Below the pieces are notes generated by a model. That model saw only the letters and a program-made list of their open reading frames with translations, was not told the DNA's origin and searched no databases. Positions 1 through 59,973 of a stretch of 59,973 bases of DNA are shown piece after piece. The stretch is taken from NCBI GenBank assembly GCA_902587095.1, contig CACIJY010000003.1:1-59973 (forward strand), read 5' to 3'. A program made the position numbers and the translations under genes. The DNA comes from an uncultured Pelagibacteraceae bacterium. GTDB taxonomy: Bacteria; Pseudomonadota; Alphaproteobacteria; Pelagibacterales; Pelagibacteraceae. The number at the start of each line of letters is the position of its first letter. Position 1 is the stretch's first letter.

Positions 1-2
1 AA

Positions 3-1130
3 TGGTTAAGAAGGAACAACAGTAGGGGAAATTTAACTAATCAAAATATTAAATTTCAATTTAATAATGAAATTTTAAACTCTTTATCAAAAACGTTGCT
101 ACCAGTTTATTTATCTAATTATAATTCTTCAAAAACTGATAATGAAAATTCTAGTTGGTCTCTATGGAGCGAAGGAACAATTAGCGTAGGTCGAATAGGT
201 GATACCTCTGTTTCATCCTCAAAAAAAATAAATACTTCAGCAATCACAATAGGTGCAGACAAAAGAGGAAAAGATAACATAATGAGAGGTATTGCATTAA
301 GATTTGGAAGTGATGACGTTGATGTGGGGGACCTTGGAAGTGCATTAAATATGAGTACATTTGGCCTGACTTTTTATGAGACTAAACCTAAAGGAGAAGA
401 AAGATTTACTGATCACTTGTTAGGTTTAAGTTTTATAAATTCTGATTTAATTAATAATAGTGGTTCAACTTCAACTAATGGTGAGAGATCAGGGGAGCAA
501 ATGTATGGCTCTTTTAGTTTAAGAGATACTCTTTCAAAAAATAACTTAAATTTTACACCCAAAATTAAAATAGACTACGGTGTAACACATTTTGCAGAAT
601 ATACGGAAACAGGTGCTGCAGGTTTAAATTTAAAATTTAAAGATCAGTACATTGGAAATTTTATTACCTCAGTTGGTGCTAATATTGATAAAAAATTTGA
701 CTTAAAAAATAAGACCTTTTTACCTTATTTTGATTTTAATTACTCAGCTGATATGAGCCCGTCAACAAAACAAAAATTTTCATATTCATCAAGTGGAGAT
801 AAATACACTTTAGATAACATTAATAATGCCACCCACAGTGTACATACTGGAATAGGTTTCGATTTAAATACAGATAGTGGTTTCAATTTAATGACAAAGT
901 ATACTAGAGACCAAACTACAGGAGGCAGTTACAATGATAATTTTGTAATTGCAGGAGATTATAGATCATCATACAATTCATCTTACACTCTTTCTATTCA
1001 TGAAACTTCAACTGAAATCTCTTATAAAAGTAAGCGTGATAATTTAAATATTGATGTGACTAGTAATTTAGATTTTTTTGCTGAAGACCCTGAGTATGGT
1101 ATTTATTTAAAAGTCTATACTTTAAAATAA
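3..1130 (+). CDS. Outer-membrane beta-barrel / autotransporter-like protein, 3' part only
   Basis: The reading frame is open from the first bases of the window, so the gene begins outside; the TTG at 96 is only an internal codon. The visible ~375 residues are rich in Ser, Asn, Asp, Gly and alternating hydrophobic/aromatic residues (for example WSLWSEGTISVG near the start) and repeat the pattern of amphipathic beta strands separated by polar turns. That is typical of the C-terminal translocator barrel of autotransporters or of another outer-membrane barrel. The protein ends VYTLK, so the usual terminal aromatic residue recognised by the BAM complex is absent, although Tyr lies four residues from the end. 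The stop lies 3 bases from the convergent mrp stop. The barrel class is inferred from composition; the passenger is not in the window. Confidence 0.5.
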   Translation, partial: WLRRNNSRGNLTNQNIKFQFNNEILNSLSKTLLPVYLSNYNSSKTDNENSSWSLWSEGTISVGRIGDTSVSSSKKINTSAITIGADKRGKDNIMRGIALRFGSDDVDVGDLGSALNMSTFGLTFYETKPKGEERFTDHLLGLSFINSDLINNSGSTSTNGERSGEQMYGSFSLRDTLSKNNLNFTPKIKIDYGVTHFAEYTETGAAGLNLKFKDQYIGNFITSVGANIDKKFDLKNKTFLPYFDFNYSADMSPSTKQKFSYSSSGDKYTLDNINNATHSVHTGIGFDLNTDSGFNLMTKYTRDQTTGGSYNDNFVIAGDYRSSYNSSYTLSIHETSTEISYKSKRDNLNIDVTSNLDFFAEDPEYGIYLKVYTLK

Positions 1131-1132
1131 CA

Positions 1133-1930
1133 CTAATTTTCAATAAAAGAAGATTTGATCTTTTTTGCAATATCTAAATAGATTTTAGAAATCTCATTGT
1201 CTGGGTTGCTCTCAACAATTGGCTTTCCTTGATCACCCGACCTACCAACCTCAGGATCAATTGGAATTTCACATAAAAATTCTTTACTAAATTCTTCTGC
1301 AGTTCTTTTAACTCCACCCTCGCCAAAAATAGGATATTTTTTTCCATCTTCTCCTTTAAAAAAAGACATATTATCTACTAGTCCAATAATCTTTACCCCC
1401 AATTTATCAAACATTCTAATTCCTCTTTTAACATCCTGAAGTGCAAGCTCTTGTGGAGTTGAAACTATTATCGCACCATCCATTTCTATTTCTTGTGCAA
1501 ATGTAAGTTGAGTATCACCTGTTCCTGGAGGCATATCTACAATTATAAAATCTAAATTATTCCAACTTACTTTTTGCGCAAAAGTTTTGATAGTACTGGT
1601 TACCATAGGACCTCTCCAAATCATTGGTGTTTGTTCATCAGTTAGAAAACCAATTGACATACATTGAATATCGTATTTAAGAATAGGTTTTAAATTTGAA
1701 CCATCACTGTCTGGTTTTTGATTAATTGAAAAAAGTTTTGGTAATGATGGACCATAGATATCAGCATCTAACAATCCTACTTTGCAACCTAGATTTTTTA
1801 ATGCTAAAGCAAGATTTGTTGCAAATGTAGATTTACCAACACCTCCTTTGGCACTTGAAATCGCAATTGTAAACTTAGTGCCCGAAATTGGGTTTTTGAC
1901 AAAGGTTTTTTTATAAGGTTTTCCTATCAT
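1133..1930 (-). CDS. mrp: Mrp/ApbC/NBP35-family P-loop ATPase, [Fe-S] cluster carrier family
   Basis: 265-residue cytosolic ATPase of the MinD/Mrp superfamily. The deviant Walker A motif KGGVGKST lies at residues 28-35, the switch motif LLDADIYGPS follows near 55, and VDMPPGTGDTQ lies near 130. Family members carry and transfer [4Fe-4S] clusters. The protein is short because it lacks the N-terminal MIP18/DUF59 domain present in many bacterial Mrp proteins. The region after NMSFF, where the family normally has a CxxC cluster ligand pair, reads KGEDGKKYPIFGEGG and has no cysteine; the only cysteines in the protein are isolated. The ATPase assignment is firm, the cluster-carrier role less so. 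The gene is divergent from hflK with 81 bases between them and convergent with the upstream barrel gene. Confidence 0.9.
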   Translation of the reverse strand: MIGKPYKKTFVKNPISGTKFTIAISSAKGGVGKSTFATNLALALKNLGCKVGLLDADIYGPSLPKLFSINQKPDSDGSNLKPILKYDIQCMSIGFLTDEQTPMIWRGPMVTSTIKTFAQKVSWNNLDFIIVDMPPGTGDTQLTFAQEIEMDGAIIVSTPQELALQDVKRGIRMFDKLGVKIIGLVDNMSFFKGEDGKKYPIFGEGGVKRTAEEFSKEFLCEIPIDPEVGRSGDQGKPIVESNPDNEISKIYLDIAKKIKSSFIEN

Positions 1931-1977
1931 TGCTACATTAAGTCCGAATTTTTAAGGGTTCTTTTAACATACTAAAC

Positions 1978-2005
1978 TTGTTTTTCCCAACAAAGACACT
2001 ATATA
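1978..2005 (+). promoter_or_regulatory. Putative promoter of hflK, leaderless spacing
   Basis: TTGTTT (1978-1983), a 16-base spacer, then TATATA (2000-2005), which ends 6 bases before the hflK ATG. TATAAA at 2002-2007 is an alternative. There is no Shine-Dalgarno sequence, so transcription would start at or next to the ATG. Confidence 0.45.
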
Positions 2006-2011
2006 AAGTGC

Positions 2012-3109
2012 ATGGTTGACGATTTTAGAAGTAGAGGTGGTAGCCCATGGGGATCTCCCCCAGGAGGCGGAGGCAATGGTTCAGGAAGAAGAGGCCCGAC
2101 ACCTCCAAACATCGATGAGATAATAAAAAATTTACAAGATAAGATTAATAAATTTTTACCAGGTGGCGCATCTAAAGGTGGAAAGCCATTAGTATTTGGA
2201 ATTTCAATTTTATTGATAATTTATGCTTTAAGCGGTTTATATCGTGTTTTACCAGATGAGCAGGGAGTTGTTTTAAGATTCGGAAAATTTGTTTCTACTA
2301 CTCAACCAGGTTTAAATTATCACATACCTTTCCCAATTGAAAGCGTACTTACTCCAAAGGTAACAAAGGTAAACAGAATCGATATTGGTTTTAGATCAGA
2401 AAGAGATTCAGGATTTAGCTCGGGTGTGGTGGCAGACGTCCCAGAGGAAAGCTTAATGTTAACCGGTGATGAGAATATTGTTAATATAGATTTTTCTGTC
2501 TTCTGGGTAATTAAAGATGCAGGTAAATTTTTATTTAAAATTCAAGATCCAGAAGGAACAGTAAAAGCTGCTGCAGAAACTGCTATGAGAGAAGTTATTG
2601 CTAAAAGTGATATTCAGCCGATTTTAACAGAAGGAAGATCAGTTATTGAGCAAGAAACAGAAACTATTATTCAACAAATTTTAGATGAGTATCAGAGTGG
2701 TATTCAAGTAACACAAGTTCAAACGCAAAAAGCAGACCCACCGGATCAAGTAATTGATGCATTTAGAGATGTTCAAGCAGCAAGAGCAGATATGGAGAGA
2801 TCAAAAAATGAAGCCGAAGCTTACGCGAATGATGTAATACCAAGAGCAAGAGGTGAAGCAGCAAAGATATTACAAGCCGCAGAGGCATATCAAAAGGAAG
2901 TTGTTGCAAAAGCTGAAGGTGAAGCAAGCAGATTTTTATCTATATTTAACGAATATAGAAAAGCTAAAGAGGTAACACAGGAAAGAATGTATTTAGAAAC
3001 AATGGAAAAAGTTTTAGCTGATATTGATAAAGTTATAATAGATAAAGACTCAGGATCAGGAGTTGTTCCATATCTTCCGTTACCTGAACTTAAAAAGAAA
3101 ACTAATTAA
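2012..3109 (+). CDS. hflK: FtsH protease regulatory subunit HflK
   Basis: 365-residue SPFH/band-7 membrane protein that, with HflC, forms the large periplasm-facing complex around the FtsH protease and modulates its turnover of membrane proteins. It has the family's Gly/Pro-rich cytoplasmic N-terminus (residues 1-35), one membrane anchor at about 60-78, a band-7 domain beginning YRVLPDEQGVVLRFGKF, and a long Ala/Glu-rich coiled coil (about 250-320) with the repeated GEA segments of HflK. It heads the run hflK-hflC-DUF2065-htrA-miaA, and hflC starts 2 bases after its stop. No ribosome binding site is visible. The Gly-rich start resembles other HflK N-termini and supports the chosen ATG. Confidence 0.95.
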   Translation: MVDDFRSRGGSPWGSPPGGGGNGSGRRGPTPPNIDEIIKNLQDKINKFLPGGASKGGKPLVFGISILLIIYALSGLYRVLPDEQGVVLRFGKFVSTTQPGLNYHIPFPIESVLTPKVTKVNRIDIGFRSERDSGFSSGVVADVPEESLMLTGDENIVNIDFSVFWVIKDAGKFLFKIQDPEGTVKAAAETAMREVIAKSDIQPILTEGRSVIEQETETIIQQILDEYQSGIQVTQVQTQKADPPDQVIDAFRDVQAARADMERSKNEAEAYANDVIPRARGEAAKILQAAEAYQKEVVAKAEGEASRFLSIFNEYRKAKEVTQERMYLETMEKVLADIDKVIIDKDSGSGVVPYLPLPELKKKTN

Positions 3110-3110
3110 A

Positions 3111-3980
3111 ATGAAAAAATTTGCGTTACCAATAATTCTTGTTTTAGCTTTTACGGCTTTCTTTTCAATTTTTATTGTAAAAGAAGTTAATCAAGCTATC
3201 GTTTTACAGTTTGGTGATCCAAAAAAAATTATTTTAAAACCAGGAATAAATTTTAAATTACCTTTTATCCAAAATGTAGTTTATTTAGACAAAAGAATTT
3301 TAAATTTAGATACACCACCTGAAGAAGTAATTGCATCAGATCAAAAAAGATTAATAGTTGATGCTTTCGCAAGATTCCAGATTATTGATCCATTAAAATT
3401 CTATATATCGGTTGGAAATGAAAGAGTTGCTAGATCAAGATTATCTACAATTATAAATTCAAGAATCAGAAACGTTTTAGGTCAGCAAGAATTACAAACA
3501 CTACTATCACAAGATAGAACGAAACAAATGTCTTTGATACAAGAAGGTGTAAACAATGAAGCTGAAAACTTTGGTATAAAAATAGTTGATGTAAGAATAA
3601 AGAGAGCAGATCTTCCCCAAGCGAATAGTGATGCAATTTATAGAAGAATGCAAACTGAAAGGGAAAGAGAAGCAAAAGAATTCAGAGCCAAAGGAGCAGA
3701 AATGGCAGTTACAATTACGTCTACTGCAGATAAAGAAGTTACAGTAATACTCGCGGATGCAGAAAAAAAATCCCAAATTATGAAGGGTGAAGGAGATGGA
3801 AAAAGAAATAAAATTTTTGCGGATGCATTTGGACAAGACCCACAATTCTTTGCTTTTTATAGAGCAATGCAAGCTTATGAAAAAGCTTTAATAGGTGGTG
3901 AAACTTCTTTAATCCTTTCGCCAGATAGTGAATTTTTCAAATTCTTTGGGGATATAAAAGCTAAACAATTAAATCAGTAA
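3111..3980 (+). CDS. hflC: FtsH protease regulatory subunit HflC
   Basis: 289-residue partner of HflK. One N-terminal membrane anchor (about residues 3-20) is followed by a band-7 domain starting VKEVNQAIVLQFGDP, then a charged helical stretch with EREREAKEFRAKGAE and a C-terminal region with EGDGKRNKIFADAFG, all typical of HflC. A longer open frame runs back to 3063 inside hflK, but the ATG at 3111, directly after the hflK stop, gives the expected short cytoplasmic N-terminus before the anchor, so I place the start there. Translation is probably coupled to hflK, since no Shine-Dalgarno sequence is visible. Confidence 0.95.
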   Translation: MKKFALPIILVLAFTAFFSIFIVKEVNQAIVLQFGDPKKIILKPGINFKLPFIQNVVYLDKRILNLDTPPEEVIASDQKRLIVDAFARFQIIDPLKFYISVGNERVARSRLSTIINSRIRNVLGQQELQTLLSQDRTKQMSLIQEGVNNEAENFGIKIVDVRIKRADLPQANSDAIYRRMQTEREREAKEFRAKGAEMAVTITSTADKEVTVILADAEKKSQIMKGEGDGKRNKIFADAFGQDPQFFAFYRAMQAYEKALIGGETSLILSPDSEFFKFFGDIKAKQLNQ

Positions 3981-3983
3981 AAA

Positions 3984-4172
3984 ATGAGAGAAATAATAGT
4001 CGCTTTTGGACTATTCTTATTTATAGAAGGCGCTTTATATGCCTTATTTCCCTCAAAAATGAGAAATATGTTAGAAAAATTAAAACTGATGAAAGATACC
4101 CAGTTAAGGTTTGGAGGAATAATATTTGCGTTAGTTGGCTTTTTAATCATTTGGTATATGAAAGTTTTATGA
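3984..4172 (+). CDS. DUF2065 (YjeT-like) small inner-membrane protein
   Basis: 62-residue protein with two hydrophobic segments (about 3-21 and 43-59) joined by a short basic loop containing MRNMLEKLK and QLRFGG. Length, topology and position right behind hflC match DUF2065, whose E. coli member YjeT is encoded in the hflK-hflC neighbourhood. Its function is unknown; the conserved linkage suggests an accessory role with HflKC/FtsH. Its stop overlaps the htrA start (ATGA at 4169-4172), implying translational coupling. Confidence 0.85.
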   Translation: MREIIVAFGLFLFIEGALYALFPSKMRNMLEKLKLMKDTQLRFGGIIFALVGFLIIWYMKVL

Positions 4173-5575
4173 AAGTAATACTTAAAAAATATTTTACTTT
4201 GATCTTGTTGTTTTCAATAACAACTATTTTACCAACAAACTCGCAAGATAGACCAGCTTCTTTTGCTGATTTAGCAGAGGAATTAATGCCATCTGTAGTA
4301 AATATTTCAACAACAACTACTATCGTACAAAATACAAACCCTTTTCCGTTTGAATTTCCTCCAGGATCTCCTTTTGGAGATATGTTTAAAGAATTTGGTT
4401 CACCACAAAAAAGGAAAGCCAGCGCCTTAGGTTCAGGTTTTGTAATAGATAGCAATGGAACAGTTATAACAAATAACCATGTAATCAAAGGTGCCGAAGA
4501 TATAGTCGTTAGATTTAGCAATGATAAAGAATATAAAGCAGAAATAGTTGGTGCAGATCCATTGTCAGATGTTGCTGTATTAAAAATTAAATCTAATGAT
4601 AAGTTTCAGCCTGTAAAATTTGGAAATTCTGATAAGGCTAGAATTGGTGACTGGGTTATAGCAATTGGAAATCCATTTGGTTTAGGAGGCACAGTTACCT
4701 CAGGAATAATTTCAGCAAGAAATAGAAATATTGGATTATCAAGATATGAAGATTTCATTCAAACAGATGCATCTATTAATACAGGAAATTCTGGTGGACC
4801 TTTATTTAATATGAATGGAGATGTAATAGGAATAAATACAGCGATACTTGGTCAACAAGGGTCAATTGGAATTGGTTTTGCAATTCCATCTAATAGCGCA
4901 AAACAAGTAATAGATCAATTAATTGAGTTTGGTGAAACAAAAAGAGGTTGGTTAGGTGTCAGAATTCAAAATGTTTCAAAAGAAATAGCAGAAATTGAAA
5001 AATTAGATAAAGCTAGAGGTGCATTGGTTGCAAGTGTTGCGCCAGGAAGTCCTTCAGACAAAGGAGGAATTAAAGACGGGGATATCATATTAGAATTTGA
5101 TGGAAAAAAAATAAACGAAATGCAAGAGTTACCACTAATTGTTGCTCAAACAAAAGTTGGTAAGGTTGTTAAACTTAAAGTTTGGAGAAATAAAAAAGAA
5201 ATAACAAAAACCATTACTCTTGGCAGACTTGAAACCTCAGAAGATTTTAAAGCTGAAACTCCAAACATTCCAAAGATTGAAGTTATAAATGCTTTAAAAA
5301 TCGAAGTTAGACCAACAACAAAAGAAGATATAATTCAAAGACAACTACCACCAAATGTATCAGGTTTAATAATAACTAAAATAGAGCCAGATAGCCCTAT
5401 AAATTATTTAAAAGTAAATGACATAATTGTAGAGGCGGGTAAAAGAAGAATTAAGTCTGCTAATCAATTAAATAATTTAGTTAACACAGCATTAAAGTCA
5501 CAAAATAAAACTATACTAATTGCAATATTTAATAATCAAAATCAAAAAAGATATATTGGTGTAAAATTGGATTAG
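4169..5575 (+). CDS. htrA: Periplasmic serine protease, DegP/HtrA family (Do)
   Basis: 468-residue envelope quality-control protease. An N-terminal signal peptide (about 1-26) precedes a trypsin-like domain whose catalytic triad is visible as His104 (TNNHVIKG), Asp134 (DPLSDVAV) and Ser208 (NTGNSGGP). Two PDZ domains follow, the first around 245-340 (GWLGVRIQNVS, with GDIILEFDGK) and the second at the C-terminus (IEPDSPINYLKVNDIIVEAG). I chose the ATG at 4169, which overlaps the preceding stop as ATGA, over an in-frame TTG 18 bases upstream, because it starts directly at a basic signal-peptide N-region (MKVILKKYF). Its place behind hflKC groups two membrane and periplasm proteolysis functions in one unit. 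Confidence 0.95.
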   Translation: MKVILKKYFTLILLFSITTILPTNSQDRPASFADLAEELMPSVVNISTTTTIVQNTNPFPFEFPPGSPFGDMFKEFGSPQKRKASALGSGFVIDSNGTVITNNHVIKGAEDIVVRFSNDKEYKAEIVGADPLSDVAVLKIKSNDKFQPVKFGNSDKARIGDWVIAIGNPFGLGGTVTSGIISARNRNIGLSRYEDFIQTDASINTGNSGGPLFNMNGDVIGINTAILGQQGSIGIGFAIPSNSAKQVIDQLIEFGETKRGWLGVRIQNVSKEIAEIEKLDKARGALVASVAPGSPSDKGGIKDGDIILEFDGKKINEMQELPLIVAQTKVGKVVKLKVWRNKKEITKTITLGRLETSEDFKAETPNIPKIEVINALKIEVRPTTKEDIIQRQLPPNVSGLIITKIEPDSPINYLKVNDIIVEAGKRRIKSANQLNNLVNTALKSQNKTILIAIFNNQNQKRYIGVKLD

Positions 5576-5576
5576 T

Positions 5577-6488
5577 ATGGACCTGAAGTCCAAAATAATA
5601 TTAATTTCAGGACCCACAGCATCTGGCAAATCTAAATTTGCACTCAAGCTTGCAAAAAAAATTGATGGGGAAATTATCAATGCTGATAGCATGCAAATAT
5701 TTAAAGAAATAAAAATTTTAAATGCAAGACCGAGCACAAAAGATAAATCAAATATTAAACATCACTTATACGGCTTTCTAAGTGTAAAAAAAAATTTTTC
5801 AGTAGGTGATTGGTTAAAAAAATGTCTTACAAAAATTTCAGAAATTAAAAATAGAAGGAAAGTACCAATAATTGTTGGTGGTACCGGCCTTTATTTCAAA
5901 TCTTTAGTAGATGGTTTAGCAAAAATACCAAAAATAAGTAAAAGAAATAGGGATAAAGTAAGAAATTTACAAAAAAAAATAGGTCAAAAAAGTTTTTACA
6001 AAAGGTTAATTAAATTAGACCCTTTATGTAAAAATAATATTAACATTAACGATCAAAATAGATCTCTTAGAGCTTATGAAGTTTATATTCAAACCAATAA
6101 ATCTTTGTATACTTGGTTTAAGAATACAAAAATTCATTTTCAAGATAAGGACTTCGAGAAAATATTTATTGATATTTCTAGAGATGAAGTTTTAAAAAGT
6201 TTATCAAATAGGTTAGAAAGAATGATCAAAGCAGGAGCCATCCAAGAAGTAAAGAGATTTAATAAATTAAAAGTAAAAAAAGCGAATAACTCATTTAAGA
6301 TAATAGGGATAAGAGAAATTAATGAACTGAAACCTGATAAGACCAATTTAAGTCTTATCAAAGAAAAAATTACCATAAAAACCAGGCAATACGCCAAAAG
6401 GCAGATGACTTGGGCAAGAGGCCATATGAAAGACTGGTATAGAATTGCTCCGAACAATCTAAATTCTTATCTAAATAAGATTAGTTAA
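5577..6488 (+). CDS. miaA: tRNA dimethylallyltransferase MiaA
   Basis: 303-residue enzyme that transfers a dimethylallyl group to N6 of A37 in tRNAs reading UNN codons. The P-loop GPTASGKSKFA lies at about residues 12-22, followed by the substrate-binding segment IINADSMQIFKEI, the VGGTGLYFKSL motif near 100, and a C-terminal TRQYAKRQMTWAR motif that contacts tRNA. The length fits the family. The start lies 1 base after the htrA stop, so the two are co-transcribed. In E. coli miaA also lies in the hflX-hflK-hflC neighbourhood, so the linkage is old. Confidence 0.95.
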   Translation: MDLKSKIILISGPTASGKSKFALKLAKKIDGEIINADSMQIFKEIKILNARPSTKDKSNIKHHLYGFLSVKKNFSVGDWLKKCLTKISEIKNRRKVPIIVGGTGLYFKSLVDGLAKIPKISKRNRDKVRNLQKKIGQKSFYKRLIKLDPLCKNNININDQNRSLRAYEVYIQTNKSLYTWFKNTKIHFQDKDFEKIFIDISRDEVLKSLSNRLERMIKAGAIQEVKRFNKLKVKKANNSFKIIGIREINELKPDKTNLSLIKEKITIKTRQYAKRQMTWARGHMKDWYRIAPNNLNSYLNKIS

Positions 6489-6490
6489 AC

Positions 6491-6520
6491 TTGACCAATT
6501 AGCACAACTTCAGCTAGATT
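6491..6520 (+). promoter_or_regulatory. Putative promoter of ilvB, leaderless spacing
   Basis: TTGACC (6491-6496), an 18-base spacer, then TAGATT (6515-6520), ending 6 bases before the ilvB ATG at 6527. No Shine-Dalgarno sequence is present in the 38-base gap after miaA. Confidence 0.5.
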
Positions 6521-6526
6521 GGCTAA

Positions 6527-8293
6527 ATGTCAAAATTATATACAGGTGCAGAAATAGTTTTTAAATGTATGGAGGATCAAAAAGTTGAATTCATTTTTGG
6601 TTATCCTGGTGGCGCCGTATTACCAATTTACGACGAATTAAAAAATCATGATAGCATTAAACATATACTTGCACGACACGAGCAAGGAGCAGGACATGCT
6701 GCTGAAGGTTATGCAAGATCATGTGGAAAACCTGGTGTAGTTTTAGTTACATCTGGTCCTGGTGCAACAAATGTTGTTACAGCTTTAACAGATGCATATA
6801 TGGATTCGATTCCATTAGTTTGTATTTCAGGACAAGTTCCAACACATTTAATAGGTACAGACGCTTTTCAGGAATGTGACACTACAGGAATAACAAGACC
6901 ATGCACTAAACATAATTGGTTAGTAAAAGATGTTAAGGATTTAGCAAAAACAATTCACAAAGCTTTTGAAGTTGCAACAACAGGAAGACCTGGTCCAGTT
7001 TTGGTTGATATACCAAAAGATATTCAATTTCAAAAAGCCAAATATACAAATTTTAAAAAACAAAAAAAACTTAATGGAAAATCAAATAATAGATTTTCGC
7101 AAAAAGATATCGACAAACTTATTGAAATGATGAGTAAAGCAAAACAACCAATATTTTATACAGGTGGTGGTGTGATTAATTCTGGTCCTACTGCGAGTGA
7201 GCAATTAAGAGATTTAGTTTCAATCACTGGTTTTCCAATAACATCAACCCTACAAGGTCTTGGTTCATTCCCAGGAGATGACAATCAGTTTTTAGGTATG
7301 CTCGGTATGCATGGTACATACGAAGCTAATAATGCTATGCACGATTGTGATCTTATGATTAACATTGGTGCAAGATTTGATGATAGGATTACTGGAAAAA
7401 TAGATGAATTCTCTCCTAAATCCAAAAAGGTTCACATAGATATAGATCCATCTTCAATAAATAAAAATGTTAAGGTAGATCTTCCAATTGTAGGCGATGT
7501 CTCAGAAGTAATTTCGTTACTAATAAAGACAATTAAAAAACATAAACCAAATTTTTTGAAGTCTAACAAAGAAAATATTTCAAAATGGTGGGAACAGATT
7601 GGAAAATGGAGATCTGTTAATTCCTTAAACTTTATAAATAGTGACAAAACGATAAAACCACAATTTGCAATTCAAAGACTTTATGAGTTAACCAAGAATA
7701 AAGATACATTTATCACAACTGAAGTTGGTCAGCATCAAATGTGGGCAGCTCAACATTATAAATTTGATAAACCTAATAGATGGATGACATCAGGTGGTCT
7801 TGGTACAATGGGTTATGGTTTACCAGCAGCGGTTGGTGTTCAAATAGCTCATCCTGATAAACTAGTAGTTGATATTGCAGGAGAGGCCTCAGTTCTTATG
7901 ACAATGCAGGAAATGTCCACAGCTGTTCAATATAATTTACCAATAAAGATATTTATTTTAAACAATGAATACATGGGAATGGTAAGACAATGGCAAGAAT
8001 TACTTCACGAAAAAAATTATTCTGAAAGTTATACAGCAGCTCTACCTGACTTTGTTAAACTAGCAGAGGCTTATGGATGTGTTGGAATAAGAGCGAAAAC
8101 TCCTAATGAATTAGATCAAAAAATCCAAGAAATGATTGATGTAAAAAAACCTGTAATATTTGATTGTTTAGTTGATAAAGAAGAAAATTGTTTCCCAATG
8201 ATTCCATCAGGAAAACCTCACAATCAAATGTTATTAGGCCCTAATGATCAAAAAGAAAATAAAATTACAGGAAAAGGAAAAACTTTAGTTTAA
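6527..8293 (+). CDS. ilvB: Acetolactate synthase, large (catalytic) subunit
   Basis: 588-residue ThDP enzyme that condenses pyruvate with pyruvate or 2-oxobutyrate, the first common step of valine, leucine and isoleucine synthesis. The N-terminal ThDP domain has the cofactor-activating Glu52 in ARHEQGAGHAAEGYAR; a central FAD-type domain and a C-terminal pyrophosphate domain follow. In the GDG-NN metal/diphosphate motif the usual Asp is Glu453 (DIAGEASVLM), while the closing Asn pair (479-480, ILNNEY) is intact. It is the first gene of ilvB-ilvH-ilvC, with a 1-base overlap to ilvH. All other signature regions look normal, so I expect an active enzyme. Confidence 0.95.
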   Translation: MSKLYTGAEIVFKCMEDQKVEFIFGYPGGAVLPIYDELKNHDSIKHILARHEQGAGHAAEGYARSCGKPGVVLVTSGPGATNVVTALTDAYMDSIPLVCISGQVPTHLIGTDAFQECDTTGITRPCTKHNWLVKDVKDLAKTIHKAFEVATTGRPGPVLVDIPKDIQFQKAKYTNFKKQKKLNGKSNNRFSQKDIDKLIEMMSKAKQPIFYTGGGVINSGPTASEQLRDLVSITGFPITSTLQGLGSFPGDDNQFLGMLGMHGTYEANNAMHDCDLMINIGARFDDRITGKIDEFSPKSKKVHIDIDPSSINKNVKVDLPIVGDVSEVISLLIKTIKKHKPNFLKSNKENISKWWEQIGKWRSVNSLNFINSDKTIKPQFAIQRLYELTKNKDTFITTEVGQHQMWAAQHYKFDKPNRWMTSGGLGTMGYGLPAAVGVQIAHPDKLVVDIAGEASVLMTMQEMSTAVQYNLPIKIFILNNEYMGMVRQWQELLHEKNYSESYTAALPDFVKLAEAYGCVGIRAKTPNELDQKIQEMIDVKKPVIFDCLVDKEENCFPMIPSGKPHNQMLLGPNDQKENKITGKGKTLV

Positions 8294-8841
8294 TGGCTAA
8301 ATCTAAATCAGCTTATAGCGATCCAGGCAAAAAAGGAAAACTAGATACGCATATAATAGTAGTTTGGGTAGATAATGAGGCTGGAGTTTTAGCTAGAGTA
8401 GTGGGTCTATTCTCTGGCAGAGGATATAATATAGAGTCCTTAGCTGTTGCAGAGGTTGATCCCAAAAGAGGTATATCAAGAATAACTATTGTAACTACTG
8501 GAACACCTCAGGTAATTGAACAGATTAAATTACAATTAGGCAAACTAGTGCCAGTTCACAAAGTTGCGGATTTTATGAGAGGTGACAAAAAAATTATATT
8601 TAAGGAGATGGCTTTATTAAAACTTGTTGGCAATACTTCTAAAAGAAATAAAGCATTAAAAGTTTGCAAAAAATTTAATCCAGTAGTATTAGACAAAACT
8701 CAAAAATCAGTTGTACTTCAAATAACTGCATTAAGAAGAGAAATAGATACTGTGATGGGAGATTTAAAAAAATTTGGATTAGTTAGTGTGTCTAGAACCG
8801 GTGCAGTTGCAATGACAAGAGGATCAGAAATTTTTAAATAA
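8293..8841 (+). CDS. ilvH: Acetolactate synthase, small (regulatory) subunit
   Basis: 182-residue regulatory subunit. An N-terminal ACT domain (about 18-95) with VDNEAGVLARVVGLFSGRG and NIESLAVAEV forms the valine-binding, feedback-control unit; the C-terminal ALS_ss domain contains ALLKLVGNTSKR. Length matches IlvH/IlvN long forms. The start codon shares one base with the ilvB stop codon (TAATG), so the two subunits are translationally coupled. Confidence 0.95.
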   Translation: MAKSKSAYSDPGKKGKLDTHIIVVWVDNEAGVLARVVGLFSGRGYNIESLAVAEVDPKRGISRITIVTTGTPQVIEQIKLQLGKLVPVHKVADFMRGDKKIIFKEMALLKLVGNTSKRNKALKVCKKFNPVVLDKTQKSVVLQITALRREIDTVMGDLKKFGLVSVSRTGAVAMTRGSEIFK

Positions 8842-9876
<1,035 letters not shown>

Positions 9877-9913
9877 AAAATAACATATAAAACCCATAAT
9901 TGACTGTTTTGTT

Positions 9914-9941
9914 TTGCAATCTCTGCTAGAGATTGTATTAT
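9914..9941 (+). promoter_or_regulatory. Putative leuA promoter with a 19-bp palindromic operator in the spacer
   Basis: TTGCAA (9914-9919) and TATTAT (9936-9941) are separated by 16 bases. The perfect inverted repeat CAATCTCTGCTAGAGATTG (9917-9935; 8-bp arms, 3-base centre) fills the spacer. No T-run follows, so it does not look like a terminator. A dimeric regulator bound here would block polymerase access. Promoter hexamers are inferred; the palindrome is seen directly. Confidence 0.45.
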
Positions 9942-9965
9942 CCAAAAAAATAATTTACAAAAATT

Positions 9966-12576
<2,611 letters not shown>

Positions 12577-12582
12577 GATAAA

Positions 12583-13431
12583 ATGGAAACAAGCAGAGAT
12601 GATTTCATAATTGCAATCAGATCTGCTTTTCTAAAAAAAGGAACAAAGCAAAGATTTTCATTAATAGTATTATTATTTTTCTCAATAACTATTTTAACAT
12701 TAAGCAAATATAATTTTAAAGGGATAAGTCTTTTAAAAATAGGTTTAAACGAAATTGTTTATCGAGCTTCTTTTATAATTTCAGCACCAGAAAATTTTAT
12801 TATAAATACTTACAGATTAACAATGTCACATATTAATTTGTATGATGATCATAAAGAACTTAAGAAAAAGTATAAAGCATTGAAAGCTGAAAACTTAAGC
12901 AATAATTTTATAGTATCTGAAAATATAATGCTTAAATCTAAAATAGAGGATATTGTAGATGTCTCATCAGAAATTTTGGCAAAGGTATTGGTAGATAAAC
13001 AAAGCCCGTTTCTTAAATCTATTATTGTAAATAGAGGAAGTAAAGACAAAATAAAATTAGGGATGGCTGTTTTAGATGGAGATTTTTTAATTGGAAAAGT
13101 TGTAGAAGTTAATTATTTAACTTCAAGAGTATTGCTATTATCAGACTTAAACAGCAAGGTACCAGTATCTGTTGAACCTAATAGTGTCCAATCTATTTTG
13201 ACAGGGACTGGTGAAAAATTTGGAAAACTACAATATACGCAATTAGAAAGTTTTGATCTAAATAATGGTGATCAAGTCTACACTTCAGGCTCTGGTGGAA
13301 TATTTAAATCAGGTATACCGGTTGGTCAAATTAATATAATTGATGAGAGCAAAGAAAGTTATGTTTTGTTCCACTCAAATTTTTCACAATTGAGATTGGT
13401 TAAAATTGTTTTATATGAAAATATAAATTAA
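12583..13431 (+). CDS. mreC: Rod-shape-determining protein MreC
   Basis: 282-residue bitopic membrane protein of the elongasome. A basic N-terminus precedes a single membrane segment (about 24-42), then a coiled coil (about 85-115, KELKKKYKALKAEN) and a periplasmic beta-rich domain with SRVLLLSDLNSKVPV and GDQVYTSGSGGIFKSGIPVG, the MreC hallmark. It links MreB inside to PBP2 outside. It lies 6 bases after mreB and 4 bases before mreD. Confidence 0.93.
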   Translation: METSRDDFIIAIRSAFLKKGTKQRFSLIVLLFFSITILTLSKYNFKGISLLKIGLNEIVYRASFIISAPENFIINTYRLTMSHINLYDDHKELKKKYKALKAENLSNNFIVSENIMLKSKIEDIVDVSSEILAKVLVDKQSPFLKSIIVNRGSKDKIKLGMAVLDGDFLIGKVVEVNYLTSRVLLLSDLNSKVPVSVEPNSVQSILTGTGEKFGKLQYTQLESFDLNNGDQVYTSGSGGIFKSGIPVGQINIIDESKESYVLFHSNFSQLRLVKIVLYENIN

Positions 13432-13435
13432 ATTT

Positions 13436-13948
13436 ATGAGTTTGAGCAAACTACCATTTTCAAGAAAACTTCTATCATTAGGTCCGATTATATTACTTTA
13501 TATCTCAGTACTAAATGAGTTTGATTTTAATTATTTAAATTTAAAATATTTTTCTTTTAATTTTCCTTATATTTTAATTTTTTATTGGAGCTTAAAAGGA
13601 GAAGGAAGGTTGAGTTATGTATTGGTTTTTTTCGCTGGTCTAATAAATGATGTTGTTATTGGATTGCCATTGGGAATTAGTAGCGTTACCTATTTATTTA
13701 TTTGTGTTTTTGCAGTTTATTTAAGAAATATCACGTTAAGAGTTAGTCTGATTAAAGATTGGTTTTTCTTTCTTTTTACTATTTTAGTCATAAATTCAAT
13801 CTTTTATTCAATTCTAGTAGTTTTTTTCAATGTTGACATTGATTATTACAATTTACTTTTTAATGTCTTGTATACTTTCTTGTTCTACTATTTTTTTTCG
13901 TATATTTTTGGTTATTATTTAAATTTACTTAGAAGAACAAATGATTAG
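13436..13948 (+). CDS. mreD: Rod-shape-determining protein MreD
   Basis: 170-residue polytopic membrane protein with about five hydrophobic segments. Sequence similarity in MreD is weak, but the motif GLINDVVIGLPLGISS, the length and the position between mreC and mrdA identify it. It is thought to bridge MreC and PBP2 in the elongation complex. The gene overlaps mrdA by 8 bases. Confidence 0.88.
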   Translation: MSLSKLPFSRKLLSLGPIILLYISVLNEFDFNYLNLKYFSFNFPYILIFYWSLKGEGRLSYVLVFFAGLINDVVIGLPLGISSVTYLFICVFAVYLRNITLRVSLIKDWFFFLFTILVINSIFYSILVVFFNVDIDYYNLLFNVLYTFLFYYFFSYIFGYYLNLLRRTND

Positions 13949-15920
13949 TGGTGGCTCAGATACTAGTTACAGAAAACAAAGCGTGGTTGGTAGAAGAATG
14001 TTTATTCTATCTGCTGCTAAACTAATTGTATTTGGTGGAATAATCGCACAACTATTTTCACTTCAAATAAATCAAAATAAAAAATACTTAACACTTTCAG
14101 ACAAAAATCGATTGAGGGAGTGGAAACTTCCACCAATAAGAGGAGATTTCCAAGACTTTTTTGGAAATATAATCGCTGGTAATTTAAAAGTTTATCAACT
14201 TCACATTATTCCAGAACAAGTTGAAAATTTTAATAGTTTAATAATTAGAGTAAAAGATATCTTAGAACTAGACCAAAAGACTTTTAACAAAATTATAAAA
14301 AAGAAAAACTCTCAAAAGCCGTGGGAAACATTGATAATTTCAGAGAATTTATCCTGGGATCAATTTGTTAAAATAAATTTTTATTTACATGAACTGTCAG
14401 GTGTCAAACCAGTTTTATCTGTAGCAAGAAGCTATCCTTACAATGAAAATTATACTCATCTTTTAGGATACGTTGCACAGGCAAGTCAAAATGATCTTAC
14501 AAATAATGATGAAATTAAAAAGAAACATGTTCCTGGATTGAGAGTTGGAAAAATTGGATTAGAGAGATCCTTAGAAAACGATTTAATAGGCATGAATGGA
14601 GTTCAAAGATATGAAGTTAACGCATATGGCAAAAGAATAAATCAAATAGATCATATAGAGGGCCAAAAAGGTAAATCAATAAGATTAACAGTTGATACGA
14701 AAATTCAAGAGAAGTGCAATGAGCTTTTAAAAGATAGAGCAGGATCGATAAGTGTTATGGACATATACACTGGAGATATACTTGCAATGCACTCATCACC
14801 TTCCTTTGATCCAAATTTATTTTTATATGGAATAAGTTATGAGAATTGGGAATCAATCAGAAGTAATCCAAAAAAACCCCTTATAAATAGATCAATTACA
14901 GGATTATATCCTCCTGGTTCAACAATAAAACCAATTGTTGCACTGTCAGCGTTAGAAAATAATGTTATTTCACCAAATTTTAAAGTTAATTGTTCAGGAA
15001 AAATCGAGATGTATGGGCAAACATATAACTGTTGGAAAAAGAAAGGGCACGGCGTAGTTAATCTTAGAGATGCTCTAAAAGTTTCATGTGATACTTTTTT
15101 CTATGAAATGTCCAGAAGATTGGGAGTTGATCGTCTAAATGAAACTGCAAAAAAATTTGGTTTAGGTAACAAAGTCTTTAAAAATATTTTTAACGAAGAG
15201 AAAATTGGTTTAGTTCCCTCAACGGAATGGAAAAAGAATGCTCTTGGAAGAGGTTGGGTCCTTGGTGAGACACTTATAACAGGAATTGGCCAAGGCTATA
15301 TTCAAACTACTCCGTTACAACTATGTTTAATGACAGCTCAATTAGCGAATGGTGGTTTTAAAATAAGCCCAAAACTGATTGTAAATAAAGATGATTTAAC
15401 TTTTGAAGATGTTAAATCTAAAATGGATAAAAATTTAGAAAAAAAAATACAAGGCCCAGATTTTGATGATGCATTAGTGGACCTCGGGATTTCATCTAGT
15501 AAAGATGATGATTTGTATAGCCCTCTTTTTAGAAATCAAGAAAATGTAAAATTTGTTTTGGAAGCAATGTTTGCCTCTACCAATGAAGTTAGAGGGACTT
15601 CTTTTTCATCAAGAATTGAAGATAAGAAATATCAGTTTGCGGGAAAAACAGGAACTTCACAGGTAAAAAGAATAACTGAAGCTCAAAGAGAACTTGATTT
15701 AGATATCTCTCAAATTCCTTATGAAGACAGAGACCACGCTCTTTATATCGCATTTGGACCTTATAAAAATCCAAGATATGCAATGAGCGTTTTTATAGAA
15801 CATGGTGGATCTGGTGGTTCAACTGCTGCTCCGATGGCTAAAAAACTTTTTAAAGTTGTAATCGATAGGCACGAAGAGAGAGAAAAATTCAAACAAAAAA
15901 ATATTAATTTTGTAGCATAA
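13941..15920 (+). CDS. mrdA: Penicillin-binding protein 2 (elongation transpeptidase)
   Basis: 659-residue class B PBP that cross-links peptidoglycan during elongation. One N-terminal membrane anchor (about 20-42) precedes the pedestal domain and a transpeptidase domain with all three active-site motifs: Ser327-T-I-Lys330 (PPGSTIKP), the SCD triad in KVSCDTFFYEM, and K569-T-G-T (AGKTGTSQ). The segment RGDFQDFFGNIIA is the standard N-terminal signature. It overlaps mreD by 8 bases and its stop shares a base with the rodA start. Confidence 0.95.
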   Translation: MISGGSDTSYRKQSVVGRRMFILSAAKLIVFGGIIAQLFSLQINQNKKYLTLSDKNRLREWKLPPIRGDFQDFFGNIIAGNLKVYQLHIIPEQVENFNSLIIRVKDILELDQKTFNKIIKKKNSQKPWETLIISENLSWDQFVKINFYLHELSGVKPVLSVARSYPYNENYTHLLGYVAQASQNDLTNNDEIKKKHVPGLRVGKIGLERSLENDLIGMNGVQRYEVNAYGKRINQIDHIEGQKGKSIRLTVDTKIQEKCNELLKDRAGSISVMDIYTGDILAMHSSPSFDPNLFLYGISYENWESIRSNPKKPLINRSITGLYPPGSTIKPIVALSALENNVISPNFKVNCSGKIEMYGQTYNCWKKKGHGVVNLRDALKVSCDTFFYEMSRRLGVDRLNETAKKFGLGNKVFKNIFNEEKIGLVPSTEWKKNALGRGWVLGETLITGIGQGYIQTTPLQLCLMTAQLANGGFKISPKLIVNKDDLTFEDVKSKMDKNLEKKIQGPDFDDALVDLGISSSKDDDLYSPLFRNQENVKFVLEAMFASTNEVRGTSFSSRIEDKKYQFAGKTGTSQVKRITEAQRELDLDISQIPYEDRDHALYIAFGPYKNPRYAMSVFIEHGGSGGSTAAPMAKKLFKVVIDRHEEREKFKQKNINFVA

Positions 15921-17044
15921 TGTTTCAAGAAACAGCACTAAGTGGACAAATCACATTCTTTCAAAAACTTAGATCTTTAGACTATATCTTGCTTTTTTGC
16001 CTATTAATCCTCGGCTTTGTAAGTTCCTTATCAATGTATTCAACAGAGGGAGGTGAAGTTCTTTATCACACAAAAAGTCATGTAATTCGATTTATAGTTT
16101 TTTTTTCTATGATGTTGATATTTTCCTTTGTGAATTTAAAACTTTGGCATTCAATCGGATATATTTTTTACTTTGTAGTTTTATGCTTATTAATTTGGGC
16201 TTCTTTGTACGGAGTAAAAGCTTCTGGATCTCAAAGGTGGGTAGACTTGTACTTTATTAATCTTCAACCTTCCGAATTAATGAAAGTTGCAATAATTATG
16301 TGTTTCGCTAAATTTTATCACCGAACACAGATCCACTTAGTTAATAGTTTTAAAAATATAATAATTCCAATGGTAGTATTAATTGTGCCGATTCTATTAG
16401 TTGTAAGCCAACCAGATTTAGGCACCTCAATTTTAATTGGTTTGAGTGGTTTAGTTGTTTTATGGTTATCTGGAGTTAATGCAAAATATTTCATCTATTC
16501 TTCTTTAATTCTATTAATCTCTTTACCGTTTGTAATATCTTTTTTAAAACCATACCAAAAACTTAGAATATTAACTTTTTTTAATCCAGATAGAGATCCA
16601 CTTGGTGCAGGTTATCAAATAATACAATCAAAAATTGCCGTAGGTTCAGGTGGATTATCAGGAAAAGGTTTCCTAAAAGGGACACAAAGCTATTTGGACT
16701 TCTTACCTGAAAAGCATACAGATTTTATATTTACATTATTTTCAGAAGAACATGGATTTATTGGCTCTGTTTTATTACTTTTTCTTTACGCAATTATAAT
16801 TTATAGAACTGCAAAAATTGGTGGGTCCGCCAGAAGTTTTTTTGGAAAATTATTTTGTTACGGATACGCATCCTCTATATTTATTTATGTTACAGTTAAT
16901 ATGAGCATGGTTTTAGGACTACTTCCAATTGTAGGATCGCCCTTACCTATCATGTCATACGGAGGTTCTTCAATGCTAGCTACAATGATAGGTTTTAGTG
17001 TTGTAATGAGCACAAAAATTTATCAAAAACAGATTATTGCATAA
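15920..17044 (+). CDS. rodA: Peptidoglycan glycosyltransferase RodA
   Basis: 374-residue SEDS-family polymerase that uses lipid II to build glycan strands together with PBP2. It has about ten membrane segments. Family landmarks include WVDLYFINLQPSELMK, SQPDLGTSIL, the long extracellular loop with EKHTDFIFTLFSEEHGFIGS (Asp in KHTDF is the catalytic residue in SEDS proteins), and a C-terminal GLLPIVGSPLPIMSYGGSS. It is the last of the five elongasome genes; 43 bases then separate it from the next unit. Confidence 0.95.
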   Translation: MFQETALSGQITFFQKLRSLDYILLFCLLILGFVSSLSMYSTEGGEVLYHTKSHVIRFIVFFSMMLIFSFVNLKLWHSIGYIFYFVVLCLLIWASLYGVKASGSQRWVDLYFINLQPSELMKVAIIMCFAKFYHRTQIHLVNSFKNIIIPMVVLIVPILLVVSQPDLGTSILIGLSGLVVLWLSGVNAKYFIYSSLILLISLPFVISFLKPYQKLRILTFFNPDRDPLGAGYQIIQSKIAVGSGGLSGKGFLKGTQSYLDFLPEKHTDFIFTLFSEEHGFIGSVLLLFLYAIIIYRTAKIGGSARSFFGKLFCYGYASSIFIYVTVNMSMVLGLLPIVGSPLPIMSYGGSSMLATMIGFSVVMSTKIYQKQIIA

Positions 17045-17075
17045 TTTGTCGCGATAATTTTTTTTTCTCATGATG

Positions 17076-17081
17076 TAGATT
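17076..17081 (+). promoter_or_regulatory. -10-like hexamer of the DadA-like gene, leaderless spacing
   Basis: TAGATT ends 6 bases before the ATG at 17088, the same hexamer and spacing as at ilvB and speB. No convincing -35 element and no Shine-Dalgarno sequence are visible in the 43-base gap. Confidence 0.4.
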
Positions 17082-17087
17082 ATTTTA

Positions 17088-18332
17088 ATGTCAAAAAGTG
17101 AAGTAGCTATAATTGGTGCTGGTATTCAAGGCGTCTGCAATGCTTTATTTTTACAAAAAAAAGGAATTGATGTAACTTTATTTGATAAAGATGAACCGGG
17201 TTGCGCAGCTTCTTATGGAAATGCAGGTCATTTTTCACCATATGCCTCCTTACAGTTAAACAGATCAGATGTGCTATCAGATGTACCTGCTATGCTGTTA
17301 AGCAGTAGAGGACCGCTAGCTTTAAAATGGAATTACTTTGTTAAAATGCTTCCTTGGTTTTCAAAATATATTATGAGTTGCTCAGAAAAAAAAATGATGC
17401 ATACCGCAAAATATATGCATCAAATTTTGGATATTTCATTAGATGCATATGATGAACTGTTTGCAGATATTAATTTAGACGGTCTAGTCGAAAAAAAAGG
17501 AATTATGTATGTGTGGGAAAAAAAAGGAATTAAAAGTAGAAAGATAGAAATTGATATTCGAGACAAATTGGGCGTAAAACAAAAAATTTTAAACCCAAAA
17601 GAAGTTCATGATTTGGAACCAAATTTAAAACCATTTTATGACGGAGGTGTATTTTATGAATACGCCAGACATGCAAGAAATCCAAAAAAAATTATTGAAA
17701 AGCTATTTGCAGATTTTATTAAAAAAGGAGGGAAATTTAAAAAAACAAATATTAACAATATAAATTTTAAAGACCAGAAACCCATTTTAATAACAGAAAA
17801 TAACAAATTATTGTTTGATAAAGTTGTAATAGCTTGTGGTGCTTTTTCAAAAAAGCTGACTGACAAATTAGATGAAAAAATTCCACTAGACACTGAAAGA
17901 GGCTATCATATTCATTTTAAAAATTACTCAAATCTATTATCCAGACCAGTTGTTTGGGCTGATAGAGGTTTCGGTATAACGCCTATGGAACAGGGTCTTA
18001 GAGTTGTTGGAACAGTTGAATTTGGAGGTTTGGAAAACCCTCTATCTAAGTCGAGAATTAAAAATTTAATATTAAATGCAAAAGATATGTTAAATGGTTT
18101 GCCAGAAAATGAGGATCATGAAGATGAATGGCTAGGTTTTAGACCAACATTACCTGATTTTCTTCCAGTGATTGGTAAATCAAAGAATTATAATAATGTT
18201 TACTATTCTTTTGGCCATCATCATTTGGGATGGACATTAGGTGCAATTTCAGGGAAAATAGTATCTAAAATGATTATTGGTGAAAAAACTAATTTAGACT
18301 TAACTCCTTACAGTTCATCAAGATTTAATTAA
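17088..18332 (+). CDS. FAD-dependent amino-acid oxidoreductase, DadA-like (D-amino acid dehydrogenase)
   Basis: 414-residue DAO-superfamily flavoprotein. The FAD-binding motif IIGAGIQGVCNALFLQKKG sits at residues 9-27, followed by DKDEPGCAASYGNAGHFSP, the arrangement of DadA small subunits. C-terminal FRPTLPDFLPVIGKS and FGHHHLGWTLGAISGK complete the flavin site. DadA oxidatively deaminates D-amino acids and feeds electrons to quinone; the substrate here may be a D-amino acid or another secondary or N-methyl amine. It heads a tight run with a DMT exporter, an HDAC-fold amidohydrolase, msrB and a small membrane protein, which hints at amine or amino-acid handling. Confidence 0.75.
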   Translation: MSKSEVAIIGAGIQGVCNALFLQKKGIDVTLFDKDEPGCAASYGNAGHFSPYASLQLNRSDVLSDVPAMLLSSRGPLALKWNYFVKMLPWFSKYIMSCSEKKMMHTAKYMHQILDISLDAYDELFADINLDGLVEKKGIMYVWEKKGIKSRKIEIDIRDKLGVKQKILNPKEVHDLEPNLKPFYDGGVFYEYARHARNPKKIIEKLFADFIKKGGKFKKTNINNINFKDQKPILITENNKLLFDKVVIACGAFSKKLTDKLDEKIPLDTERGYHIHFKNYSNLLSRPVVWADRGFGITPMEQGLRVVGTVEFGGLENPLSKSRIKNLILNAKDMLNGLPENEDHEDEWLGFRPTLPDFLPVIGKSKNYNNVYYSFGHHHLGWTLGAISGKIVSKMIIGEKTNLDLTPYSSSRFN

Positions 18333-18340
18333 GGGTTCAT

Positions 18341-19234
18341 TTGTCAAAAAATTACTTAGCTTATACTTTGCTTGTATTTGCTACATTCTGTTGGTCAGGG
18401 AATTTTATAGTAGGTAAATATGCATATCTATATGAAGTACCACCACTAACTTTAAATTTTTTTAGATGGATTTCAGTCTGGTTGATTTTAATACCGTTCA
18501 CATACAAAGAAATTTTCAACAATTGGAATTATATTAAAAAAAATTTGATTGTAATAAGTTTTATGGGGATAATGACAATAAGCACATTTAACTCAGTAGT
18601 GTATTTTGCATTGAACTACACACAAGTAATAAATGTAGCTTTAGTTTTAGCAGCTATTCCGGCAGTAACAATAATTGTCTCATCGTTTATGAAAGTAGAT
18701 AGAACAAATGTTTTTCAACTGATTGGGTTATTGATGTCAGTAATAGGAATTAGTTCAATTATTTCAAATGCAGATGTAAATAAAATTCTATCTTTAAATT
18801 TTAATAAAGGCGATCTTTGGATGTTAGTCTGTGTTATTTGTTGGTCGCTTTATTCAACACTACTTAAAAAGCATAGTTTTAAGTTTTCACAATTTACATT
18901 AATTCAATTAATGGTATCGGTTGGAATTTTATTCTTAATACCACAATTTTTTTATGAAAAGTCAATTGGTCTAGAAACAAATTTTAATATACCATTTTTT
19001 ATAATCCTTTTTTATGTTGTAATGTTCCCTGCTCTAGCTGCTTATTACTGTTGGCAGAAAGGCGTTGAGATAGTAGGGCCAAATCGTGCTACAATGTTCA
19101 TCCAATTAATGCCACTACTGAGCGCAGTCCTAGCAATTATGATATTTCAAGAAACATTTGAACTATACCATTTTATAGGAGCATCATTTATTCTTTCAGG
19201 AATTTACTTATCTAATAAAAAAACTGTAAAATGA
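18341..19234 (+). CDS. EamA/DMT-superfamily transporter
   Basis: 297-residue polytopic protein with about ten hydrophobic segments in two EamA repeats (WSGNFIVGKYA in the first, WSLYSTLLKK opening the second). The second repeat ends AAYYCWQKGVEIVGPNRATMF, typical of RhaT/EamA permeases that export amino acids or metabolites. The start is TTG at 18341, 8 bases after the preceding stop; it gives the usual N-terminus directly before the first membrane segment. Its stop overlaps the next start (ATGA). The substrate is unknown. Confidence 0.85.
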   Translation: MSKNYLAYTLLVFATFCWSGNFIVGKYAYLYEVPPLTLNFFRWISVWLILIPFTYKEIFNNWNYIKKNLIVISFMGIMTISTFNSVVYFALNYTQVINVALVLAAIPAVTIIVSSFMKVDRTNVFQLIGLLMSVIGISSIISNADVNKILSLNFNKGDLWMLVCVICWSLYSTLLKKHSFKFSQFTLIQLMVSVGILFLIPQFFYEKSIGLETNFNIPFFIILFYVVMFPALAAYYCWQKGVEIVGPNRATMFIQLMPLLSAVLAIMIFQETFELYHFIGASFILSGIYLSNKKTVK

Positions 19235-20124
19235 AACTACCAGTAGTCAACCACCAGGATTATGTCGCAAAGATAAACGATGACAATAAGTTCCCAATAA
19301 GAAAGTTTGGTGAACTTGCAAACTATTTAATAAACCAAAAAGTAGTAGATAGATTTTATAAACCTGACTATTGTTCTGAAGAGACTTTGAGTAGAGCGCA
19401 CTCTTTAGAGTATATTGCTAGTATAAAAAAAAAAACTATAGACACCAAATCCCAAAAAAAAATTGGTTTTCCAATAAATGATAGTGTGGTGAATAGATCC
19501 TTTAGAGCGACTGGTGGAACTGTCTTAGCGAGTAAACTTGCTATTGATCACCGTGTTGCATGTAATACAGCAGGAGGAAGCCATCACGCAACCTATAATG
19601 AAGGAGCAGGTTACTGCGTTTTTAATGATGTGGCAGTTGCAACTAGATATTTACAATCTAAAGGCTATGCAAAAAATGTTTTAATAGTTGATCTTGATGT
19701 TCATCAAGGAAATGGAACTTCAGATATTTTCAAAAACGATAAATCTGTTTTTACCTTTAGTATGCATTGCAAATCTAATTATCCTGCAAAAAAAAACAAG
19801 GGTGATTTAGATGTAAGTTTAGATGATAATATTGAAGATGAGGAATATCTTAAAAAGCTAAAGGAAAATATTTTATTACTAAATAAAGAAAAGTATGATT
19901 TTGTATTTTATGTTGCAGGAGTTGATATACATTTAAATGATAGGTTAGGTAAACTAAAAATCTCAGAGGATGGAATAAAGAGAAGAGACGAAATGATAAT
20001 AAACAATTTTTTTGAAAAAAATGTTCCTATTTGTGGAGTTTTAGGAGGCGGTTATAACAAAGATTTTGAAACTTTAGTAAGACTACATGCTATATTACAT
20101 AAAACTTGTGCATCTGTTATATGA
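19231..20124 (+). CDS. Histone deacetylase-fold (HDAC superfamily) amidohydrolase
   Basis: 297-residue zinc hydrolase of the HDAC/AcuC/acetylpolyamine amidohydrolase superfamily. Conserved elements are AGGSHHATYNEGAGYCVFND (tandem His charge relay), VLIVDLDVHQGNG (zinc-binding Asp and His) and YVAGVDIHLNDRLG (second zinc-binding Asp). Bacterial members deacylate small molecules such as acetylpolyamines or act on acetylated enzymes. Translation is coupled by ATGA overlaps on both sides. Neighbouring amine-linked genes make a small-molecule substrate plausible; the exact substrate cannot be told. Confidence 0.85.
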   Translation: MKLPVVNHQDYVAKINDDNKFPIRKFGELANYLINQKVVDRFYKPDYCSEETLSRAHSLEYIASIKKKTIDTKSQKKIGFPINDSVVNRSFRATGGTVLASKLAIDHRVACNTAGGSHHATYNEGAGYCVFNDVAVATRYLQSKGYAKNVLIVDLDVHQGNGTSDIFKNDKSVFTFSMHCKSNYPAKKNKGDLDVSLDDNIEDEEYLKKLKENILLLNKEKYDFVFYVAGVDIHLNDRLGKLKISEDGIKRRDEMIINNFFEKNVPICGVLGGGYNKDFETLVRLHAILHKTCASVI

Positions 20125-20495
20125 AAAAAAATCCAAATTTATCCTCAGAACAAAAATTAATTTTATTTGAAGAGGGAACAGAAAGACCTGGATCTAGTGA
20201 ATTAAATTTTGAAAAAAGAGAAGGCAATTATCATTGTGCAAATTGCGATGTAAAACTTTTTGAATCAAAAAAAAAATATGAAAGTGGTTCTGGTTGGCCA
20301 TCATTCTTTGAATCTTTGCCTGATGTATTTGAAACAAAAACTGACCACCATGTTGGTTACGCAAGAACCGAGTATCATTGTAAGAGTTGTGGCGGGCATC
20401 ATGGACATATATTTGATGATGGTCCTAAACCAACAGGTAAAAGATATTGTAATAATGGTTTATGTTTAGTATTTAAACCTAAAAAATTAGAATGA
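20121..20495 (+). CDS. msrB: Peptide-methionine (R)-S-oxide reductase MsrB
   Basis: 124-residue repair enzyme that reduces methionine-R-sulfoxide. Four zinc-binding cysteines are visible as C39/C42 (YHCANCD) and C87/C90 (YHCKSCGG); the catalytic RYCNN cysteine is C110, with C115 nearby as a possible resolving residue. GSGWPSF and GHIFDDGP are MsrB signatures. The start at 20121 overlaps the HDAC-gene stop (ATGA); a TTG 15 bases upstream is less likely. The stop overlaps the following small gene the same way. Confidence 0.95.
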   Translation: MKKNPNLSSEQKLILFEEGTERPGSSELNFEKREGNYHCANCDVKLFESKKKYESGSGWPSFFESLPDVFETKTDHHVGYARTEYHCKSCGGHHGHIFDDGPKPTGKRYCNNGLCLVFKPKKLE

Positions 20496-20833
20496 TTATA
20501 AAATATTTTACTTTTTTAATCGGGATTATTTGGTCTTACTCTATAATTAAAACTCAATCTATTTTTAGTAAAAAGGCTGGTCTTTTATTTAAAATATTTA
20601 TCTCCAAGGTATCTTGGTTTACCTTTATTGCAGCAATTTATTTTGGTTACAAAAACTTCCAAATTAAATTTGTTTTAATAGGATTAATTATTGGATTGAT
20701 AATTGTCAATTTAGGATTTTATTTTTTAAAAAAGATAATAAATCAGAAGTTTAATGAAAAACAAATTTTAAGTTTTAAAAGGTTTTTTGAATATACACTT
20801 ATATTTTTGATTATTTATTACGTTTTATTTTAA
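20492..20833 (+). CDS. Small integral membrane protein, unknown
   Basis: 113 residues with four hydrophobic segments separated by short Lys-rich loops. I recognise no family. It starts within the msrB stop (ATGA) and its 3' end overlaps the convergent glutaredoxin gene by 9 bases. Tight coupling and a normal start make it a real gene, probably the last of the dadA-like operon. Confidence 0.65.
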   Translation: MIIKYFTFLIGIIWSYSIIKTQSIFSKKAGLLFKIFISKVSWFTFIAAIYFGYKNFQIKFVLIGLIIGLIIVNLGFYFLKKIINQKFNEKQILSFKRFFEYTLIFLIIYYVLF

Positions 20834-21079
20834 AAGATCTTGTAACTTATTATCTTTTTCTAAAGCTCTGATTTCTTCATAACCACCGATGTGCTGATCA
20901 TCAAAAAATATTTGTGGAATAGTTCTTTTACCGTTTGCCCTTTTAAGCATTTCATCTAATGCTCCATCAACTTCCGCAATATTAATTTCAGAATATGATG
21001 CATTATTTCTCTTTAATAATCTTTTTGCAGCATCGCAATAATTACAAACCGGACCAGTATAAATGGTAATTTTTTTCAT
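20825..21079 (-). CDS. grxC: Glutaredoxin 3
   Basis: 84-residue glutathione-dependent thiol-disulfide oxidoreductase. The dithiol active site is CNYC (Cys12-Cys15) in YTGPVCNYCDAAK, where GrxC usually has CPYC. The TVP-like glutathione-binding motif appears as RTIPQIFFDDQHIGGYEE. Length is exact for the family. It lies 3 bases after the DUF2805 gene on the same strand. Proximity to msrB is suggestive of redox repair, but the two genes are convergent. Confidence 0.93.
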   Translation of the reverse strand: MKKITIYTGPVCNYCDAAKRLLKRNNASYSEINIAEVDGALDEMLKRANGKRTIPQIFFDDQHIGGYEEIRALEKDNKLQDLLK

Positions 21080-21082
21080 TGA

Positions 21083-21376
21083 TTATATATAATCATTTTT
21101 TTTAATTTTTCTTCTTATTTCTTTTCTTGTTTCTTCAAATTTTTTTCTGTGTTTAATACTTTGACCTTTGGCCCTCTTTCTCCAAAGCCTAAATGAAGAA
21201 GGTTTAAGTGATCTTCTCATTATTTTTATAACATCACCTTCTGATAAACCTGTTTTTGACTTGATGTCTTCGAATGTTATTCGATCTGCCCAAGCAGCCC
21301 ATACCACCCAGCTCTGACTGCCCACTTTGGGTTCAGGATTTTTAACCTTTGTGACAGGTCTGCGACTTTTTTTCAT
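21083..21376 (-). CDS. DUF2805 / TIGR03643 family protein
   Basis: 97-residue basic protein. The central region WAAWADRITFEDIKSKTGLSE and VIKIMRRSLKPSSFRLWR is characteristic of the TIGR03643/DUF2805 family, which looks like a small helix-turn-helix fold with an Arg/Lys-rich C-terminal helix (KHRKKFEETRKEIRRKIKK). Function is unknown; nucleic-acid binding is a guess from charge. It probably forms one transcript with grxC. A TATTAA hexamer sits 6 bases before its ATG. Confidence 0.8.
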   Translation of the reverse strand: MKKSRRPVTKVKNPEPKVGSQSWVVWAAWADRITFEDIKSKTGLSEGDVIKIMRRSLKPSSFRLWRKRAKGQSIKHRKKFEETRKEIRRKIKKNDYI

Positions 21377-21382
21377 AAATTC

Positions 21383-21388
21383 TTAATA
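21383..21388 (-). promoter_or_regulatory. -10-like hexamer of the DUF2805-grxC unit, leaderless spacing
   Basis: Read on the minus strand, TATTAA is followed by 6 bases and the ATG. No Shine-Dalgarno sequence is present. The -35 region is unclear. Confidence 0.35.
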
Positions 21389-21429
21389 AATATTAAAAAA
21401 ATGATTAATGCAATTTTTACTGACTATGT

Positions 21430-21435
21430 TATTAT
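21430..21435 (+). promoter_or_regulatory. Putative -10 of the LysE exporter gene
   Basis: TATTAT at 21430-21435. A start 6-7 bases downstream would fall at about 21442, exactly where the 5' arm of the leader hairpin begins. A -35 element is not obvious. Confidence 0.35.
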
Positions 21436-21437
21436 AG

Positions 21438-21489
21438 GATAGATAGTCCTATCTAGCCATCTTTAGCTCCCGGTTTTTTAGGACTATCC
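21438..21489 (+). ncRNA. Structured 5' leader of the LysE exporter gene (candidate cis-regulatory RNA)
   Basis: GATAGTCCT (21442-21450) pairs perfectly with AGGACTATC (21480-21488), closing a 29-base loop that contains CTAGCC, TTAGCTCCCGG and a T-run. A competing short hairpin, TAGATA/TATCTA (about 21440-21455), uses the same 5' arm, so the two folds exclude each other. The helix ends 5 bases before the ATG at 21494 and no Shine-Dalgarno sequence is visible outside it. It matches no riboswitch class I can recall in detail. The pairing is seen; the regulatory role is inferred. Confidence 0.4.
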
Positions 21490-21493
21490 CATA

Positions 21494-22108
21494 ATGCTTC
21501 CCTTAGATTATTTTCTCTTTTTACAAATTATACTTTTTTTATTTATAACCCCAGGCACACCAAGAATTGTAATTATTTCATATGCAATGAATTATGGAAC
21601 AAAAAATTGTATTTGGATTGCATTAGGCGATATTACAGCAAATCTAATACAAGCTACTTTAGTAATATTTTTTATAGGATCCTTCATTGCTAATAATAGT
21701 GAAACATTAAATATTTTAAAATGGTTTGGTATCGCTTATTTGTTTTATCTTTCTTACGATATCTATAAGTCTAAGCCGGCAAATTTTAACAAAGCATCAA
21801 CAAAATCAAAAAAATTATTATCTTTTTTTAAAGATGGATTTATTGTTGCTGGAACAAGTCCAAAAGCTTGGATATTTTTTCCGTTAATCTTTCCACAGTT
21901 TATAAATTTTAATGAAAATTATATTTTCCAATTTGTCATTCTTATAATTACATACATGGTGTTAGATTTTCTTTCACTTATTGGCTATGCAATTTTAGCT
22001 AAAAAACTTTTGACATGGATCAAGGCAAATCCAAGAGTAATAAACACAATTTCGGCGTGTGTATTGATCTTAATTGCAATATTTATTGGATTTACACAAA
22101 ATTATTAA
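21494..22108 (+). CDS. LysE/RhtB-family amino-acid exporter
   Basis: 204-residue polytopic protein with six hydrophobic segments. N-terminal TPGTPRIVIISYAMNYGTKN resembles the LysE-family GPGPN motif region, and the middle AGTSPKAWIFFPLIFPQF matches the second family motif (NPKA). Such proteins export amino acids or related compounds such as Lys, Thr or homoserine lactone; the substrate is unknown. The leader is unusually structured for this window, pointing to metabolite control of export. Confidence 0.85.
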   Translation: MLPLDYFLFLQIILFLFITPGTPRIVIISYAMNYGTKNCIWIALGDITANLIQATLVIFFIGSFIANNSETLNILKWFGIAYLFYLSYDIYKSKPANFNKASTKSKKLLSFFKDGFIVAGTSPKAWIFFPLIFPQFINFNENYIFQFVILIITYMVLDFLSLIGYAILAKKLLTWIKANPRVINTISACVLILIAIFIGFTQNY

Positions 22109-22120
22109 CATCTATATTAT
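22091..22120 (+). promoter_or_regulatory. Putative promoter of the ProC-like gene, leaderless spacing
   Basis: TTTACA (22091-22096), 18-base spacer, TATTAT (22115-22120), ending 6 bases before the ATG at 22127. The -35 element overlaps the 3' end of the LysE gene. Confidence 0.4.
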
Positions 22121-22126
22121 TTTATT

Positions 22127-22903
22127 ATGAAAATAGGTTTTATAGGAACGGGACAGATAACAAAAGCAGTTGTAACAGGTGTAATTAAATCAAAATTAAA
22201 AATTTCAAAAATATTTTTATCTGAAAGAAATAAAAAAATTTCAAGAATTTTAAAATTTAAAAGTAAAAAAATTACAATAATTAAGAAAAATCAAGACATC
22301 ATTAATAAATCTGACTGGGTATTTCTTGCAGTAACACCAACTGTAGGAAATAAAATTTTAAGCAACCTAAAATTTAATAAAAATAAGATGATTATTAGTT
22401 TCATTTCAACAATCAATTTAAATCAATTAAAAGAAATTACAGGATTAAAATCAAATATTATTAGAGCCATACCATTACCACCAATTGCCTTATGTAAAGG
22501 CCCTGTGCCAATTTATCCACCAAATATTAAGGTTAAAAGGTTTTTTGATAAATTAGGATCTACAGTTGAAATCAACAATGAGAAGTTATCATTAAATTTT
22601 TGGACAACTTCTGCCATGATGGCTCCTTTTTATGAAATCTTATACTCGCTATCAAATTGGTTAATTAAGAGAGGAATAAAAAAAGAAAATGCACAAAAAT
22701 ATATATCATCTCTTTTCCTTGCATTATCAGAAGACGCTTTTAATCATAACAAAAATCTAAAAAAACTTGTTAGAGATTCGCAAACACCCGGTGGCTTGAA
22801 TGAGCAAGCAGTTAAAGATTTGCGAAAAGCCGGTTTTTATAAATTACTTGAAAAAACATCTAATAGAATAATAAAAAGGTTAAAAAAGTCACAATCTAAT
22901 TAA
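22127..22903 (+). CDS. Pyrroline-5-carboxylate reductase-like protein (ProC family, divergent)
   Basis: 258-residue NAD(P)-dependent reductase of the ProC superfamily. It starts with the Rossmann motif IGFIGTGQITKAVVTG and has the C-terminal family segment SQTPGGLNEQAVKDLRKAG. The canonical MPN motif that follows the beta-sheet in ProC is replaced by IPLPPIA, and the SPGGTT motif reads TPGGLN. True ProC makes proline from pyrroline-5-carboxylate; the changes suggest either a divergent ProC or a reductase of another cyclic imine. Very Lys-rich. A single-gene unit by spacing. Confidence 0.7.
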   Translation: MKIGFIGTGQITKAVVTGVIKSKLKISKIFLSERNKKISRILKFKSKKITIIKKNQDIINKSDWVFLAVTPTVGNKILSNLKFNKNKMIISFISTINLNQLKEITGLKSNIIRAIPLPPIALCKGPVPIYPPNIKVKRFFDKLGSTVEINNEKLSLNFWTTSAMMAPFYEILYSLSNWLIKRGIKKENAQKYISSLFLALSEDAFNHNKNLKKLVRDSQTPGGLNEQAVKDLRKAGFYKLLEKTSNRIIKRLKKSQSN

Positions 22904-22931
22904 TATAATTTAGTTTATAAATTAAAAAAAA

Positions 22932-23567
22932 ATGACTAAAAAAAAACCATTAAAAAGAAAAATAAAAGTCGCTTTAAAAAGAAAAAGCAAAATATTTAAA
23001 CGTTCAATCACAAAAAAAAAGGATCTAATATCTAAAAAATTTAACACTTCCATAAAAGGTAAAAAAATAGATTTTGGAAAATCTGTAAAAAATTTTTTTG
23101 ACTGGGTTAAAGGCGCTGAAATTGTTGAGTTGCCAGACTGCAATACTACTGAGGACCCAGTAAGACCAGAATTAGATAATGAGTTTAGAACAAGCTTTGG
23201 AAGAAAAATATATGGTGTTAAGTATCAAGATGAAATACATGCGGTAATGTGTTTTGCATTTACAAATAGCATTCCTAAAACTGTAGAAGAGCTAGATATG
23301 ATGAGTAAAGATGCTTATCTTCAGAGTATCAATAGAGACTTTAAAGTAGGTCAAATTGCTATTGCATATACTGTTTGGTCAAAAAAAAAAGGTGGCGGAA
23401 GATTAATTGTAAAAGAAGTTTTTAAAAAAATAAAAAAAACAAATCATTTAAATAGATTAGTAACACTATCACCGCTTACTGATATGGCTAGGAAATTTCA
23501 TTTAAGTAACGGCGCTATAGAGATTGGAGTTAATGAAACCACTCAAAATTTTGAGTATAAAATGTGA
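22932..23567 (+). CDS. Unknown protein with basic N-terminus (possible acyltransferase fold)
   Basis: 211 residues. The first ~45 are strongly basic (KKKPLKRKIKVALKRKSK) and may bind nucleic acid or membrane. The rest is a globular domain containing DEIHAVMCFAFTNSIPKTVE, AIAYTVWSKKKGGGRLIVKE and RLVTLSPLTDMARKFHLSNG. The pattern of a strand, a Gly-rich turn, then a helix and a late FH..NGA segment is reminiscent of GNAT-like folds, but I cannot name a family. TATAAT at 22904-22909 could serve as its -10. It ends one base before the convergent cyclotransferase-like gene. Confidence 0.6.
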   Translation: MTKKKPLKRKIKVALKRKSKIFKRSITKKKDLISKKFNTSIKGKKIDFGKSVKNFFDWVKGAEIVELPDCNTTEDPVRPELDNEFRTSFGRKIYGVKYQDEIHAVMCFAFTNSIPKTVEELDMMSKDAYLQSINRDFKVGQIAIAYTVWSKKKGGGRLIVKEVFKKIKKTNHLNRLVTLSPLTDMARKFHLSNGAIEIGVNETTQNFEYKM

Positions 23568-24260
23568 TTATTGGTATTCATTTTCTAAATAGTAGTCAAA
23601 GTAATTTGATAAAAGTTTATCTATTTTATAAAAATTTGGCACTAGGAATGGCCTTCTAGCATGCACTCTATCATTTACCCAATGCTTTGACCATTCAGTG
23701 GTTGTTTCTACGCATTGTTTTGGAAATTGATTAATTTTATATCTCTCCTTAATCTGAAAACAACCACCTATAAATAAATCTACATATGATTGAACAATTG
23801 GGTGACTGTTAGCTGGTTTTTTTATTTTCTCAGGATTAGCCGCATAAACCCAAAAGTTTTTATTTTTAGTTTTAATTTTTTTTCCATAGAAACTTAAGTC
23901 TTTACCATCAACTTTTACTCTACAATAGCCACTCTCTCTTTTATCTGTCTTATTCAAGTCATTTATTGAAACTGGGTAATAAACTGCATTAACAGCCGAG
24001 TCTTCTTTTTTAATGATTGTTAAAAAAGTAATTTTGTACATTCCCCCACGAAGGCCCCAAGTTCTTTCAAATCCTTTGATTAAAATAGGTTTTACAACAA
24101 AAGCTGATTTATTTGTACGAATTCTAGACTCTTTATCCATTAAAGATCCATAGCCAATTATATAATTTTTACTCCCTCGCTCTGGATTTAAATTACATTC
24201 CTGACTTTGTGCTAACTGTGTTGAAAAAATTAATACTATAATTATAAATAACTTTTTCAT
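23568..24260 (-). CDS. Secreted gamma-glutamylcyclotransferase-like protein
   Basis: 230 residues. A signal peptide (about 1-19, ending LAQSQ) precedes a GGCT-fold domain: YIIGYGSLMDKESR contains the substrate-loop motif YGSL (37-40), and NKTDKRESGYCRVKV places Glu109 where the catalytic acid of the family lies. GGCT enzymes release 5-oxoproline from gamma-glutamyl peptides or amino acids and are normally cytosolic; export is unusual. Four or more cysteines fit disulfides in the periplasm. It is downstream of the terC gene (9-base gap) and lies next to a TRAP transporter and 5-oxoprolinase genes, which suits production of 5-oxoproline outside the membrane. Family fold is likely; activity is inference. 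Confidence 0.7.
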   Translation of the reverse strand: MKKLFIIIVLIFSTQLAQSQECNLNPERGSKNYIIGYGSLMDKESRIRTNKSAFVVKPILIKGFERTWGLRGGMYKITFLTIIKKEDSAVNAVYYPVSINDLNKTDKRESGYCRVKVDGKDLSFYGKKIKTKNKNFWVYAANPEKIKKPANSHPIVQSYVDLFIGGCFQIKERYKINQFPKQCVETTTEWSKHWVNDRVHARRPFLVPNFYKIDKLLSNYFDYYLENEYQ

Positions 24261-24269
24261 ATTTAATAT

Positions 24270-24896
24270 TTAAAAATATTTTTTAAATTCCTCATTCACT
24301 CGTAAAATTTCTAAATCCACTAATCCACCTATAATTAATTGAATAGCAACAAGTAAAATAAATGCTAAACCCACATAAGCAATCCATAAATGTTTTTGAA
24401 TATAGTTTGCAAGATAAGTTGCAAGTGCTCCAGTTAAAATAACTGACAAAACTAAACCAAAAATCATGAAACCAAAATAACCTTTGGAAGCTCCAACAAC
24501 GCCAATAACATTGTCAAAACTGATTGTTATATCTGCAAATAATACTTTATATACACTTTGGATATATGAGGGCTCTTTAGAAACTTTTGTTGGTGATTTT
24601 ATTTTTTTAATTTCAAACAAATCTTTTCTTAAATCATAAACTATCCAAATTAATAGTAGCCCACCTAAAATTTTAATAAAATAAAACTTAAATAAATAAG
24701 TAGCAAAAATTGCAAAAATAACTTTAAAAATTAAAGCACCTGCTACGCCCCAAAGTATAATTTGTCTTCTATGTTTTGGCACAAAGTTTGCAGCTATTAA
24801 GCCGATTATTATTGCGTTATCTGCAGCCAAAATAATATCAATGAATATTATTTGTAGAAGAATTAATGATTGTTCAAAAAATAGTGATTGCTCCAT
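24270..24896 (-). CDS. TerC-family integral membrane protein (YjbE-like)
   Basis: 208-residue membrane protein with about seven hydrophobic segments. IIFIDIILAADNAIIIGLIAA and VLFADITISFDNVIGVVG carry the paired acidic residues (DxxLAADNA, DxxxSFDNV) that define TerC proteins. TerC members are linked to metal (notably manganese) export and to loading metals into exported proteins. First gene of a two-gene minus-strand unit with the secreted cyclotransferase-like protein; the link may be metal supply to an exoprotein, but that is speculative. Confidence 0.88.
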   Translation of the reverse strand: MEQSLFFEQSLILLQIIFIDIILAADNAIIIGLIAANFVPKHRRQIILWGVAGALIFKVIFAIFATYLFKFYFIKILGGLLLIWIVYDLRKDLFEIKKIKSPTKVSKEPSYIQSVYKVLFADITISFDNVIGVVGASKGYFGFMIFGLVLSVILTGALATYLANYIQKHLWIAYVGLAFILLVAIQLIIGGLVDLEILRVNEEFKKYF

Positions 24897-24943
24897 TGGA
24901 ATTCTCAGATAATAAATGAATATTAGGATTTTTCAATTAAAAG

Positions 24944-24973
24944 TAGACAATTTTTTTATTGATTTAATATTAA
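24944..24973 (+). promoter_or_regulatory. Putative dctP promoter with inverted repeat
   Basis: TAGACA (24944-24949), an 18-base spacer and TATTAA (24968-24973). TTGATT (24959-24964) and AATCAA (24980-24985) form an inverted repeat flanking the -10 region, a possible operator. The gene has a strong GAGGAGGTG Shine-Dalgarno sequence just before its ATG. The promoter call is weak; the repeat and the ribosome site are seen. Confidence 0.35.
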
Positions 24974-25011
24974 ATTAATAATCAAATATATTTTTATAAA
25001 GAGGAGGTGAA

Positions 25012-25980
25012 ATGAGAATAATTAAATACTTTATTTCAATATTAACATCACTACTTTTACTTTCAAATGTATCATATGCAGAAAAATGGGACATGGCCTT
25101 AGCTTATGGTGCGGGTAATTTTCATTCTGCAAATGCAACTGAATTTGCAAAAAATGTAACTGAAAAAAGTGGTGGTAAATTAACTATAGTCACACACCCA
25201 GGTGGATCATTATTCAAAGGTGGAGAAATTTTTAGAGCAGTAAGAACAGGACAAGCTCCGATTGGTGAAAGATTTATGTCGGCATTAGGTAAAGAAGATC
25301 CTTTACTTGAAATCGACTCTTTACCTTTTTTAGCCACATCCTACACAGATGCTATGAAATTATATAAAGCATCAAAAGCTGAAATAGCAAAAAGTTTAGA
25401 TGCTAAAGGTTTAGTATTTTTATATGCAGTGCCTTGGCCTGCTCAAGGTTTATATTCTAAAAAAGAGATAAATAGTGTTGCAGATCTAAAAGGATTAAAG
25501 TTTAGAGCTTATAATGGTGCTACAATTAGAATTGCTGAGCTGACTGGTATGGCTCCAACTAAAATTGAAGCAGCAGAAATATCTCAGGCATTTTCTACAG
25601 GAGCTGTTGAAAGTATGATTACTTCACCAACAACTGGAAAGAATAGTAAGATTTGGGAAAACGGAGTTAAATATTTTTATGATATAGCTGCTTGGTTTCC
25701 AAAAAATATGATAATTGCAAATAAAAAAGCTTGGAACAAATTAGATAAAGAAACTCAAGACTTAATTATGAAAGAAGCGGCTCTTGCTGAAAGAAAAGGG
25801 TGGCAACTTTCAAAAATGGGAAATAAAAATGACAAGAAGGCTTTAGCTGATGCTGGAATGAGTGTTGGTAAAGTTAATTCTGCATTGAAGCAACATTTTG
25901 AAAAAGTTGGATCTCAAATGGCATCTGAATGGACAAAGAAAGCTGGTGCTAGAGGTCAATCTGTTTTATCAGCTTATTAA
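25012..25980 (+). CDS. dctP: TRAP transporter solute-binding protein DctP
   Basis: 322-residue periplasmic binding protein with a signal peptide (about 1-23, cut after SYA). Family features include AYGAGNFHSANATEFAKNV, GGSLFKGGEIFRAVRTGQAPIG, and LKGLKFRAYNGATIRIAELTG, whose Arg is the conserved carboxylate-binding residue. It delivers an organic acid to the DctQM permease encoded next. The strong Shine-Dalgarno site and the terminator behind it point to high expression of this gene relative to the permease. Linkage to 5-oxoprolinase genes suggests pyroglutamate as ligand; DctP6 and DctP7 of Bordetella are known to bind that compound. Confidence 0.93.
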   Translation: MRIIKYFISILTSLLLLSNVSYAEKWDMALAYGAGNFHSANATEFAKNVTEKSGGKLTIVTHPGGSLFKGGEIFRAVRTGQAPIGERFMSALGKEDPLLEIDSLPFLATSYTDAMKLYKASKAEIAKSLDAKGLVFLYAVPWPAQGLYSKKEINSVADLKGLKFRAYNGATIRIAELTGMAPTKIEAAEISQAFSTGAVESMITSPTTGKNSKIWENGVKYFYDIAAWFPKNMIIANKKAWNKLDKETQDLIMKEAALAERKGWQLSKMGNKNDKKALADAGMSVGKVNSALKQHFEKVGSQMASEWTKKAGARGQSVLSAY

Positions 25981-25991
25981 ATAATCTTTTC

Positions 25992-26025
25992 AAAAGGCCG
26001 TTAATATTTTAACGGCCTTTTATCA
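25992..26025 (+). terminator. Intrinsic terminator/attenuator between dctP and dctQ
   Basis: Perfect 13-bp stem AAAAGGCCGTTAA / TTAACGGCCTTTT with a TATT loop (25992-26021), in the 46-base gap before dctQ. The T-rich 3' arm gives partial termination and would protect the dctP message end. Confidence 0.85.
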
Positions 26026-26026
26026 T

Positions 26027-26512
26027 ATGCTTAATAAAATCAATTTTTATCTAGAAAAAATCTATAAATTTTCAGGTTACATCGCTGCTATATTTTTAAT
26101 TTTTATAGCTATTTTTATATTGCTAGGCATCTCTTCTAGAATATTTGGTTTCTATATTCGTGGATTATCTGAATACTCAGGTTATTGTATGGCCGCCTCT
26201 ACGTTCTTCGCTTTGGCTTATACATTCGCTGAGGGAGGACATATAAGAATTACATTATTCATTGAGAAACTAAATAAGAAATTTAGAAAGTTTTTTGAAA
26301 TATGGTGCCTAACAGTAGCCTCGATATTTTCAGGCTATTTATCTTTTTATTTTGTAAAAATGCTCATTATTTCTTTCAAATTTAAAGAGCGAAGTGAGGG
26401 CGCTGATGAAATATTAATATGGATTCCACAATCACCTCTAGCTCTAGGTTCGATTGTTCTTTTTATATGTATTTCACATCAATTATTAAAATACTTTTAT
26501 AAAAATGATTGA
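26027..26512 (+). CDS. dctQ: TRAP transporter small permease subunit DctQ
   Basis: 161 residues with four membrane segments, containing FYIRGLSEYSGYCMAASTFFALAYTFAEGGHIR, the DctQ signature around the second helix. It scaffolds the large permease in the Na+-driven TRAP complex. The ATG lies 5 bases after the terminator hairpin, with no Shine-Dalgarno sequence. It overlaps dctM by 8 bases. Confidence 0.9.
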   Translation: MLNKINFYLEKIYKFSGYIAAIFLIFIAIFILLGISSRIFGFYIRGLSEYSGYCMAASTFFALAYTFAEGGHIRITLFIEKLNKKFRKFFEIWCLTVASIFSGYLSFYFVKMLIISFKFKERSEGADEILIWIPQSPLALGSIVLFICISHQLLKYFYKND

Positions 26513-27815
26513 AATATTACTAAGTGTATTTTTTATTTCAGTTCTTTTGTTGTTCTTAAGCACCGGCGTTTGGGTTGCTTTAAGCATGATAGGTGTTTCC
26601 ACAATTGCAATGACTTTATTTACTTCAAGACCAGTTGGAGATGCTATGGCAACAACTATTTGGGGGACATCGTCTTCATGGACTTTAACAGCCTTACCAC
26701 TCTTTGTTTGGATGGGAGAGATTTTATTTAGAACGAAATTGTCAGAGAATTTGTTTGAGGGATTATCACCTTGGATGCAAAAATTACCTGGTGGATTAAT
26801 CCATGTTAATGTAGTTGGGTGCGCTCTATTCGCTGCTATATCAGGGTCTTCAGCTGCTACTGTTGCTACTGTTGGAAAAATGTCAATTCCAGAGCTTAGA
26901 AAAAGAAATTATCCCGAAAAAATTTTATTAGGAAGTCTTGCGGGATCTGGGACCTTAGGATTATTAATTCCTCCTTCTATAATTTTGATTATTTATGGTG
27001 TTACGGTCCAGGAGTCTATTGCAAAACTATTTGTTGCTGGAATTGTACCTGGGATAATGATTGCATTAATTTTTATGAGCTACGTGATTTTATGGTCTAT
27101 GTTTAATAAAAAACAAATGCCAAACATTGTTAATCAATATAGTTTTATTGATAAAATTAAAAGATCTGGTCAATTAATTCCTGTAATAATTTTAATCCTT
27201 TCAGTCATTGGCTCTATTTATACAGGAATTGCAACCGCAACAGAGGCCGCATCATTAGGAGTTGTAGGTGCATTAATTCTTTCCTATTTTCAAAAAAGTT
27301 TAAATTGGAACACTTTTAAAAACTCATTATTAGGTGCTACAAAAACATCCTGCATGATTTCCTTTATATTAGCTGGGTCTGCTTTTTTATCCCTTGCGAT
27401 GGGATTTACAGGTTTACCAAGAAATTTAGCGTTATGGATAAATAGTCTTGAACTTTCTCCTTACTTATTAATTTTTGTATTGATGATATTTTATATAATT
27501 CTTGGAATGTTTTTAGACGGAATATCAGCTGTAGTTTTAACAATGGCAATTATAGAACCTATGATAAGGCAAGCAGGTTTTGACATGATTTGGTTCGGTA
27601 TATTTCTTGTAGTTGTAGTTGAGATGGCACAAATTACACCACCTGTAGGATTTAATTTATTTGTGCTCCAAGGAATGGCTGGAAAGGATATGGGTTTTAT
27701 AGCGAGAAGTGCTTTTCCATTATTTTTGTTAATGGTTCTTGCTACAATTATAATAATTATTTTTCCTGAGATTGTAATGTGGTTACCAGATCAAATGATT
27801 AAAAAAATTAATTAG
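26505..27815 (+). CDS. dctM: TRAP transporter large permease subunit DctM
   Basis: 436-residue transport subunit with about twelve membrane segments. Family landmarks are GCALFAAISGSSAATVATVG, LAGSGTLGLLIPPSIILIIYG and EMAQITPPVGFNLFVLQG. It couples sodium influx to solute uptake in the inner membrane. Its stop shares four bases (TTAG) with the convergent TPR gene. The substrate is inferred from context to be an organic acid, perhaps 5-oxoproline. Confidence 0.95.
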   Translation: MIEILLSVFFISVLLLFLSTGVWVALSMIGVSTIAMTLFTSRPVGDAMATTIWGTSSSWTLTALPLFVWMGEILFRTKLSENLFEGLSPWMQKLPGGLIHVNVVGCALFAAISGSSAATVATVGKMSIPELRKRNYPEKILLGSLAGSGTLGLLIPPSIILIIYGVTVQESIAKLFVAGIVPGIMIALIFMSYVILWSMFNKKQMPNIVNQYSFIDKIKRSGQLIPVIILILSVIGSIYTGIATATEAASLGVVGALILSYFQKSLNWNTFKNSLLGATKTSCMISFILAGSAFLSLAMGFTGLPRNLALWINSLELSPYLLIFVLMIFYIILGMFLDGISAVVLTMAIIEPMIRQAGFDMIWFGIFLVVVVEMAQITPPVGFNLFVLQGMAGKDMGFIARSAFPLFLLMVLATIIIIIFPEIVMWLPDQMIKKIN

Positions 27816-28318
27816 TATTTTGATTGTTTAGTTCCATCGATTACTTGTTTTAGCTCATTGTATTCTTTACAATTACAACTTTCTAAAACAGCCAATCTTT
27901 TTCTTGCTTCATCCATTCTATTTGTCGCTACAAAAAGCTCTCCCATGTACTCATTAATTCCCACATGTTTTGGGTCAATTTCTAAACCCATTGAATAATA
28001 AATTTCTGCATTTTCGAAATCACCTATTTTTCTGTGAGAAAAACCTAAAAGATTCAAAGTATCAGGATTACTTGGATCTTGTTTGTTTGATTCTAACAGC
28101 TTTTTAATTGCTTTTTTATATGCATTTTCAGCTTTAGATTGTTTATTCTTTTTCTCAAACTTTTTTGCTTTAGATACCCATTTTTTCCCAATATCAAATT
28201 TTGTTGCTGCTTTTACACCAGTACTAGCTGTGGTTTTGGTTTCACCTCCACCTGAACCTGCAGCAAATAATAGCGAACTATAAAATGTAATAAAAACTAT
28301 AAATATTATTTTTTTCAT
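27812..28318 (-). CDS. Periplasmic tetratricopeptide-repeat protein
   Basis: 168 residues. A signal peptide (about 1-19) is followed by a Gly/Thr-rich linker and about two to three TPR units, visible as NLLGFSHRKIGDFENAEIYYSMGLEIDPKH and YMGELFVATNRMDEARKRL. The C-terminal CNCKEYNELKQVI segment occurs in small alphaproteobacterial TPR proteins. Likely a periplasmic protein-interaction module; no enzymatic role is seen. It lies 4 bases downstream of pxpA on the same strand, so they are probably co-transcribed. Confidence 0.8.
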   Translation of the reverse strand: MKKIIFIVFITFYSSLLFAAGSGGGETKTTASTGVKAATKFDIGKKWVSKAKKFEKKNKQSKAENAYKKAIKKLLESNKQDPSNPDTLNLLGFSHRKIGDFENAEIYYSMGLEIDPKHVGINEYMGELFVATNRMDEARKRLAVLESCNCKEYNELKQVIDGTKQSKY

Positions 28319-28322
28319 AAGG

Positions 28323-29096
28323 TTATAAAAATTTTTTTAGATTATTTAATGGTTTAAGGTAAATATTATTTTCTTCAAGCACTTTTTTAATTTGCCTCGC
28401 AGTTTCTAGAGACTCTACGTTATCGCCGTGAATACAAATAGAATCTATACTGCATTTTATTTTCTTGCCAGACATGCAATTAATAGACTGACTTTCAACC
28501 ATGTCGAGAACATGTTGTTTGCATTTCTTTGGGTCAGTTATGACTGCATTTATATTACTTCTTGAGACAAGATTTCCATCATCTTCGTAATTTCTGTCTG
28601 CAAATATTTCGCAAGCTACTTTCATATCAAATTTTTTAGCGGCCTCCTCCATTTTTGACCCGGTTGGAACTAAATAAATTAAATTTTTATCTATACTGTA
28701 AATAGTTTCTGCTAATATTTTTGCTAAACTTAAATCTTCACAGGCCATGTTATTTAATGCTCCATGAGGCTTAATATGCGTAACTTTTGCACCACAATTC
28801 TCCGCTACATTTTGTAAAATTTCATATTGATCAATTATTAGTTTTTTTAACACATGCTCAGGCAAGTGGTGTCTTTTTCTTCCAAAGTTTTCAGGATCAT
28901 TAAATGAAGGATGTGCACCAATGCTAACATTATTAACTTTTGAAATTTCTATTGTATTTATCATCGTTTGTTCGTCACCAGCATGGAAACCACAAGCGAT
29001 ATTTGCTGAATTTACAATCTTGAGTAAATCAGGATCATGCTTTGTAGAATGATGTTTAGATTTTTCACCTAAATCACAGTTAATATTAATTTCCAT
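28323..29096 (-). CDS. pxpA: 5-oxoprolinase subunit A (LamB/YcsF family)
   Basis: About 257-residue cytosolic subunit of the ATP-dependent prokaryotic 5-oxoprolinase that opens 5-oxoproline to glutamate. ININCDLGEKS and SANIACGFHAGDEQTM are the LamB/YcsF signatures; HIKPHGALNNMACED and IHGDNVESLETA also fit. I start at the ATG whose product begins MEININCDLGE, as in the family; open frame continues to ATGs at 29108 and 29120, which would add 4 or 8 residues. It is divergent from pxpB, so the three subunits are in two transcripts starting within about 30 bases of each other, which is unusual since pxpB-pxpC-pxpA are often one operon. Confidence 0.93.
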   Translation of the reverse strand: MEININCDLGEKSKHHSTKHDPDLLKIVNSANIACGFHAGDEQTMINTIEISKVNNVSIGAHPSFNDPENFGRKRHHLPEHVLKKLIIDQYEILQNVAENCGAKVTHIKPHGALNNMACEDLSLAKILAETIYSIDKNLIYLVPTGSKMEEAAKKFDMKVACEIFADRNYEDDGNLVSRSNINAVITDPKKCKQHVLDMVESQSINCMSGKKIKCSIDSICIHGDNVESLETARQIKKVLEENNIYLKPLNNLKKFL

Positions 29097-29123
29097 AAAA
29101 TTTGACATGAAGTATAACATTGT

Positions 29124-29801
29124 ATGATTAAAAATATAGTCAATCTTGGTGATGCAGCAATTTATTGTGATTTTGGAGAGGAAGTTACTAAAGATGTTAA
29201 TTCAAAAGTTATAAAATATTTTAGAACTTTAAAAAATAAAAACCTAAAAGGAATTACTAACTTAGCTCCTTCTTATAATAAATTAATAATTACTTTTGAT
29301 TTAAATGAGACTACTTTTATTGAACTTAAAAATAATATATTAAACTTAAAGCTAGACGATGAAACAAAAAATGAAAGTTCTAAAATTAGTATACCAATAT
29401 GCTGTGATAAAGAATACTCACTAGATATCGATAGGTTAGAGGAAAAATTAAATAAATCTAAAAGTGATATAATAAAAATTTTTATTAATAAAACCTATTT
29501 TTGTTACATGACAGGGTTTGTTGCGGGTATGCCTTTTCTGGGGGACATAGATGATAAAATTCAGCTGAATAGATTAGAAACCCCTAGAGTAAAAGTTCCG
29601 AAAGGTTCAGTCGGTATAACAGAACAATTCTGCAATGTTTATACTTTTGAGAGTCCAGGTGGATGGAATATAATTGGAAATACTCCGAAAAGTATATTCG
29701 ATTCAACTCACAAAAAAAAACCAAATTTAATAAATCCAGGTGATGAAATAACATTTTATGAAATTAGTAAAAAAGATTATATAAAATTTTATGATAAGTG
29801 A
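29124..29801 (+). CDS. pxpB: 5-oxoprolinase subunit B (KipI family)
   Basis: 225-residue subunit of 5-oxoprolinase. N-terminal and C-terminal KipI-type domains are recognised by CYMTGFVAGMPFLGDIDDKI, RVKVPKGSVGITEQFCNVYTFESPGGWNIIGNTP, both classic. TATAAC at 29113-29118 lies 5 bases before the ATG, another near-leaderless arrangement. It overlaps pxpC by 11 bases, as expected for coupled subunits. Confidence 0.93.
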   Translation: MIKNIVNLGDAAIYCDFGEEVTKDVNSKVIKYFRTLKNKNLKGITNLAPSYNKLIITFDLNETTFIELKNNILNLKLDDETKNESSKISIPICCDKEYSLDIDRLEEKLNKSKSDIIKIFINKTYFCYMTGFVAGMPFLGDIDDKIQLNRLETPRVKVPKGSVGITEQFCNVYTFESPGGWNIIGNTPKSIFDSTHKKKPNLINPGDEITFYEISKKDYIKFYDK

Positions 29802-30738
29802 TTATTTTAAGGTAATTAGAGGAGGTTTAAACTCAACTTTTCAAGATCAGGGAAGAGAAAACTTATATCACATTGGTATTCCTTTCAGTGGAGTAATGGA
29901 TAAAAGAAATTATTTGATCACTAACAGACTTATAAATAATGGAAAAGATGAACCAGTTTTAGAGTTTGCTTTTCAAGGCCCTTGTTTAAAATACTTTGGA
30001 AATAAAAGAAATATTGTAGTCACTGGTGAGATAAATTTTATGCTGGCTAGAAATAATAGCGAAAAAGAAAAGGGCGAGTGTTACAAAACAATTGAAATTA
30101 ACAACGGTGATGTCATAGATATTATTTCTACAAATAAATCTGTTTACGGGTATTTTTCTGTGAGTGGAGGATTTAAAATAGATAAAGTCTGGAATAGTTA
30201 TTCTACGACTGCTAGAGCCAATGTAGGTCCTAATAATGGATGCAAATTAGTTAATGGTCAAAAAATTCTTCTTAATGAAAAGAAACCAATTTTTAACAGA
30301 CAATTAAATTTTGTTAATAGAAAAATAGAATTTATAAGGGTATTAAAAGGAACAAATTTTGATTATTTCTCACAAAATTCTATTAATAATTTTTTCTCTA
30401 CAGATTTTGAGGTAACTAAACTTACAGATAGGATGGGTATGAGGTTAAAAGGGGTGAAATTAAACAATCTCAAAAAAACCAATATTAAGTCTGAGGGTTT
30501 AGTCAAAGGTACCATTCAAGTTCCAGCTGATGGTAACCCAATTATTTTACTATCAGATCATGGTACTATTGGAGGCTATCCAAAGTTTGGAGTTATCATA
30601 AGTGCTGACTATGATAAACTGGTACAAATACCACCTGGCACAAAAATAAAATTTAAAAAAATTGAGTTAAAGGATGCTGAAAATTTATATAAATTATATA
30701 ATATGGAGACAAATAATATTCTTAATAAAATCTTATGA
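29791..30738 (+). CDS. pxpC: 5-oxoprolinase subunit C (KipA family)
   Basis: 315-residue biotin-dependent-carboxylase-like domain protein that forms the 5-oxoprolinase with PxpB and PxpA. Signatures include TFQDQGRENLYHIGIPFSGVMD, EFAFQGPCLKY, TDRMGMRLKG and GTIQVPADGNPIILLSDHGTIGGYPKFG. ATGATAAGTGA overlaps the end of pxpB. Its stop overlaps the panB start (ATGA). Confidence 0.93.
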   Translation: MISDYFKVIRGGLNSTFQDQGRENLYHIGIPFSGVMDKRNYLITNRLINNGKDEPVLEFAFQGPCLKYFGNKRNIVVTGEINFMLARNNSEKEKGECYKTIEINNGDVIDIISTNKSVYGYFSVSGGFKIDKVWNSYSTTARANVGPNNGCKLVNGQKILLNEKKPIFNRQLNFVNRKIEFIRVLKGTNFDYFSQNSINNFFSTDFEVTKLTDRMGMRLKGVKLNNLKKTNIKSEGLVKGTIQVPADGNPIILLSDHGTIGGYPKFGVIISADYDKLVQIPPGTKIKFKKIELKDAENLYKLYNMETNNILNKIL

Positions 30739-31511
30739 ATATAAAAATTAAAAAAATATTAAAAAAAAAAAATAAATCTAAAATTATTTGTTTAACCTCC
30801 TATTCAAAAAATATTTCTGAAATTTTAGATAAGCATACTGATATAATTTTAGTTGGCGACTCACTTGGTTCAGTTTTATATTCCTTCGATACGACCAAAA
30901 AAGTTAGTCTAAACATGATAATCGAGCATTCTAAAAGCGTTAGGCAAGGAGTAAAAAAAAGCTTAATGGTTGTTGATATGCCATTTAATACTTACAGAAA
31001 CAAAAGGGAAGCTTTAATAAATGCAAAAAAAATAATTAAATATTCAAAAGCAGATGCTGTTAAATTAGAGGGAGGAAAAAAAATAATAGATATAGTCAAA
31101 TACTTAAAAAAAAATAAAATAAATGTGATGGGCCATTTGGGAATTTTACCACAAAGTCATAAGGGCAAATTTAGATATAAAGGAAAAACATCTTTAGAAA
31201 GAAAAAATATCCTAGCGGATGCGATTTTACTTCAAAAAAATGGAGTATTTTCAATTGTATTAGAATGTATTGAAACAACCCTAGCCAAAGAAATTACAAA
31301 ACAATTAAAGATACCAACAATTGGAATAGGGTCATCTGTCAATTGTGATGGCCAAGTTTTAGTTACTGACGATTTAATTGGTTTAAATTTGACATCTATC
31401 AAATTTGTAAAACGTTTTTATGACATACGAAAACATATAGGTATAGCTACTAAGAAATTTAAGGATGAGGTAAAAAAACAAAAATATCCATCTAGTAAAT
31501 TTAGTTATTAA
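30735..31511 (+). CDS. panB: 3-methyl-2-oxobutanoate hydroxymethyltransferase
   Basis: 258-residue TIM-barrel enzyme that adds a hydroxymethyl group from methylene-THF to 2-oxoisovalerate, first step of pantothenate synthesis. Visible signatures are DIILVGDSLGSVLY (metal-binding Asp), VVDMPFNTY, AVKLEGG and GHLGILPQS. Its substrate is the valine precursor made by the ilv genes upstream in the window. No panC or panE is in the window. It is the third gene of pxpB-pxpC-panB by ATGA overlap, an odd partner for 5-oxoprolinase. Confidence 0.93.
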   Translation: MNIKIKKILKKKNKSKIICLTSYSKNISEILDKHTDIILVGDSLGSVLYSFDTTKKVSLNMIIEHSKSVRQGVKKSLMVVDMPFNTYRNKREALINAKKIIKYSKADAVKLEGGKKIIDIVKYLKKNKINVMGHLGILPQSHKGKFRYKGKTSLERKNILADAILLQKNGVFSIVLECIETTLAKEITKQLKIPTIGIGSSVNCDGQVLVTDDLIGLNLTSIKFVKRFYDIRKHIGIATKKFKDEVKKQKYPSSKFSY

Positions 31512-31514
31512 ATT

Positions 31515-32747
31515 TTACCTAAGTTTTTTACTTTTTAATTTGCCTTTATTAAAATCCACCTCTACAAATGATCCAAGAGTATCACCAATTTTGTCAAATT
31601 CTACACCAGTGACTCCCTCGTAATTAATTGATTTTCCCTCGCCTAGAATATTAATAGCTTTTTTTAAATCCCCTGGAAAAATCTTAATTCCTGGCTTATT
31701 CGCTATAGAATAAATGTTTTTATTAATAGAGTCTTCTTTTGAATAAAATTTTGCAAAATTTGATAGTATAATTAGAGCCGCAGCATCATATGACTCACCG
31801 GTATAAGGACTGGAAGGGTCAATACCTGATTTTTGTGCTAAGTTTATAAATTTTTCTGAACCCAAATTTGAAAGACCCTGAACATAACCAAATGATTGTC
31901 TCAAATCTTTGTCTTTAAATTTATTAATTATTTTTGGATCTATCATATTATCTGGCAGGATAAATGATTTAAACATACCTGCGTCTAACATTGAGCTTAT
32001 AATTTGATCACCTCCTAAATCAATATCACTTATGATTGCTAAAGCATCTCCTCCTGCAGCTGTTAACGCTGATATATGTTTTGAATAATCATTAATATTT
32101 TTGTTGTGGGATATCATGATTGTAGTTTTTACTTTATTTTTATTTAGTGCATCACTGTAAGTTTTTGCAAATTTTTCATAGTCTTTATTATCACTGTAAG
32201 AAATTGCTACTTTTTTTATCCCTCTATCTGAGGTTATATCTGCCAAAATTTGGCTACCTCTTATTTTTGGAGGTGTTGTTCTGAATACATAGCCATTATC
32301 CTTTAATTTAATTAATTCATTGGAGGTATCCGCCGGTGAAATCGTTAATATTTTTTTAGGTATCAGAACTTTTTTTGCAATTTCTATTGTTAGATCTGGA
32401 CAAGCTGCTCCTATGATTGCTGTAATACCATCTTCAATTAATTGGGTTGCAGAGTCTCTTGCTAAATTTTTATTGCTACAACTTGTATCTGCTCTTTGGA
32501 TTTTAAATTTAATTTTATTTGAAAGATCTACGTCATTTGATATCTCATTAAATGCTAACTCAGCAGAGTCTGCCATAGATGGTGTCAAACTTTCTACTAC
32601 ACCGGAAAATCCAAGTAAAATACCTACTTTGACCTCATTGTGATTTTCAGCATGAGATTTTGATATGAACACACAAATATATATTAATGTAAATAATAAT
32701 ATTTTTAAACAAGCTTTGATTTTTTTGTGATAATAAGCACTAAACAT
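31515..32747 (-). CDS. Branched-chain amino-acid-type ABC substrate-binding protein (LivJ-like), orphan
   Basis: 410-residue type I periplasmic binding protein. A signal peptide ends near SKSHAEN; then EVKVGILLGFSGVVESLTPSMADSAELAFNE matches the first strand-helix of LivJ/Leu-binding proteins, and GAACPDLTIEIAKKVL is the ligand-loop region. No ABC permease or ATPase of the Liv type lies nearby, so it must feed a transporter elsewhere or act as a sensor. TATAAA 6 bases before the ATG supports the chosen start. Ligand unknown; amino acids, amides or ureas are possible. Confidence 0.85.
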   Translation of the reverse strand: MFSAYYHKKIKACLKILLFTLIYICVFISKSHAENHNEVKVGILLGFSGVVESLTPSMADSAELAFNEISNDVDLSNKIKFKIQRADTSCSNKNLARDSATQLIEDGITAIIGAACPDLTIEIAKKVLIPKKILTISPADTSNELIKLKDNGYVFRTTPPKIRGSQILADITSDRGIKKVAISYSDNKDYEKFAKTYSDALNKNKVKTTIMISHNKNINDYSKHISALTAAGGDALAIISDIDLGGDQIISSMLDAGMFKSFILPDNMIDPKIINKFKDKDLRQSFGYVQGLSNLGSEKFINLAQKSGIDPSSPYTGESYDAAALIILSNFAKFYSKEDSINKNIYSIANKPGIKIFPGDLKKAINILGEGKSINYEGVTGVEFDKIGDTLGSFVEVDFNKGKLKSKKLR

Positions 32748-32753
32748 GGTATC

Positions 32754-32759
32754 TTTATA
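32754..32759 (-). promoter_or_regulatory. -10-like hexamer of the orphan binding-protein gene, leaderless spacing
   Basis: On the minus strand TATAAA precedes the ATG at 32747 by exactly 6 bases. The 33-base divergent space also holds TATAAC (32767-32772), 8 bases before the plus-strand ATG at 32781, so both promoters are packed back to back. Confidence 0.4.
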
Positions 32760-32780
32760 TTAATAGTATAACTTATTATT

Positions 32781-33521
32781 ATGGAATCCAAAAAAATTAA
32801 ACCCCATTTTAAAAAAAAAACAAACCCCAGAGTAGGACTAATTGTTTTAGCAACCGATGTGATGATTGAAAAAGATTTTCTAAAAGTTTTTAGTAGAATC
32901 TCTGCTGATCTTTATGTTAATAGAATAGCTAATTATAATCCTGTTACAGCTAACAACTTAAAAAAAATGACAAATAAAATTACATCTGTAACAGAAAATA
33001 TTCTCCCAGGAGAAAAAGTAGATTGTATAGTTTATGGTTGTACCTCAGGAACAATTGTTTCAGGTTACGATAATATTAAAAAGAAAATTAATATTGCAAA
33101 ACCAGATGCTTTAGTAACAGCCCCAAGCACAGCAGCCCTAAACGCATTAAAAAAAAAAAGTATTAATAAGATTTCAATAGTAACCCCCTATATTAAAAGC
33201 GTAAATGACGATGTAGTTAACTTTTTTAAAAAAAATAATTTTGAAGTTACCTCAAACACCTATTTTGATATTCAGTCTGATGTCGATATTGGGAGAGTAG
33301 ATCAAGATCAATTGTTTAAAATTTTGTCTAACATCAATCACAAAAACGCTGAAGCTCTGTTTGTATCCTGCACATCATTACCAGTTTTAAATATAATCGA
33401 AAAGTTAGAAAAAAAATTAAACATGACTGTCTTGTCAAGTAATCAAGCTTTAATTTGGGAAACTTTAGAAAATATAAATAGAAATAACTCTATAAAAGGT
33501 TATGGAAGTTTATTTTCTTAA
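32781..33521 (+). CDS. EutA-like maleate isomerase / Asp-Glu racemase superfamily protein
   Basis: 246-residue cytosolic protein of the arylmalonate decarboxylase/maleate isomerase branch of the Asp/Glu racemase superfamily. The two catalytic cysteines are present: Cys87 in VYGCTSGT and Cys197 in VSCTSLP; NQALIWETL at the C-terminus is typical of maleate isomerase and EutA. EutA is encoded in many ectoine-degradation clusters; the DoeA/EutD-like gene 8 bases downstream supports that branch. Exact reaction unproven; isomerisation or racemisation of a dicarboxylate or amino acid intermediate is likely. Confidence 0.75.
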   Translation: MESKKIKPHFKKKTNPRVGLIVLATDVMIEKDFLKVFSRISADLYVNRIANYNPVTANNLKKMTNKITSVTENILPGEKVDCIVYGCTSGTIVSGYDNIKKKINIAKPDALVTAPSTAALNALKKKSINKISIVTPYIKSVNDDVVNFFKKNNFEVTSNTYFDIQSDVDIGRVDQDQLFKILSNINHKNAEALFVSCTSLPVLNIIEKLEKKLNMTVLSSNQALIWETLENINRNNSIKGYGSLFS

Positions 33522-33529
33522 TTTAAAAT

Positions 33530-34696
33530 ATGAGCTTTTCTAAAAATGAATACAAAGACCGACTAAAAAAAGTTCAATCAGCAATGCAAAAAAAAGGTAT
33601 TGAACTTTTAATATCTCAAGATACTGCAAATATAAATTATTTAACTGGTTATGATGCGTGGTCATTTTATTATGCTCAATGTGTAATTGTGCATATTAAT
33701 TCTGATGAACCTATTTGTTTTATTAGAGCTCAAGATGCAGGTGGGGCATTTATAAAAACATATCTTAAAAAAGAAAATATAGTAATTTACGATGAAAAAT
33801 ATATTCATACTTGGCCTTCTCACCCATACGATGCATTAGTAAATTTATTAAAAAAAAATAAATGGGATAAACTGCAAATTGGTGTAGAGATGGACGCACA
33901 TTATTTTACAGCATACTGCTATGAAAAGCTTAAACATGGATTACCCAACGCTAAAATAAAAGATACAGAGAGATTAGTAAATTGGGTGAGGGTAGTTAAA
34001 TCGAATGCTGAAATAGATTTTATGAAAAAGGCTGCAATTATCTCAGAAAATGCAATGAAGACAGCGATGGATATAATTAATCCAGGTGTAAGACAATGTG
34101 ATGCTGTTGCTGAGATTCAAAAAACGTTATTCAAAGGAACAAATGATTTTGGTGGTGAATATGCAAGTATCGCAACTCTTTTGCCTACCGGTAAAGGCAC
34201 GTCTGCATCTCATCTTACAGCAAGTGATGAAAAGTTTGTGTCTGGGGAGTCTACTGTCGTAGAGTTATCTGGCACTTATAAAAGATATCATGCTCCAATG
34301 GCAAGAACTGTTAATCTAGGAAAACCAGAGCAAAAAAAAATCGACGCGATGAATGCTACTAACGAAGCGTTAGAAGCTGGAATAAATGCAAGCAAACCTG
34401 GAAACACTGCAAATGATGTTGCTGAAAAATTTTGGGCAATATTAGATAAATACAAAATTAAAAAAGAATCTAGAACCGGCTATTCAATTGGAATAGGATA
34501 TCCACCAGATTGGGGCGAACATACTCTTAATATTTCTAAAGGTGATATGACAATTTTAAAACCGAATGTTTGTTTTCATATGATAGCTGTGATGCAATTT
34601 GGTGATTGGGGAGTTGAAGCTTCTGAGTCTATAAGGATTACTGAAGGTGGAAATGAGTTATTATGCAACTTTTCAAGAGATTTACACATAAAATAA
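33530..34696 (+). CDS. Ectoine hydrolase-like protein (DoeA/EutD, M24 creatinase fold)
   Basis: 388 residues with the creatinase N-terminal domain (NINYLTGYDAWSFYYAQ, RAQDAGGAF) and the M24 pita-bread domain (EFGGEYASIATLLPTGKG-like segment, KRYHAPMARTV, GYSIGIGYPPDWGEHTL). These match what I recall of DoeA/EutD, which opens the ectoine ring to N-acetyl-diaminobutyrate, much better than Xaa-Pro peptidases. The two Asp metal ligands of true M24 metallopeptidases are replaced (ELSG and HAPMA), as expected for creatinase-type enzymes. With the EutA-like gene it forms a two-gene unit; potA follows after 42 bases. The substrate could be ectoine, hydroxyectoine or another cyclic amidine. Confidence 0.75.
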   Translation: MSFSKNEYKDRLKKVQSAMQKKGIELLISQDTANINYLTGYDAWSFYYAQCVIVHINSDEPICFIRAQDAGGAFIKTYLKKENIVIYDEKYIHTWPSHPYDALVNLLKKNKWDKLQIGVEMDAHYFTAYCYEKLKHGLPNAKIKDTERLVNWVRVVKSNAEIDFMKKAAIISENAMKTAMDIINPGVRQCDAVAEIQKTLFKGTNDFGGEYASIATLLPTGKGTSASHLTASDEKFVSGESTVVELSGTYKRYHAPMARTVNLGKPEQKKIDAMNATNEALEAGINASKPGNTANDVAEKFWAILDKYKIKKESRTGYSIGIGYPPDWGEHTLNISKGDMTILKPNVCFHMIAVMQFGDWGVEASESIRITEGGNELLCNFSRDLHIK

Positions 34697-34700
34697 AAAC

Positions 34701-34729
34701 TTGAAATATTAGCCTACAAATGTTTTAAA
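34701..34729 (+). promoter_or_regulatory. Possible promoter of potA
   Basis: TTGAAA (34701-34706), 17-base spacer, TTTAAA (34724-34729), about 9 bases before the potA ATG at 34739. No Shine-Dalgarno sequence is visible. Read-through from the upstream gene is equally possible. Confidence 0.3.
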
Positions 34730-34738
34730 CCTTATCCA

Positions 34739-35827
34739 ATGTCAAAGAACCAAGAATTCGTAAAATTTGATAAAGTAGATAAAAGTTATGACGGCAAGGT
34801 CCTTGTTGTAAAAGATTTAAATCTAGATATTGCCGAAGGAGAGTTTATTACGATGCTTGGACCATCCGGCTCAGGTAAGACTACTTGTTTAATGATGTTA
34901 GCTGGCTTTGAAACGCCAACAAATGGTGAAATCTTTTTAGATAAAAATCCTATATCAAATATACCACCTCACAAAAGGGGTATAGGAATGGTTTTTCAAA
35001 ATTATGCATTGTTTCCACACATGACAGTTTATGAAAACTTAGCCTTTCCTCTTAAAGTAAGAAAAATAAATAAAGATGAAATAGATAAGAAAGTTGATAA
35101 GGCATTATCAATGGTATCATTGTCTGGTTTTGAAAATAGAATGCCAGGGCAATTATCTGGTGGACAACAACAAAGGGTCGCTGTTGCTAGAGCTTTGGTA
35201 TTTGATCCACAAGTAGTTTTAATGGATGAACCTCTAGGTGCCTTAGACAAAAATCTGAGAGAGAGCATGCAATATGAAATTAAACATATACATGAGAGCA
35301 TAGGCGTCACTGTTGTCTACGTTACACATGATCAGAGCGAGGCTCTCACAATGTCCAATCGGATTGCCGTGTTTAATGATGGAAAAGTTCAACAACTGTC
35401 TTCTCCAGACAAGTTATACGAAGAACCTGTTAATTCTTTCGTAGCAGAGTTTATTGGAGAAAATAACACTTTTGCAGGCGAGGTAACAAACTTTCAAAAA
35501 GACCAATGTAAAGTAAAACTATCAAATGGTTCAGAGATAATTGCCAATCCAATATCTGTAAGTTCAAACGGTGACAGAACCACTGTATCATTAAGACCTG
35601 AAAGAGCTCTTATAAACACAAAAAACAAGATGGATAATAATTTTAAAGGTAAAATTGAAGAAGTTATTTACCATGGGGATCACACCAGAGTGAGAATAGA
35701 TCTGCTAGGAAACAAAGAATTTATTTTAAAAGTCCCAAACAGTTCTGCTAACATGGATATTAAAATGGGAAATGAGATAAATGTAAGTTGGAATAGTCAT
35801 GATGCTCGAGCACTAGACCCAAAATAA
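34739..35827 (+). CDS. potA: ABC transporter ATPase, PotA type
   Basis: 362-residue ATPase of the spermidine/putrescine/thiamine importer class. Walker A GPSGSGKTT lies at about 41-49, the Q-loop is in VFQNYALFPHMTV, the signature is LSGGQQQRVAVARAL, and Walker B is VVLMDEPLGALD. A C-terminal TOBE domain (about 280-362) fits PotA. It energises the two permeases encoded downstream. The cluster order is ATPase, binding protein, permease, permease, with a separate promoter before the binding protein. Confidence 0.93.
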   Translation: MSKNQEFVKFDKVDKSYDGKVLVVKDLNLDIAEGEFITMLGPSGSGKTTCLMMLAGFETPTNGEIFLDKNPISNIPPHKRGIGMVFQNYALFPHMTVYENLAFPLKVRKINKDEIDKKVDKALSMVSLSGFENRMPGQLSGGQQQRVAVARALVFDPQVVLMDEPLGALDKNLRESMQYEIKHIHESIGVTVVYVTHDQSEALTMSNRIAVFNDGKVQQLSSPDKLYEEPVNSFVAEFIGENNTFAGEVTNFQKDQCKVKLSNGSEIIANPISVSSNGDRTTVSLRPERALINTKNKMDNNFKGKIEEVIYHGDHTRVRIDLLGNKEFILKVPNSSANMDIKMGNEINVSWNSHDARALDPK

Positions 35828-35886
35828 ACCCCAGGTTTAAATAAATTTATCTTAATAAATTAGGCATATTTTAATGAAATGCGCTG

Positions 35887-35915
35887 TTGACTCCTCACTC
35901 ATATATTGTTGTAAT
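35887..35915 (+). promoter_or_regulatory. Strong-looking promoter of potD
   Basis: TTGACT (35887-35892), exact 17-base spacer, TGTAAT (35910-35915). The leader of about 25 bases contains the palindrome CGTTTAAACG (35930-35939), which touches a perfect GGAGGA Shine-Dalgarno site. This is the best promoter match in the window. Confidence 0.6.
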
Positions 35916-35947
35916 TAGCTTTTAAAAAACGTTTAAACGGAGGAATA

Positions 35948-37063
35948 ATGAAAAAACTAAGTAAATTGTTACTAGTTCTATCTTTTGCACTTTCTATAAG
36001 CTCATCAGCATTTGCAGTTACTGTTGCATCTTGGGGTGGAGCATATACAGAGTCACAAAAGCTAGGATATGGTGACCCTACTGCTAAGAAACTTGGTGTA
36101 CCTATCAATTGGGTCGACTACTCAGGTGGATTATCAGAGATTAAAGCACAAAAAGAGGCAGGCAAAATTACGTGGGATATTATCGACGTATTTGCTATGG
36201 ACACTATCACTGGATGTGACGAAGGTTTATTTGTAGAATTTGATTTCGACAAAGACTTCCCGCCAGCACCAGATGGTACTGTAGCGAGTAAAGATTTCTT
36301 TGCTCCAATGCCAAGTAAGTGTGCTGTAGGAAACATTTTATATTCTTGGAATTATGCTTACAACACGAACAATGTTAAAGGCACACCAAAGACTATAAAA
36401 GATTTCTTTAACACAAAAAAATTCCCTGGAAAAAGAGCTATCTACAAAAGCGCTCTAACAAACTTAGAGATCGCTTTAGCAGCTGATGGTATTAAACCAG
36501 GAAAAGGTGGAGCAAAAATCTACAAAGCTCTTGAAACTGAAAAAGGTGTAAACAGAGCAATGAACAAGATCAAAGAACTTTGCACAGACCCTAACGGTGG
36601 ATGTGTATTTTGGTCAGCAGGTGCTCAACCGCCAGAACTATTAGTATCTGGTGAAGTTGTTATGGCAACTGGTTGGAATGGTAGATTCTTCAACGCAGAA
36701 ATCGGTGAAGGCGCTCCAATCAAACAAGTTTGGGATGGTCAAGGACTTGACTACGAATATTTCGTACTAGTTAAAGGTGGACCAAACGAAGCTGATGCTA
36801 AAAAAGCACTAGCGATGATGACAAGTACAGAAGGTTTAGCAGGAAGTGCAAAATATATTGCATATGCACCTTGGAGAAAATCATCACTTAAAGTTATGGC
36901 AGCAGGTGAGCCATGGTATAAAGATGGTAAGACTAACATGGTACCACAAATGCCAACTGCACCAGCAAACACTAAAAATTACTTCTTAGTAGATCCAATA
37001 TTCTGGGCTGATAACGGTACAGAGCTTGGTGAAAAATGGGAAGCAATGAAGTCTGGTCTATAA
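35948..37063 (+). CDS. potD: ABC transporter substrate-binding protein, PotD/polyamine type
   Basis: 371-residue periplasmic binding protein (COG0687-like). A signal peptide ends near SSAFA, followed by VTVASWGGAYTESQK, the opening typical of PotD/PotF-type proteins. Later landmarks are DIIDVFAMDT, NIGNILYSWNYAYN-like CAVGNILYSWNYAY, and VFWSAGAQPPELLVSGEV. Asp and Glu side chains in this fold bind polyamines, but related proteins bind other cations or amino-acid derivatives. Codon choice leans to TTC, AAC, TAC, ATC and GAC far more than in neighbours, and it has its own promoter, Shine-Dalgarno sequence and terminator, all signs of very high expression. The ligand is uncertain: polyamine by family, ectoine-like compound by upstream genes. 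Confidence 0.9.
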   Translation: MKKLSKLLLVLSFALSISSSAFAVTVASWGGAYTESQKLGYGDPTAKKLGVPINWVDYSGGLSEIKAQKEAGKITWDIIDVFAMDTITGCDEGLFVEFDFDKDFPPAPDGTVASKDFFAPMPSKCAVGNILYSWNYAYNTNNVKGTPKTIKDFFNTKKFPGKRAIYKSALTNLEIALAADGIKPGKGGAKIYKALETEKGVNRAMNKIKELCTDPNGGCVFWSAGAQPPELLVSGEVVMATGWNGRFFNAEIGEGAPIKQVWDGQGLDYEYFVLVKGGPNEADAKKALAMMTSTEGLAGSAKYIAYAPWRKSSLKVMAAGEPWYKDGKTNMVPQMPTAPANTKNYFLVDPIFWADNGTELGEKWEAMKSGL

Positions 37064-37099
37064 TTTTAAGTTTTAAAGACTAAGATTATATATTATATT

Positions 37100-37129
37100 A
37101 AGGGCGGTTATTTATAACCGCCCTTTTTT
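37100..37129 (+). terminator. Intrinsic terminator/attenuator between potD and potB
   Basis: 11-bp perfect stem AAGGGCGGTTA / TAACCGCCCTT with TTTA loop, followed by T residues, ending 6 bases before the potB ATG at 37135. It would limit permease transcription relative to potD. Confidence 0.88.
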
Positions 37130-37134
37130 ATTTT

Positions 37135-38388
37135 ATGAGCAGCGAAACTGAAAAAATTTTAACAACAGATGGAATACCTCTCGAGGTAAGTTTAAAAAAA
37201 GCTGAAAGAAAAAATAAAATTAAAGCATTTCTTTTAGTTGCACCTTTATTATTTTTTTTACTAATCACTTATATCTTTCCAATTGGCGACATGCTCATGA
37301 GAAGTGTCGATGATAAAATGGTTACTGAAATGTTACCAAAAACATTTAAATCGATGGAAAAGTGGGATGGAAATGAAATGCCACCTGAGGAAGTATTTGA
37401 AGCTTTCTATTTAGATTTTCAAAAATTAGTAGAGGAAAAACGTGATGGAAAACTTTCTACTCAATTAAATTACACCAAGAATGGTTTTAAAAGTATTTTA
37501 AAAAAATTACGAAGAAAAGCCAAAAATTTCGAAGAAGGAAATTACAAAGATCAAATAATGGCTGTTCACAAAAGATGGGCTGATGTTGAATATTGGAGAG
37601 CTATAAAAAGACGAGCACCTGCATTTACAAGTGCAAAATACCTGAAGGGCATGGATATGTATAAAAATGAAGAAGGTGAAATTGTAAGCGTAGAGGAAGA
37701 TCGTAGAATACATAGAGTACTTTGGCTTAGAACTTTAGAGATAGCTTTCTTTGTAACTCTATTATGTTTCTTAATGGCTTATCCAATTGCACATTTACTT
37801 GCAACACTACCAATGAAGTATAGCAACCTTTTAATGATCTGTGTGCTACTTCCATTTTGGACATCCTTATTAGTTAGAACCGCAAGTTGGATGATACTTC
37901 TTCAACAGCAAGGAGTAGTTAATGATTTCTTTGTCATGATTGGCTTAGTAGCAGACGATAACCGGCCTGAAATGATGTACAATAAAACTGGAACTTACGT
38001 TGCAATGACACAAATTTTATTACCTTTTATGGTTTTGCCTTTATATAGTGTAATGAAAACCATATCTCCAAGCTTAATGAGAGCTGGAAAATCACTTGGA
38101 GGCACACCATTTGTTACTTTTTGGAAGGTGTATTTTCCATTAACTATTCCAGGTATTGGTGCAGGTTGCTTGTTAGTTTTTATATTAGCGATTGGATATT
38201 ACATTACGCCAGCGCTAGTAGGTGGTGCATCTGGCACCTTGATCAGTAACCAAATTGCATTTCATATGAAGAGCACACTAGATTGGAGTTTTGCATCAGC
38301 AATGGGACTAATGTTATTAGCTGGAGTACTAGCAATATATTGGGTTTATAACAAATTAGTTGGAATTGATAACATAAAACTTGGATAA
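37135..38388 (+). CDS. potB: ABC transporter permease, PotB type, with large extra loop domain
   Basis: 417-residue inner-membrane permease. The first membrane segment (about 27-49) is followed by about 140 soluble, charged residues (about 50-195, including VEEKRDGKLSTQLN and EEGNYKDQIMAVHKRWAD) before the remaining five segments and the EAA-type loop (SLGGTPFVTFWKVYFPLTIPG). Ordinary PotB is about 285 residues, so the loop between helices 1 and 2 is a real insertion, placed outside the membrane by topology, where it could touch the binding protein. Some PotB-like permeases have this form. It lies 2 bases before potC. Confidence 0.88.
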   Translation: MSSETEKILTTDGIPLEVSLKKAERKNKIKAFLLVAPLLFFLLITYIFPIGDMLMRSVDDKMVTEMLPKTFKSMEKWDGNEMPPEEVFEAFYLDFQKLVEEKRDGKLSTQLNYTKNGFKSILKKLRRKAKNFEEGNYKDQIMAVHKRWADVEYWRAIKRRAPAFTSAKYLKGMDMYKNEEGEIVSVEEDRRIHRVLWLRTLEIAFFVTLLCFLMAYPIAHLLATLPMKYSNLLMICVLLPFWTSLLVRTASWMILLQQQGVVNDFFVMIGLVADDNRPEMMYNKTGTYVAMTQILLPFMVLPLYSVMKTISPSLMRAGKSLGGTPFVTFWKVYFPLTIPGIGAGCLLVFILAIGYYITPALVGGASGTLISNQIAFHMKSTLDWSFASAMGLMLLAGVLAIYWVYNKLVGIDNIKLG

Positions 38389-38390
38389 TT

Positions 38391-39245
38391 ATGGCGTTAC
38401 CAAAATATACAGAACCACATTACAGGATTTGGCATTACACATATATTTTTATTTGCACATGTGTATTTTTCTTTTTGATTGCACCTTTGTTCGTAATTTT
38501 CCCTTTGTCATTCAATGCAGAGGAATTTTTAAGTTTTTCTGAAGGAATGAAAAACCTTGATCCAGATGCGTTTTCTTTGAGATGGTATAAAGACATGATT
38601 TATGGAACAAAAAATCCTTGGGGTCTTGCAGCTAAAAATAGTTTTATCATCGCAATCTTTGCAACATTAGGTTCAGTTCTTTTAGGAACTGTTGCAGCAT
38701 TAGGGTTAAGTAGCAGACACATGCCGTATAAAGGATTGATTATGGCAACACTAATTTCTCCAATGATCGTTCCTTTAATTATCTCTGGTGTAGCTATTTT
38801 CTTCTTCATGGCAAAAGCTGGTTTAGCAGCTACACATACTGGTATAGTTTTAGCTCATATAATTTTGGGTACACCGTTTGTTGTAATAACAGTGACAGCT
38901 ACTTTATCCGGCTTTGATCATAGTGTAACCAGAGCTGCATCAAGTCTTGGAAGCGATCCGGTTAATACTTTCATGAAAATTACATTACCTTTAATTTTAC
39001 CTGGTGTAATCTCAGGTGGCTTATTTGCCTTTGTAACTTCTTTTGATGAAGTTGTTGTCGTATTATTTTTAGCAGGTTTAGAGAATACAACTATTCCAAT
39101 TCAAATGTGGACTGGTTTAAGAGAACAGCTAAGTCCAACAATTCTTGCAGTTGCGACATGTTTGATTATTTTATCTACACTTATTCTTGTTACAGCTGAG
39201 TTATTAAGAAGAAGATCTGAAAGACTCAGAGGGATTAATAGATAA
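38391..39245 (+). CDS. potC: ABC transporter permease, PotC type
   Basis: 284-residue permease with six membrane segments and the EAA motif AASSLGSDPVNTFMKITLPLILPG that docks the ATPase. FDEVVVVLFLAG and TIPIQMWTGLREQLSPT are PotC-type segments. It forms the transmembrane heterodimer with PotB. The FadN-type dehydrogenase gene follows after 7 bases, so this gene is probably in the same transcript. Confidence 0.92.
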   Translation: MALPKYTEPHYRIWHYTYIFICTCVFFFLIAPLFVIFPLSFNAEEFLSFSEGMKNLDPDAFSLRWYKDMIYGTKNPWGLAAKNSFIIAIFATLGSVLLGTVAALGLSSRHMPYKGLIMATLISPMIVPLIISGVAIFFFMAKAGLAATHTGIVLAHIILGTPFVVITVTATLSGFDHSVTRAASSLGSDPVNTFMKITLPLILPGVISGGLFAFVTSFDEVVVVLFLAGLENTTIPIQMWTGLREQLSPTILAVATCLIILSTLILVTAELLRRRSERLRGINR

Positions 39246-39252
39246 AAAATAA

Positions 39253-41475
39253 ATGCAAATAAAAAGTGTTGTCATCATTGGATCTGGTACTATGGGTAGC
39301 GGAATAGCTGCACATCTATGTAATGCCAATGTTCCCGTTACTCTTTTAGATCTATCAACTGATATTAGCACAAAGGCTAGAGAAAGAATCTATAAATCTA
39401 GACCACCACTTCTAATTGACAAAAATAAAATAGATAACATTAAAGTTGGCAACATCAATGATGATTTTGATGTAGTTAAAGAAGCTGATTGGATTGTGGA
39501 AGCTGTTGTTGAAAGAATAGATATAAAACATAAAATATATGATAAAATTTTTAAAAATAGAAAATTAGGAGCAATTGTATCCTCTAATACGTCCTCAATT
39601 CCTATAAAAATTTTATCAGAACATTTAACCGATAACGAAAAAAAAGATTTTTGTATAACTCACTTCTTTAATCCTGTTAGATACATGGGACTTTTAGAGA
39701 TTGTCAAAAATGAAAATAACGATTTAAAAAAAATAGATTCTTTAAAAAAATTTTGTGAAAACGAATTAGGAAAAGGTGCAATTGTCTGTAATGATACACC
39801 CGGTTTTCTTGGAAATAGAATAGGTGTTTATGCTATGCAAGCAGCAATGACTGAAGCATTCAAAATGAAATTATCAATTGAAGAAGCTGATGCTGTATTT
39901 GGAAGACCAATGGGTATTCCTAAAACAGGTGTTTTTGGTTTATATGATCTAATCGGAATAGACCTTATGGCCGATGTATTAAAAAGCTTTATAAAAGAGC
40001 TTCCTGAGCAAGATCCATTTCAAGTAGTTGCAAAAGAAATTCCTTTAGTGAAAAAATTAATTGAGACTGGTTATACAGGAAGAAAAGGCAAGGGTGGCTT
40101 TTATCGAATGAATAAGACTAATAATCAAAAAATATTAGAGGCTATTGATTTAGAATCGGGCGATTATTCTCCTTCTAAAAAAATTGACATAGGAATAGAT
40201 ACTGTAAATCTAAAAGAATTAATTAATAGAAAAGATAAATATGGTGAATATTCTTGGTCAGTTATATCGAAAATAATTAAATATGCCTCATCATTAGTAC
40301 CAGGTATTACTGATAAATTTAATGACATTGATGAAGCAATGAGACTAGGATTTAATTGGGCTATGGGTCCTTTCGAAATGCTTAAATCTATTGGAGTTAA
40401 TGAATTTTTTAATCGAATAGATAATTTTAAAAATAACACCTTTTTAGAAAATTTATCAAAAACAAAAGATGAGAATTTTTATGGTTCTAGGCAATTATAT
40501 ACTGATATTGAAACTTTAGGAAAAATAAAACCTAAGGCAATAAAAACAGATAAAAATAAGTCAGCTGAAATATATAGATTTAAAGACTTTAATATTGTTG
40601 AATTTACCACAAAGGCTTGCGCACTAGATTACGATTCTATGGATGCACTAAAAAAAGCAACTGACAAACCATTGATAGTAATAAATGAAAGTATGCAATT
40701 TTCTGCAGGTGTTAATCTTAGCTATACTATGAACTTTGCTGAAAAAAATGATTATAAATCGATAGAAAAATTTATTAAATATTTTCAAGATACTTGTAAA
40801 GAATTAAAATATTCAAAATATCCAGTGGTATCAGCTCCATCTGGTCTTACTTTAGGTGGAGGATTTGAGGTTTTAGTACAAAGTAATTTTGTTGCGTCTC
40901 ACACAAATATAGTAGTTGGATTAGTTGAAAGCATAGTTGGATTGGTCCCCGCTGGAGGTGGATGCAAAGAAATGTTGTGGAGGTGGTCACAAACTGCAGA
41001 AGCAAAAAGCGATCCTGACTTTGCTCCATTAAAAGTTTTTGAGATTATTGGTTATGCAAAAACTGCTACTTCTCCAATTGAGGCTGAGCCTTTGAAATAT
41101 TTAAGACCAGAGGATAAAAAAATAATGAACAGAAATAGTCTTTTTTCAGAGTCAAAGAAAATAATAGATCAAAATCAAAATTTTAAGTCTCCAAATGAAT
41201 GTACATTTAAATTATCAGGAAAACCATTAAAAGAAAAAATGATTAAGGTGCTTGAAAAACTTTATAATGAAAAAGTAATATTAGATCATGGTATGAAAGT
41301 AGGAACAGAACTAGCAAATGTCTTGAGCGGTGGGGATACTACTTCAGATAAATTATTAACTGAAGATAATTTATACCAGTTAGAGCTTACGTCATTCATG
41401 AACTTAATTGAAACAGACCAGACTAAAGATAGAATAAGACATACTCTAGCTACTGGTAAGCCGCTAGTTAATTAA
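39253..41475 (+). CDS. 3-hydroxyacyl-CoA dehydrogenase / enoyl-CoA hydratase fusion, FadN-type order
   Basis: 740 residues. The N-terminal half is a 3-hydroxyacyl-CoA dehydrogenase with IIGSGTMGSGIAAHLCNANV (NAD site) and ITHFFNPVRYMGLLEIV (catalytic His), then two C-terminal HCDH domains. The C-terminal ~300 residues are crotonase-like: QFSAGVNLSYTMNF (oxyanion hole) and GLTLGGGFEVLVQSNFVASHTN (catalytic-Glu region). FadB/FadJ have the hydratase first; this order is that of FadN-type proteins. It oxidises acyl-CoA intermediates. Its stop overlaps the convergent cyclophilin gene by 8 bases. What acyl-CoA it serves in a transporter operon is unclear. Confidence 0.85.
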   Translation: MQIKSVVIIGSGTMGSGIAAHLCNANVPVTLLDLSTDISTKARERIYKSRPPLLIDKNKIDNIKVGNINDDFDVVKEADWIVEAVVERIDIKHKIYDKIFKNRKLGAIVSSNTSSIPIKILSEHLTDNEKKDFCITHFFNPVRYMGLLEIVKNENNDLKKIDSLKKFCENELGKGAIVCNDTPGFLGNRIGVYAMQAAMTEAFKMKLSIEEADAVFGRPMGIPKTGVFGLYDLIGIDLMADVLKSFIKELPEQDPFQVVAKEIPLVKKLIETGYTGRKGKGGFYRMNKTNNQKILEAIDLESGDYSPSKKIDIGIDTVNLKELINRKDKYGEYSWSVISKIIKYASSLVPGITDKFNDIDEAMRLGFNWAMGPFEMLKSIGVNEFFNRIDNFKNNTFLENLSKTKDENFYGSRQLYTDIETLGKIKPKAIKTDKNKSAEIYRFKDFNIVEFTTKACALDYDSMDALKKATDKPLIVINESMQFSAGVNLSYTMNFAEKNDYKSIEKFIKYFQDTCKELKYSKYPVVSAPSGLTLGGGFEVLVQSNFVASHTNIVVGLVESIVGLVPAGGGCKEMLWRWSQTAEAKSDPDFAPLKVFEIIGYAKTATSPIEAEPLKYLRPEDKKIMNRNSLFSESKKIIDQNQNFKSPNECTFKLSGKPLKEKMIKVLEKLYNEKVILDHGMKVGTELANVLSGGDTTSDKLLTEDNLYQLELTSFMNLIETDQTKDRIRHTLATGKPLVN

Positions 41476-42121
41476 TATCAGAAAACATTTTTAAAGAATT
41501 AATAAAATCTGGTCTCAAAACATATTCAGATTGATCATTAAATTTAATTTTTTCTAAAGCAGAAATTCCATTAACAACCCTCCCTAAAGGAGTGTATTCA
41601 CCCTCAAACAAAAAAGCGTCAGCCAGAAGAATTAAAAATTCACTATCCTCTGCATCTCCATTTTTACTTTTTGCAAAAGCTACTGTGCCTCTTTTGAATT
41701 CAAATGGTTTATCAGTTTCTGGTTTGATTAAAGCGTATTTCGATCTTCCACTACCTATATAAGTATAATTTAAATTTTCTTTCCTTCCAAATTCTAAATC
41801 TCCTGCTTGTACTAAAAAATTTTCAACAACTCTATGAAATGCAACATTGTCATATTCTCTATTTTTAACTAGCTTTTTAAATCTTTCGACTGAATTTGGT
41901 GAAATACTTGGATAAAGTTCGATTACAACATTACCACAGGGAACATTTAAGATGACGATATTTTCAGGTTTATTAAATTTTAATTTTGTAAGATTTACTT
42001 TTTCAACAAACAAACATTTATTTTTAATTAATGTAAAAGAAATTAAAGAAAAAATTGCAAGTAAAATTAAAAAAATTAGTAATAATTTTTCAGATTTCGT
42101 TTGTTTGATCTTTTTTAACAT
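41468..42121 (-). CDS. Membrane-anchored peptidyl-prolyl isomerase, cyclophilin type
   Basis: 217 residues with an N-terminal anchor or uncleaved signal (about 13-30) and a short bacterial cyclophilin domain: GNVVIELYPSISPNSVERFKKL, NVAFHRVVENFLVQAGD (FHRV with active-site Arg), and RGTVAFAKSKNGDAEDSEFLILL replacing the usual GTVSMARTxxPxSATSQFFI. It probably folds exported proteins at the periplasmic face. It lies 2 bases downstream of the HExxH gene in one unit. Confidence 0.85.
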   Translation of the reverse strand: MLKKIKQTKSEKLLLIFLILLAIFSLISFTLIKNKCLFVEKVNLTKLKFNKPENIVILNVPCGNVVIELYPSISPNSVERFKKLVKNREYDNVAFHRVVENFLVQAGDLEFGRKENLNYTYIGSGRSKYALIKPETDKPFEFKRGTVAFAKSKNGDAEDSEFLILLADAFLFEGEYTPLGRVVNGISALEKIKFNDQSEYVLRPDFINSLKMFSDIN

Positions 42122-42123
42122 TT

Positions 42124-42861
42124 TTAAAATTGATGTTTAGCATCTAATTTATTAATTAAATTTTCAATTAATTTTACTTTTTTATTCAGTATCTCATCTT
42201 TACTAATCATATCTAAAATCAAATAATTATCTGACATCATAAAAGAAAAAGTTTCAGCCATATCTTCAGATATTGTTGATTTTGCATATTCAGAAACAAA
42301 TCCTTTACTATTGTAAATTTTTTCTAAGCTATAGTTGTTAGAACATGTCGAACATGCTGAATACTTAAATTCTTTTGAGTTTAAATCACTCCAAGAAATA
42401 TTTAAAAAATATTTATTAAAGTTGTTCTCAATTATATGAAACACCTCATGATGTAATACTCTTTCAAAATTTGAATTGTTGGTATTTATATTAAGAATAA
42501 GTGTTTTCATTTCAGGGTTAGCAAATCCAAGTGCGGGTATCCCTGCTATTTCTAATTCACTACATAGAAGAATATATTTTAATTTAATTTTTCTAAAAAA
42601 ATCTTCGTTATATTTATTGAAACCTTTTTGAGCCTCTAAATACTTTTCATTAAAATTTTGAGGTTGATTTTTTTTACAACTAACATTCTCAGAACTTGAA
42701 CCAACAAAAAAATCTTTTGTAGGCTTTAAGAATGCTAATGAGTTTTTATTTTCCAATTTATGTAAAGTTAAATTAGGTATCTTTATTAGTTCCAGCATTT
42801 GGTCAGCTTTAACTACAAATGATAATAATAATAGCAAAATTATGTAAAAGTTTAACTTCAT
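42124..42861 (-). CDS. Secreted putative zinc metallopeptidase (HExxH), unknown family
   Basis: 245 residues. A signal peptide (about 1-19, ending VVKAD) is followed by a domain with His138-Glu139-Val-Phe-His142 (LHHEVFHIIENNF) and, downstream, SEDMAETFSFMM with Glu203 as a likely third zinc ligand. This is the layout of gluzincin-like peptidases related to anthrax lethal-factor-type or putative zinc-binding lipoprotein families. The pair CSTC near residue 170 could bind metal or form a disulfide. I cannot assign a substrate. CATAAT 6 bases before the ATG supports this start. Confidence 0.65.
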   Translation of the reverse strand: MKLNFYIILLLLLSFVVKADQMLELIKIPNLTLHKLENKNSLAFLKPTKDFFVGSSSENVSCKKNQPQNFNEKYLEAQKGFNKYNEDFFRKIKLKYILLCSELEIAGIPALGFANPEMKTLILNINTNNSNFERVLHHEVFHIIENNFNKYFLNISWSDLNSKEFKYSACSTCSNNYSLEKIYNSKGFVSEYAKSTISEDMAETFSFMMSDNYLILDMISKDEILNKKVKLIENLINKLDAKHQF

Positions 42862-42867
42862 TGGAAA

Positions 42868-42873
42868 ATTATG
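42868..42873 (-). promoter_or_regulatory. -10-like hexamer of the HExxH-cyclophilin unit, leaderless spacing
   Basis: CATAAT on the minus strand ends 6 bases before the ATG at 42861. The divergent speB -10 (42901-42906) lies only 27 bases away. Confidence 0.35.
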
Positions 42874-42900
42874 ATTATACTTTAATCAAATATTATATGT

Positions 42901-42906
42901 TAGATT
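42901..42906 (+). promoter_or_regulatory. -10-like hexamer of speB, leaderless spacing
   Basis: TAGATT followed by 6 bases (AAATAA) and the ATG at 42913. It is the third TAGATT-N6-ATG in the window. No Shine-Dalgarno sequence. Confidence 0.4.
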
Positions 42907-42912
42907 AAATAA

Positions 42913-43875
42913 ATGAAGAAAAAAAATAAAGATACAATTCAACCAGTTAGCGGAACAATTGTACCAAGATTTGCAGGACCAAGTACATTTGCAAGATTGC
43001 CAGAACTAAGAGATGTAGAAAGTTGTGATGTAGCAATTGTAGGAATTCCTTTTGATGCAGGAACAAGTTATAGACCTGGTGCAAGATTTGGACCACAAAG
43101 TATTAGACAAGCATCTAGACATTTAAGAACAAATTACCATCCAGATTATGATGTTGAACCATTTAAAGTTCAACAAGTTGCAGACGCAGGAGATATAACT
43201 TGTAATCCATTCAATATAAAAGAGGCTATACATCAAATAGAAAATGGAGCTATCGATCTTTTAAATCAAACAGGTGGTATAATTAGTATGGGAGGCGATC
43301 ATACAATTGCATTTCCACTTCTTAGAGCAGTAAACAAAATTAATGAGGGGCCTGTAGCTTTAGTACATTTTGACGCTCACCTTGATACTTGGGACACTTA
43401 TATGGGTGCACCATTTACGCATGGTACTCCTTTTAGAAGAGCTAGAGAAGAAGGTTTATTTCTTGATGACGCGTCAATGCATGTTGGAATTAGAGGTCCA
43501 TTATATAGCAGAGATGATTTAAAAAACGACGAAAGTTTTGGTTTTAAAATAATTCATTGTGATGAGTTTCAAACAGAAGGAATTGATAAGATAGTAAGCA
43601 GAATAAGAAAAAGAGTAGGCAACAACCCATTGTATCTCTCAATTGATATAGATGTATTAGATCCAGCTTTTGCTCCAGGCACAGGGACACCTGAAATAGC
43701 TGGGATGTCCACAAGAGAAATGGTGAATGTTATTAGAGGATTATCAGGCTTGAAATTAATATCAGCAGATGTTGTTGAAGTTTCACCAGCATATGATCAT
43801 GCAGAAGTTACATCTTTAGCTGCAGCAACAATAATTTATGAGCTGACTAATTTATTTGCAAAAGTTAAAGGATAA
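42913..43875 (+). CDS. speB: Agmatinase-family ureohydrolase
   Basis: 320-residue binuclear-manganese hydrolase. The three metal motifs are SMGGDHTIAFPLL, VHFDAHLDTWD and LSIDIDVLDPAFAPGTGTPE. The substrate region THGTPFRRAREEGL is of the agmatinase/guanidinobutyrase type. Reaction: removal of urea from agmatine (to putrescine), 4-guanidinobutyrate, or a related guanidino compound. The aldehyde dehydrogenase 14 bases downstream would fit a route from a guanidino acid or amine to a carboxylic acid. The symbol is by family; the substrate is not fixed by the sequence. Confidence 0.85.
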   Translation: MKKKNKDTIQPVSGTIVPRFAGPSTFARLPELRDVESCDVAIVGIPFDAGTSYRPGARFGPQSIRQASRHLRTNYHPDYDVEPFKVQQVADAGDITCNPFNIKEAIHQIENGAIDLLNQTGGIISMGGDHTIAFPLLRAVNKINEGPVALVHFDAHLDTWDTYMGAPFTHGTPFRRAREEGLFLDDASMHVGIRGPLYSRDDLKNDESFGFKIIHCDEFQTEGIDKIVSRIRKRVGNNPLYLSIDIDVLDPAFAPGTGTPEIAGMSTREMVNVIRGLSGLKLISADVVEVSPAYDHAEVTSLAAATIIYELTNLFAKVKG

Positions 43876-43889
43876 GTTAATTTCTTTTC

Positions 43890-45323
43890 ATGTTAGATAA
43901 AAAAAAATTCTATATCAATGGAGAGTGGGTTGATCCTAAAAGCAACCAAACAATAGATATAATAAATCCTGCAACAGAGGATGTTTGTGCAGAGATATCT
44001 TTAGGAAATAAAGACGATGTTAATGAAGCAGTTCAATCTGCTAAAACAGCTTTTAAGACTTGGGCATTCTCAACAAAAGAGGAAAGACTAGCTCCATTAG
44101 AGAAATTATATGAACTTTATAAAAAAAGATGGGCAGATATTGCAGAGGCGATTACTTTGGAAATGGGAGCACCAAAAGATTTTGCAACTAAACTTCAAGC
44201 TGGCACAGGAGCAGCGCATATAAAAACCTTTATTAGATATTTAAAAGAATTTAACTTTGAAAAACCTTTAGGTGAACATGCAAAAAATCAAAGAATAATT
44301 TACGAACCTAAAGGAGTATGTGCTTTGATTACTCCTTGGAACTGGCCTATGAATCAAACTTGCTTAAAAGTTATGCCAGCGATAGCATCTGGCTGCACAA
44401 TGGTTCTTAAACCATCAGAGGTGGCACCCTTGTCAGCAATGATACTCGCAGAATTAATCCATGAAGCTAAATTTCCAAAAGGAGTATTTAATTTAGTTAA
44501 TGGAGATGGAGCAAACACAGGTGATGCGCTCACAAGTCATCCAGATATAAACATGATTTCTTTTACTGGATCAACCCGTGCTGGTGCTTTGATTTCACAA
44601 AATGCTGCAAAAGATTTTAAAAGAGTTAGTCTCGAACTAGGTGGTAAAGGCGCTAATATTATATTTAAAGATGCAGACCCAAAGGCAATTGAAAGAGGAG
44701 CTCTTAGATGTTTTAGAAATTCCGGTCAATCGTGTAATGCACCAACAAGAATGTTAGTTGAAAAAAGTATGTATACCCAAGCAGTTGAGAGAGTAAAACA
44801 ATTTGCTAATGAAATGAAAGTTGGCGATCCTAATAAAGAAGGAGAGCACATTGGCCCAGTTGTTTCTGAAGTTCAATATAAAAAAATCCAATCTTTAATT
44901 CAAAAAGGAATTGATGAGGGCGCTACGCTTGTAGCTGGCGGAACTGGAAAACCAGATGGTATTGAAAAAGGGTATTTTGTAAAACCCACTGCATTTGCTG
45001 ATGTCAATAATAATATGGAAATTGCTAGAACAGAAATTTTTGGACCTGTTTTATCAATTATACCTTTCGAAAATGAGGAGGAAGCTATCGAAATAGCAAA
45101 TGATACTGACTATGGATTAACAAATTATATTCAAACTCAAGATAAAGAAAAAGCAAATCGTGTTGCAAGAAAATTAAGATCTGGAATGGTTGATGTTAAT
45201 GGCGCTGGTATAGCAGTAGATGCTCCTTTTGGTGGATTTAAACACTCAGGAATTGGGAGAGAGGCAGGTAAAGAAGGTTTATTGGAATTTTTAGAAGTCA
45301 AATCTGTTGGTGGCTGGAATTAA
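43890..45323 (+). CDS. NAD(P)-dependent aldehyde dehydrogenase
   Basis: 477-residue enzyme of the ALDH superfamily. Landmarks are TPWNWPMNQTCLKVMPAIASG (catalytic Asn), SFTGSTRAG (cofactor), LELGGKGANI (general base Glu) and FRNSGQSCNAPTR (nucleophile Cys). It ends FGGFKHSGIGREAGKEGL. Substrate candidates from context are aminobutyraldehyde or succinic semialdehyde in polyamine breakdown, or aspartate semialdehyde in ectoine breakdown (as DoeC). Its stop overlaps the convergent argE-like gene stop by four bases (TTAA). Confidence 0.9.
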   Translation: MLDKKKFYINGEWVDPKSNQTIDIINPATEDVCAEISLGNKDDVNEAVQSAKTAFKTWAFSTKEERLAPLEKLYELYKKRWADIAEAITLEMGAPKDFATKLQAGTGAAHIKTFIRYLKEFNFEKPLGEHAKNQRIIYEPKGVCALITPWNWPMNQTCLKVMPAIASGCTMVLKPSEVAPLSAMILAELIHEAKFPKGVFNLVNGDGANTGDALTSHPDINMISFTGSTRAGALISQNAAKDFKRVSLELGGKGANIIFKDADPKAIERGALRCFRNSGQSCNAPTRMLVEKSMYTQAVERVKQFANEMKVGDPNKEGEHIGPVVSEVQYKKIQSLIQKGIDEGATLVAGGTGKPDGIEKGYFVKPTAFADVNNNMEIARTEIFGPVLSIIPFENEEEAIEIANDTDYGLTNYIQTQDKEKANRVARKLRSGMVDVNGAGIAVDAPFGGFKHSGIGREAGKEGLLEFLEVKSVGGWN

Positions 45324-46504
45324 TTCGCTTTAGATTTAATACCTTCTAAAAATTTTAAACATTTTTTTAATTCATTTAATTCAATAAATTCATCAACCTT
45401 ATGTGCTTGCTCTATTGATCCTGGACCACACACCACAGTACTAATTCCTATTTCTTGAAACAATCCCGCTTCAGTCCCAAAAGATACCACGTTTCTTGAG
45501 TTATCGCCTGTAATGCTAGAAACAAGTTCACATGCATCAGATTTTTCCTCTCGATCAAAACCAACTATTTCTCCGATAATTTCTTTTTCAATTTTGGAAC
45601 CTTTATAAGTTTTTTTCATTTCAGGTAACAATTTCTCATTAATAAATTTATCAATTTCACTATTTACAAATATACCATCTTTTTTTACAACAGGTCTTAG
45701 TTCCCAATCAACTTTACATTTATCTGCAATCACATTCCTTGCTATACCTCCTGATATGCCACCAATTTGAAGAGTTGTATGAGGCGGATCAAAGATAGAT
45801 TTTTTTGGTGGGCTATTTTTTAAATGTTCTCTAATCTCTAAAAGTTTTTGTATAAACTTAGAAGCATACTCAACAGCATTCACCCCTTTATCAGGTTGTG
45901 AACCATGTCCTGCTAATCCATAAAAATGAGTTGTGTATTCGTAACAGCCTTTGTGAGCATCTATAATTTTCATATTTGTAGGTTCGCCAACTACACAAAT
46001 TGCATCTTTAATATTTCTTTTTTTTAATTCTTTAATTAATAACGGCGCACCTTGACAAGCTGTCTCCTCATCAAATGTAAATGAAAAATGAAGATCTCTA
46101 TCCATATTTGAATTTGAGAAAATTGGAGCGTAGGCAAGTAAGCAAGCAAGAAATCCCTTCATGTCACATGAACCTCTTCCATATAATTTTTCATTTTTTA
46201 TAGTAGCTATGAAAGGATCTGACGACCAACCTTTTGAGACAGGGACGACATCCGTATGTCCAGATAAAATTATAGGCTTTTTAGCATTTTTATTTTTTGA
46301 TTTAAGAGTAGCAAAAAGATTTACCCTTTTTTTATCAGAGTCGTAAATTTTAAATGACTCCGCTCCTAAGTTATTAAAAATTTTTTCACAATAATTTATT
46401 ATAGAATTATTATCCTCCCCAGAAATTGATTTAAAAGCTATTAAGTCAGAGAGTATTTTTACTGAACTATTGAATGTTTTATTTAAATTATTTTCTGTAC
46501 TCAT
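45320..46504 (-). CDS. ArgE/DapE-like M20 deacetylase (acetylornithine deacetylase family)
   Basis: 394-residue zinc amidohydrolase. Landmarks: ILSGHTDVVPVSKGWSSDPF (metal-binding His-Thr-Asp), YGRGSCDMKGFLA (bridging Asp), DEETACQGAP (catalytic Glu-Glu) and a dimerisation domain near HKGCYEYTTHFYGLAGHGSQP, with the last ligand in GPGSIEQAHKVDEFIEL. The best match is acetylornithine deacetylase (ArgE), but alphaproteobacteria often make ornithine by ArgJ, so a catabolic N-acyl amino acid, for example N-acetyl-diaminobutyrate from ectoine, is a fair alternative. Divergent from csaA with 27 bases between the starts. Confidence 0.85.
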   Translation of the reverse strand: MSTENNLNKTFNSSVKILSDLIAFKSISGEDNNSIINYCEKIFNNLGAESFKIYDSDKKRVNLFATLKSKNKNAKKPIILSGHTDVVPVSKGWSSDPFIATIKNEKLYGRGSCDMKGFLACLLAYAPIFSNSNMDRDLHFSFTFDEETACQGAPLLIKELKKRNIKDAICVVGEPTNMKIIDAHKGCYEYTTHFYGLAGHGSQPDKGVNAVEYASKFIQKLLEIREHLKNSPPKKSIFDPPHTTLQIGGISGGIARNVIADKCKVDWELRPVVKKDGIFVNSEIDKFINEKLLPEMKKTYKGSKIEKEIIGEIVGFDREEKSDACELVSSITGDNSRNVVSFGTEAGLFQEIGISTVVCGPGSIEQAHKVDEFIELNELKKCLKFLEGIKSKAN

Positions 46505-46519
46505 ATAAAAAATTAATTA

Positions 46520-46525
46520 TATATT
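46520..46525 (+). promoter_or_regulatory. -10-like hexamer of csaA, leaderless spacing
   Basis: TATATT followed by 6 bases (AAATTC) and the ATG at 46532. On the opposite strand TATAAT (46516-46521) could serve the argE-like gene. No Shine-Dalgarno sequence. Confidence 0.35.
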
Positions 46526-46531
46526 AAATTC

Positions 46532-46873
46532 ATGAAAGAACAAATAACGTATGATATTTTCGATAAAGCAGATATCAGAATTGGCACGGTGATTTCAGTT
46601 AAAAAAAATGAAAAAGCAAGAAAACCCTCGCTTGTAGTCGAAGTAGACTTTGGAAAAGATATTGGGATTAAACAATCTTCTGCCCAAATTACCCATTACT
46701 ATAATGAAGAAAATTTAATGAATAAGCAGGTAATAGGTGTTTGCAACTTTGCTGAAAAAAATATTGCTGGTGTAGTATCACAAGTTTTAATACTAGGAGC
46801 AATCGACTCAGATGGTAAAGTAGTTTTATTACATCCATCTCAAAAGACTGAAAATGGTTTACCTATTGCTTGA
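46532..46873 (+). CDS. csaA: CsaA-type tRNA-binding-domain protein
   Basis: 113-residue OB-fold protein. DKADIRIGTVISVKKNEKARKPSLVVEVDFGKDIGIKQSSAQITHYY is a clear EMAP-II/Arc1p-type tRNA-binding domain of the CsaA kind, and ends GLPIA as in this family. CsaA is described as a secretion-related chaperone and as a tRNA-binding protein. Single-gene unit; 84 bases separate it from acnA. Confidence 0.92.
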   Translation: MKEQITYDIFDKADIRIGTVISVKKNEKARKPSLVVEVDFGKDIGIKQSSAQITHYYNEENLMNKQVIGVCNFAEKNIAGVVSQVLILGAIDSDGKVVLLHPSQKTENGLPIA

Positions 46874-46924
46874 TTATTAAGTAACTTTGCGACAAATGAT
46901 AGTTTTATTAAATCACTTAATTAT

Positions 46925-46947
46925 GCTAAATCGAAATCGATTTAAGC
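46925..46947 (+). promoter_or_regulatory. Stem-loop in the acnA leader region
   Basis: TAAATCG (46927-46933) pairs with CGATTTA (46938-46944) across an AAAT loop, extended by two G-C pairs past one bulged base. It lies 11 bases before the acnA ATG. There is no T-run for termination. It may be a protein-binding site or part of the promoter; role unknown. Confidence 0.3.
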
Positions 46948-46957
46948 TCTTATATAT

Positions 46958-49627
46958 ATGAAACCAGGTAACAAAAATTCTTTTAATTCTTTAACGACAA
47001 CAAAAATCAATAATAATGAATACTATTACTATTCTTTAAAATTAGCCGAAAAAAATGGATTAGACGGGATATCTAAGTTACCTAAATCTCTAAAGGTATT
47101 GTTAGAAAATTTATTAAGATACGAAGACGATGAGACAGTAACAAAATCTCAAATTCTAGCACTACAATCATGGTTAAAAGATAAAAAATCAAATACTGAA
47201 ATAGCATATAGACCTGCAAGAGTTTTACTACAAGACTATACTGGTATACCAGCTGTAGCTGACTTAGCTGCAATGAGAGAAGCAGTTAAAGAGAAAAATA
47301 AGGATCCAAATAAAATAAATCCATTATCATCAGTAGATCTTGTAATAGATCACTCAGTTCAGGTCGATAAATATTCAACTTTAAATTCTCTTAAAGAAAA
47401 TGTTGAAATTGAATTCCAGAGAAATGCCGAAAGGTATTCATTTCTTAAATGGGGGCAGCAAGCATTTAATAATTTTAGAATTGTTCCACCAGGAACAGGT
47501 ATTTGTCATCAAGTGAATTTAGAATATTTGTCAAAAGTTGTTTGGATGGAAAAATTTAATAATAAAAATTATATATTCCCAGATACACTTGTTGGGACTG
47601 ATAGCCATACTACAATGGTTAACGGTTTATCAGTTTTAGGATGGGGAGTTGGTGGCATAGAAGCAGAAGCAGGTATGCTTGGCCAACCTATTTCTATGTT
47701 AATACCCGAGGTAGTTGGATTTGAGGTAAAAAACAAGCTTCCGGAGGGAACTACAGCCACAGATTTAGTTCTTACTGTTGTAAAAATGTTAAGAGACAAA
47801 GGAGTAGTTGGTAAATTTGTTGAATTTTATGGAGAAGGTTTAAAGAATTTAACTTTAGCAGATAGAGCAACTATAGCTAATATGGCACCTGAATATGGAG
47901 CAACTTGCGGATTTTTTCCAATTGATGACGAAACTTTAAAATATTTAGAATTTTCAGGAAGAGATAAAACCCAGGTAGAAATAGTAAAAAAATATGCAAT
48001 TGAACAAGGCCTATGGGCTAGTAGTAACATAGAATTTAGTGATACTTTATCTTTAGATATGTCAACTGTAGTTCCAACTATATCAGGACCTAAAAGACCA
48101 CAGGACAAAGTCTTATTGACAGACGCAGCACAAAATTTTAGAGAAAATTTTGAGAAAAATACTAATAGAAAAGATTTCTTAAACGCAAAAGTTAACAACG
48201 CAGATTTTGAGATACAAGATGGTTCAATATTAATAGCAGCAATTACCTCCTGCACGAATACTTCAAATCCAAACGTGCTTATTGGCGCAGGTCTTTTAGC
48301 AAAAAAAGCTTGTGAACTTGGTTTAAACTCTAAACCTTGGGTTAAAACTTCTCTTGCACCTGGATCTCAAGTAGTCACTGATTATTTAGAAAGAGCAGGT
48401 TTAAATACATATTTAGACAAATTAGGTTTTAACTTAGTTGGATACGGATGTACGACTTGTATTGGAAACTCAGGGCCTCTCGCGGAAAACATTTCTGAAG
48501 CAGTGAGCAAAAATAATTTATATGCAGTTTCAGTTCTTTCAGGAAATAGAAATTTTGAAGGCAGAATATCTCCTCTAGTTAAAGCAAACTATTTAGCATC
48601 ACCGCCTTTAGTGGTAGCATATGCAATTGCAGGAAATATGAAAATAGACTTGTACAAAAATGCTTTAGGAAAAACTCCGGATGGAAAAGATGTATTTTTA
48701 AAAGATATTTGGCCAAGCAATCAGGAAATAGATGAAGTTTTAAAAGAGTCTCTTAACGCGTCAATGTTTGTAAAAAGATATTCTGATGTTTCAAAAGGCC
48801 CAGAACAGTGGCAAAAAATTAAAACAAAAGAGTCCAGTATTTATGAGTGGGACGAAAATTCTACTTATGTTAAAAAGCCACCTTTTTTTGAAAACTTGAA
48901 AGATGAACCCGAAAAATTTGAAAATATTGAAAATGCAAGGCCATTATTAATTTTAGGCGATATGATAACAACAGATCATATTTCACCTGCTGGATCAATT
49001 CAAAAGGATAGCCCAACTGGTGAATATTTTATGAAAAATCAAGTTCTTCAGAAAGATTTTAACTCTTATGGTTCTAGAAGAGGTAACCATGAAGTTATGA
49101 CGAGGGGAACATTTGCTAATATAAGAATTCGAAATGAGATGGCACCAGGCACAGAAGGCGGTTTTACAAAATTACATCCAGAAGAAAAAGTAATGCCAGT
49201 TTATGATGCTGTAGTTGAATATAAAAAGAGAGGCACTGATTTAATTGTGATTGGTGGCAAAGAGTATGGGACTGGATCCTCTAGGGACTGGGCTGCAAAA
49301 GGTACAAAATTGTTAGGAATAAAATCTGTATTAGCAGAAAGTTTTGAGAGAATTCATAGATCTAATTTAATAGGCATGGGAATACTGCCACTTCAATTTA
49401 TTAATGGTCAAAATAGAAAAAAATTGAATTTAGATGGCTCAGAATTAATTTCAATTAATGGAATTAAAGAAGGCTTAAAACCAGGTGATAAGGTCTCGGT
49501 TGAATTTAAATATAAAAACGGGGATACAAAAAAAATAGAAATGCTTTGTAGAATAGATACTAATAATGAACTTGAATATTTTAAACATGGTGGAATTTTA
49601 CAATATGTTTTAAGAAATATGATTTAG
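46958..49627 (+). CDS. acnA: Aconitate hydratase A
   Basis: 889-residue [4Fe-4S] enzyme of the TCA cycle that interconverts citrate and isocitrate. Cluster cysteines are visible as Cys432 (ITSCTNTSNP) and Cys498/Cys501 (YGCTTCIGNSG). Other landmarks are FPDTLVGTDSHTTMVNGLSVLGWGVGG near 210, LGDMITTDHISPAGSI and the swivel domain VIGGKEYGTGSSRDWAAKG. Length fits AcnA/IRP1-type enzymes. It heads acnA, a YfgM-like gene and bamB, an unexpected mix of metabolism and outer-membrane assembly; the next gene begins 1 base after its stop. Confidence 0.97.
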   Translation: MKPGNKNSFNSLTTTKINNNEYYYYSLKLAEKNGLDGISKLPKSLKVLLENLLRYEDDETVTKSQILALQSWLKDKKSNTEIAYRPARVLLQDYTGIPAVADLAAMREAVKEKNKDPNKINPLSSVDLVIDHSVQVDKYSTLNSLKENVEIEFQRNAERYSFLKWGQQAFNNFRIVPPGTGICHQVNLEYLSKVVWMEKFNNKNYIFPDTLVGTDSHTTMVNGLSVLGWGVGGIEAEAGMLGQPISMLIPEVVGFEVKNKLPEGTTATDLVLTVVKMLRDKGVVGKFVEFYGEGLKNLTLADRATIANMAPEYGATCGFFPIDDETLKYLEFSGRDKTQVEIVKKYAIEQGLWASSNIEFSDTLSLDMSTVVPTISGPKRPQDKVLLTDAAQNFRENFEKNTNRKDFLNAKVNNADFEIQDGSILIAAITSCTNTSNPNVLIGAGLLAKKACELGLNSKPWVKTSLAPGSQVVTDYLERAGLNTYLDKLGFNLVGYGCTTCIGNSGPLAENISEAVSKNNLYAVSVLSGNRNFEGRISPLVKANYLASPPLVVAYAIAGNMKIDLYKNALGKTPDGKDVFLKDIWPSNQEIDEVLKESLNASMFVKRYSDVSKGPEQWQKIKTKESSIYEWDENSTYVKKPPFFENLKDEPEKFENIENARPLLILGDMITTDHISPAGSIQKDSPTGEYFMKNQVLQKDFNSYGSRRGNHEVMTRGTFANIRIRNEMAPGTEGGFTKLHPEEKVMPVYDAVVEYKKRGTDLIVIGGKEYGTGSSRDWAAKGTKLLGIKSVLAESFERIHRSNLIGMGILPLQFINGQNRKKLNLDGSELISINGIKEGLKPGDKVSVEFKYKNGDTKKIEMLCRIDTNNELEYFKHGGILQYVLRNMI

Positions 49628-49628
49628 G

Positions 49629-50270
49629 ATGGATGAAGATATTGCAATAGTAAATCAAGAAACAAGAGTTACTTTAATAAAAAATTTTTTTAAGAATAAT
49701 TTTAAAAAAATATTGTCGTTCATTTTTATAGTTATCACGCTTTTATTAATTTATTTTGCTTATGATGAATTTGAAAAAAGAAAAAAAGTAAATTTAGCCA
49801 CAACTTATAATAGTTTAATTTTCAATACTGACAAATTTTCTGAGGAAGAAATTAAAAATAAAATGATAGAAATAATAAATGGAAAAGTAGATACCTATTC
49901 AACTTTAGCATTATATTATTTATTGGATAATAATTTAATTAAAGATCAAATTAAAGTTCGTGAACTTTTTGATAAGGTTATATCAATCAATAAAGATATT
50001 GAACTTAAGAATTTAGTTATATTCAAAAAGGGATTATATTTCTCAGATAAACTTGAGGAGAATGAACTGTTAGAAATTTTAAATCCAATAATTAATTCAG
50101 AAAGTATATGGAAACAACATGCACTTTTATTAATGGGAGATTTTTATTTTTATAAAAAGCAATTTAATAAATCTAAAGAATTTTTTAAAAAAATCGTAGA
50201 ATTAAAAAACGTAAACCCAAAAATTAAAATTGATGTTGAAAAAAGATTGAACAGAGATTTCAGTGAATAA
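49629..50270 (+). CDS. YfgM-like membrane-anchored TPR protein
   Basis: 213 residues. A cytoplasmic N-terminus of about 25 residues leads to one membrane segment (about 28-45, ILSFIFIVITLLLIYFAY), then a periplasmic helical domain with TPR-like pairs (HALLLMGDFYFYKKQFNKSKEFFKKIVELK). Topology, size and position directly before bamB match YfgM, an ancillary SecYEG/chaperone-linked protein in E. coli (yfgM-bamB). Overlaps bamB by 8 bases. Confidence 0.75.
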   Translation: MDEDIAIVNQETRVTLIKNFFKNNFKKILSFIFIVITLLLIYFAYDEFEKRKKVNLATTYNSLIFNTDKFSEEEIKNKMIEIINGKVDTYSTLALYYLLDNNLIKDQIKVRELFDKVISINKDIELKNLVIFKKGLYFSDKLEENELLEILNPIINSESIWKQHALLLMGDFYFYKKQFNKSKEFFKKIVELKNVNPKIKIDVEKRLNRDFSE

Positions 50271-51549
50271 ATTTTATTTTATTTTTTTTATTTTTATATT
50301 AGGTTGTTCATTAAACACTAATTCTACTTTTTGGTCGAAAACTAAAAAAACTGAGACAGATAAAACAGTTACAAGAAATTTATTTAAAGACACAAAACCT
50401 AATGAAGAGGAATTTAACCCTAAATTATTAATAAATTTGCCAAAAAATAAAATTAATAATTTAAACATTAATTTTAATAATGATGGATTTACTAATAATA
50501 AAGTTTCTAATAAGAATATTTCAAAATACAATTTTTCAAAAATAAAAAATTTTTCTGGTTTTGAACCAGAAATGTTAATAGATAAAAATAATATTTATTT
50601 TTTCGATAGCAATGGTTCTTTAATTAAATTTAATAAGGAGTCTAAAATGGAGTGGAAAAAAAACTATTACTCAAAATCAGATAAAAAAAATAACCCTATA
50701 TTATTTTTGGCTTCTGAAAAAAATCACTTATTTGTTGCAGATACAAATGCAAATTATTATTTATTAAACAAAATAAGTGGAAATTTAATATGGAAAAAAA
50801 AACACACCTCATCTTTTAATTCTCAAATTAAAATTAAGGATGGAAATGCGGTAATTGTTGATTTGGAGAATAATTTAAGATCTTTTTCAATTAAAAACGG
50901 CCAAATGCTATGGTCAGTTCCAACAGAATTAACAGTAGTAAGCTCACAAAAAAAACAATCTATAATAATTGTAAATAATCTGGTTATTTTTTCGAATTCT
51001 ATTGGAGATATAACTGCTGTTGATTTCGAGGATGGGGAAATTATATGGCAGACACCAACACAAGTCATGGGTTTTGGTAAAAATATTACTTTAAGAAACT
51101 CTGACTTAGTTTCTGATGGTAATTTTATTTACATGTCAAATAACAAAAACGAATTTTATGCCTTGGACTTAAAAACTGGACTTATAAAATGGAAACAACA
51201 AATTAATTCAGAAATAAGACCTGTGATTATTAATGACTATATTGTGACATTATCAAATCAAGGATTATTAATAGTTCTTAATAAAAAAAATGGAAATATA
51301 ATAAGAATTAATAATATTTTAAAAAATGTTAAAAAAAAGCGAAGAAACAATTATTATCCAGTTGGATTTATTATAATTGAAAACAAAGTTTATGTAACAA
51401 CAAAGAACGGAAGGTTATTTATTATAAATTTTTCTAATGGCGCTATAGATAAAATTCTTAAATTAGATAGAGAAAAACTACAAAGACCAGTTTATTTTGA
51501 CAAAGAACTTTATATAGCTAAAGATAATTCAATAATTAGAATTAATTAA
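50263..51549 (+). CDS. bamB: Outer-membrane assembly lipoprotein BamB
   Basis: 428 residues. The signal peptide ends in a lipobox FILGC with lipidated Cys15. A Ser/Asn-rich linker precedes a beta-propeller of PQQ-like repeats, seen as repeated Ala/Gly-...-W motifs: SGNLIWKKK, NGQMLWSVPT, DGEIIWQTPT, TGLIKWKQQ. BamB is part of the BAM complex that inserts outer-membrane barrels such as the protein at the window start. In many proteobacteria der follows; here a cupin gene does, sharing one base with the bamB stop. Confidence 0.88.
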   Translation: MNKFYFIFFIFILGCSLNTNSTFWSKTKKTETDKTVTRNLFKDTKPNEEEFNPKLLINLPKNKINNLNINFNNDGFTNNKVSNKNISKYNFSKIKNFSGFEPEMLIDKNNIYFFDSNGSLIKFNKESKMEWKKNYYSKSDKKNNPILFLASEKNHLFVADTNANYYLLNKISGNLIWKKKHTSSFNSQIKIKDGNAVIVDLENNLRSFSIKNGQMLWSVPTELTVVSSQKKQSIIIVNNLVIFSNSIGDITAVDFEDGEIIWQTPTQVMGFGKNITLRNSDLVSDGNFIYMSNNKNEFYALDLKTGLIKWKQQINSEIRPVIINDYIVTLSNQGLLIVLNKKNGNIIRINNILKNVKKKRRNNYYPVGFIIIENKVYVTTKNGRLFIINFSNGAIDKILKLDREKLQRPVYFDKELYIAKDNSIIRIN

Positions 51550-51980
51550 TGATATTAAGATTTTTAGAAAAAATTGGTCGAAAAAAAGTGGTTTTAGACA
51601 GAGGTCCATCACATCCAAAATTTAACGAGGCAAAACCATGGATGAATAGGTATTATTTGATTTTTAGACATAGACCAAAATGGTTTCCATTTAATATTCT
51701 AATACACGAAATGCTCGCTGATGATCATGGTGAAGGGGTGCATAATCACTTATTTCCATTTATAACTATTATTTTAAGAGATGGATATTGGGAAACACTT
51801 AAAAGCGGGAGACATTGGAGGCCACCGGGTTATATAGGTTTTAGATCAGCAAATACTCATCATAGAGTAGATTTAAAACCTGGAACCAAACCTTTAACAC
51901 TTTTTATTTCAGGACCATTTGGATTAAGAAAAGGACCAAGATCCGAATATGGAATTGATTTTAATACTAAAATAAAGTGA
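51549..51980 (+). CDS. Small cupin-fold protein, unknown
   Basis: 143 residues. DDHGEGVHNHLFPFITIILRDGYWET followed by HWRPPGYIGFRSANTHHRVDL has the spacing of a cupin metal site: several His residues in the first motif and HH in the second. A basic segment with GRKKVVLDRGPSHPKF precedes it. A metal-dependent dioxygenase-like or sensor role is possible, but no substrate can be named. It overlaps bamB by one base and yjbQ by four, so it is part of the operon. Confidence 0.65.
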   Translation: MILRFLEKIGRKKVVLDRGPSHPKFNEAKPWMNRYYLIFRHRPKWFPFNILIHEMLADDHGEGVHNHLFPFITIILRDGYWETLKSGRHWRPPGYIGFRSANTHHRVDLKPGTKPLTLFISGPFGLRKGPRSEYGIDFNTKIK

Positions 51981-52396
51981 GACAAAAATTTTTTAACCTT
52001 GTAGTTAATACATCAGGTCAAAGATTATACGAAATTACAGATCAAACAATCGAATGGATTGACAAAAATAAATTCTCAAATGGAATGTTGAATTTAAGTA
52101 TTCAACATACTAGCGCATCGCTTATAGTGCAAGAAAATGCAGATCCCGATGTACAAAAAGATTTAATAAACTATTTCGATAGATTAGTACCTATGGATGA
52201 TCAACTTTATATTCACTCTTCTGAAGGTAAAGATGATATGCCAGCACATATAAAGTCCGCACTAACTAACAATCAAATTTCTTTAAGTATAAAAGAATCA
52301 AAATTAATTTTAGGAACTTGGCAAGGTATTTATTTATTTGAACACAGATTAGATAGCCATAAAAGAACTATCGTTCATCATTACATTGGTGACTAA
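51977..52396 (+). CDS. YjbQ/UPF0047 family protein
   Basis: 139-residue protein with GMLNLSIQHTSASLIVQENADPDVQKDL and the C-terminal LGTWQGIYLFEHR, both diagnostic of the YjbQ/UPF0047 family, for which a weak secondary thiamine-phosphate synthase activity has been described. The GTG start at 51977 overlaps the upstream stop (GTGA). The stop shares bases (CTAA) with the convergent photolyase stop. Confidence 0.9.
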   Translation: MRQKFFNLVVNTSGQRLYEITDQTIEWIDKNKFSNGMLNLSIQHTSASLIVQENADPDVQKDLINYFDRLVPMDDQLYIHSSEGKDDMPAHIKSALTNNQISLSIKESKLILGTWQGIYLFEHRLDSHKRTIVHHYIGD

Positions 52397-53811
52397 TTTT
52401 TTTTTATACTTTGAAACGCTTTTAAAGCTTCAGCTCTTGCTTTTTCGTGTATAACTATCGGTTTAGGATAATCTTTGCCTATAACAGTGTTTATGGCTTT
52501 TTGATATTTATCTTCCATTTCCCATGGTTTATGAACATATTTTGATGGAACTTTACTAAGTTCAGGAACCCATTTTTTAACATACGTTCCCTCTTTATCA
52601 AACTTTTCTCCCTGTAATATGGGATTAAAAATTCTAAAGTACGGTGCTGCATCTGCACCGCATCCAGCTACCCATTGCCATTGAGCTACATTGTTTGCTT
52701 CATTAAAATCTAACAAACAATTTCTAAAATGTTTTTCACCCTCGACCCAGTTTATCCTCAAGTGTTTCACTAAAAATGAACCTACAACCATTCTTATTCT
52801 ATTATGCATCCAGCCAGTTTCATATAACTGTCTCATTCCAGCATCAACGATAGGATAACCAGTCATACCTTGCTTCCATGCATTCAAAAATTCTTTGTTT
52901 TTTACCCAAGGGAATCTGTCGAACTCTTTTCTTAAGTTCCCTTTAAGGATTTCTGGAAAATAGTTTATTAAACTATGTGAAAATTCACGCCAACCAATTT
53001 CATTAACATATTTTTTTATACCAATATTTTTGGGTTTTATTTCGTTACATTTTCTCCAAATTAAACTTACATGTATTTGACCACTTCTTATATATGGAGA
53101 AAGTCTAGAAGTTCCATTGATGCTTGGATAATCTCTTAATGTACCATAATCTTTTATTTTTTTATTAATGAAATTTTGAAATAATTTACCAGCGTCATTT
53201 TCTGAAGGTTGCCAATATTTTTCAAATTTTTTGTACCAATTTTTATTGGGTAGTATTTTTTCAGGTTTTATTTTATTTTTGAATAAACTTTTAATTTTTT
53301 TTAATTTTTTTAAAGATTTATTTTTTAGTGGAACACTCTCAATATAGTAATTTTCAGCATTTCTCCAAAAAGGACTATAAACCTTAAATGGAGTACCATC
53401 ATTCTTTGTAATTTCATTATATTCATTTAGAACATTTCCTTTAAAAAATTTATAATTTATCTTATTTTTTTGTAATTCTTGGATTATTTCTTTATCTTTT
53501 TTTAGTTCTTGTGGCTCATAAATTTTGTTCCAATAAACTGCGATATCATTTGTTTTAAATTTTTTGAAAAAGTTTATTTGATTATCTTCAATAATTTCTA
53601 AATTTATATTATTTTTAAGCAGATCTTCATTTAAACTTTTTAAAGACTTAGATATCCACCACTTTTGAGCTTCTCTGATATTGTCAAAGTCTTTTTTATC
53701 ATAAATATAAATTGCAGAGACAAAGTCATGATTATTTGTTGCAAAGGATAGCGCGGGGTTATCTTGTAATCTAAAATCATCTCTTATCCAAACAATAGAA
53801 TTTTTAATCAT
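52393..53811 (-). CDS. phrB: Deoxyribodipyrimidine photolyase (cryptochrome/photolyase family)
   Basis: 472-residue light-driven DNA repair flavoprotein. The N-terminal antenna-binding alpha/beta domain starts IVWIRDDFRLQDNPAL. The FAD domain has GWREFSHSLINYFPE, GMTGYPIVDAGMRQLYETGWMHNRIRMVVGSFLVKHL and NNVAQWQWVAGCGADAAPYFRIFNP, all class I photolyase signatures, including the Trp-rich substrate region. Suits a surface-ocean organism exposed to sunlight. It overlaps the downstream end of the PLP-enzyme gene by 8 bases and is co-transcribed with it. Confidence 0.93.
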   Translation of the reverse strand: MIKNSIVWIRDDFRLQDNPALSFATNNHDFVSAIYIYDKKDFDNIREAQKWWISKSLKSLNEDLLKNNINLEIIEDNQINFFKKFKTNDIAVYWNKIYEPQELKKDKEIIQELQKNKINYKFFKGNVLNEYNEITKNDGTPFKVYSPFWRNAENYYIESVPLKNKSLKKLKKIKSLFKNKIKPEKILPNKNWYKKFEKYWQPSENDAGKLFQNFINKKIKDYGTLRDYPSINGTSRLSPYIRSGQIHVSLIWRKCNEIKPKNIGIKKYVNEIGWREFSHSLINYFPEILKGNLRKEFDRFPWVKNKEFLNAWKQGMTGYPIVDAGMRQLYETGWMHNRIRMVVGSFLVKHLRINWVEGEKHFRNCLLDFNEANNVAQWQWVAGCGADAAPYFRIFNPILQGEKFDKEGTYVKKWVPELSKVPSKYVHKPWEMEDKYQKAINTVIGKDYPKPIVIHEKARAEALKAFQSIKKN

Positions 53812-54949
53812 ATTTTTTTAATCTCTGATTACCTATATTGTACAATTTATTATATAAATTTTTGTCTGTATCACCTTCACAACCAATTATCAAAATATTA
53901 GATTTTTCATTTATTTCTAATTTTCTTTTCACAAGTGGATCATTACAACAAGAGATTATACCTATTACACCAGGAGTAGAACATTCCCCTGCAACTATTT
54001 TTTTATCACTAAATTTTTTTTTTGCTAACATTGTTAAAGTTTGAGGCACATATTTATCTGATACACTCACACAATTATTTACAGTATTTTTTAAAATTCG
54101 CCATGGGACCAAAGATACTTCAGCGCAAGACATTCCACCCATAATACTCTGTTTTTGGATATTAACTTTTTTAAGCGATCCAAATTTAATGCTTTTCATC
54201 ACACAATTTGCATTCTCTGGTTCAATAACAATTATTTTTGGAATTCTTTTAAAATATTTAGCAATTCCACTTATCATCCCTGCTGCCATACCACCAACAC
54301 CAGCTTGAAGAAAAACATGCGTAATGTAATGTTTCGTTTGATTAGAAATTTCTTTGATCATTACTGAATATCCTGCCATTGTTAATTTAGGAACATATTC
54401 ATAATTCCGCCAGGCAACATCTTGAACAATTTTCCACCCTTTCTTTTTTGATATCTCTTTGCAAACTTTTAGAGATTTTTCATAATTTCCTTTCACCCTA
54501 ATTACATCAGCTCCGAGTTTTTCCATTTCAATAGCTCTAGTATCGCTCACATTTTCACTAATAAAAATTTTACATCTTGCTCCTATTTTTTTTGCTCCCC
54601 AAGACACAGATTTTCCATGATTTCCGGCTGTTGCAGTTGATACTGTTATTTTTTTTTTATTTTTAACAATTTTTTCTACTGCATAAGCCCCACCTAATGC
54701 TTTAAAAGATTTTAAGCCAAATCTCTTAGATTCATCTTTGTAAAAAATATTATTTGTGCTCAATTTTTTAGACAACATTCTTAGATTAATTAGAGGGGTT
54801 TTTTTGTATCCTTTCCATTTTGAAATTACTTTATGAGCATCTATTAGATGCTTTTCTGGTAGTACTTTGAGTATCTTTTTCCTACTAAATTTAAAATTTT
54901 TATTAGTAGTAAATTCAGAAAATTTAAAATCTAAATATTTTTTCACCAT
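53804..54949 (-). CDS. PLP-dependent lyase, diaminopropionate ammonia-lyase (DpaL)-like
   Basis: 381 residues of fold-type II PLP enzymes. YKDESKRFGLKSFKALGGAYA contains the PLP lysine (Lys83) in the DpaL-like SFKALGG setting; THVFLQAGVGGMAAGM, SIMGGMSCAEVSLVPWRIL and ILIIGCEGDTD follow the DpaL pattern more closely than threonine dehydratase or threonine synthase. DpaL degrades 2,3-diaminopropionate to pyruvate and ammonia; related enzymes act on threo-hydroxyaspartate or threonine. First gene of a two-gene unit with photolyase; the partnership has no obvious metabolic logic. Confidence 0.75.
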   Translation of the reverse strand: MVKKYLDFKFSEFTTNKNFKFSRKKILKVLPEKHLIDAHKVISKWKGYKKTPLINLRMLSKKLSTNNIFYKDESKRFGLKSFKALGGAYAVEKIVKNKKKITVSTATAGNHGKSVSWGAKKIGARCKIFISENVSDTRAIEMEKLGADVIRVKGNYEKSLKVCKEISKKKGWKIVQDVAWRNYEYVPKLTMAGYSVMIKEISNQTKHYITHVFLQAGVGGMAAGMISGIAKYFKRIPKIIVIEPENANCVMKSIKFGSLKKVNIQKQSIMGGMSCAEVSLVPWRILKNTVNNCVSVSDKYVPQTLTMLAKKKFSDKKIVAGECSTPGVIGIISCCNDPLVKRKLEINEKSNILIIGCEGDTDKNLYNKLYNIGNQRLKKYD

Positions 54950-55083
54950 TTATCGTATTAAGTTATTTTAAAAATTTTTAAACGTATAGGTGTATTTTAT
55001 TATAATATTTATGAAATAATTATTTAATTTTATACTTATTAATGCTAGCCTAAGAATTTCAAAGAACTAATTACGGAGGAAAT

Positions 55084-55635
55084 ATGAAACACTGTGAAGA
55101 AGCCGATGGTTTAATGGCTCCAGATAAAGATACTGATGGATTTGTTTTTAACCATCTAATGCTAAGAATAAAAGATCCCAAAAAAACATTAAATTTCTAC
55201 TCAAAATTGATGGGAATGAGACTAATTAAAAAATTTGACTTTCCAACAATGAAGTTTTCTCTTTATTTTTTAGGCAATCTTACAGATGAAGAAATTGCAA
55301 ATGTTCCAAAGGATAATTTTGACAGGTCTGCATGGACTTTCACCCAAAAAGGAATGCTTGAGTTTACGCATAATTGGGGATCAGAAAATGATGATAAAGT
55401 AAAATTCCATGATGGGAATGCAGAGCCAAAAGGATTTGGGCACATATGTTTTTCAGTTCCAGATATATATGCAGCTTGTAAAAAATTTGAGGAAAATGGA
55501 GTTGAATTTGTTAAAAAACCAGACGATGGATCCATGAAAGGTTTAGCTTTTATAAAAGATCCAGATGGATATTGGATTGAAATTGTTCAATCAAAAAAAG
55601 TTGCAAATATCGTAAAAGAGATGGGAAAAATTTAG
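55084..55635 (+). CDS. gloA: Lactoylglutathione lyase (glyoxalase I)
   Basis: 183-residue metalloenzyme that turns the methylglyoxal-glutathione hemithioacetal into S-lactoylglutathione. All four metal ligands are visible: His24 ([10 protein letters not shown]), Glu in [11 protein letters not shown], His in [11 protein letters not shown] and Glu in YWIEIVQ. The long N-terminus and insert ([16 protein letters not shown]) resemble eukaryote-like, zinc-type glyoxalase I. A TACGGAGGAAAT ribosome site and TATAAT (55001-55006) upstream show an ordinary leader. The 134-base gap before it holds only these signals as far as I see. Confidence 0.92.
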
Positions 55636-55699
55636 CAAGATTTTACAATCTGAAGTTGATTAAAATAATTTTTTTCGTTGCGAATTATTATCAATATAA

Positions 55700-55728
55700 T
55701 TGACTTCTTTTTTTAGATCATGTTAAAT
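55700..55728 (+). promoter_or_regulatory. Putative promoter of the GMC oxidoreductase pair
   Basis: TTGACT (55700-55705), 17-base spacer, TTAAAT (55723-55728), giving a leader of roughly 95 bases. The -35 hexamer is the same as that of potD. Confidence 0.4.
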
Positions 55729-55754
55729 TTAATTTATAAAATTTATCATTAGAT

Positions 55755-55810
55755 AAATTTAACGTTAAATTTTGAGAGTGCCACTTGAAGCCCTCAAGTT
55801 TCCCGCTCTC
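55755..55810 (+). ncRNA. Structured 5' leader of the GMC oxidoreductase pair (candidate cis-regulatory RNA)
   Basis: Two tandem elements precede the ribosome site. First is the perfect 18-bp palindrome AAATTTAACGTTAAATTT (55755-55772), able to form a 7-bp hairpin with an ACGT loop or act as a DNA operator. Second is a two-tier hairpin: GAGAG (55774-55778) pairs with CTCTC (55806-55810), and ACTTGA (55783-55788) pairs with TCAAGT (55794-55799) around loop AGCCC, with an internal loop TGCC opposite TTCCCG. The Shine-Dalgarno sequence TTGGAGGA follows 7 bases later. Structure is seen; function is inference. Confidence 0.4.
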
Positions 55811-55830
55811 AACAATTGGAGGAAGAATAG

Positions 55831-56400
55831 ATGAAAATAACTAGACGAGAACTTCTTATTAGTGCTGGATCTTTACTTGCTTACTCACAGTTGGGTTCAC
55901 TAGCTAATGCTGAAGTTAATATCGCTGCACAGCCAGGTGATCAAGAAATGATCGCTTCTATGTGCAAAGCTCTATATCCGCATGACAGATTCCCAATGAG
56001 TATCTACATGGATGTAGCTGCTGGAGCTATCAAAAAAGGAAATGCAGATACAGGTGCAAAAATTTCCTTTAGAGCTGGTTTAGATGGCTTGAAGATTAAT
56101 AAGTTCGACAAGATGAACTTTAAGAAACAAACTAAATACCTAAAATCAATAGAGAACACACCGTTCTTTGGCTTAGTAAGAGGTCATACGGTAGTAGCAC
56201 TTTATGATCACAAAGAAGTTCACAAAATCTTTGGATACCAAGGTGCAAGCTTTGATAAAGGTGGTTACAAAGACGGTGAATACAATGACCTATCATGGTT
56301 ACCGGAGCCAAGAATTGAAGAGCACCCAGATTTAACTGCTTTTCTAGACGACAGCTCGCCGAAAAAATATGCGTCTTTGAAAATTAAGAAAACATTTTAA
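55831..56400 (+). CDS. Small Tat-exported subunit of a GMC dehydrogenase (gluconate/fructose dehydrogenase subunit 3-like)
   Basis: 189 residues. The N-terminus ITRRELLISAGSLLAYSQLG is a twin-arginine signal; cleavage is likely after LANA (about 27). The mature part has the pattern of the small gamma subunit that accompanies FAD-dependent gluconate, sorbitol or fructose dehydrogenases. The family's small subunit carries its signal-less large partner through the Tat system. It sits 17 bases before the GMC gene and has a strong Shine-Dalgarno sequence. Codon choice (AAG, ATC, TTC, TAC) differs from most neighbours and suggests high expression. Confidence 0.75.
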   Translation: MKITRRELLISAGSLLAYSQLGSLANAEVNIAAQPGDQEMIASMCKALYPHDRFPMSIYMDVAAGAIKKGNADTGAKISFRAGLDGLKINKFDKMNFKKQTKYLKSIENTPFFGLVRGHTVVALYDHKEVHKIFGYQGASFDKGGYKDGEYNDLSWLPEPRIEEHPDLTAFLDDSSPKKYASLKIKKTF

Positions 56401-56417
56401 CTAGGGGAGATATATAA

Positions 56418-57980
56418 ATGAAAATAGACAAAAAAGAAAAAGCTGTTGTCGTTATAGGATCTGGTCCTGGTGGCGCACAAGTAGCTTATCAATTAACTAA
56501 ACAGGGTATCCCTGTAGTTCTTTTAGAAGCTGGAAGACGTATTATGAAAGAAGAGTACGTAAACGAAGAATGGCCAGCTTTCAGCCAAATGGCTTGGTTG
56601 GATAAAAGAACTATGTCAGGTAACGCTAGAATAGTTAAAGACTTTAATGGTTTACCAACATGGTTAGTAAAAGCTGTGGGTGGAACTGCTACACACTGGG
56701 CAGGTGCTACTCCACGTTTTCTTGACTATGAGTGGAAAACTAAATCAACATATGGAAGCGTTGACGGTGCAACTCTAATGGACTGGCCGATCGATGGTAA
56801 AGAAATGAAGCCTTATTATGTAAAGGCTGAAGATGCTATCGGATCAACTCATAGAGGTGGACGTCCTCCATTACCAGCAAACAACAACTATAAAGTTTTT
56901 GCTGAAGGAGCAAAAAGAAATGGTTACAAGTTCTATGCAACAGGACCTTACGGTACTAATGCAGCTCCATATGATGGAAGACCAGCATCAATTCAAGATG
57001 GTTTTAATTTCCAAGGTGATAAAAATGGTTCAAAATGGAATCCAAACGTAAGTGAAATTCCAAAAGCCCTTGCAACTGGAAAATTAGAACTAAGAACAAA
57101 CTCTCAAGCTGTTCAGATAACTACTGACAGTTCAGGAAAAGCTGATGGTGTTTTATACATGGACACAAAAACTAAAGCTTTACACAGACAAGAAGCTAAA
57201 GTTATTTGTGTTGCTGGTAACTCAATTGAGACACCAAGATTGTTCTTAATGAGTGCTTCATCAAGATTTCCAAATGGTTTAGCTAACAGCTCAGATCAAG
57301 TTGGGAGAAACTATATGAGACACTTAACAGGTTCAGTTTATGCTACATTTGATAAGCCAGTTAACTTCTTTAGAGGAGAGACTATGGCTGGGTTCTTAGC
57401 AGATGAAGTAAAACACAATCCTAAAAGAGGTTTCGTAGGTGGATACTATCTTGAGACATTAGCTTTAGGACCATCATTCTTAGGAGCTTTCTTAGATCCA
57501 GGTAAATGGGGTAAGAAATTTGCTGACATGATGGATGGATATCAAAATATGGCTGGTATGTGGATTGTAGGTGAAGATATGCCTCAAGCAAACAACAGAA
57601 TAACATTAGGATCTGCAAAAGACGCTTTTGGTCTTCCTGCTCCTAACGTTCACTTTGATGATCACCCGAATGATACTGCAATGAGAAACCATGCGTATGA
57701 AAAAGGTGAAGCAATATACAAAGCTGTTGGTGCAACACAAACATACAGAGTTACACCATATCCACACACACATAACCTTGGCTCTATGAGAATGAGCGCT
57801 AAGGCAAAAGATGGTGTTGTAGATAAATGGGGCAGATGCCATGATGTGAAAAATCTTTTCGTATCAGATGGTTCTGTCATGACTACAGGTGCAGCATGTA
57901 ACCCAACATTAACGATTACAGCATTAGCTATCAGACAAGGTGAGTATCTTGCTGATCAACTAAAAAAAGGTAACGTTTAA
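56418..57980 (+). CDS. GMC-family FAD oxidoreductase, large subunit
   Basis: 520 residues. The FAD motif VIGSGPGGAQVAYQL lies at 13-27, LVKAVGGTATHWAGATPRF is the flavin-loop region, and the C-terminus has PYPHTHNLGSMRMS (catalytic His region) and NLFVSDGSVMTTGAACNPTLTITALAIR (second catalytic residue in NPT). It is of the membrane- or periplasm-type GMC dehydrogenases (gluconate 2-dehydrogenase class) that oxidise alcohol groups of sugars, polyols or sugar acids. No signal peptide, so export depends on the Tat partner. The cytochrome c subunit usual for this class is not encoded next to it; the operon ends in a strong terminator. Substrate unknown. Confidence 0.88.
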   Translation: MKIDKKEKAVVVIGSGPGGAQVAYQLTKQGIPVVLLEAGRRIMKEEYVNEEWPAFSQMAWLDKRTMSGNARIVKDFNGLPTWLVKAVGGTATHWAGATPRFLDYEWKTKSTYGSVDGATLMDWPIDGKEMKPYYVKAEDAIGSTHRGGRPPLPANNNYKVFAEGAKRNGYKFYATGPYGTNAAPYDGRPASIQDGFNFQGDKNGSKWNPNVSEIPKALATGKLELRTNSQAVQITTDSSGKADGVLYMDTKTKALHRQEAKVICVAGNSIETPRLFLMSASSRFPNGLANSSDQVGRNYMRHLTGSVYATFDKPVNFFRGETMAGFLADEVKHNPKRGFVGGYYLETLALGPSFLGAFLDPGKWGKKFADMMDGYQNMAGMWIVGEDMPQANNRITLGSAKDAFGLPAPNVHFDDHPNDTAMRNHAYEKGEAIYKAVGATQTYRVTPYPHTHNLGSMRMSAKAKDGVVDKWGRCHDVKNLFVSDGSVMTTGAACNPTLTITALAIRQGEYLADQLKKGNV

Positions 57981-57991
57981 TTAACTAATTT

Positions 57992-58027
57992 AAAAAGGCC
58001 CCATATTCACATATGGGGCCTTTTTTT
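57992..58027 (+). terminator. Strong intrinsic terminator after the GMC pair
   Basis: 15-bp perfect stem AAAAAGGCCCCATAT / ATATGGGGCCTTTTT with TCAC loop, followed by further T residues. The best terminator in the window. Confidence 0.93.
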
Positions 58028-58062
58028 ATACCTCATTTAAAATTAATCGCCAAACAACTAAT

Positions 58063-58123
58063 AAAAATTTTATATCAATTTATAAAACTAAGTATTAATT
58101 TGATTGTAAAAAATTTTATATCA
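58063..58123 (+). repeat. Direct repeat pair upstream of the GpsA-like gene
   Basis: AAAAATTTTATATCA occurs at 58063-58077 and again at 58109-58123, where its last base is the A of the start codon. The copies are 46 bases apart, about four helical turns. It may be a duplicated promoter element or a tandem regulator site. Little else is seen in this 142-base gap beyond the terminator. Confidence 0.45.
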
Positions 58124-59151
58124 TGAAAAATATTTTAATTATTGGTGCAGGAGCAATGGGTTCAGCATTTTCAGTACCATGTGTTGAAAACAATAATAAT
58201 GTGTCACTTATAGGGACACATCTCGAAGATAGTTTGATTGAAATGATTAAATCTAAAAATAATTTTCATCCAAAATTAAATGTAAGTTTGCCTTCAAAAT
58301 TAAAAGTAGAAAAAATTGAAAAACTTGATGATTTGATGAAGGAAATACCAGATGTGTTGGTTGTTGGAGTAAGTTCTATCGGAATTGACTGGTTTGTAGA
58401 TAAAATTGCAGACAAAATTGATAACAAAACCTCTTTGGTAATACTCACCAAAGGTCTCTCAATTGTTAATAAAAAACTCAGCACTATTTCAGATAAGATA
58501 AAAAAAATGTTAAGTGAAAAAGGAATTGAATGTACAAATATATCTGCAATCAAAGGCCCTTGTTTAGCAGCAGGTTTAGCTAACAAAATTAGAACAAGCA
58601 CATTAATTGCAAGCCCTAATATTGATGAAGCCAAAAAATTACAAAAAATAATTTCAACAGATTATTATTCAACAGAAATTTCAGAGGATCTTAATGGAGT
58701 TGAATTATCTGGAGCAATTAAAAATATTTATTCTATGATTATCGGAGCCTCAGAGGGATTGAGTAGTTCATCTGCAAAAAGCGAGGTTAAATCTAAATAT
58801 TTTCATAATACATCCGCTTCATTAATACATAAATCAATTTCTGAAATGGCAAAATTCGTAAAACACTATGGAGGTAAATCAGATACTGTTTATGGATTAG
58901 CTGGACTTGGAGATTTGTATGTAAGCGCAATTGGCGGAAGAAATAGTCAAATGGGAAAATACTTAGGCGAGGGATTCCTATACAAAGAAGCTAAAAAGAA
59001 ATTTATGGACGAAGTTACTGTTGAGGGAGCAGAACTTGCAATTGAAGTAGGAAAAAAATTAAAACAAGACCTAAATGAAAAAGATTTTCCTCTTATGTTA
59101 AGCATTATTAAATGTATTTGTGAAAATAGAAAATTAGAAATCAGTTGGTGA
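58123..59151 (+). CDS. NAD(P)-dependent glycerol-3-phosphate dehydrogenase-like protein
   Basis: 342 residues of the GpsA superfamily. It starts IIGAGAMGSAFSVPCVENN (NAD site), has TKGLSI in the middle, LSGAIKNIYSMIIGASEG with the catalytic Lys, and YGLAGLGDLYVSAIGGRNSQMG near the C-terminus. GpsA makes glycerol 3-phosphate for phospholipids. Here the SAIGGRN segment replaces the usual TCxSxxSRN, so a related 2-hydroxy or sugar phosphate substrate is possible. It follows the terminator as a new unit with a glutamine amidotransferase 21 bases behind. Confidence 0.8.
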   Translation: MKNILIIGAGAMGSAFSVPCVENNNNVSLIGTHLEDSLIEMIKSKNNFHPKLNVSLPSKLKVEKIEKLDDLMKEIPDVLVVGVSSIGIDWFVDKIADKIDNKTSLVILTKGLSIVNKKLSTISDKIKKMLSEKGIECTNISAIKGPCLAAGLANKIRTSTLIASPNIDEAKKLQKIISTDYYSTEISEDLNGVELSGAIKNIYSMIIGASEGLSSSSAKSEVKSKYFHNTSASLIHKSISEMAKFVKHYGGKSDTVYGLAGLGDLYVSAIGGRNSQMGKYLGEGFLYKEAKKKFMDEVTVEGAELAIEVGKKLKQDLNEKDFPLMLSIIKCICENRKLEISW

Positions 59152-59172
59152 TATTTTAATTAATCTTTAATC

Positions 59173-59967
59173 ATGACAATTAAATTATTAATAGTTGAAG
59201 GAAACCTACAAGAGGAAAATCAAAATTTTAAAAACGCTGGCATTCAAACACATACAGAAAGTTTAAAAGATAGTCTTGCTTACATTACCAAAGATATCGA
59301 CATAGATGTTGTTAATCCATCTGCTGATCCTAAAATTTTTGAAAATATTGGAAATTTAGAAAAATATGATGGGACAGTTTGGGGCGGTAGTAGTTTAAAT
59401 ATTTACAATAATACTGATGAAATTAAGAGACAAATTATGTTTATGAAAGAATGTCAAAAAAAAATAAAAAAGATTTTAGCAATTTGTTGGGGCATGCAAG
59501 TTGCTGTAGTGGCAGCAGGGGGAGAGGTTAAAAAATCATCTAATGGATCTCATATAGGTATTGCTTTTGATATTGAGCTAAACCCCAATGGTCAAAGACA
59601 TCCTATCTACAAAGGTAAAAAAAACAAATTTTGTTCACCAGCTTTTAATTTTGATGAAGTGGTTACTTTACCAAAAGATGCAACTCTATTAGCTTCAAAT
59701 AATATCAATAAAATTTCAAGCATATCTTTTAATTGTGAAAAAAGTGAAATATGGGGAATTCAGTATCATCCAGAGATTAAATATGAAAAAATGATAGAAT
59801 TAATTAAATTTAGAAAAGATAGATTAATAAATCAAAGAAAAGCTTTTAAATCATATGATGAAATCGATCATCATATAAGTTTGATAAAAAATGAATTATC
59901 AAAATCTGAAATAAATCATAGAATGATAGAATTAAAGAACTGGCTGGGTAGTATAAATGGAAATTAA
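59173..59967 (+). CDS. Class I glutamine amidotransferase
   Basis: 264 residues. The GATase triad is complete: Cys105 (LAICWGMQVAVVAAGG), His199 and Glu201 (GIQYHPEIKYE). Fold and length resemble stand-alone GMP-synthase-like amidotransferases, which hydrolyse gamma-glutamyl compounds or supply ammonia. A C-terminal helical tail of about 50 residues (KFRKDRLINQRK onwards) is extra. No synthetase partner is visible before the window ends 6 bases after its stop. Confidence 0.85.
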   Translation: MTIKLLIVEGNLQEENQNFKNAGIQTHTESLKDSLAYITKDIDIDVVNPSADPKIFENIGNLEKYDGTVWGGSSLNIYNNTDEIKRQIMFMKECQKKIKKILAICWGMQVAVVAAGGEVKKSSNGSHIGIAFDIELNPNGQRHPIYKGKKNKFCSPAFNFDEVVTLPKDATLLASNNINKISSISFNCEKSEIWGIQYHPEIKYEKMIELIKFRKDRLINQRKAFKSYDEIDHHISLIKNELSKSEINHRMIELKNWLGSINGN

Positions 59968-59973
59968 ATCTAA

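Follow-up and report, generated by a model that had tools for sequence, protein, structure and literature searches.

Candidate leaderless promoters at SAR11 operon heads: a -10 element ending six bases before the ATG in a subset of genes

Do genes that head operons in SAR11, among the ocean's most abundant bacterial groups, carry -10 elements placed so that transcription would begin on the start codon itself? The question arises from a 59,973-nucleotide stretch of DNA from an uncultured Pelagibacteraceae bacterium (the window), in which an earlier note had listed nine genes with a -10-like hexamer ending exactly 6 bases before the ATG (here called N6, with other offsets named likewise) and with no Shine-Dalgarno sequence. 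All nine hexamers are at the coordinates given, with exactly 6 bases between each and its ATG, and the start codon is ATG in 9 of 9. By eye, AGGA, GGAG, and GAGG are absent from the 20 bases 5' of each ATG, so the lack of a Shine-Dalgarno sequence is borne out, but that is in part a trivial result, since a -10 element at positions -12 to -7 fills the place of a Shine-Dalgarno sequence. TANNNT is found at N6 in 8 of the 34 operon-head starts of the window, whereas the other offsets average 1.88 each. Five of the eight were on the earlier list (ilvB, the DadA-like gene, the ProC-like gene, speB, and csaA) and three were not (32781, 43890, and 59173). We rejected 43890 as an additional N6 gene; its hexamer lies directly after the AAAGGATAA that closes the upstream gene and is probably a chance match.

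The main counts are from stretches of five genomes of the same genus, which contain 948 operon heads, or 688 after ortholog deduplication. Only ATG-started genes were counted. Genes with non-ATG starts, genes of fewer than 80 amino acids, open reading frames cut by a stretch end, starts 80 bases or less from the stretch's upstream end, genes with no upstream neighbor in the stretch, and divergent pairs less than 15 bases apart were dropped, and an E. coli stretch is in no count. TANNNT is at N6 in 101 of 948 heads (49.4 on average in shuffles) and in 73 of 688 when one representative is taken per ortholog cluster (35.7), with a background of ~5% of heads per offset. TAGATT has the biggest excess of any hexamer (10/948 versus 0.8), and 4 of these 10 heads are ilvB copies. 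TANNNT recurs at N6 in at least two genomes in only 8 clusters, the same number as at N0. The number of strict hexamers at N6 shifts slightly between counts (42 versus 40, and 6 versus 4 for TAGATT), because representatives were chosen randomly from each cluster and two ways of applying the strict regular expression were used. Four of the nine listed hexamers belong to types that are barely or not at all enriched at N6: TANNNA, the type of hflK, DUF2805, and the binding protein, is found in 48 of 688 heads versus 36.6 (p 0.04), and CANNNT, the type of the HExxH gene, in 9 of 688 versus 10.8.

A TA[AG]NNT hexamer at N6 is an in-frame stop codon, and it is raised at internal genes too (41/853 versus 15.8). 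The bare TANNNT excess is thus in part an artefact of choosing, as the start, whichever ATG follows a stop first. TATNNT cannot be read as a stop; its count is elevated at heads (37/948 versus 17.7) but not at internal genes (4/853 versus 8.9), and genes whose start is matched in orthologs retain the N6 peak (24/177 versus 9.4). Since bare counts are inflated by in-frame stops, we counted full promoters instead, of the form TTG[ACT]-N16 to N18-TANNNT; the -35 requirement removes the stop-codon artefact. Over ten draws of representatives, 16 to 21 of 688 heads have a full promoter ending at N6, compared with a mean of 2.5 elsewhere and 8 at the largest other offset, and ~17 of the 72 excess promoter matches fall at N6. 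TAT-only full promoters, which are free of the stop artefact, number 6 to 9 at N6 versus 1.2 (p 3e-5).

The spike depends on a correctly spaced -35 element. TTG at spacers 16 to 18 is present in 20 of 90 N6 representatives, where 6.9 are expected for TTG and 5.7 for TTG[ACT], while wrong -35 spacers give 1 and 4 matches at N6 (means of 2.15 and 2.23). Internal genes have a single full promoter at N6 among 583 representatives (mean, 0.67), and 5712 intergenic non-start ATGs have 13 (mean, 8.7; N0 and N5 have 12), so that neither set has a comparable spike. The earlier note's expectation of a genome-scale -10 peak at N6 over shuffled upstream regions is therefore confirmed: the enrichment is confined to a single base, has no comparable counterpart at internal genes or non-start ATGs, and needs a -35 element at the proper distance. 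With wider spacers (15 to 19), TTG accompanies 21 of 90 TANNNT heads at N6 versus 81 of 569 (p 0.04); in the strict hexamer set this is not significant alone (9/48 versus 33/208, p 0.67). The base at -1 is more often a pyrimidine at N6 heads (59/90 versus 323/629, p 0.013), in line with what is expected ahead of a start site, though again not significantly in the strict set alone (31/48, p 0.10). An extended -10 (TGN) is not in excess among N6 heads (4/90 versus 19/629). In G019, a genome of the sister family, full promoters at N6 are found in 5 of 197 heads versus 0.87, and the bare hexamer is not clearly raised (12/197 versus 9.3).

The ilvB promoter (6491 to 6529, plus strand) consists of TTGACC at 6491 to 6496, a spacer of 18, TAGATT at 6515 to 6520, and, after 6 bases, the ATG at 6527 to 6529, the predicted start of both transcription and translation. 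It has a sigma70 -35 element (TTG at spacer 16 to 18), and of 48 distinct ortholog upstreams, 44 retain TTGAC[CG]-N16/18-TAGATT-N5/6-ATG (spacer 18 and N6 in 31, spacer 18 and N5 in 7, and spacer 16 and N6 in 6). A near-identical pattern is present in 146 of 201 genomes of the genus, its own included, and in 26 of the 29 most complete. At csaA (46520 to 46534, plus strand; TATATT at 46520 to 46525, ATG at 46532), TATA[TC]T is at N6 in 23 of 28 upstreams, the window included, at N5 in 2, and not found in 3. The ATG of its divergent neighbor is 13, 14, 15, or 17 bases away, and this variation falls between the -10 element and that neighbor, whereas the gap between the -10 element and the ATG hardly varies. 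No TTG lies at normal -35 spacing before csaA, and 0 of 27 ortholog upstreams have a full promoter at N4 to N10. Together, ilvB and csaA appear to be the clearest leaderless candidates.

Orthologs of the nine genes were compared after dropping best hits that had <40% identity, covered less than half of the protein, started past residue 12, or had no ATG within 6 codons, along with duplicate upstreams. Spacing is kept at ilvB and csaA, is N5 to N7 at the DadA-like gene, and is not kept at the other six. For the DadA-like FAD oxidoreductase (PF01266; 17076 to 17090, plus strand; TAGATT at 17076 to 17081, ATG at 17088), a TATAWT-like hexamer is at N5 to N7 in 16 of 16 ortholog upstreams, a count for which the hexamer set was loosened after the sequences were viewed; conservation gives this gene fair support. 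The promoter of hflK (2000 to 2014, plus strand; -10-like TATATA at 2000 to 2005, ATG at 2012) is conserved without fixed spacing: in 18 ortholog upstreams TATATA is at N7 in 8, N9 in 3, N19 in 3, N8 in 2, N10 in 1, and N6 in 1, that is, at 6 to 10 bases, reaching 19 in L048, L050, and L233.

The remaining five are unconserved at N6 beyond the closest relatives. speB (arginase family; 42901 to 42915, plus strand; TAGATT at 42901 to 42906, ATG at 42913) is a weak case: L108, the closest relative, keeps TAGATT at N6, L110 has TAGGTT, and TANNNT is at N6 in 4 of 17 upstreams. The ProC-like gene (22115 to 22129, plus strand; TATTAT at 22115 to 22120, ATG at 22127) has TANNNT at N6 in 2 of 26 ortholog upstreams; an overlapping TATATT lies at N8. 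On the minus strand, the DUF2805 gene (21374 to 21388; TATTAA, ATG at 21376) and the orphan periplasmic binding protein gene (32745 to 32759; TATAAA, ATG at 32747) are unsupported, with TANNNT at N6 in 0 of 3 upstreams of the few DUF2805 orthologs and in 0 of 2 for the binding protein, whose ATG itself is missing in both relatives compared. Also on the minus strand, the HExxH gene (PF15890; 42859 to 42873; ATG at 42861) has CATAAT at N6, shared with its two closest relatives, L108 and L110, and a perfect TATAAT at N12 that is the better -10; TANNNT is at N6 in 3 of 14 ortholog upstreams. The rule of a -10 at exactly N6 thus stands for a subset of genes as a class and fails for about half of the nine taken individually.

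The explanation that we strongly favor is that, in a subset of genes, sigma70 promoters start transcription on the A of the ATG and give leaderless mRNAs alongside Shine-Dalgarno initiation. RNA polymerase recruited to a promoter whose -10 element ends 6 bases 5' of the ATG would start on that A, and the ribosome would recognize the 5'-terminal AUG by 70S or leaderless initiation, as is known in other bacteria. Fixed spacing, dependence on a correctly spaced -35 element, and conservation at ilvB and csaA are supported directly; from these we infer the start nucleotide and the mode of translation, and SAR11 N6 genes are probably translated without a leader. Of the alternatives, leaders of 1 to 5 nucleotides, with starts slightly to either side of the A, are unlikely but the least so. 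They would fit the spacings of hflK, mostly 7 to 10, the N5 found in 7 of 48 ilvB upstreams, and the elevation of full promoters across N5 to N14 (36 and 20 in two bins of five, where shuffles give 7.3 per bin). However, such tolerance should give a broad hump rather than a single spike, and N6 had 21 full promoters while N5 (5) and N7 (3) were near background.

Chance in AT-rich DNA combined with selective reading, which would make the hexamers meaningless, is a poorer account still. The background frequency of TANNNT, the four listed hexamers of barely enriched or unenriched types, and the five genes unconserved at N6 all favor it, and it best accounts for DUF2805, the binding protein, the HExxH gene, and probably the ProC-like gene. 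For the class it is refuted by a single-base spike over shuffles, other offsets, internal genes, and non-start ATGs, and by the conservation of ilvB and csaA. We consider it highly improbable that the motif is an AT-rich ribosome-recognition signal resembling a -10, as in the non-Shine-Dalgarno initiation of Bacteroidetes: the motif is AT-rich and locked to the ATG, but the spike requires TTG at 16 to 18, and internal operon genes, which would also need such a signal, show a spike at N6 neither of full promoters nor of TATNNT. Equally improbable is a gene-calling artefact in which in-frame TAA or TAG becomes enriched a few codons upstream because starts are assigned to the first ATG that follows a stop. 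The internal-gene excess of TA[AG]NNT shows that this does explain part of the bare hexamer excess; it does not explain the promoter spike, as TATNNT is raised at heads only, ortholog-matched starts keep the peak, and the frame-matched offsets N0, N3, N9, N12, and N15 have 3, 1, 4, 8, and 2 full promoters (one draw).

Sinorhizobium meliloti has a high G+C content and a large genome. In this alpha-proteobacterium, 171 start sites are reported to coincide with the initial base of the start codon, which is AUG in every case (PMC3616915); those leaderless transcripts were measured, whereas the SAR11 ones are predicted. The table of Zheng et al. (2011; PMC3160421) gives leaderless genes with a TA-like signal in 2 of 117 alpha-proteobacterial genomes. 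In the Actinobacteria and Deinococcus-Thermus described there, this signal lies ~10 bp upstream, and they resemble SAR11 in having a TANNNT core set a constant distance ahead of the ATG and no Shine-Dalgarno sequence. Leaderless genes make up ~20% and ~40% of genes in those groups, compared with ~5% of heads in SAR11, taken as the bare hexamer excess (73 less 35.7 of 688). Mycobacterium tuberculosis is similar in its TANNNT -10 motif 7 to 12 bp upstream of the start site, and differs in that no conserved -35 is described (PMC3898074), whereas SAR11 N6 promoters have a TTG excess at spacer 16 to 18. In our comparison set of 28 loci, mostly from other alpha-proteobacteria, TANNNT is at N6 in 5 of 331 heads versus 1.6 in shuffles, N19 also has 5, and there are 0 full promoters at N6.

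Leaderless genes are an already known kind, and our literature search found neither a report of them in SAR11 nor a map of SAR11 transcription starts. A wider reading, which we hold only tentatively, is that leaderless initiation could be a major mode for SAR11 operon heads, with about one-quarter of recognizable sigma70 promoters locked to the start codon as one aspect of genome streamlining and a leaderless ilvB promoter kept across the genus. If the class is real, it would alter SAR11 gene-start annotation, and a share of translation would depend on a 5'-terminal AUG; at ilvB and csaA it predicts the transcription start to the base. Kasugamycin is an antibiotic that inhibits leadered but spares leaderless initiation; the existence of antibiotics of this type is reported (PMC9581028).

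Shine-Dalgarno initiation would coexist with leaderless starts because the anti-Shine-Dalgarno sequence is intact: the 16S end reads GGATTACCTCCTTT in the 5 genomes read, and the sixth, G019, was unmatched by the probe. An alternative probe, GGNTGGATCACCTCC, had no match in 6 genomes because the SAR11 sequence is GGATTACC. When the pattern was counted before every ATG in 61 genomes, without regard to gene calls, the tables added up by hand to 182 at N6, 109 at N9, and 119 at N4; visual inspection assigns at least 38 of the 182 to ilvB, and the remainder is at most a modest excess. No N6 -10 class stood out in a single-genome EM motif search seeded with TATAAT, TAGATT, and AGGAGG, in which a Shine-Dalgarno-like motif was best in all three SAR11-type genomes (the window's own, G003, and G019).

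We compared the window (30.8% G+C, G000:C3:1-59973, from a genome of 871 kb that is 69% complete) with its relatives. In a search of genome contigs, the closest IlvB records are all Pelagibacteraceae (top record, AG-426-E17, 97% identity; own-genome records were possibly excluded). The earlier note had listed nine genes with a -10 hexamer ending exactly 6 bases before the ATG (N6), and at the sequence level all nine hexamers end there. Pfam domains are consistent with the names of all nine products: Band_7/HflK_N (hflK), TPP enzyme (ilvB; IlvB), DAO (DadA-like), P5CR_dimer (ProC-like), arginase (speB), tRNA_bind (csaA; CsaA-like), DUF2805 (DUF2805 gene), Peripla_BP_6 (binding protein), and Peptidase_Mx1 (HExxH gene).

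A single gene-calling rule, which took the longest ORFs (80 aa or more) and started each at its first ATG, was applied throughout to the window plus 20-kb stretches, 400 to 460 kb per genome, from five genomes of the same genus and one of a sister family (G019). Operon heads are genes with a divergent neighbour at least 15 bases apart or a same-strand gap of >10 bases. Among 948 heads from the five same-genus genomes, TANNNT is found at N6 in 101, at N5 in 59, and at N7 in 47, with a shuffle mean of 49.4, and thus the genome-scale peak over shuffled upstream regions that the earlier note proposed looking for is present. A stricter set (TANA[AT]T/TATTAT) gives 53 versus 18.9 at N6, and with one gene per ortholog cluster (n = 688), the N6 counts are 73 versus a mean of 35.7 for TANNNT and 42 versus 12.5 for the strict set. 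Non-start ATGs (5802 intergenic and 57568 intragenic) have no N6 peak. TAGATT, which accounts for three of the nine listed hexamers, is the hexamer with the biggest excess at N6 (10/948 versus 0.8), and ilvB copies make up 4 of these ten heads. TANNNT is elevated at N0 too (79/948 heads; mean, 49.9), which is partly due to in-frame stops, and at N11 (74/948 heads; mean, 49.9).

The bare hexamer is also elevated at N6 before internal operon genes, via TAA/TAG, because the start-choosing rule leaves in-frame stops upstream; TATNNT at N6 is elevated at heads only. Because of this confounder, we made a -35 box a requirement (full promoter, TTG[ACT]-N16..18-TANNNT). Full promoters form a one-base spike at N6, in 21/688 cluster representatives (second-highest offset, 8), and ten random draws of representatives give 16 to 21 versus 2.5, or 6 to 9 versus 1.2 with TATNNT alone. 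When the -35 is moved to spacers of 10 to 12 or 22 to 24, the spike is gone (1 and 4; means, 2.15 and 2.23). Only 1/583 internal genes has a full promoter at N6, and intergenic non-start ATGs have no comparable spike (13 at N6; mean, 8.7; 12 at N0 and N5). N6 has the top count among N0 to N20 in each of the five same-genus genomes singly (5, 4, 7, 6, and 5). In G019, full promoters are at N6 in 5/197 heads versus 0.87, and bare TANNNT is not clearly elevated (12 versus 9.3). With N60 to N99 as background, 17.1 of the 72.3 excess full-promoter matches within 60 bases of the ATG are at N6, so about one-quarter of recognisable promoters are at this position.

Transcription from sigma70 promoters starts about seven bases past the -10, so a -10 at N6 would set the start on the A of the ATG. 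This start on the ATG, the mechanism advanced in the earlier note, is the most likely one, and we infer from sequence that N6 genes would give leaderless mRNA. A pyrimidine, preferred at -1 ahead of transcription start sites, is present there in 59/90 N6 genes versus 323/629 others (p = 0.013) and in 31/48 with the strict hexamer set (p = 0.10). The 16S end is GGATTACCTCCTTT in all five same-genus genomes, and Shine-Dalgarno-like tetramers precede 31/195 heads and 36/192 internal genes in the window's own genome; therefore, Shine-Dalgarno initiation is available as well. Leaderless starts are a known kind of system: in the available text of the sources, they are well established in Actinobacteria and Deinococcus-Thermus (PMC3160421), are predicted for 21.6% of bacterial species (a figure quoted by a later gene-start paper, PMC9581028), and include 171 mapped cases in the alphaproteobacterium S. 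meliloti (PMC3616915). SAR11 is a group without a report of such transcripts among the matches listed in our search of a mainly open-access literature; in the available text of PMC2704228, which also mentions Pelagibacter, "leaderless" is confined to the reference list.

Of 48 distinct ilvB ortholog upstreams, 44 have TTGAC[CG], a spacer of 18 or 16, TAGATT, and then N6 or N5. The exceptions are loci L046, whose leader carries GGGAGAAA, L048, L050, and L233 (from G019). CTTGACN{17,19}TAGATTN{5,6}ATG is found by whole-genome pattern search in 146/201 genus genomes (own genome counted) and in 26/29 of the most complete ones; the backward-pattern control matches in one genome. The ilvB spacer (6497 to 6514) is itself conserved, as CAACTTCAGC in most listed species and ATAAAGTC-type in others, which exceeds a spacer's need and makes a regulator site there possible. 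Of 28 csaA upstreams, 23 carry the -10 at N6 and 2 at N5, and in the remaining 3 none is found; the 25 with a -10 have it 13, 14, 15, or 17 bases from the divergent gene's ATG. Thus, indels are tolerated on the divergent-gene side but hardly between the -10 and the ATG. A TTG -35 is absent from the csaA ortholog upstreams examined. The DadA-like gene has a TATAWT-like hexamer (a set that we loosened) at N5 to N7 in 16/16 ortholog upstreams. About 24 bases before its -10 (upstream of 17088), the block AATTTGTCGC is kept in several relatives; it is too distant for a -35 and looks like an operator.

At hflK, CTTGTTTTT is found about 16 bases before TATATA in 13/17 upstreams inspected by eye. Because the TATATA spacing is mostly not 6 (N7 in 8 of 18 upstreams, N8 in 2, N9 in 3, N10 in 1, N19 in 3, and N6 in 1), the hflK transcript more likely has a short leader, a few bases long. 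The hflK -10 is inside a near-palindrome, GACACTATATAGAGTGTC in loci L006 and L043 and CACTATATAAAGTG in the window (1995 to 2011), with the right arm missing in some relatives; it is possibly a repressor site. The pattern described in the earlier note is a true N6 class, but its examples were over-listed: orthologs have TANNNT at N6 in 4/17 cases for speB, 2/26 for the ProC-like gene, 0/3 for the DUF2805 gene, 0/2 for the binding protein, and 3/14 for the HExxH gene.

Several relatives (e.g., loci L117, L126, and L132) share a block, ATTCCAATTT...AAAGAATGTG, in the speB/HExxH divergent gap; no block of this type is seen in the window's gap (42862 to 42912). Upstream of the gene at 9966 lies a conserved promoter, TTGCAATCT...GATTGTATTAT; the leader predicted from it spans very roughly 15 to 20 bases, and a Shine-Dalgarno sequence is missing in many relatives, whereas loci L048, L050, and L051 have GAGGATGAGAG instead.
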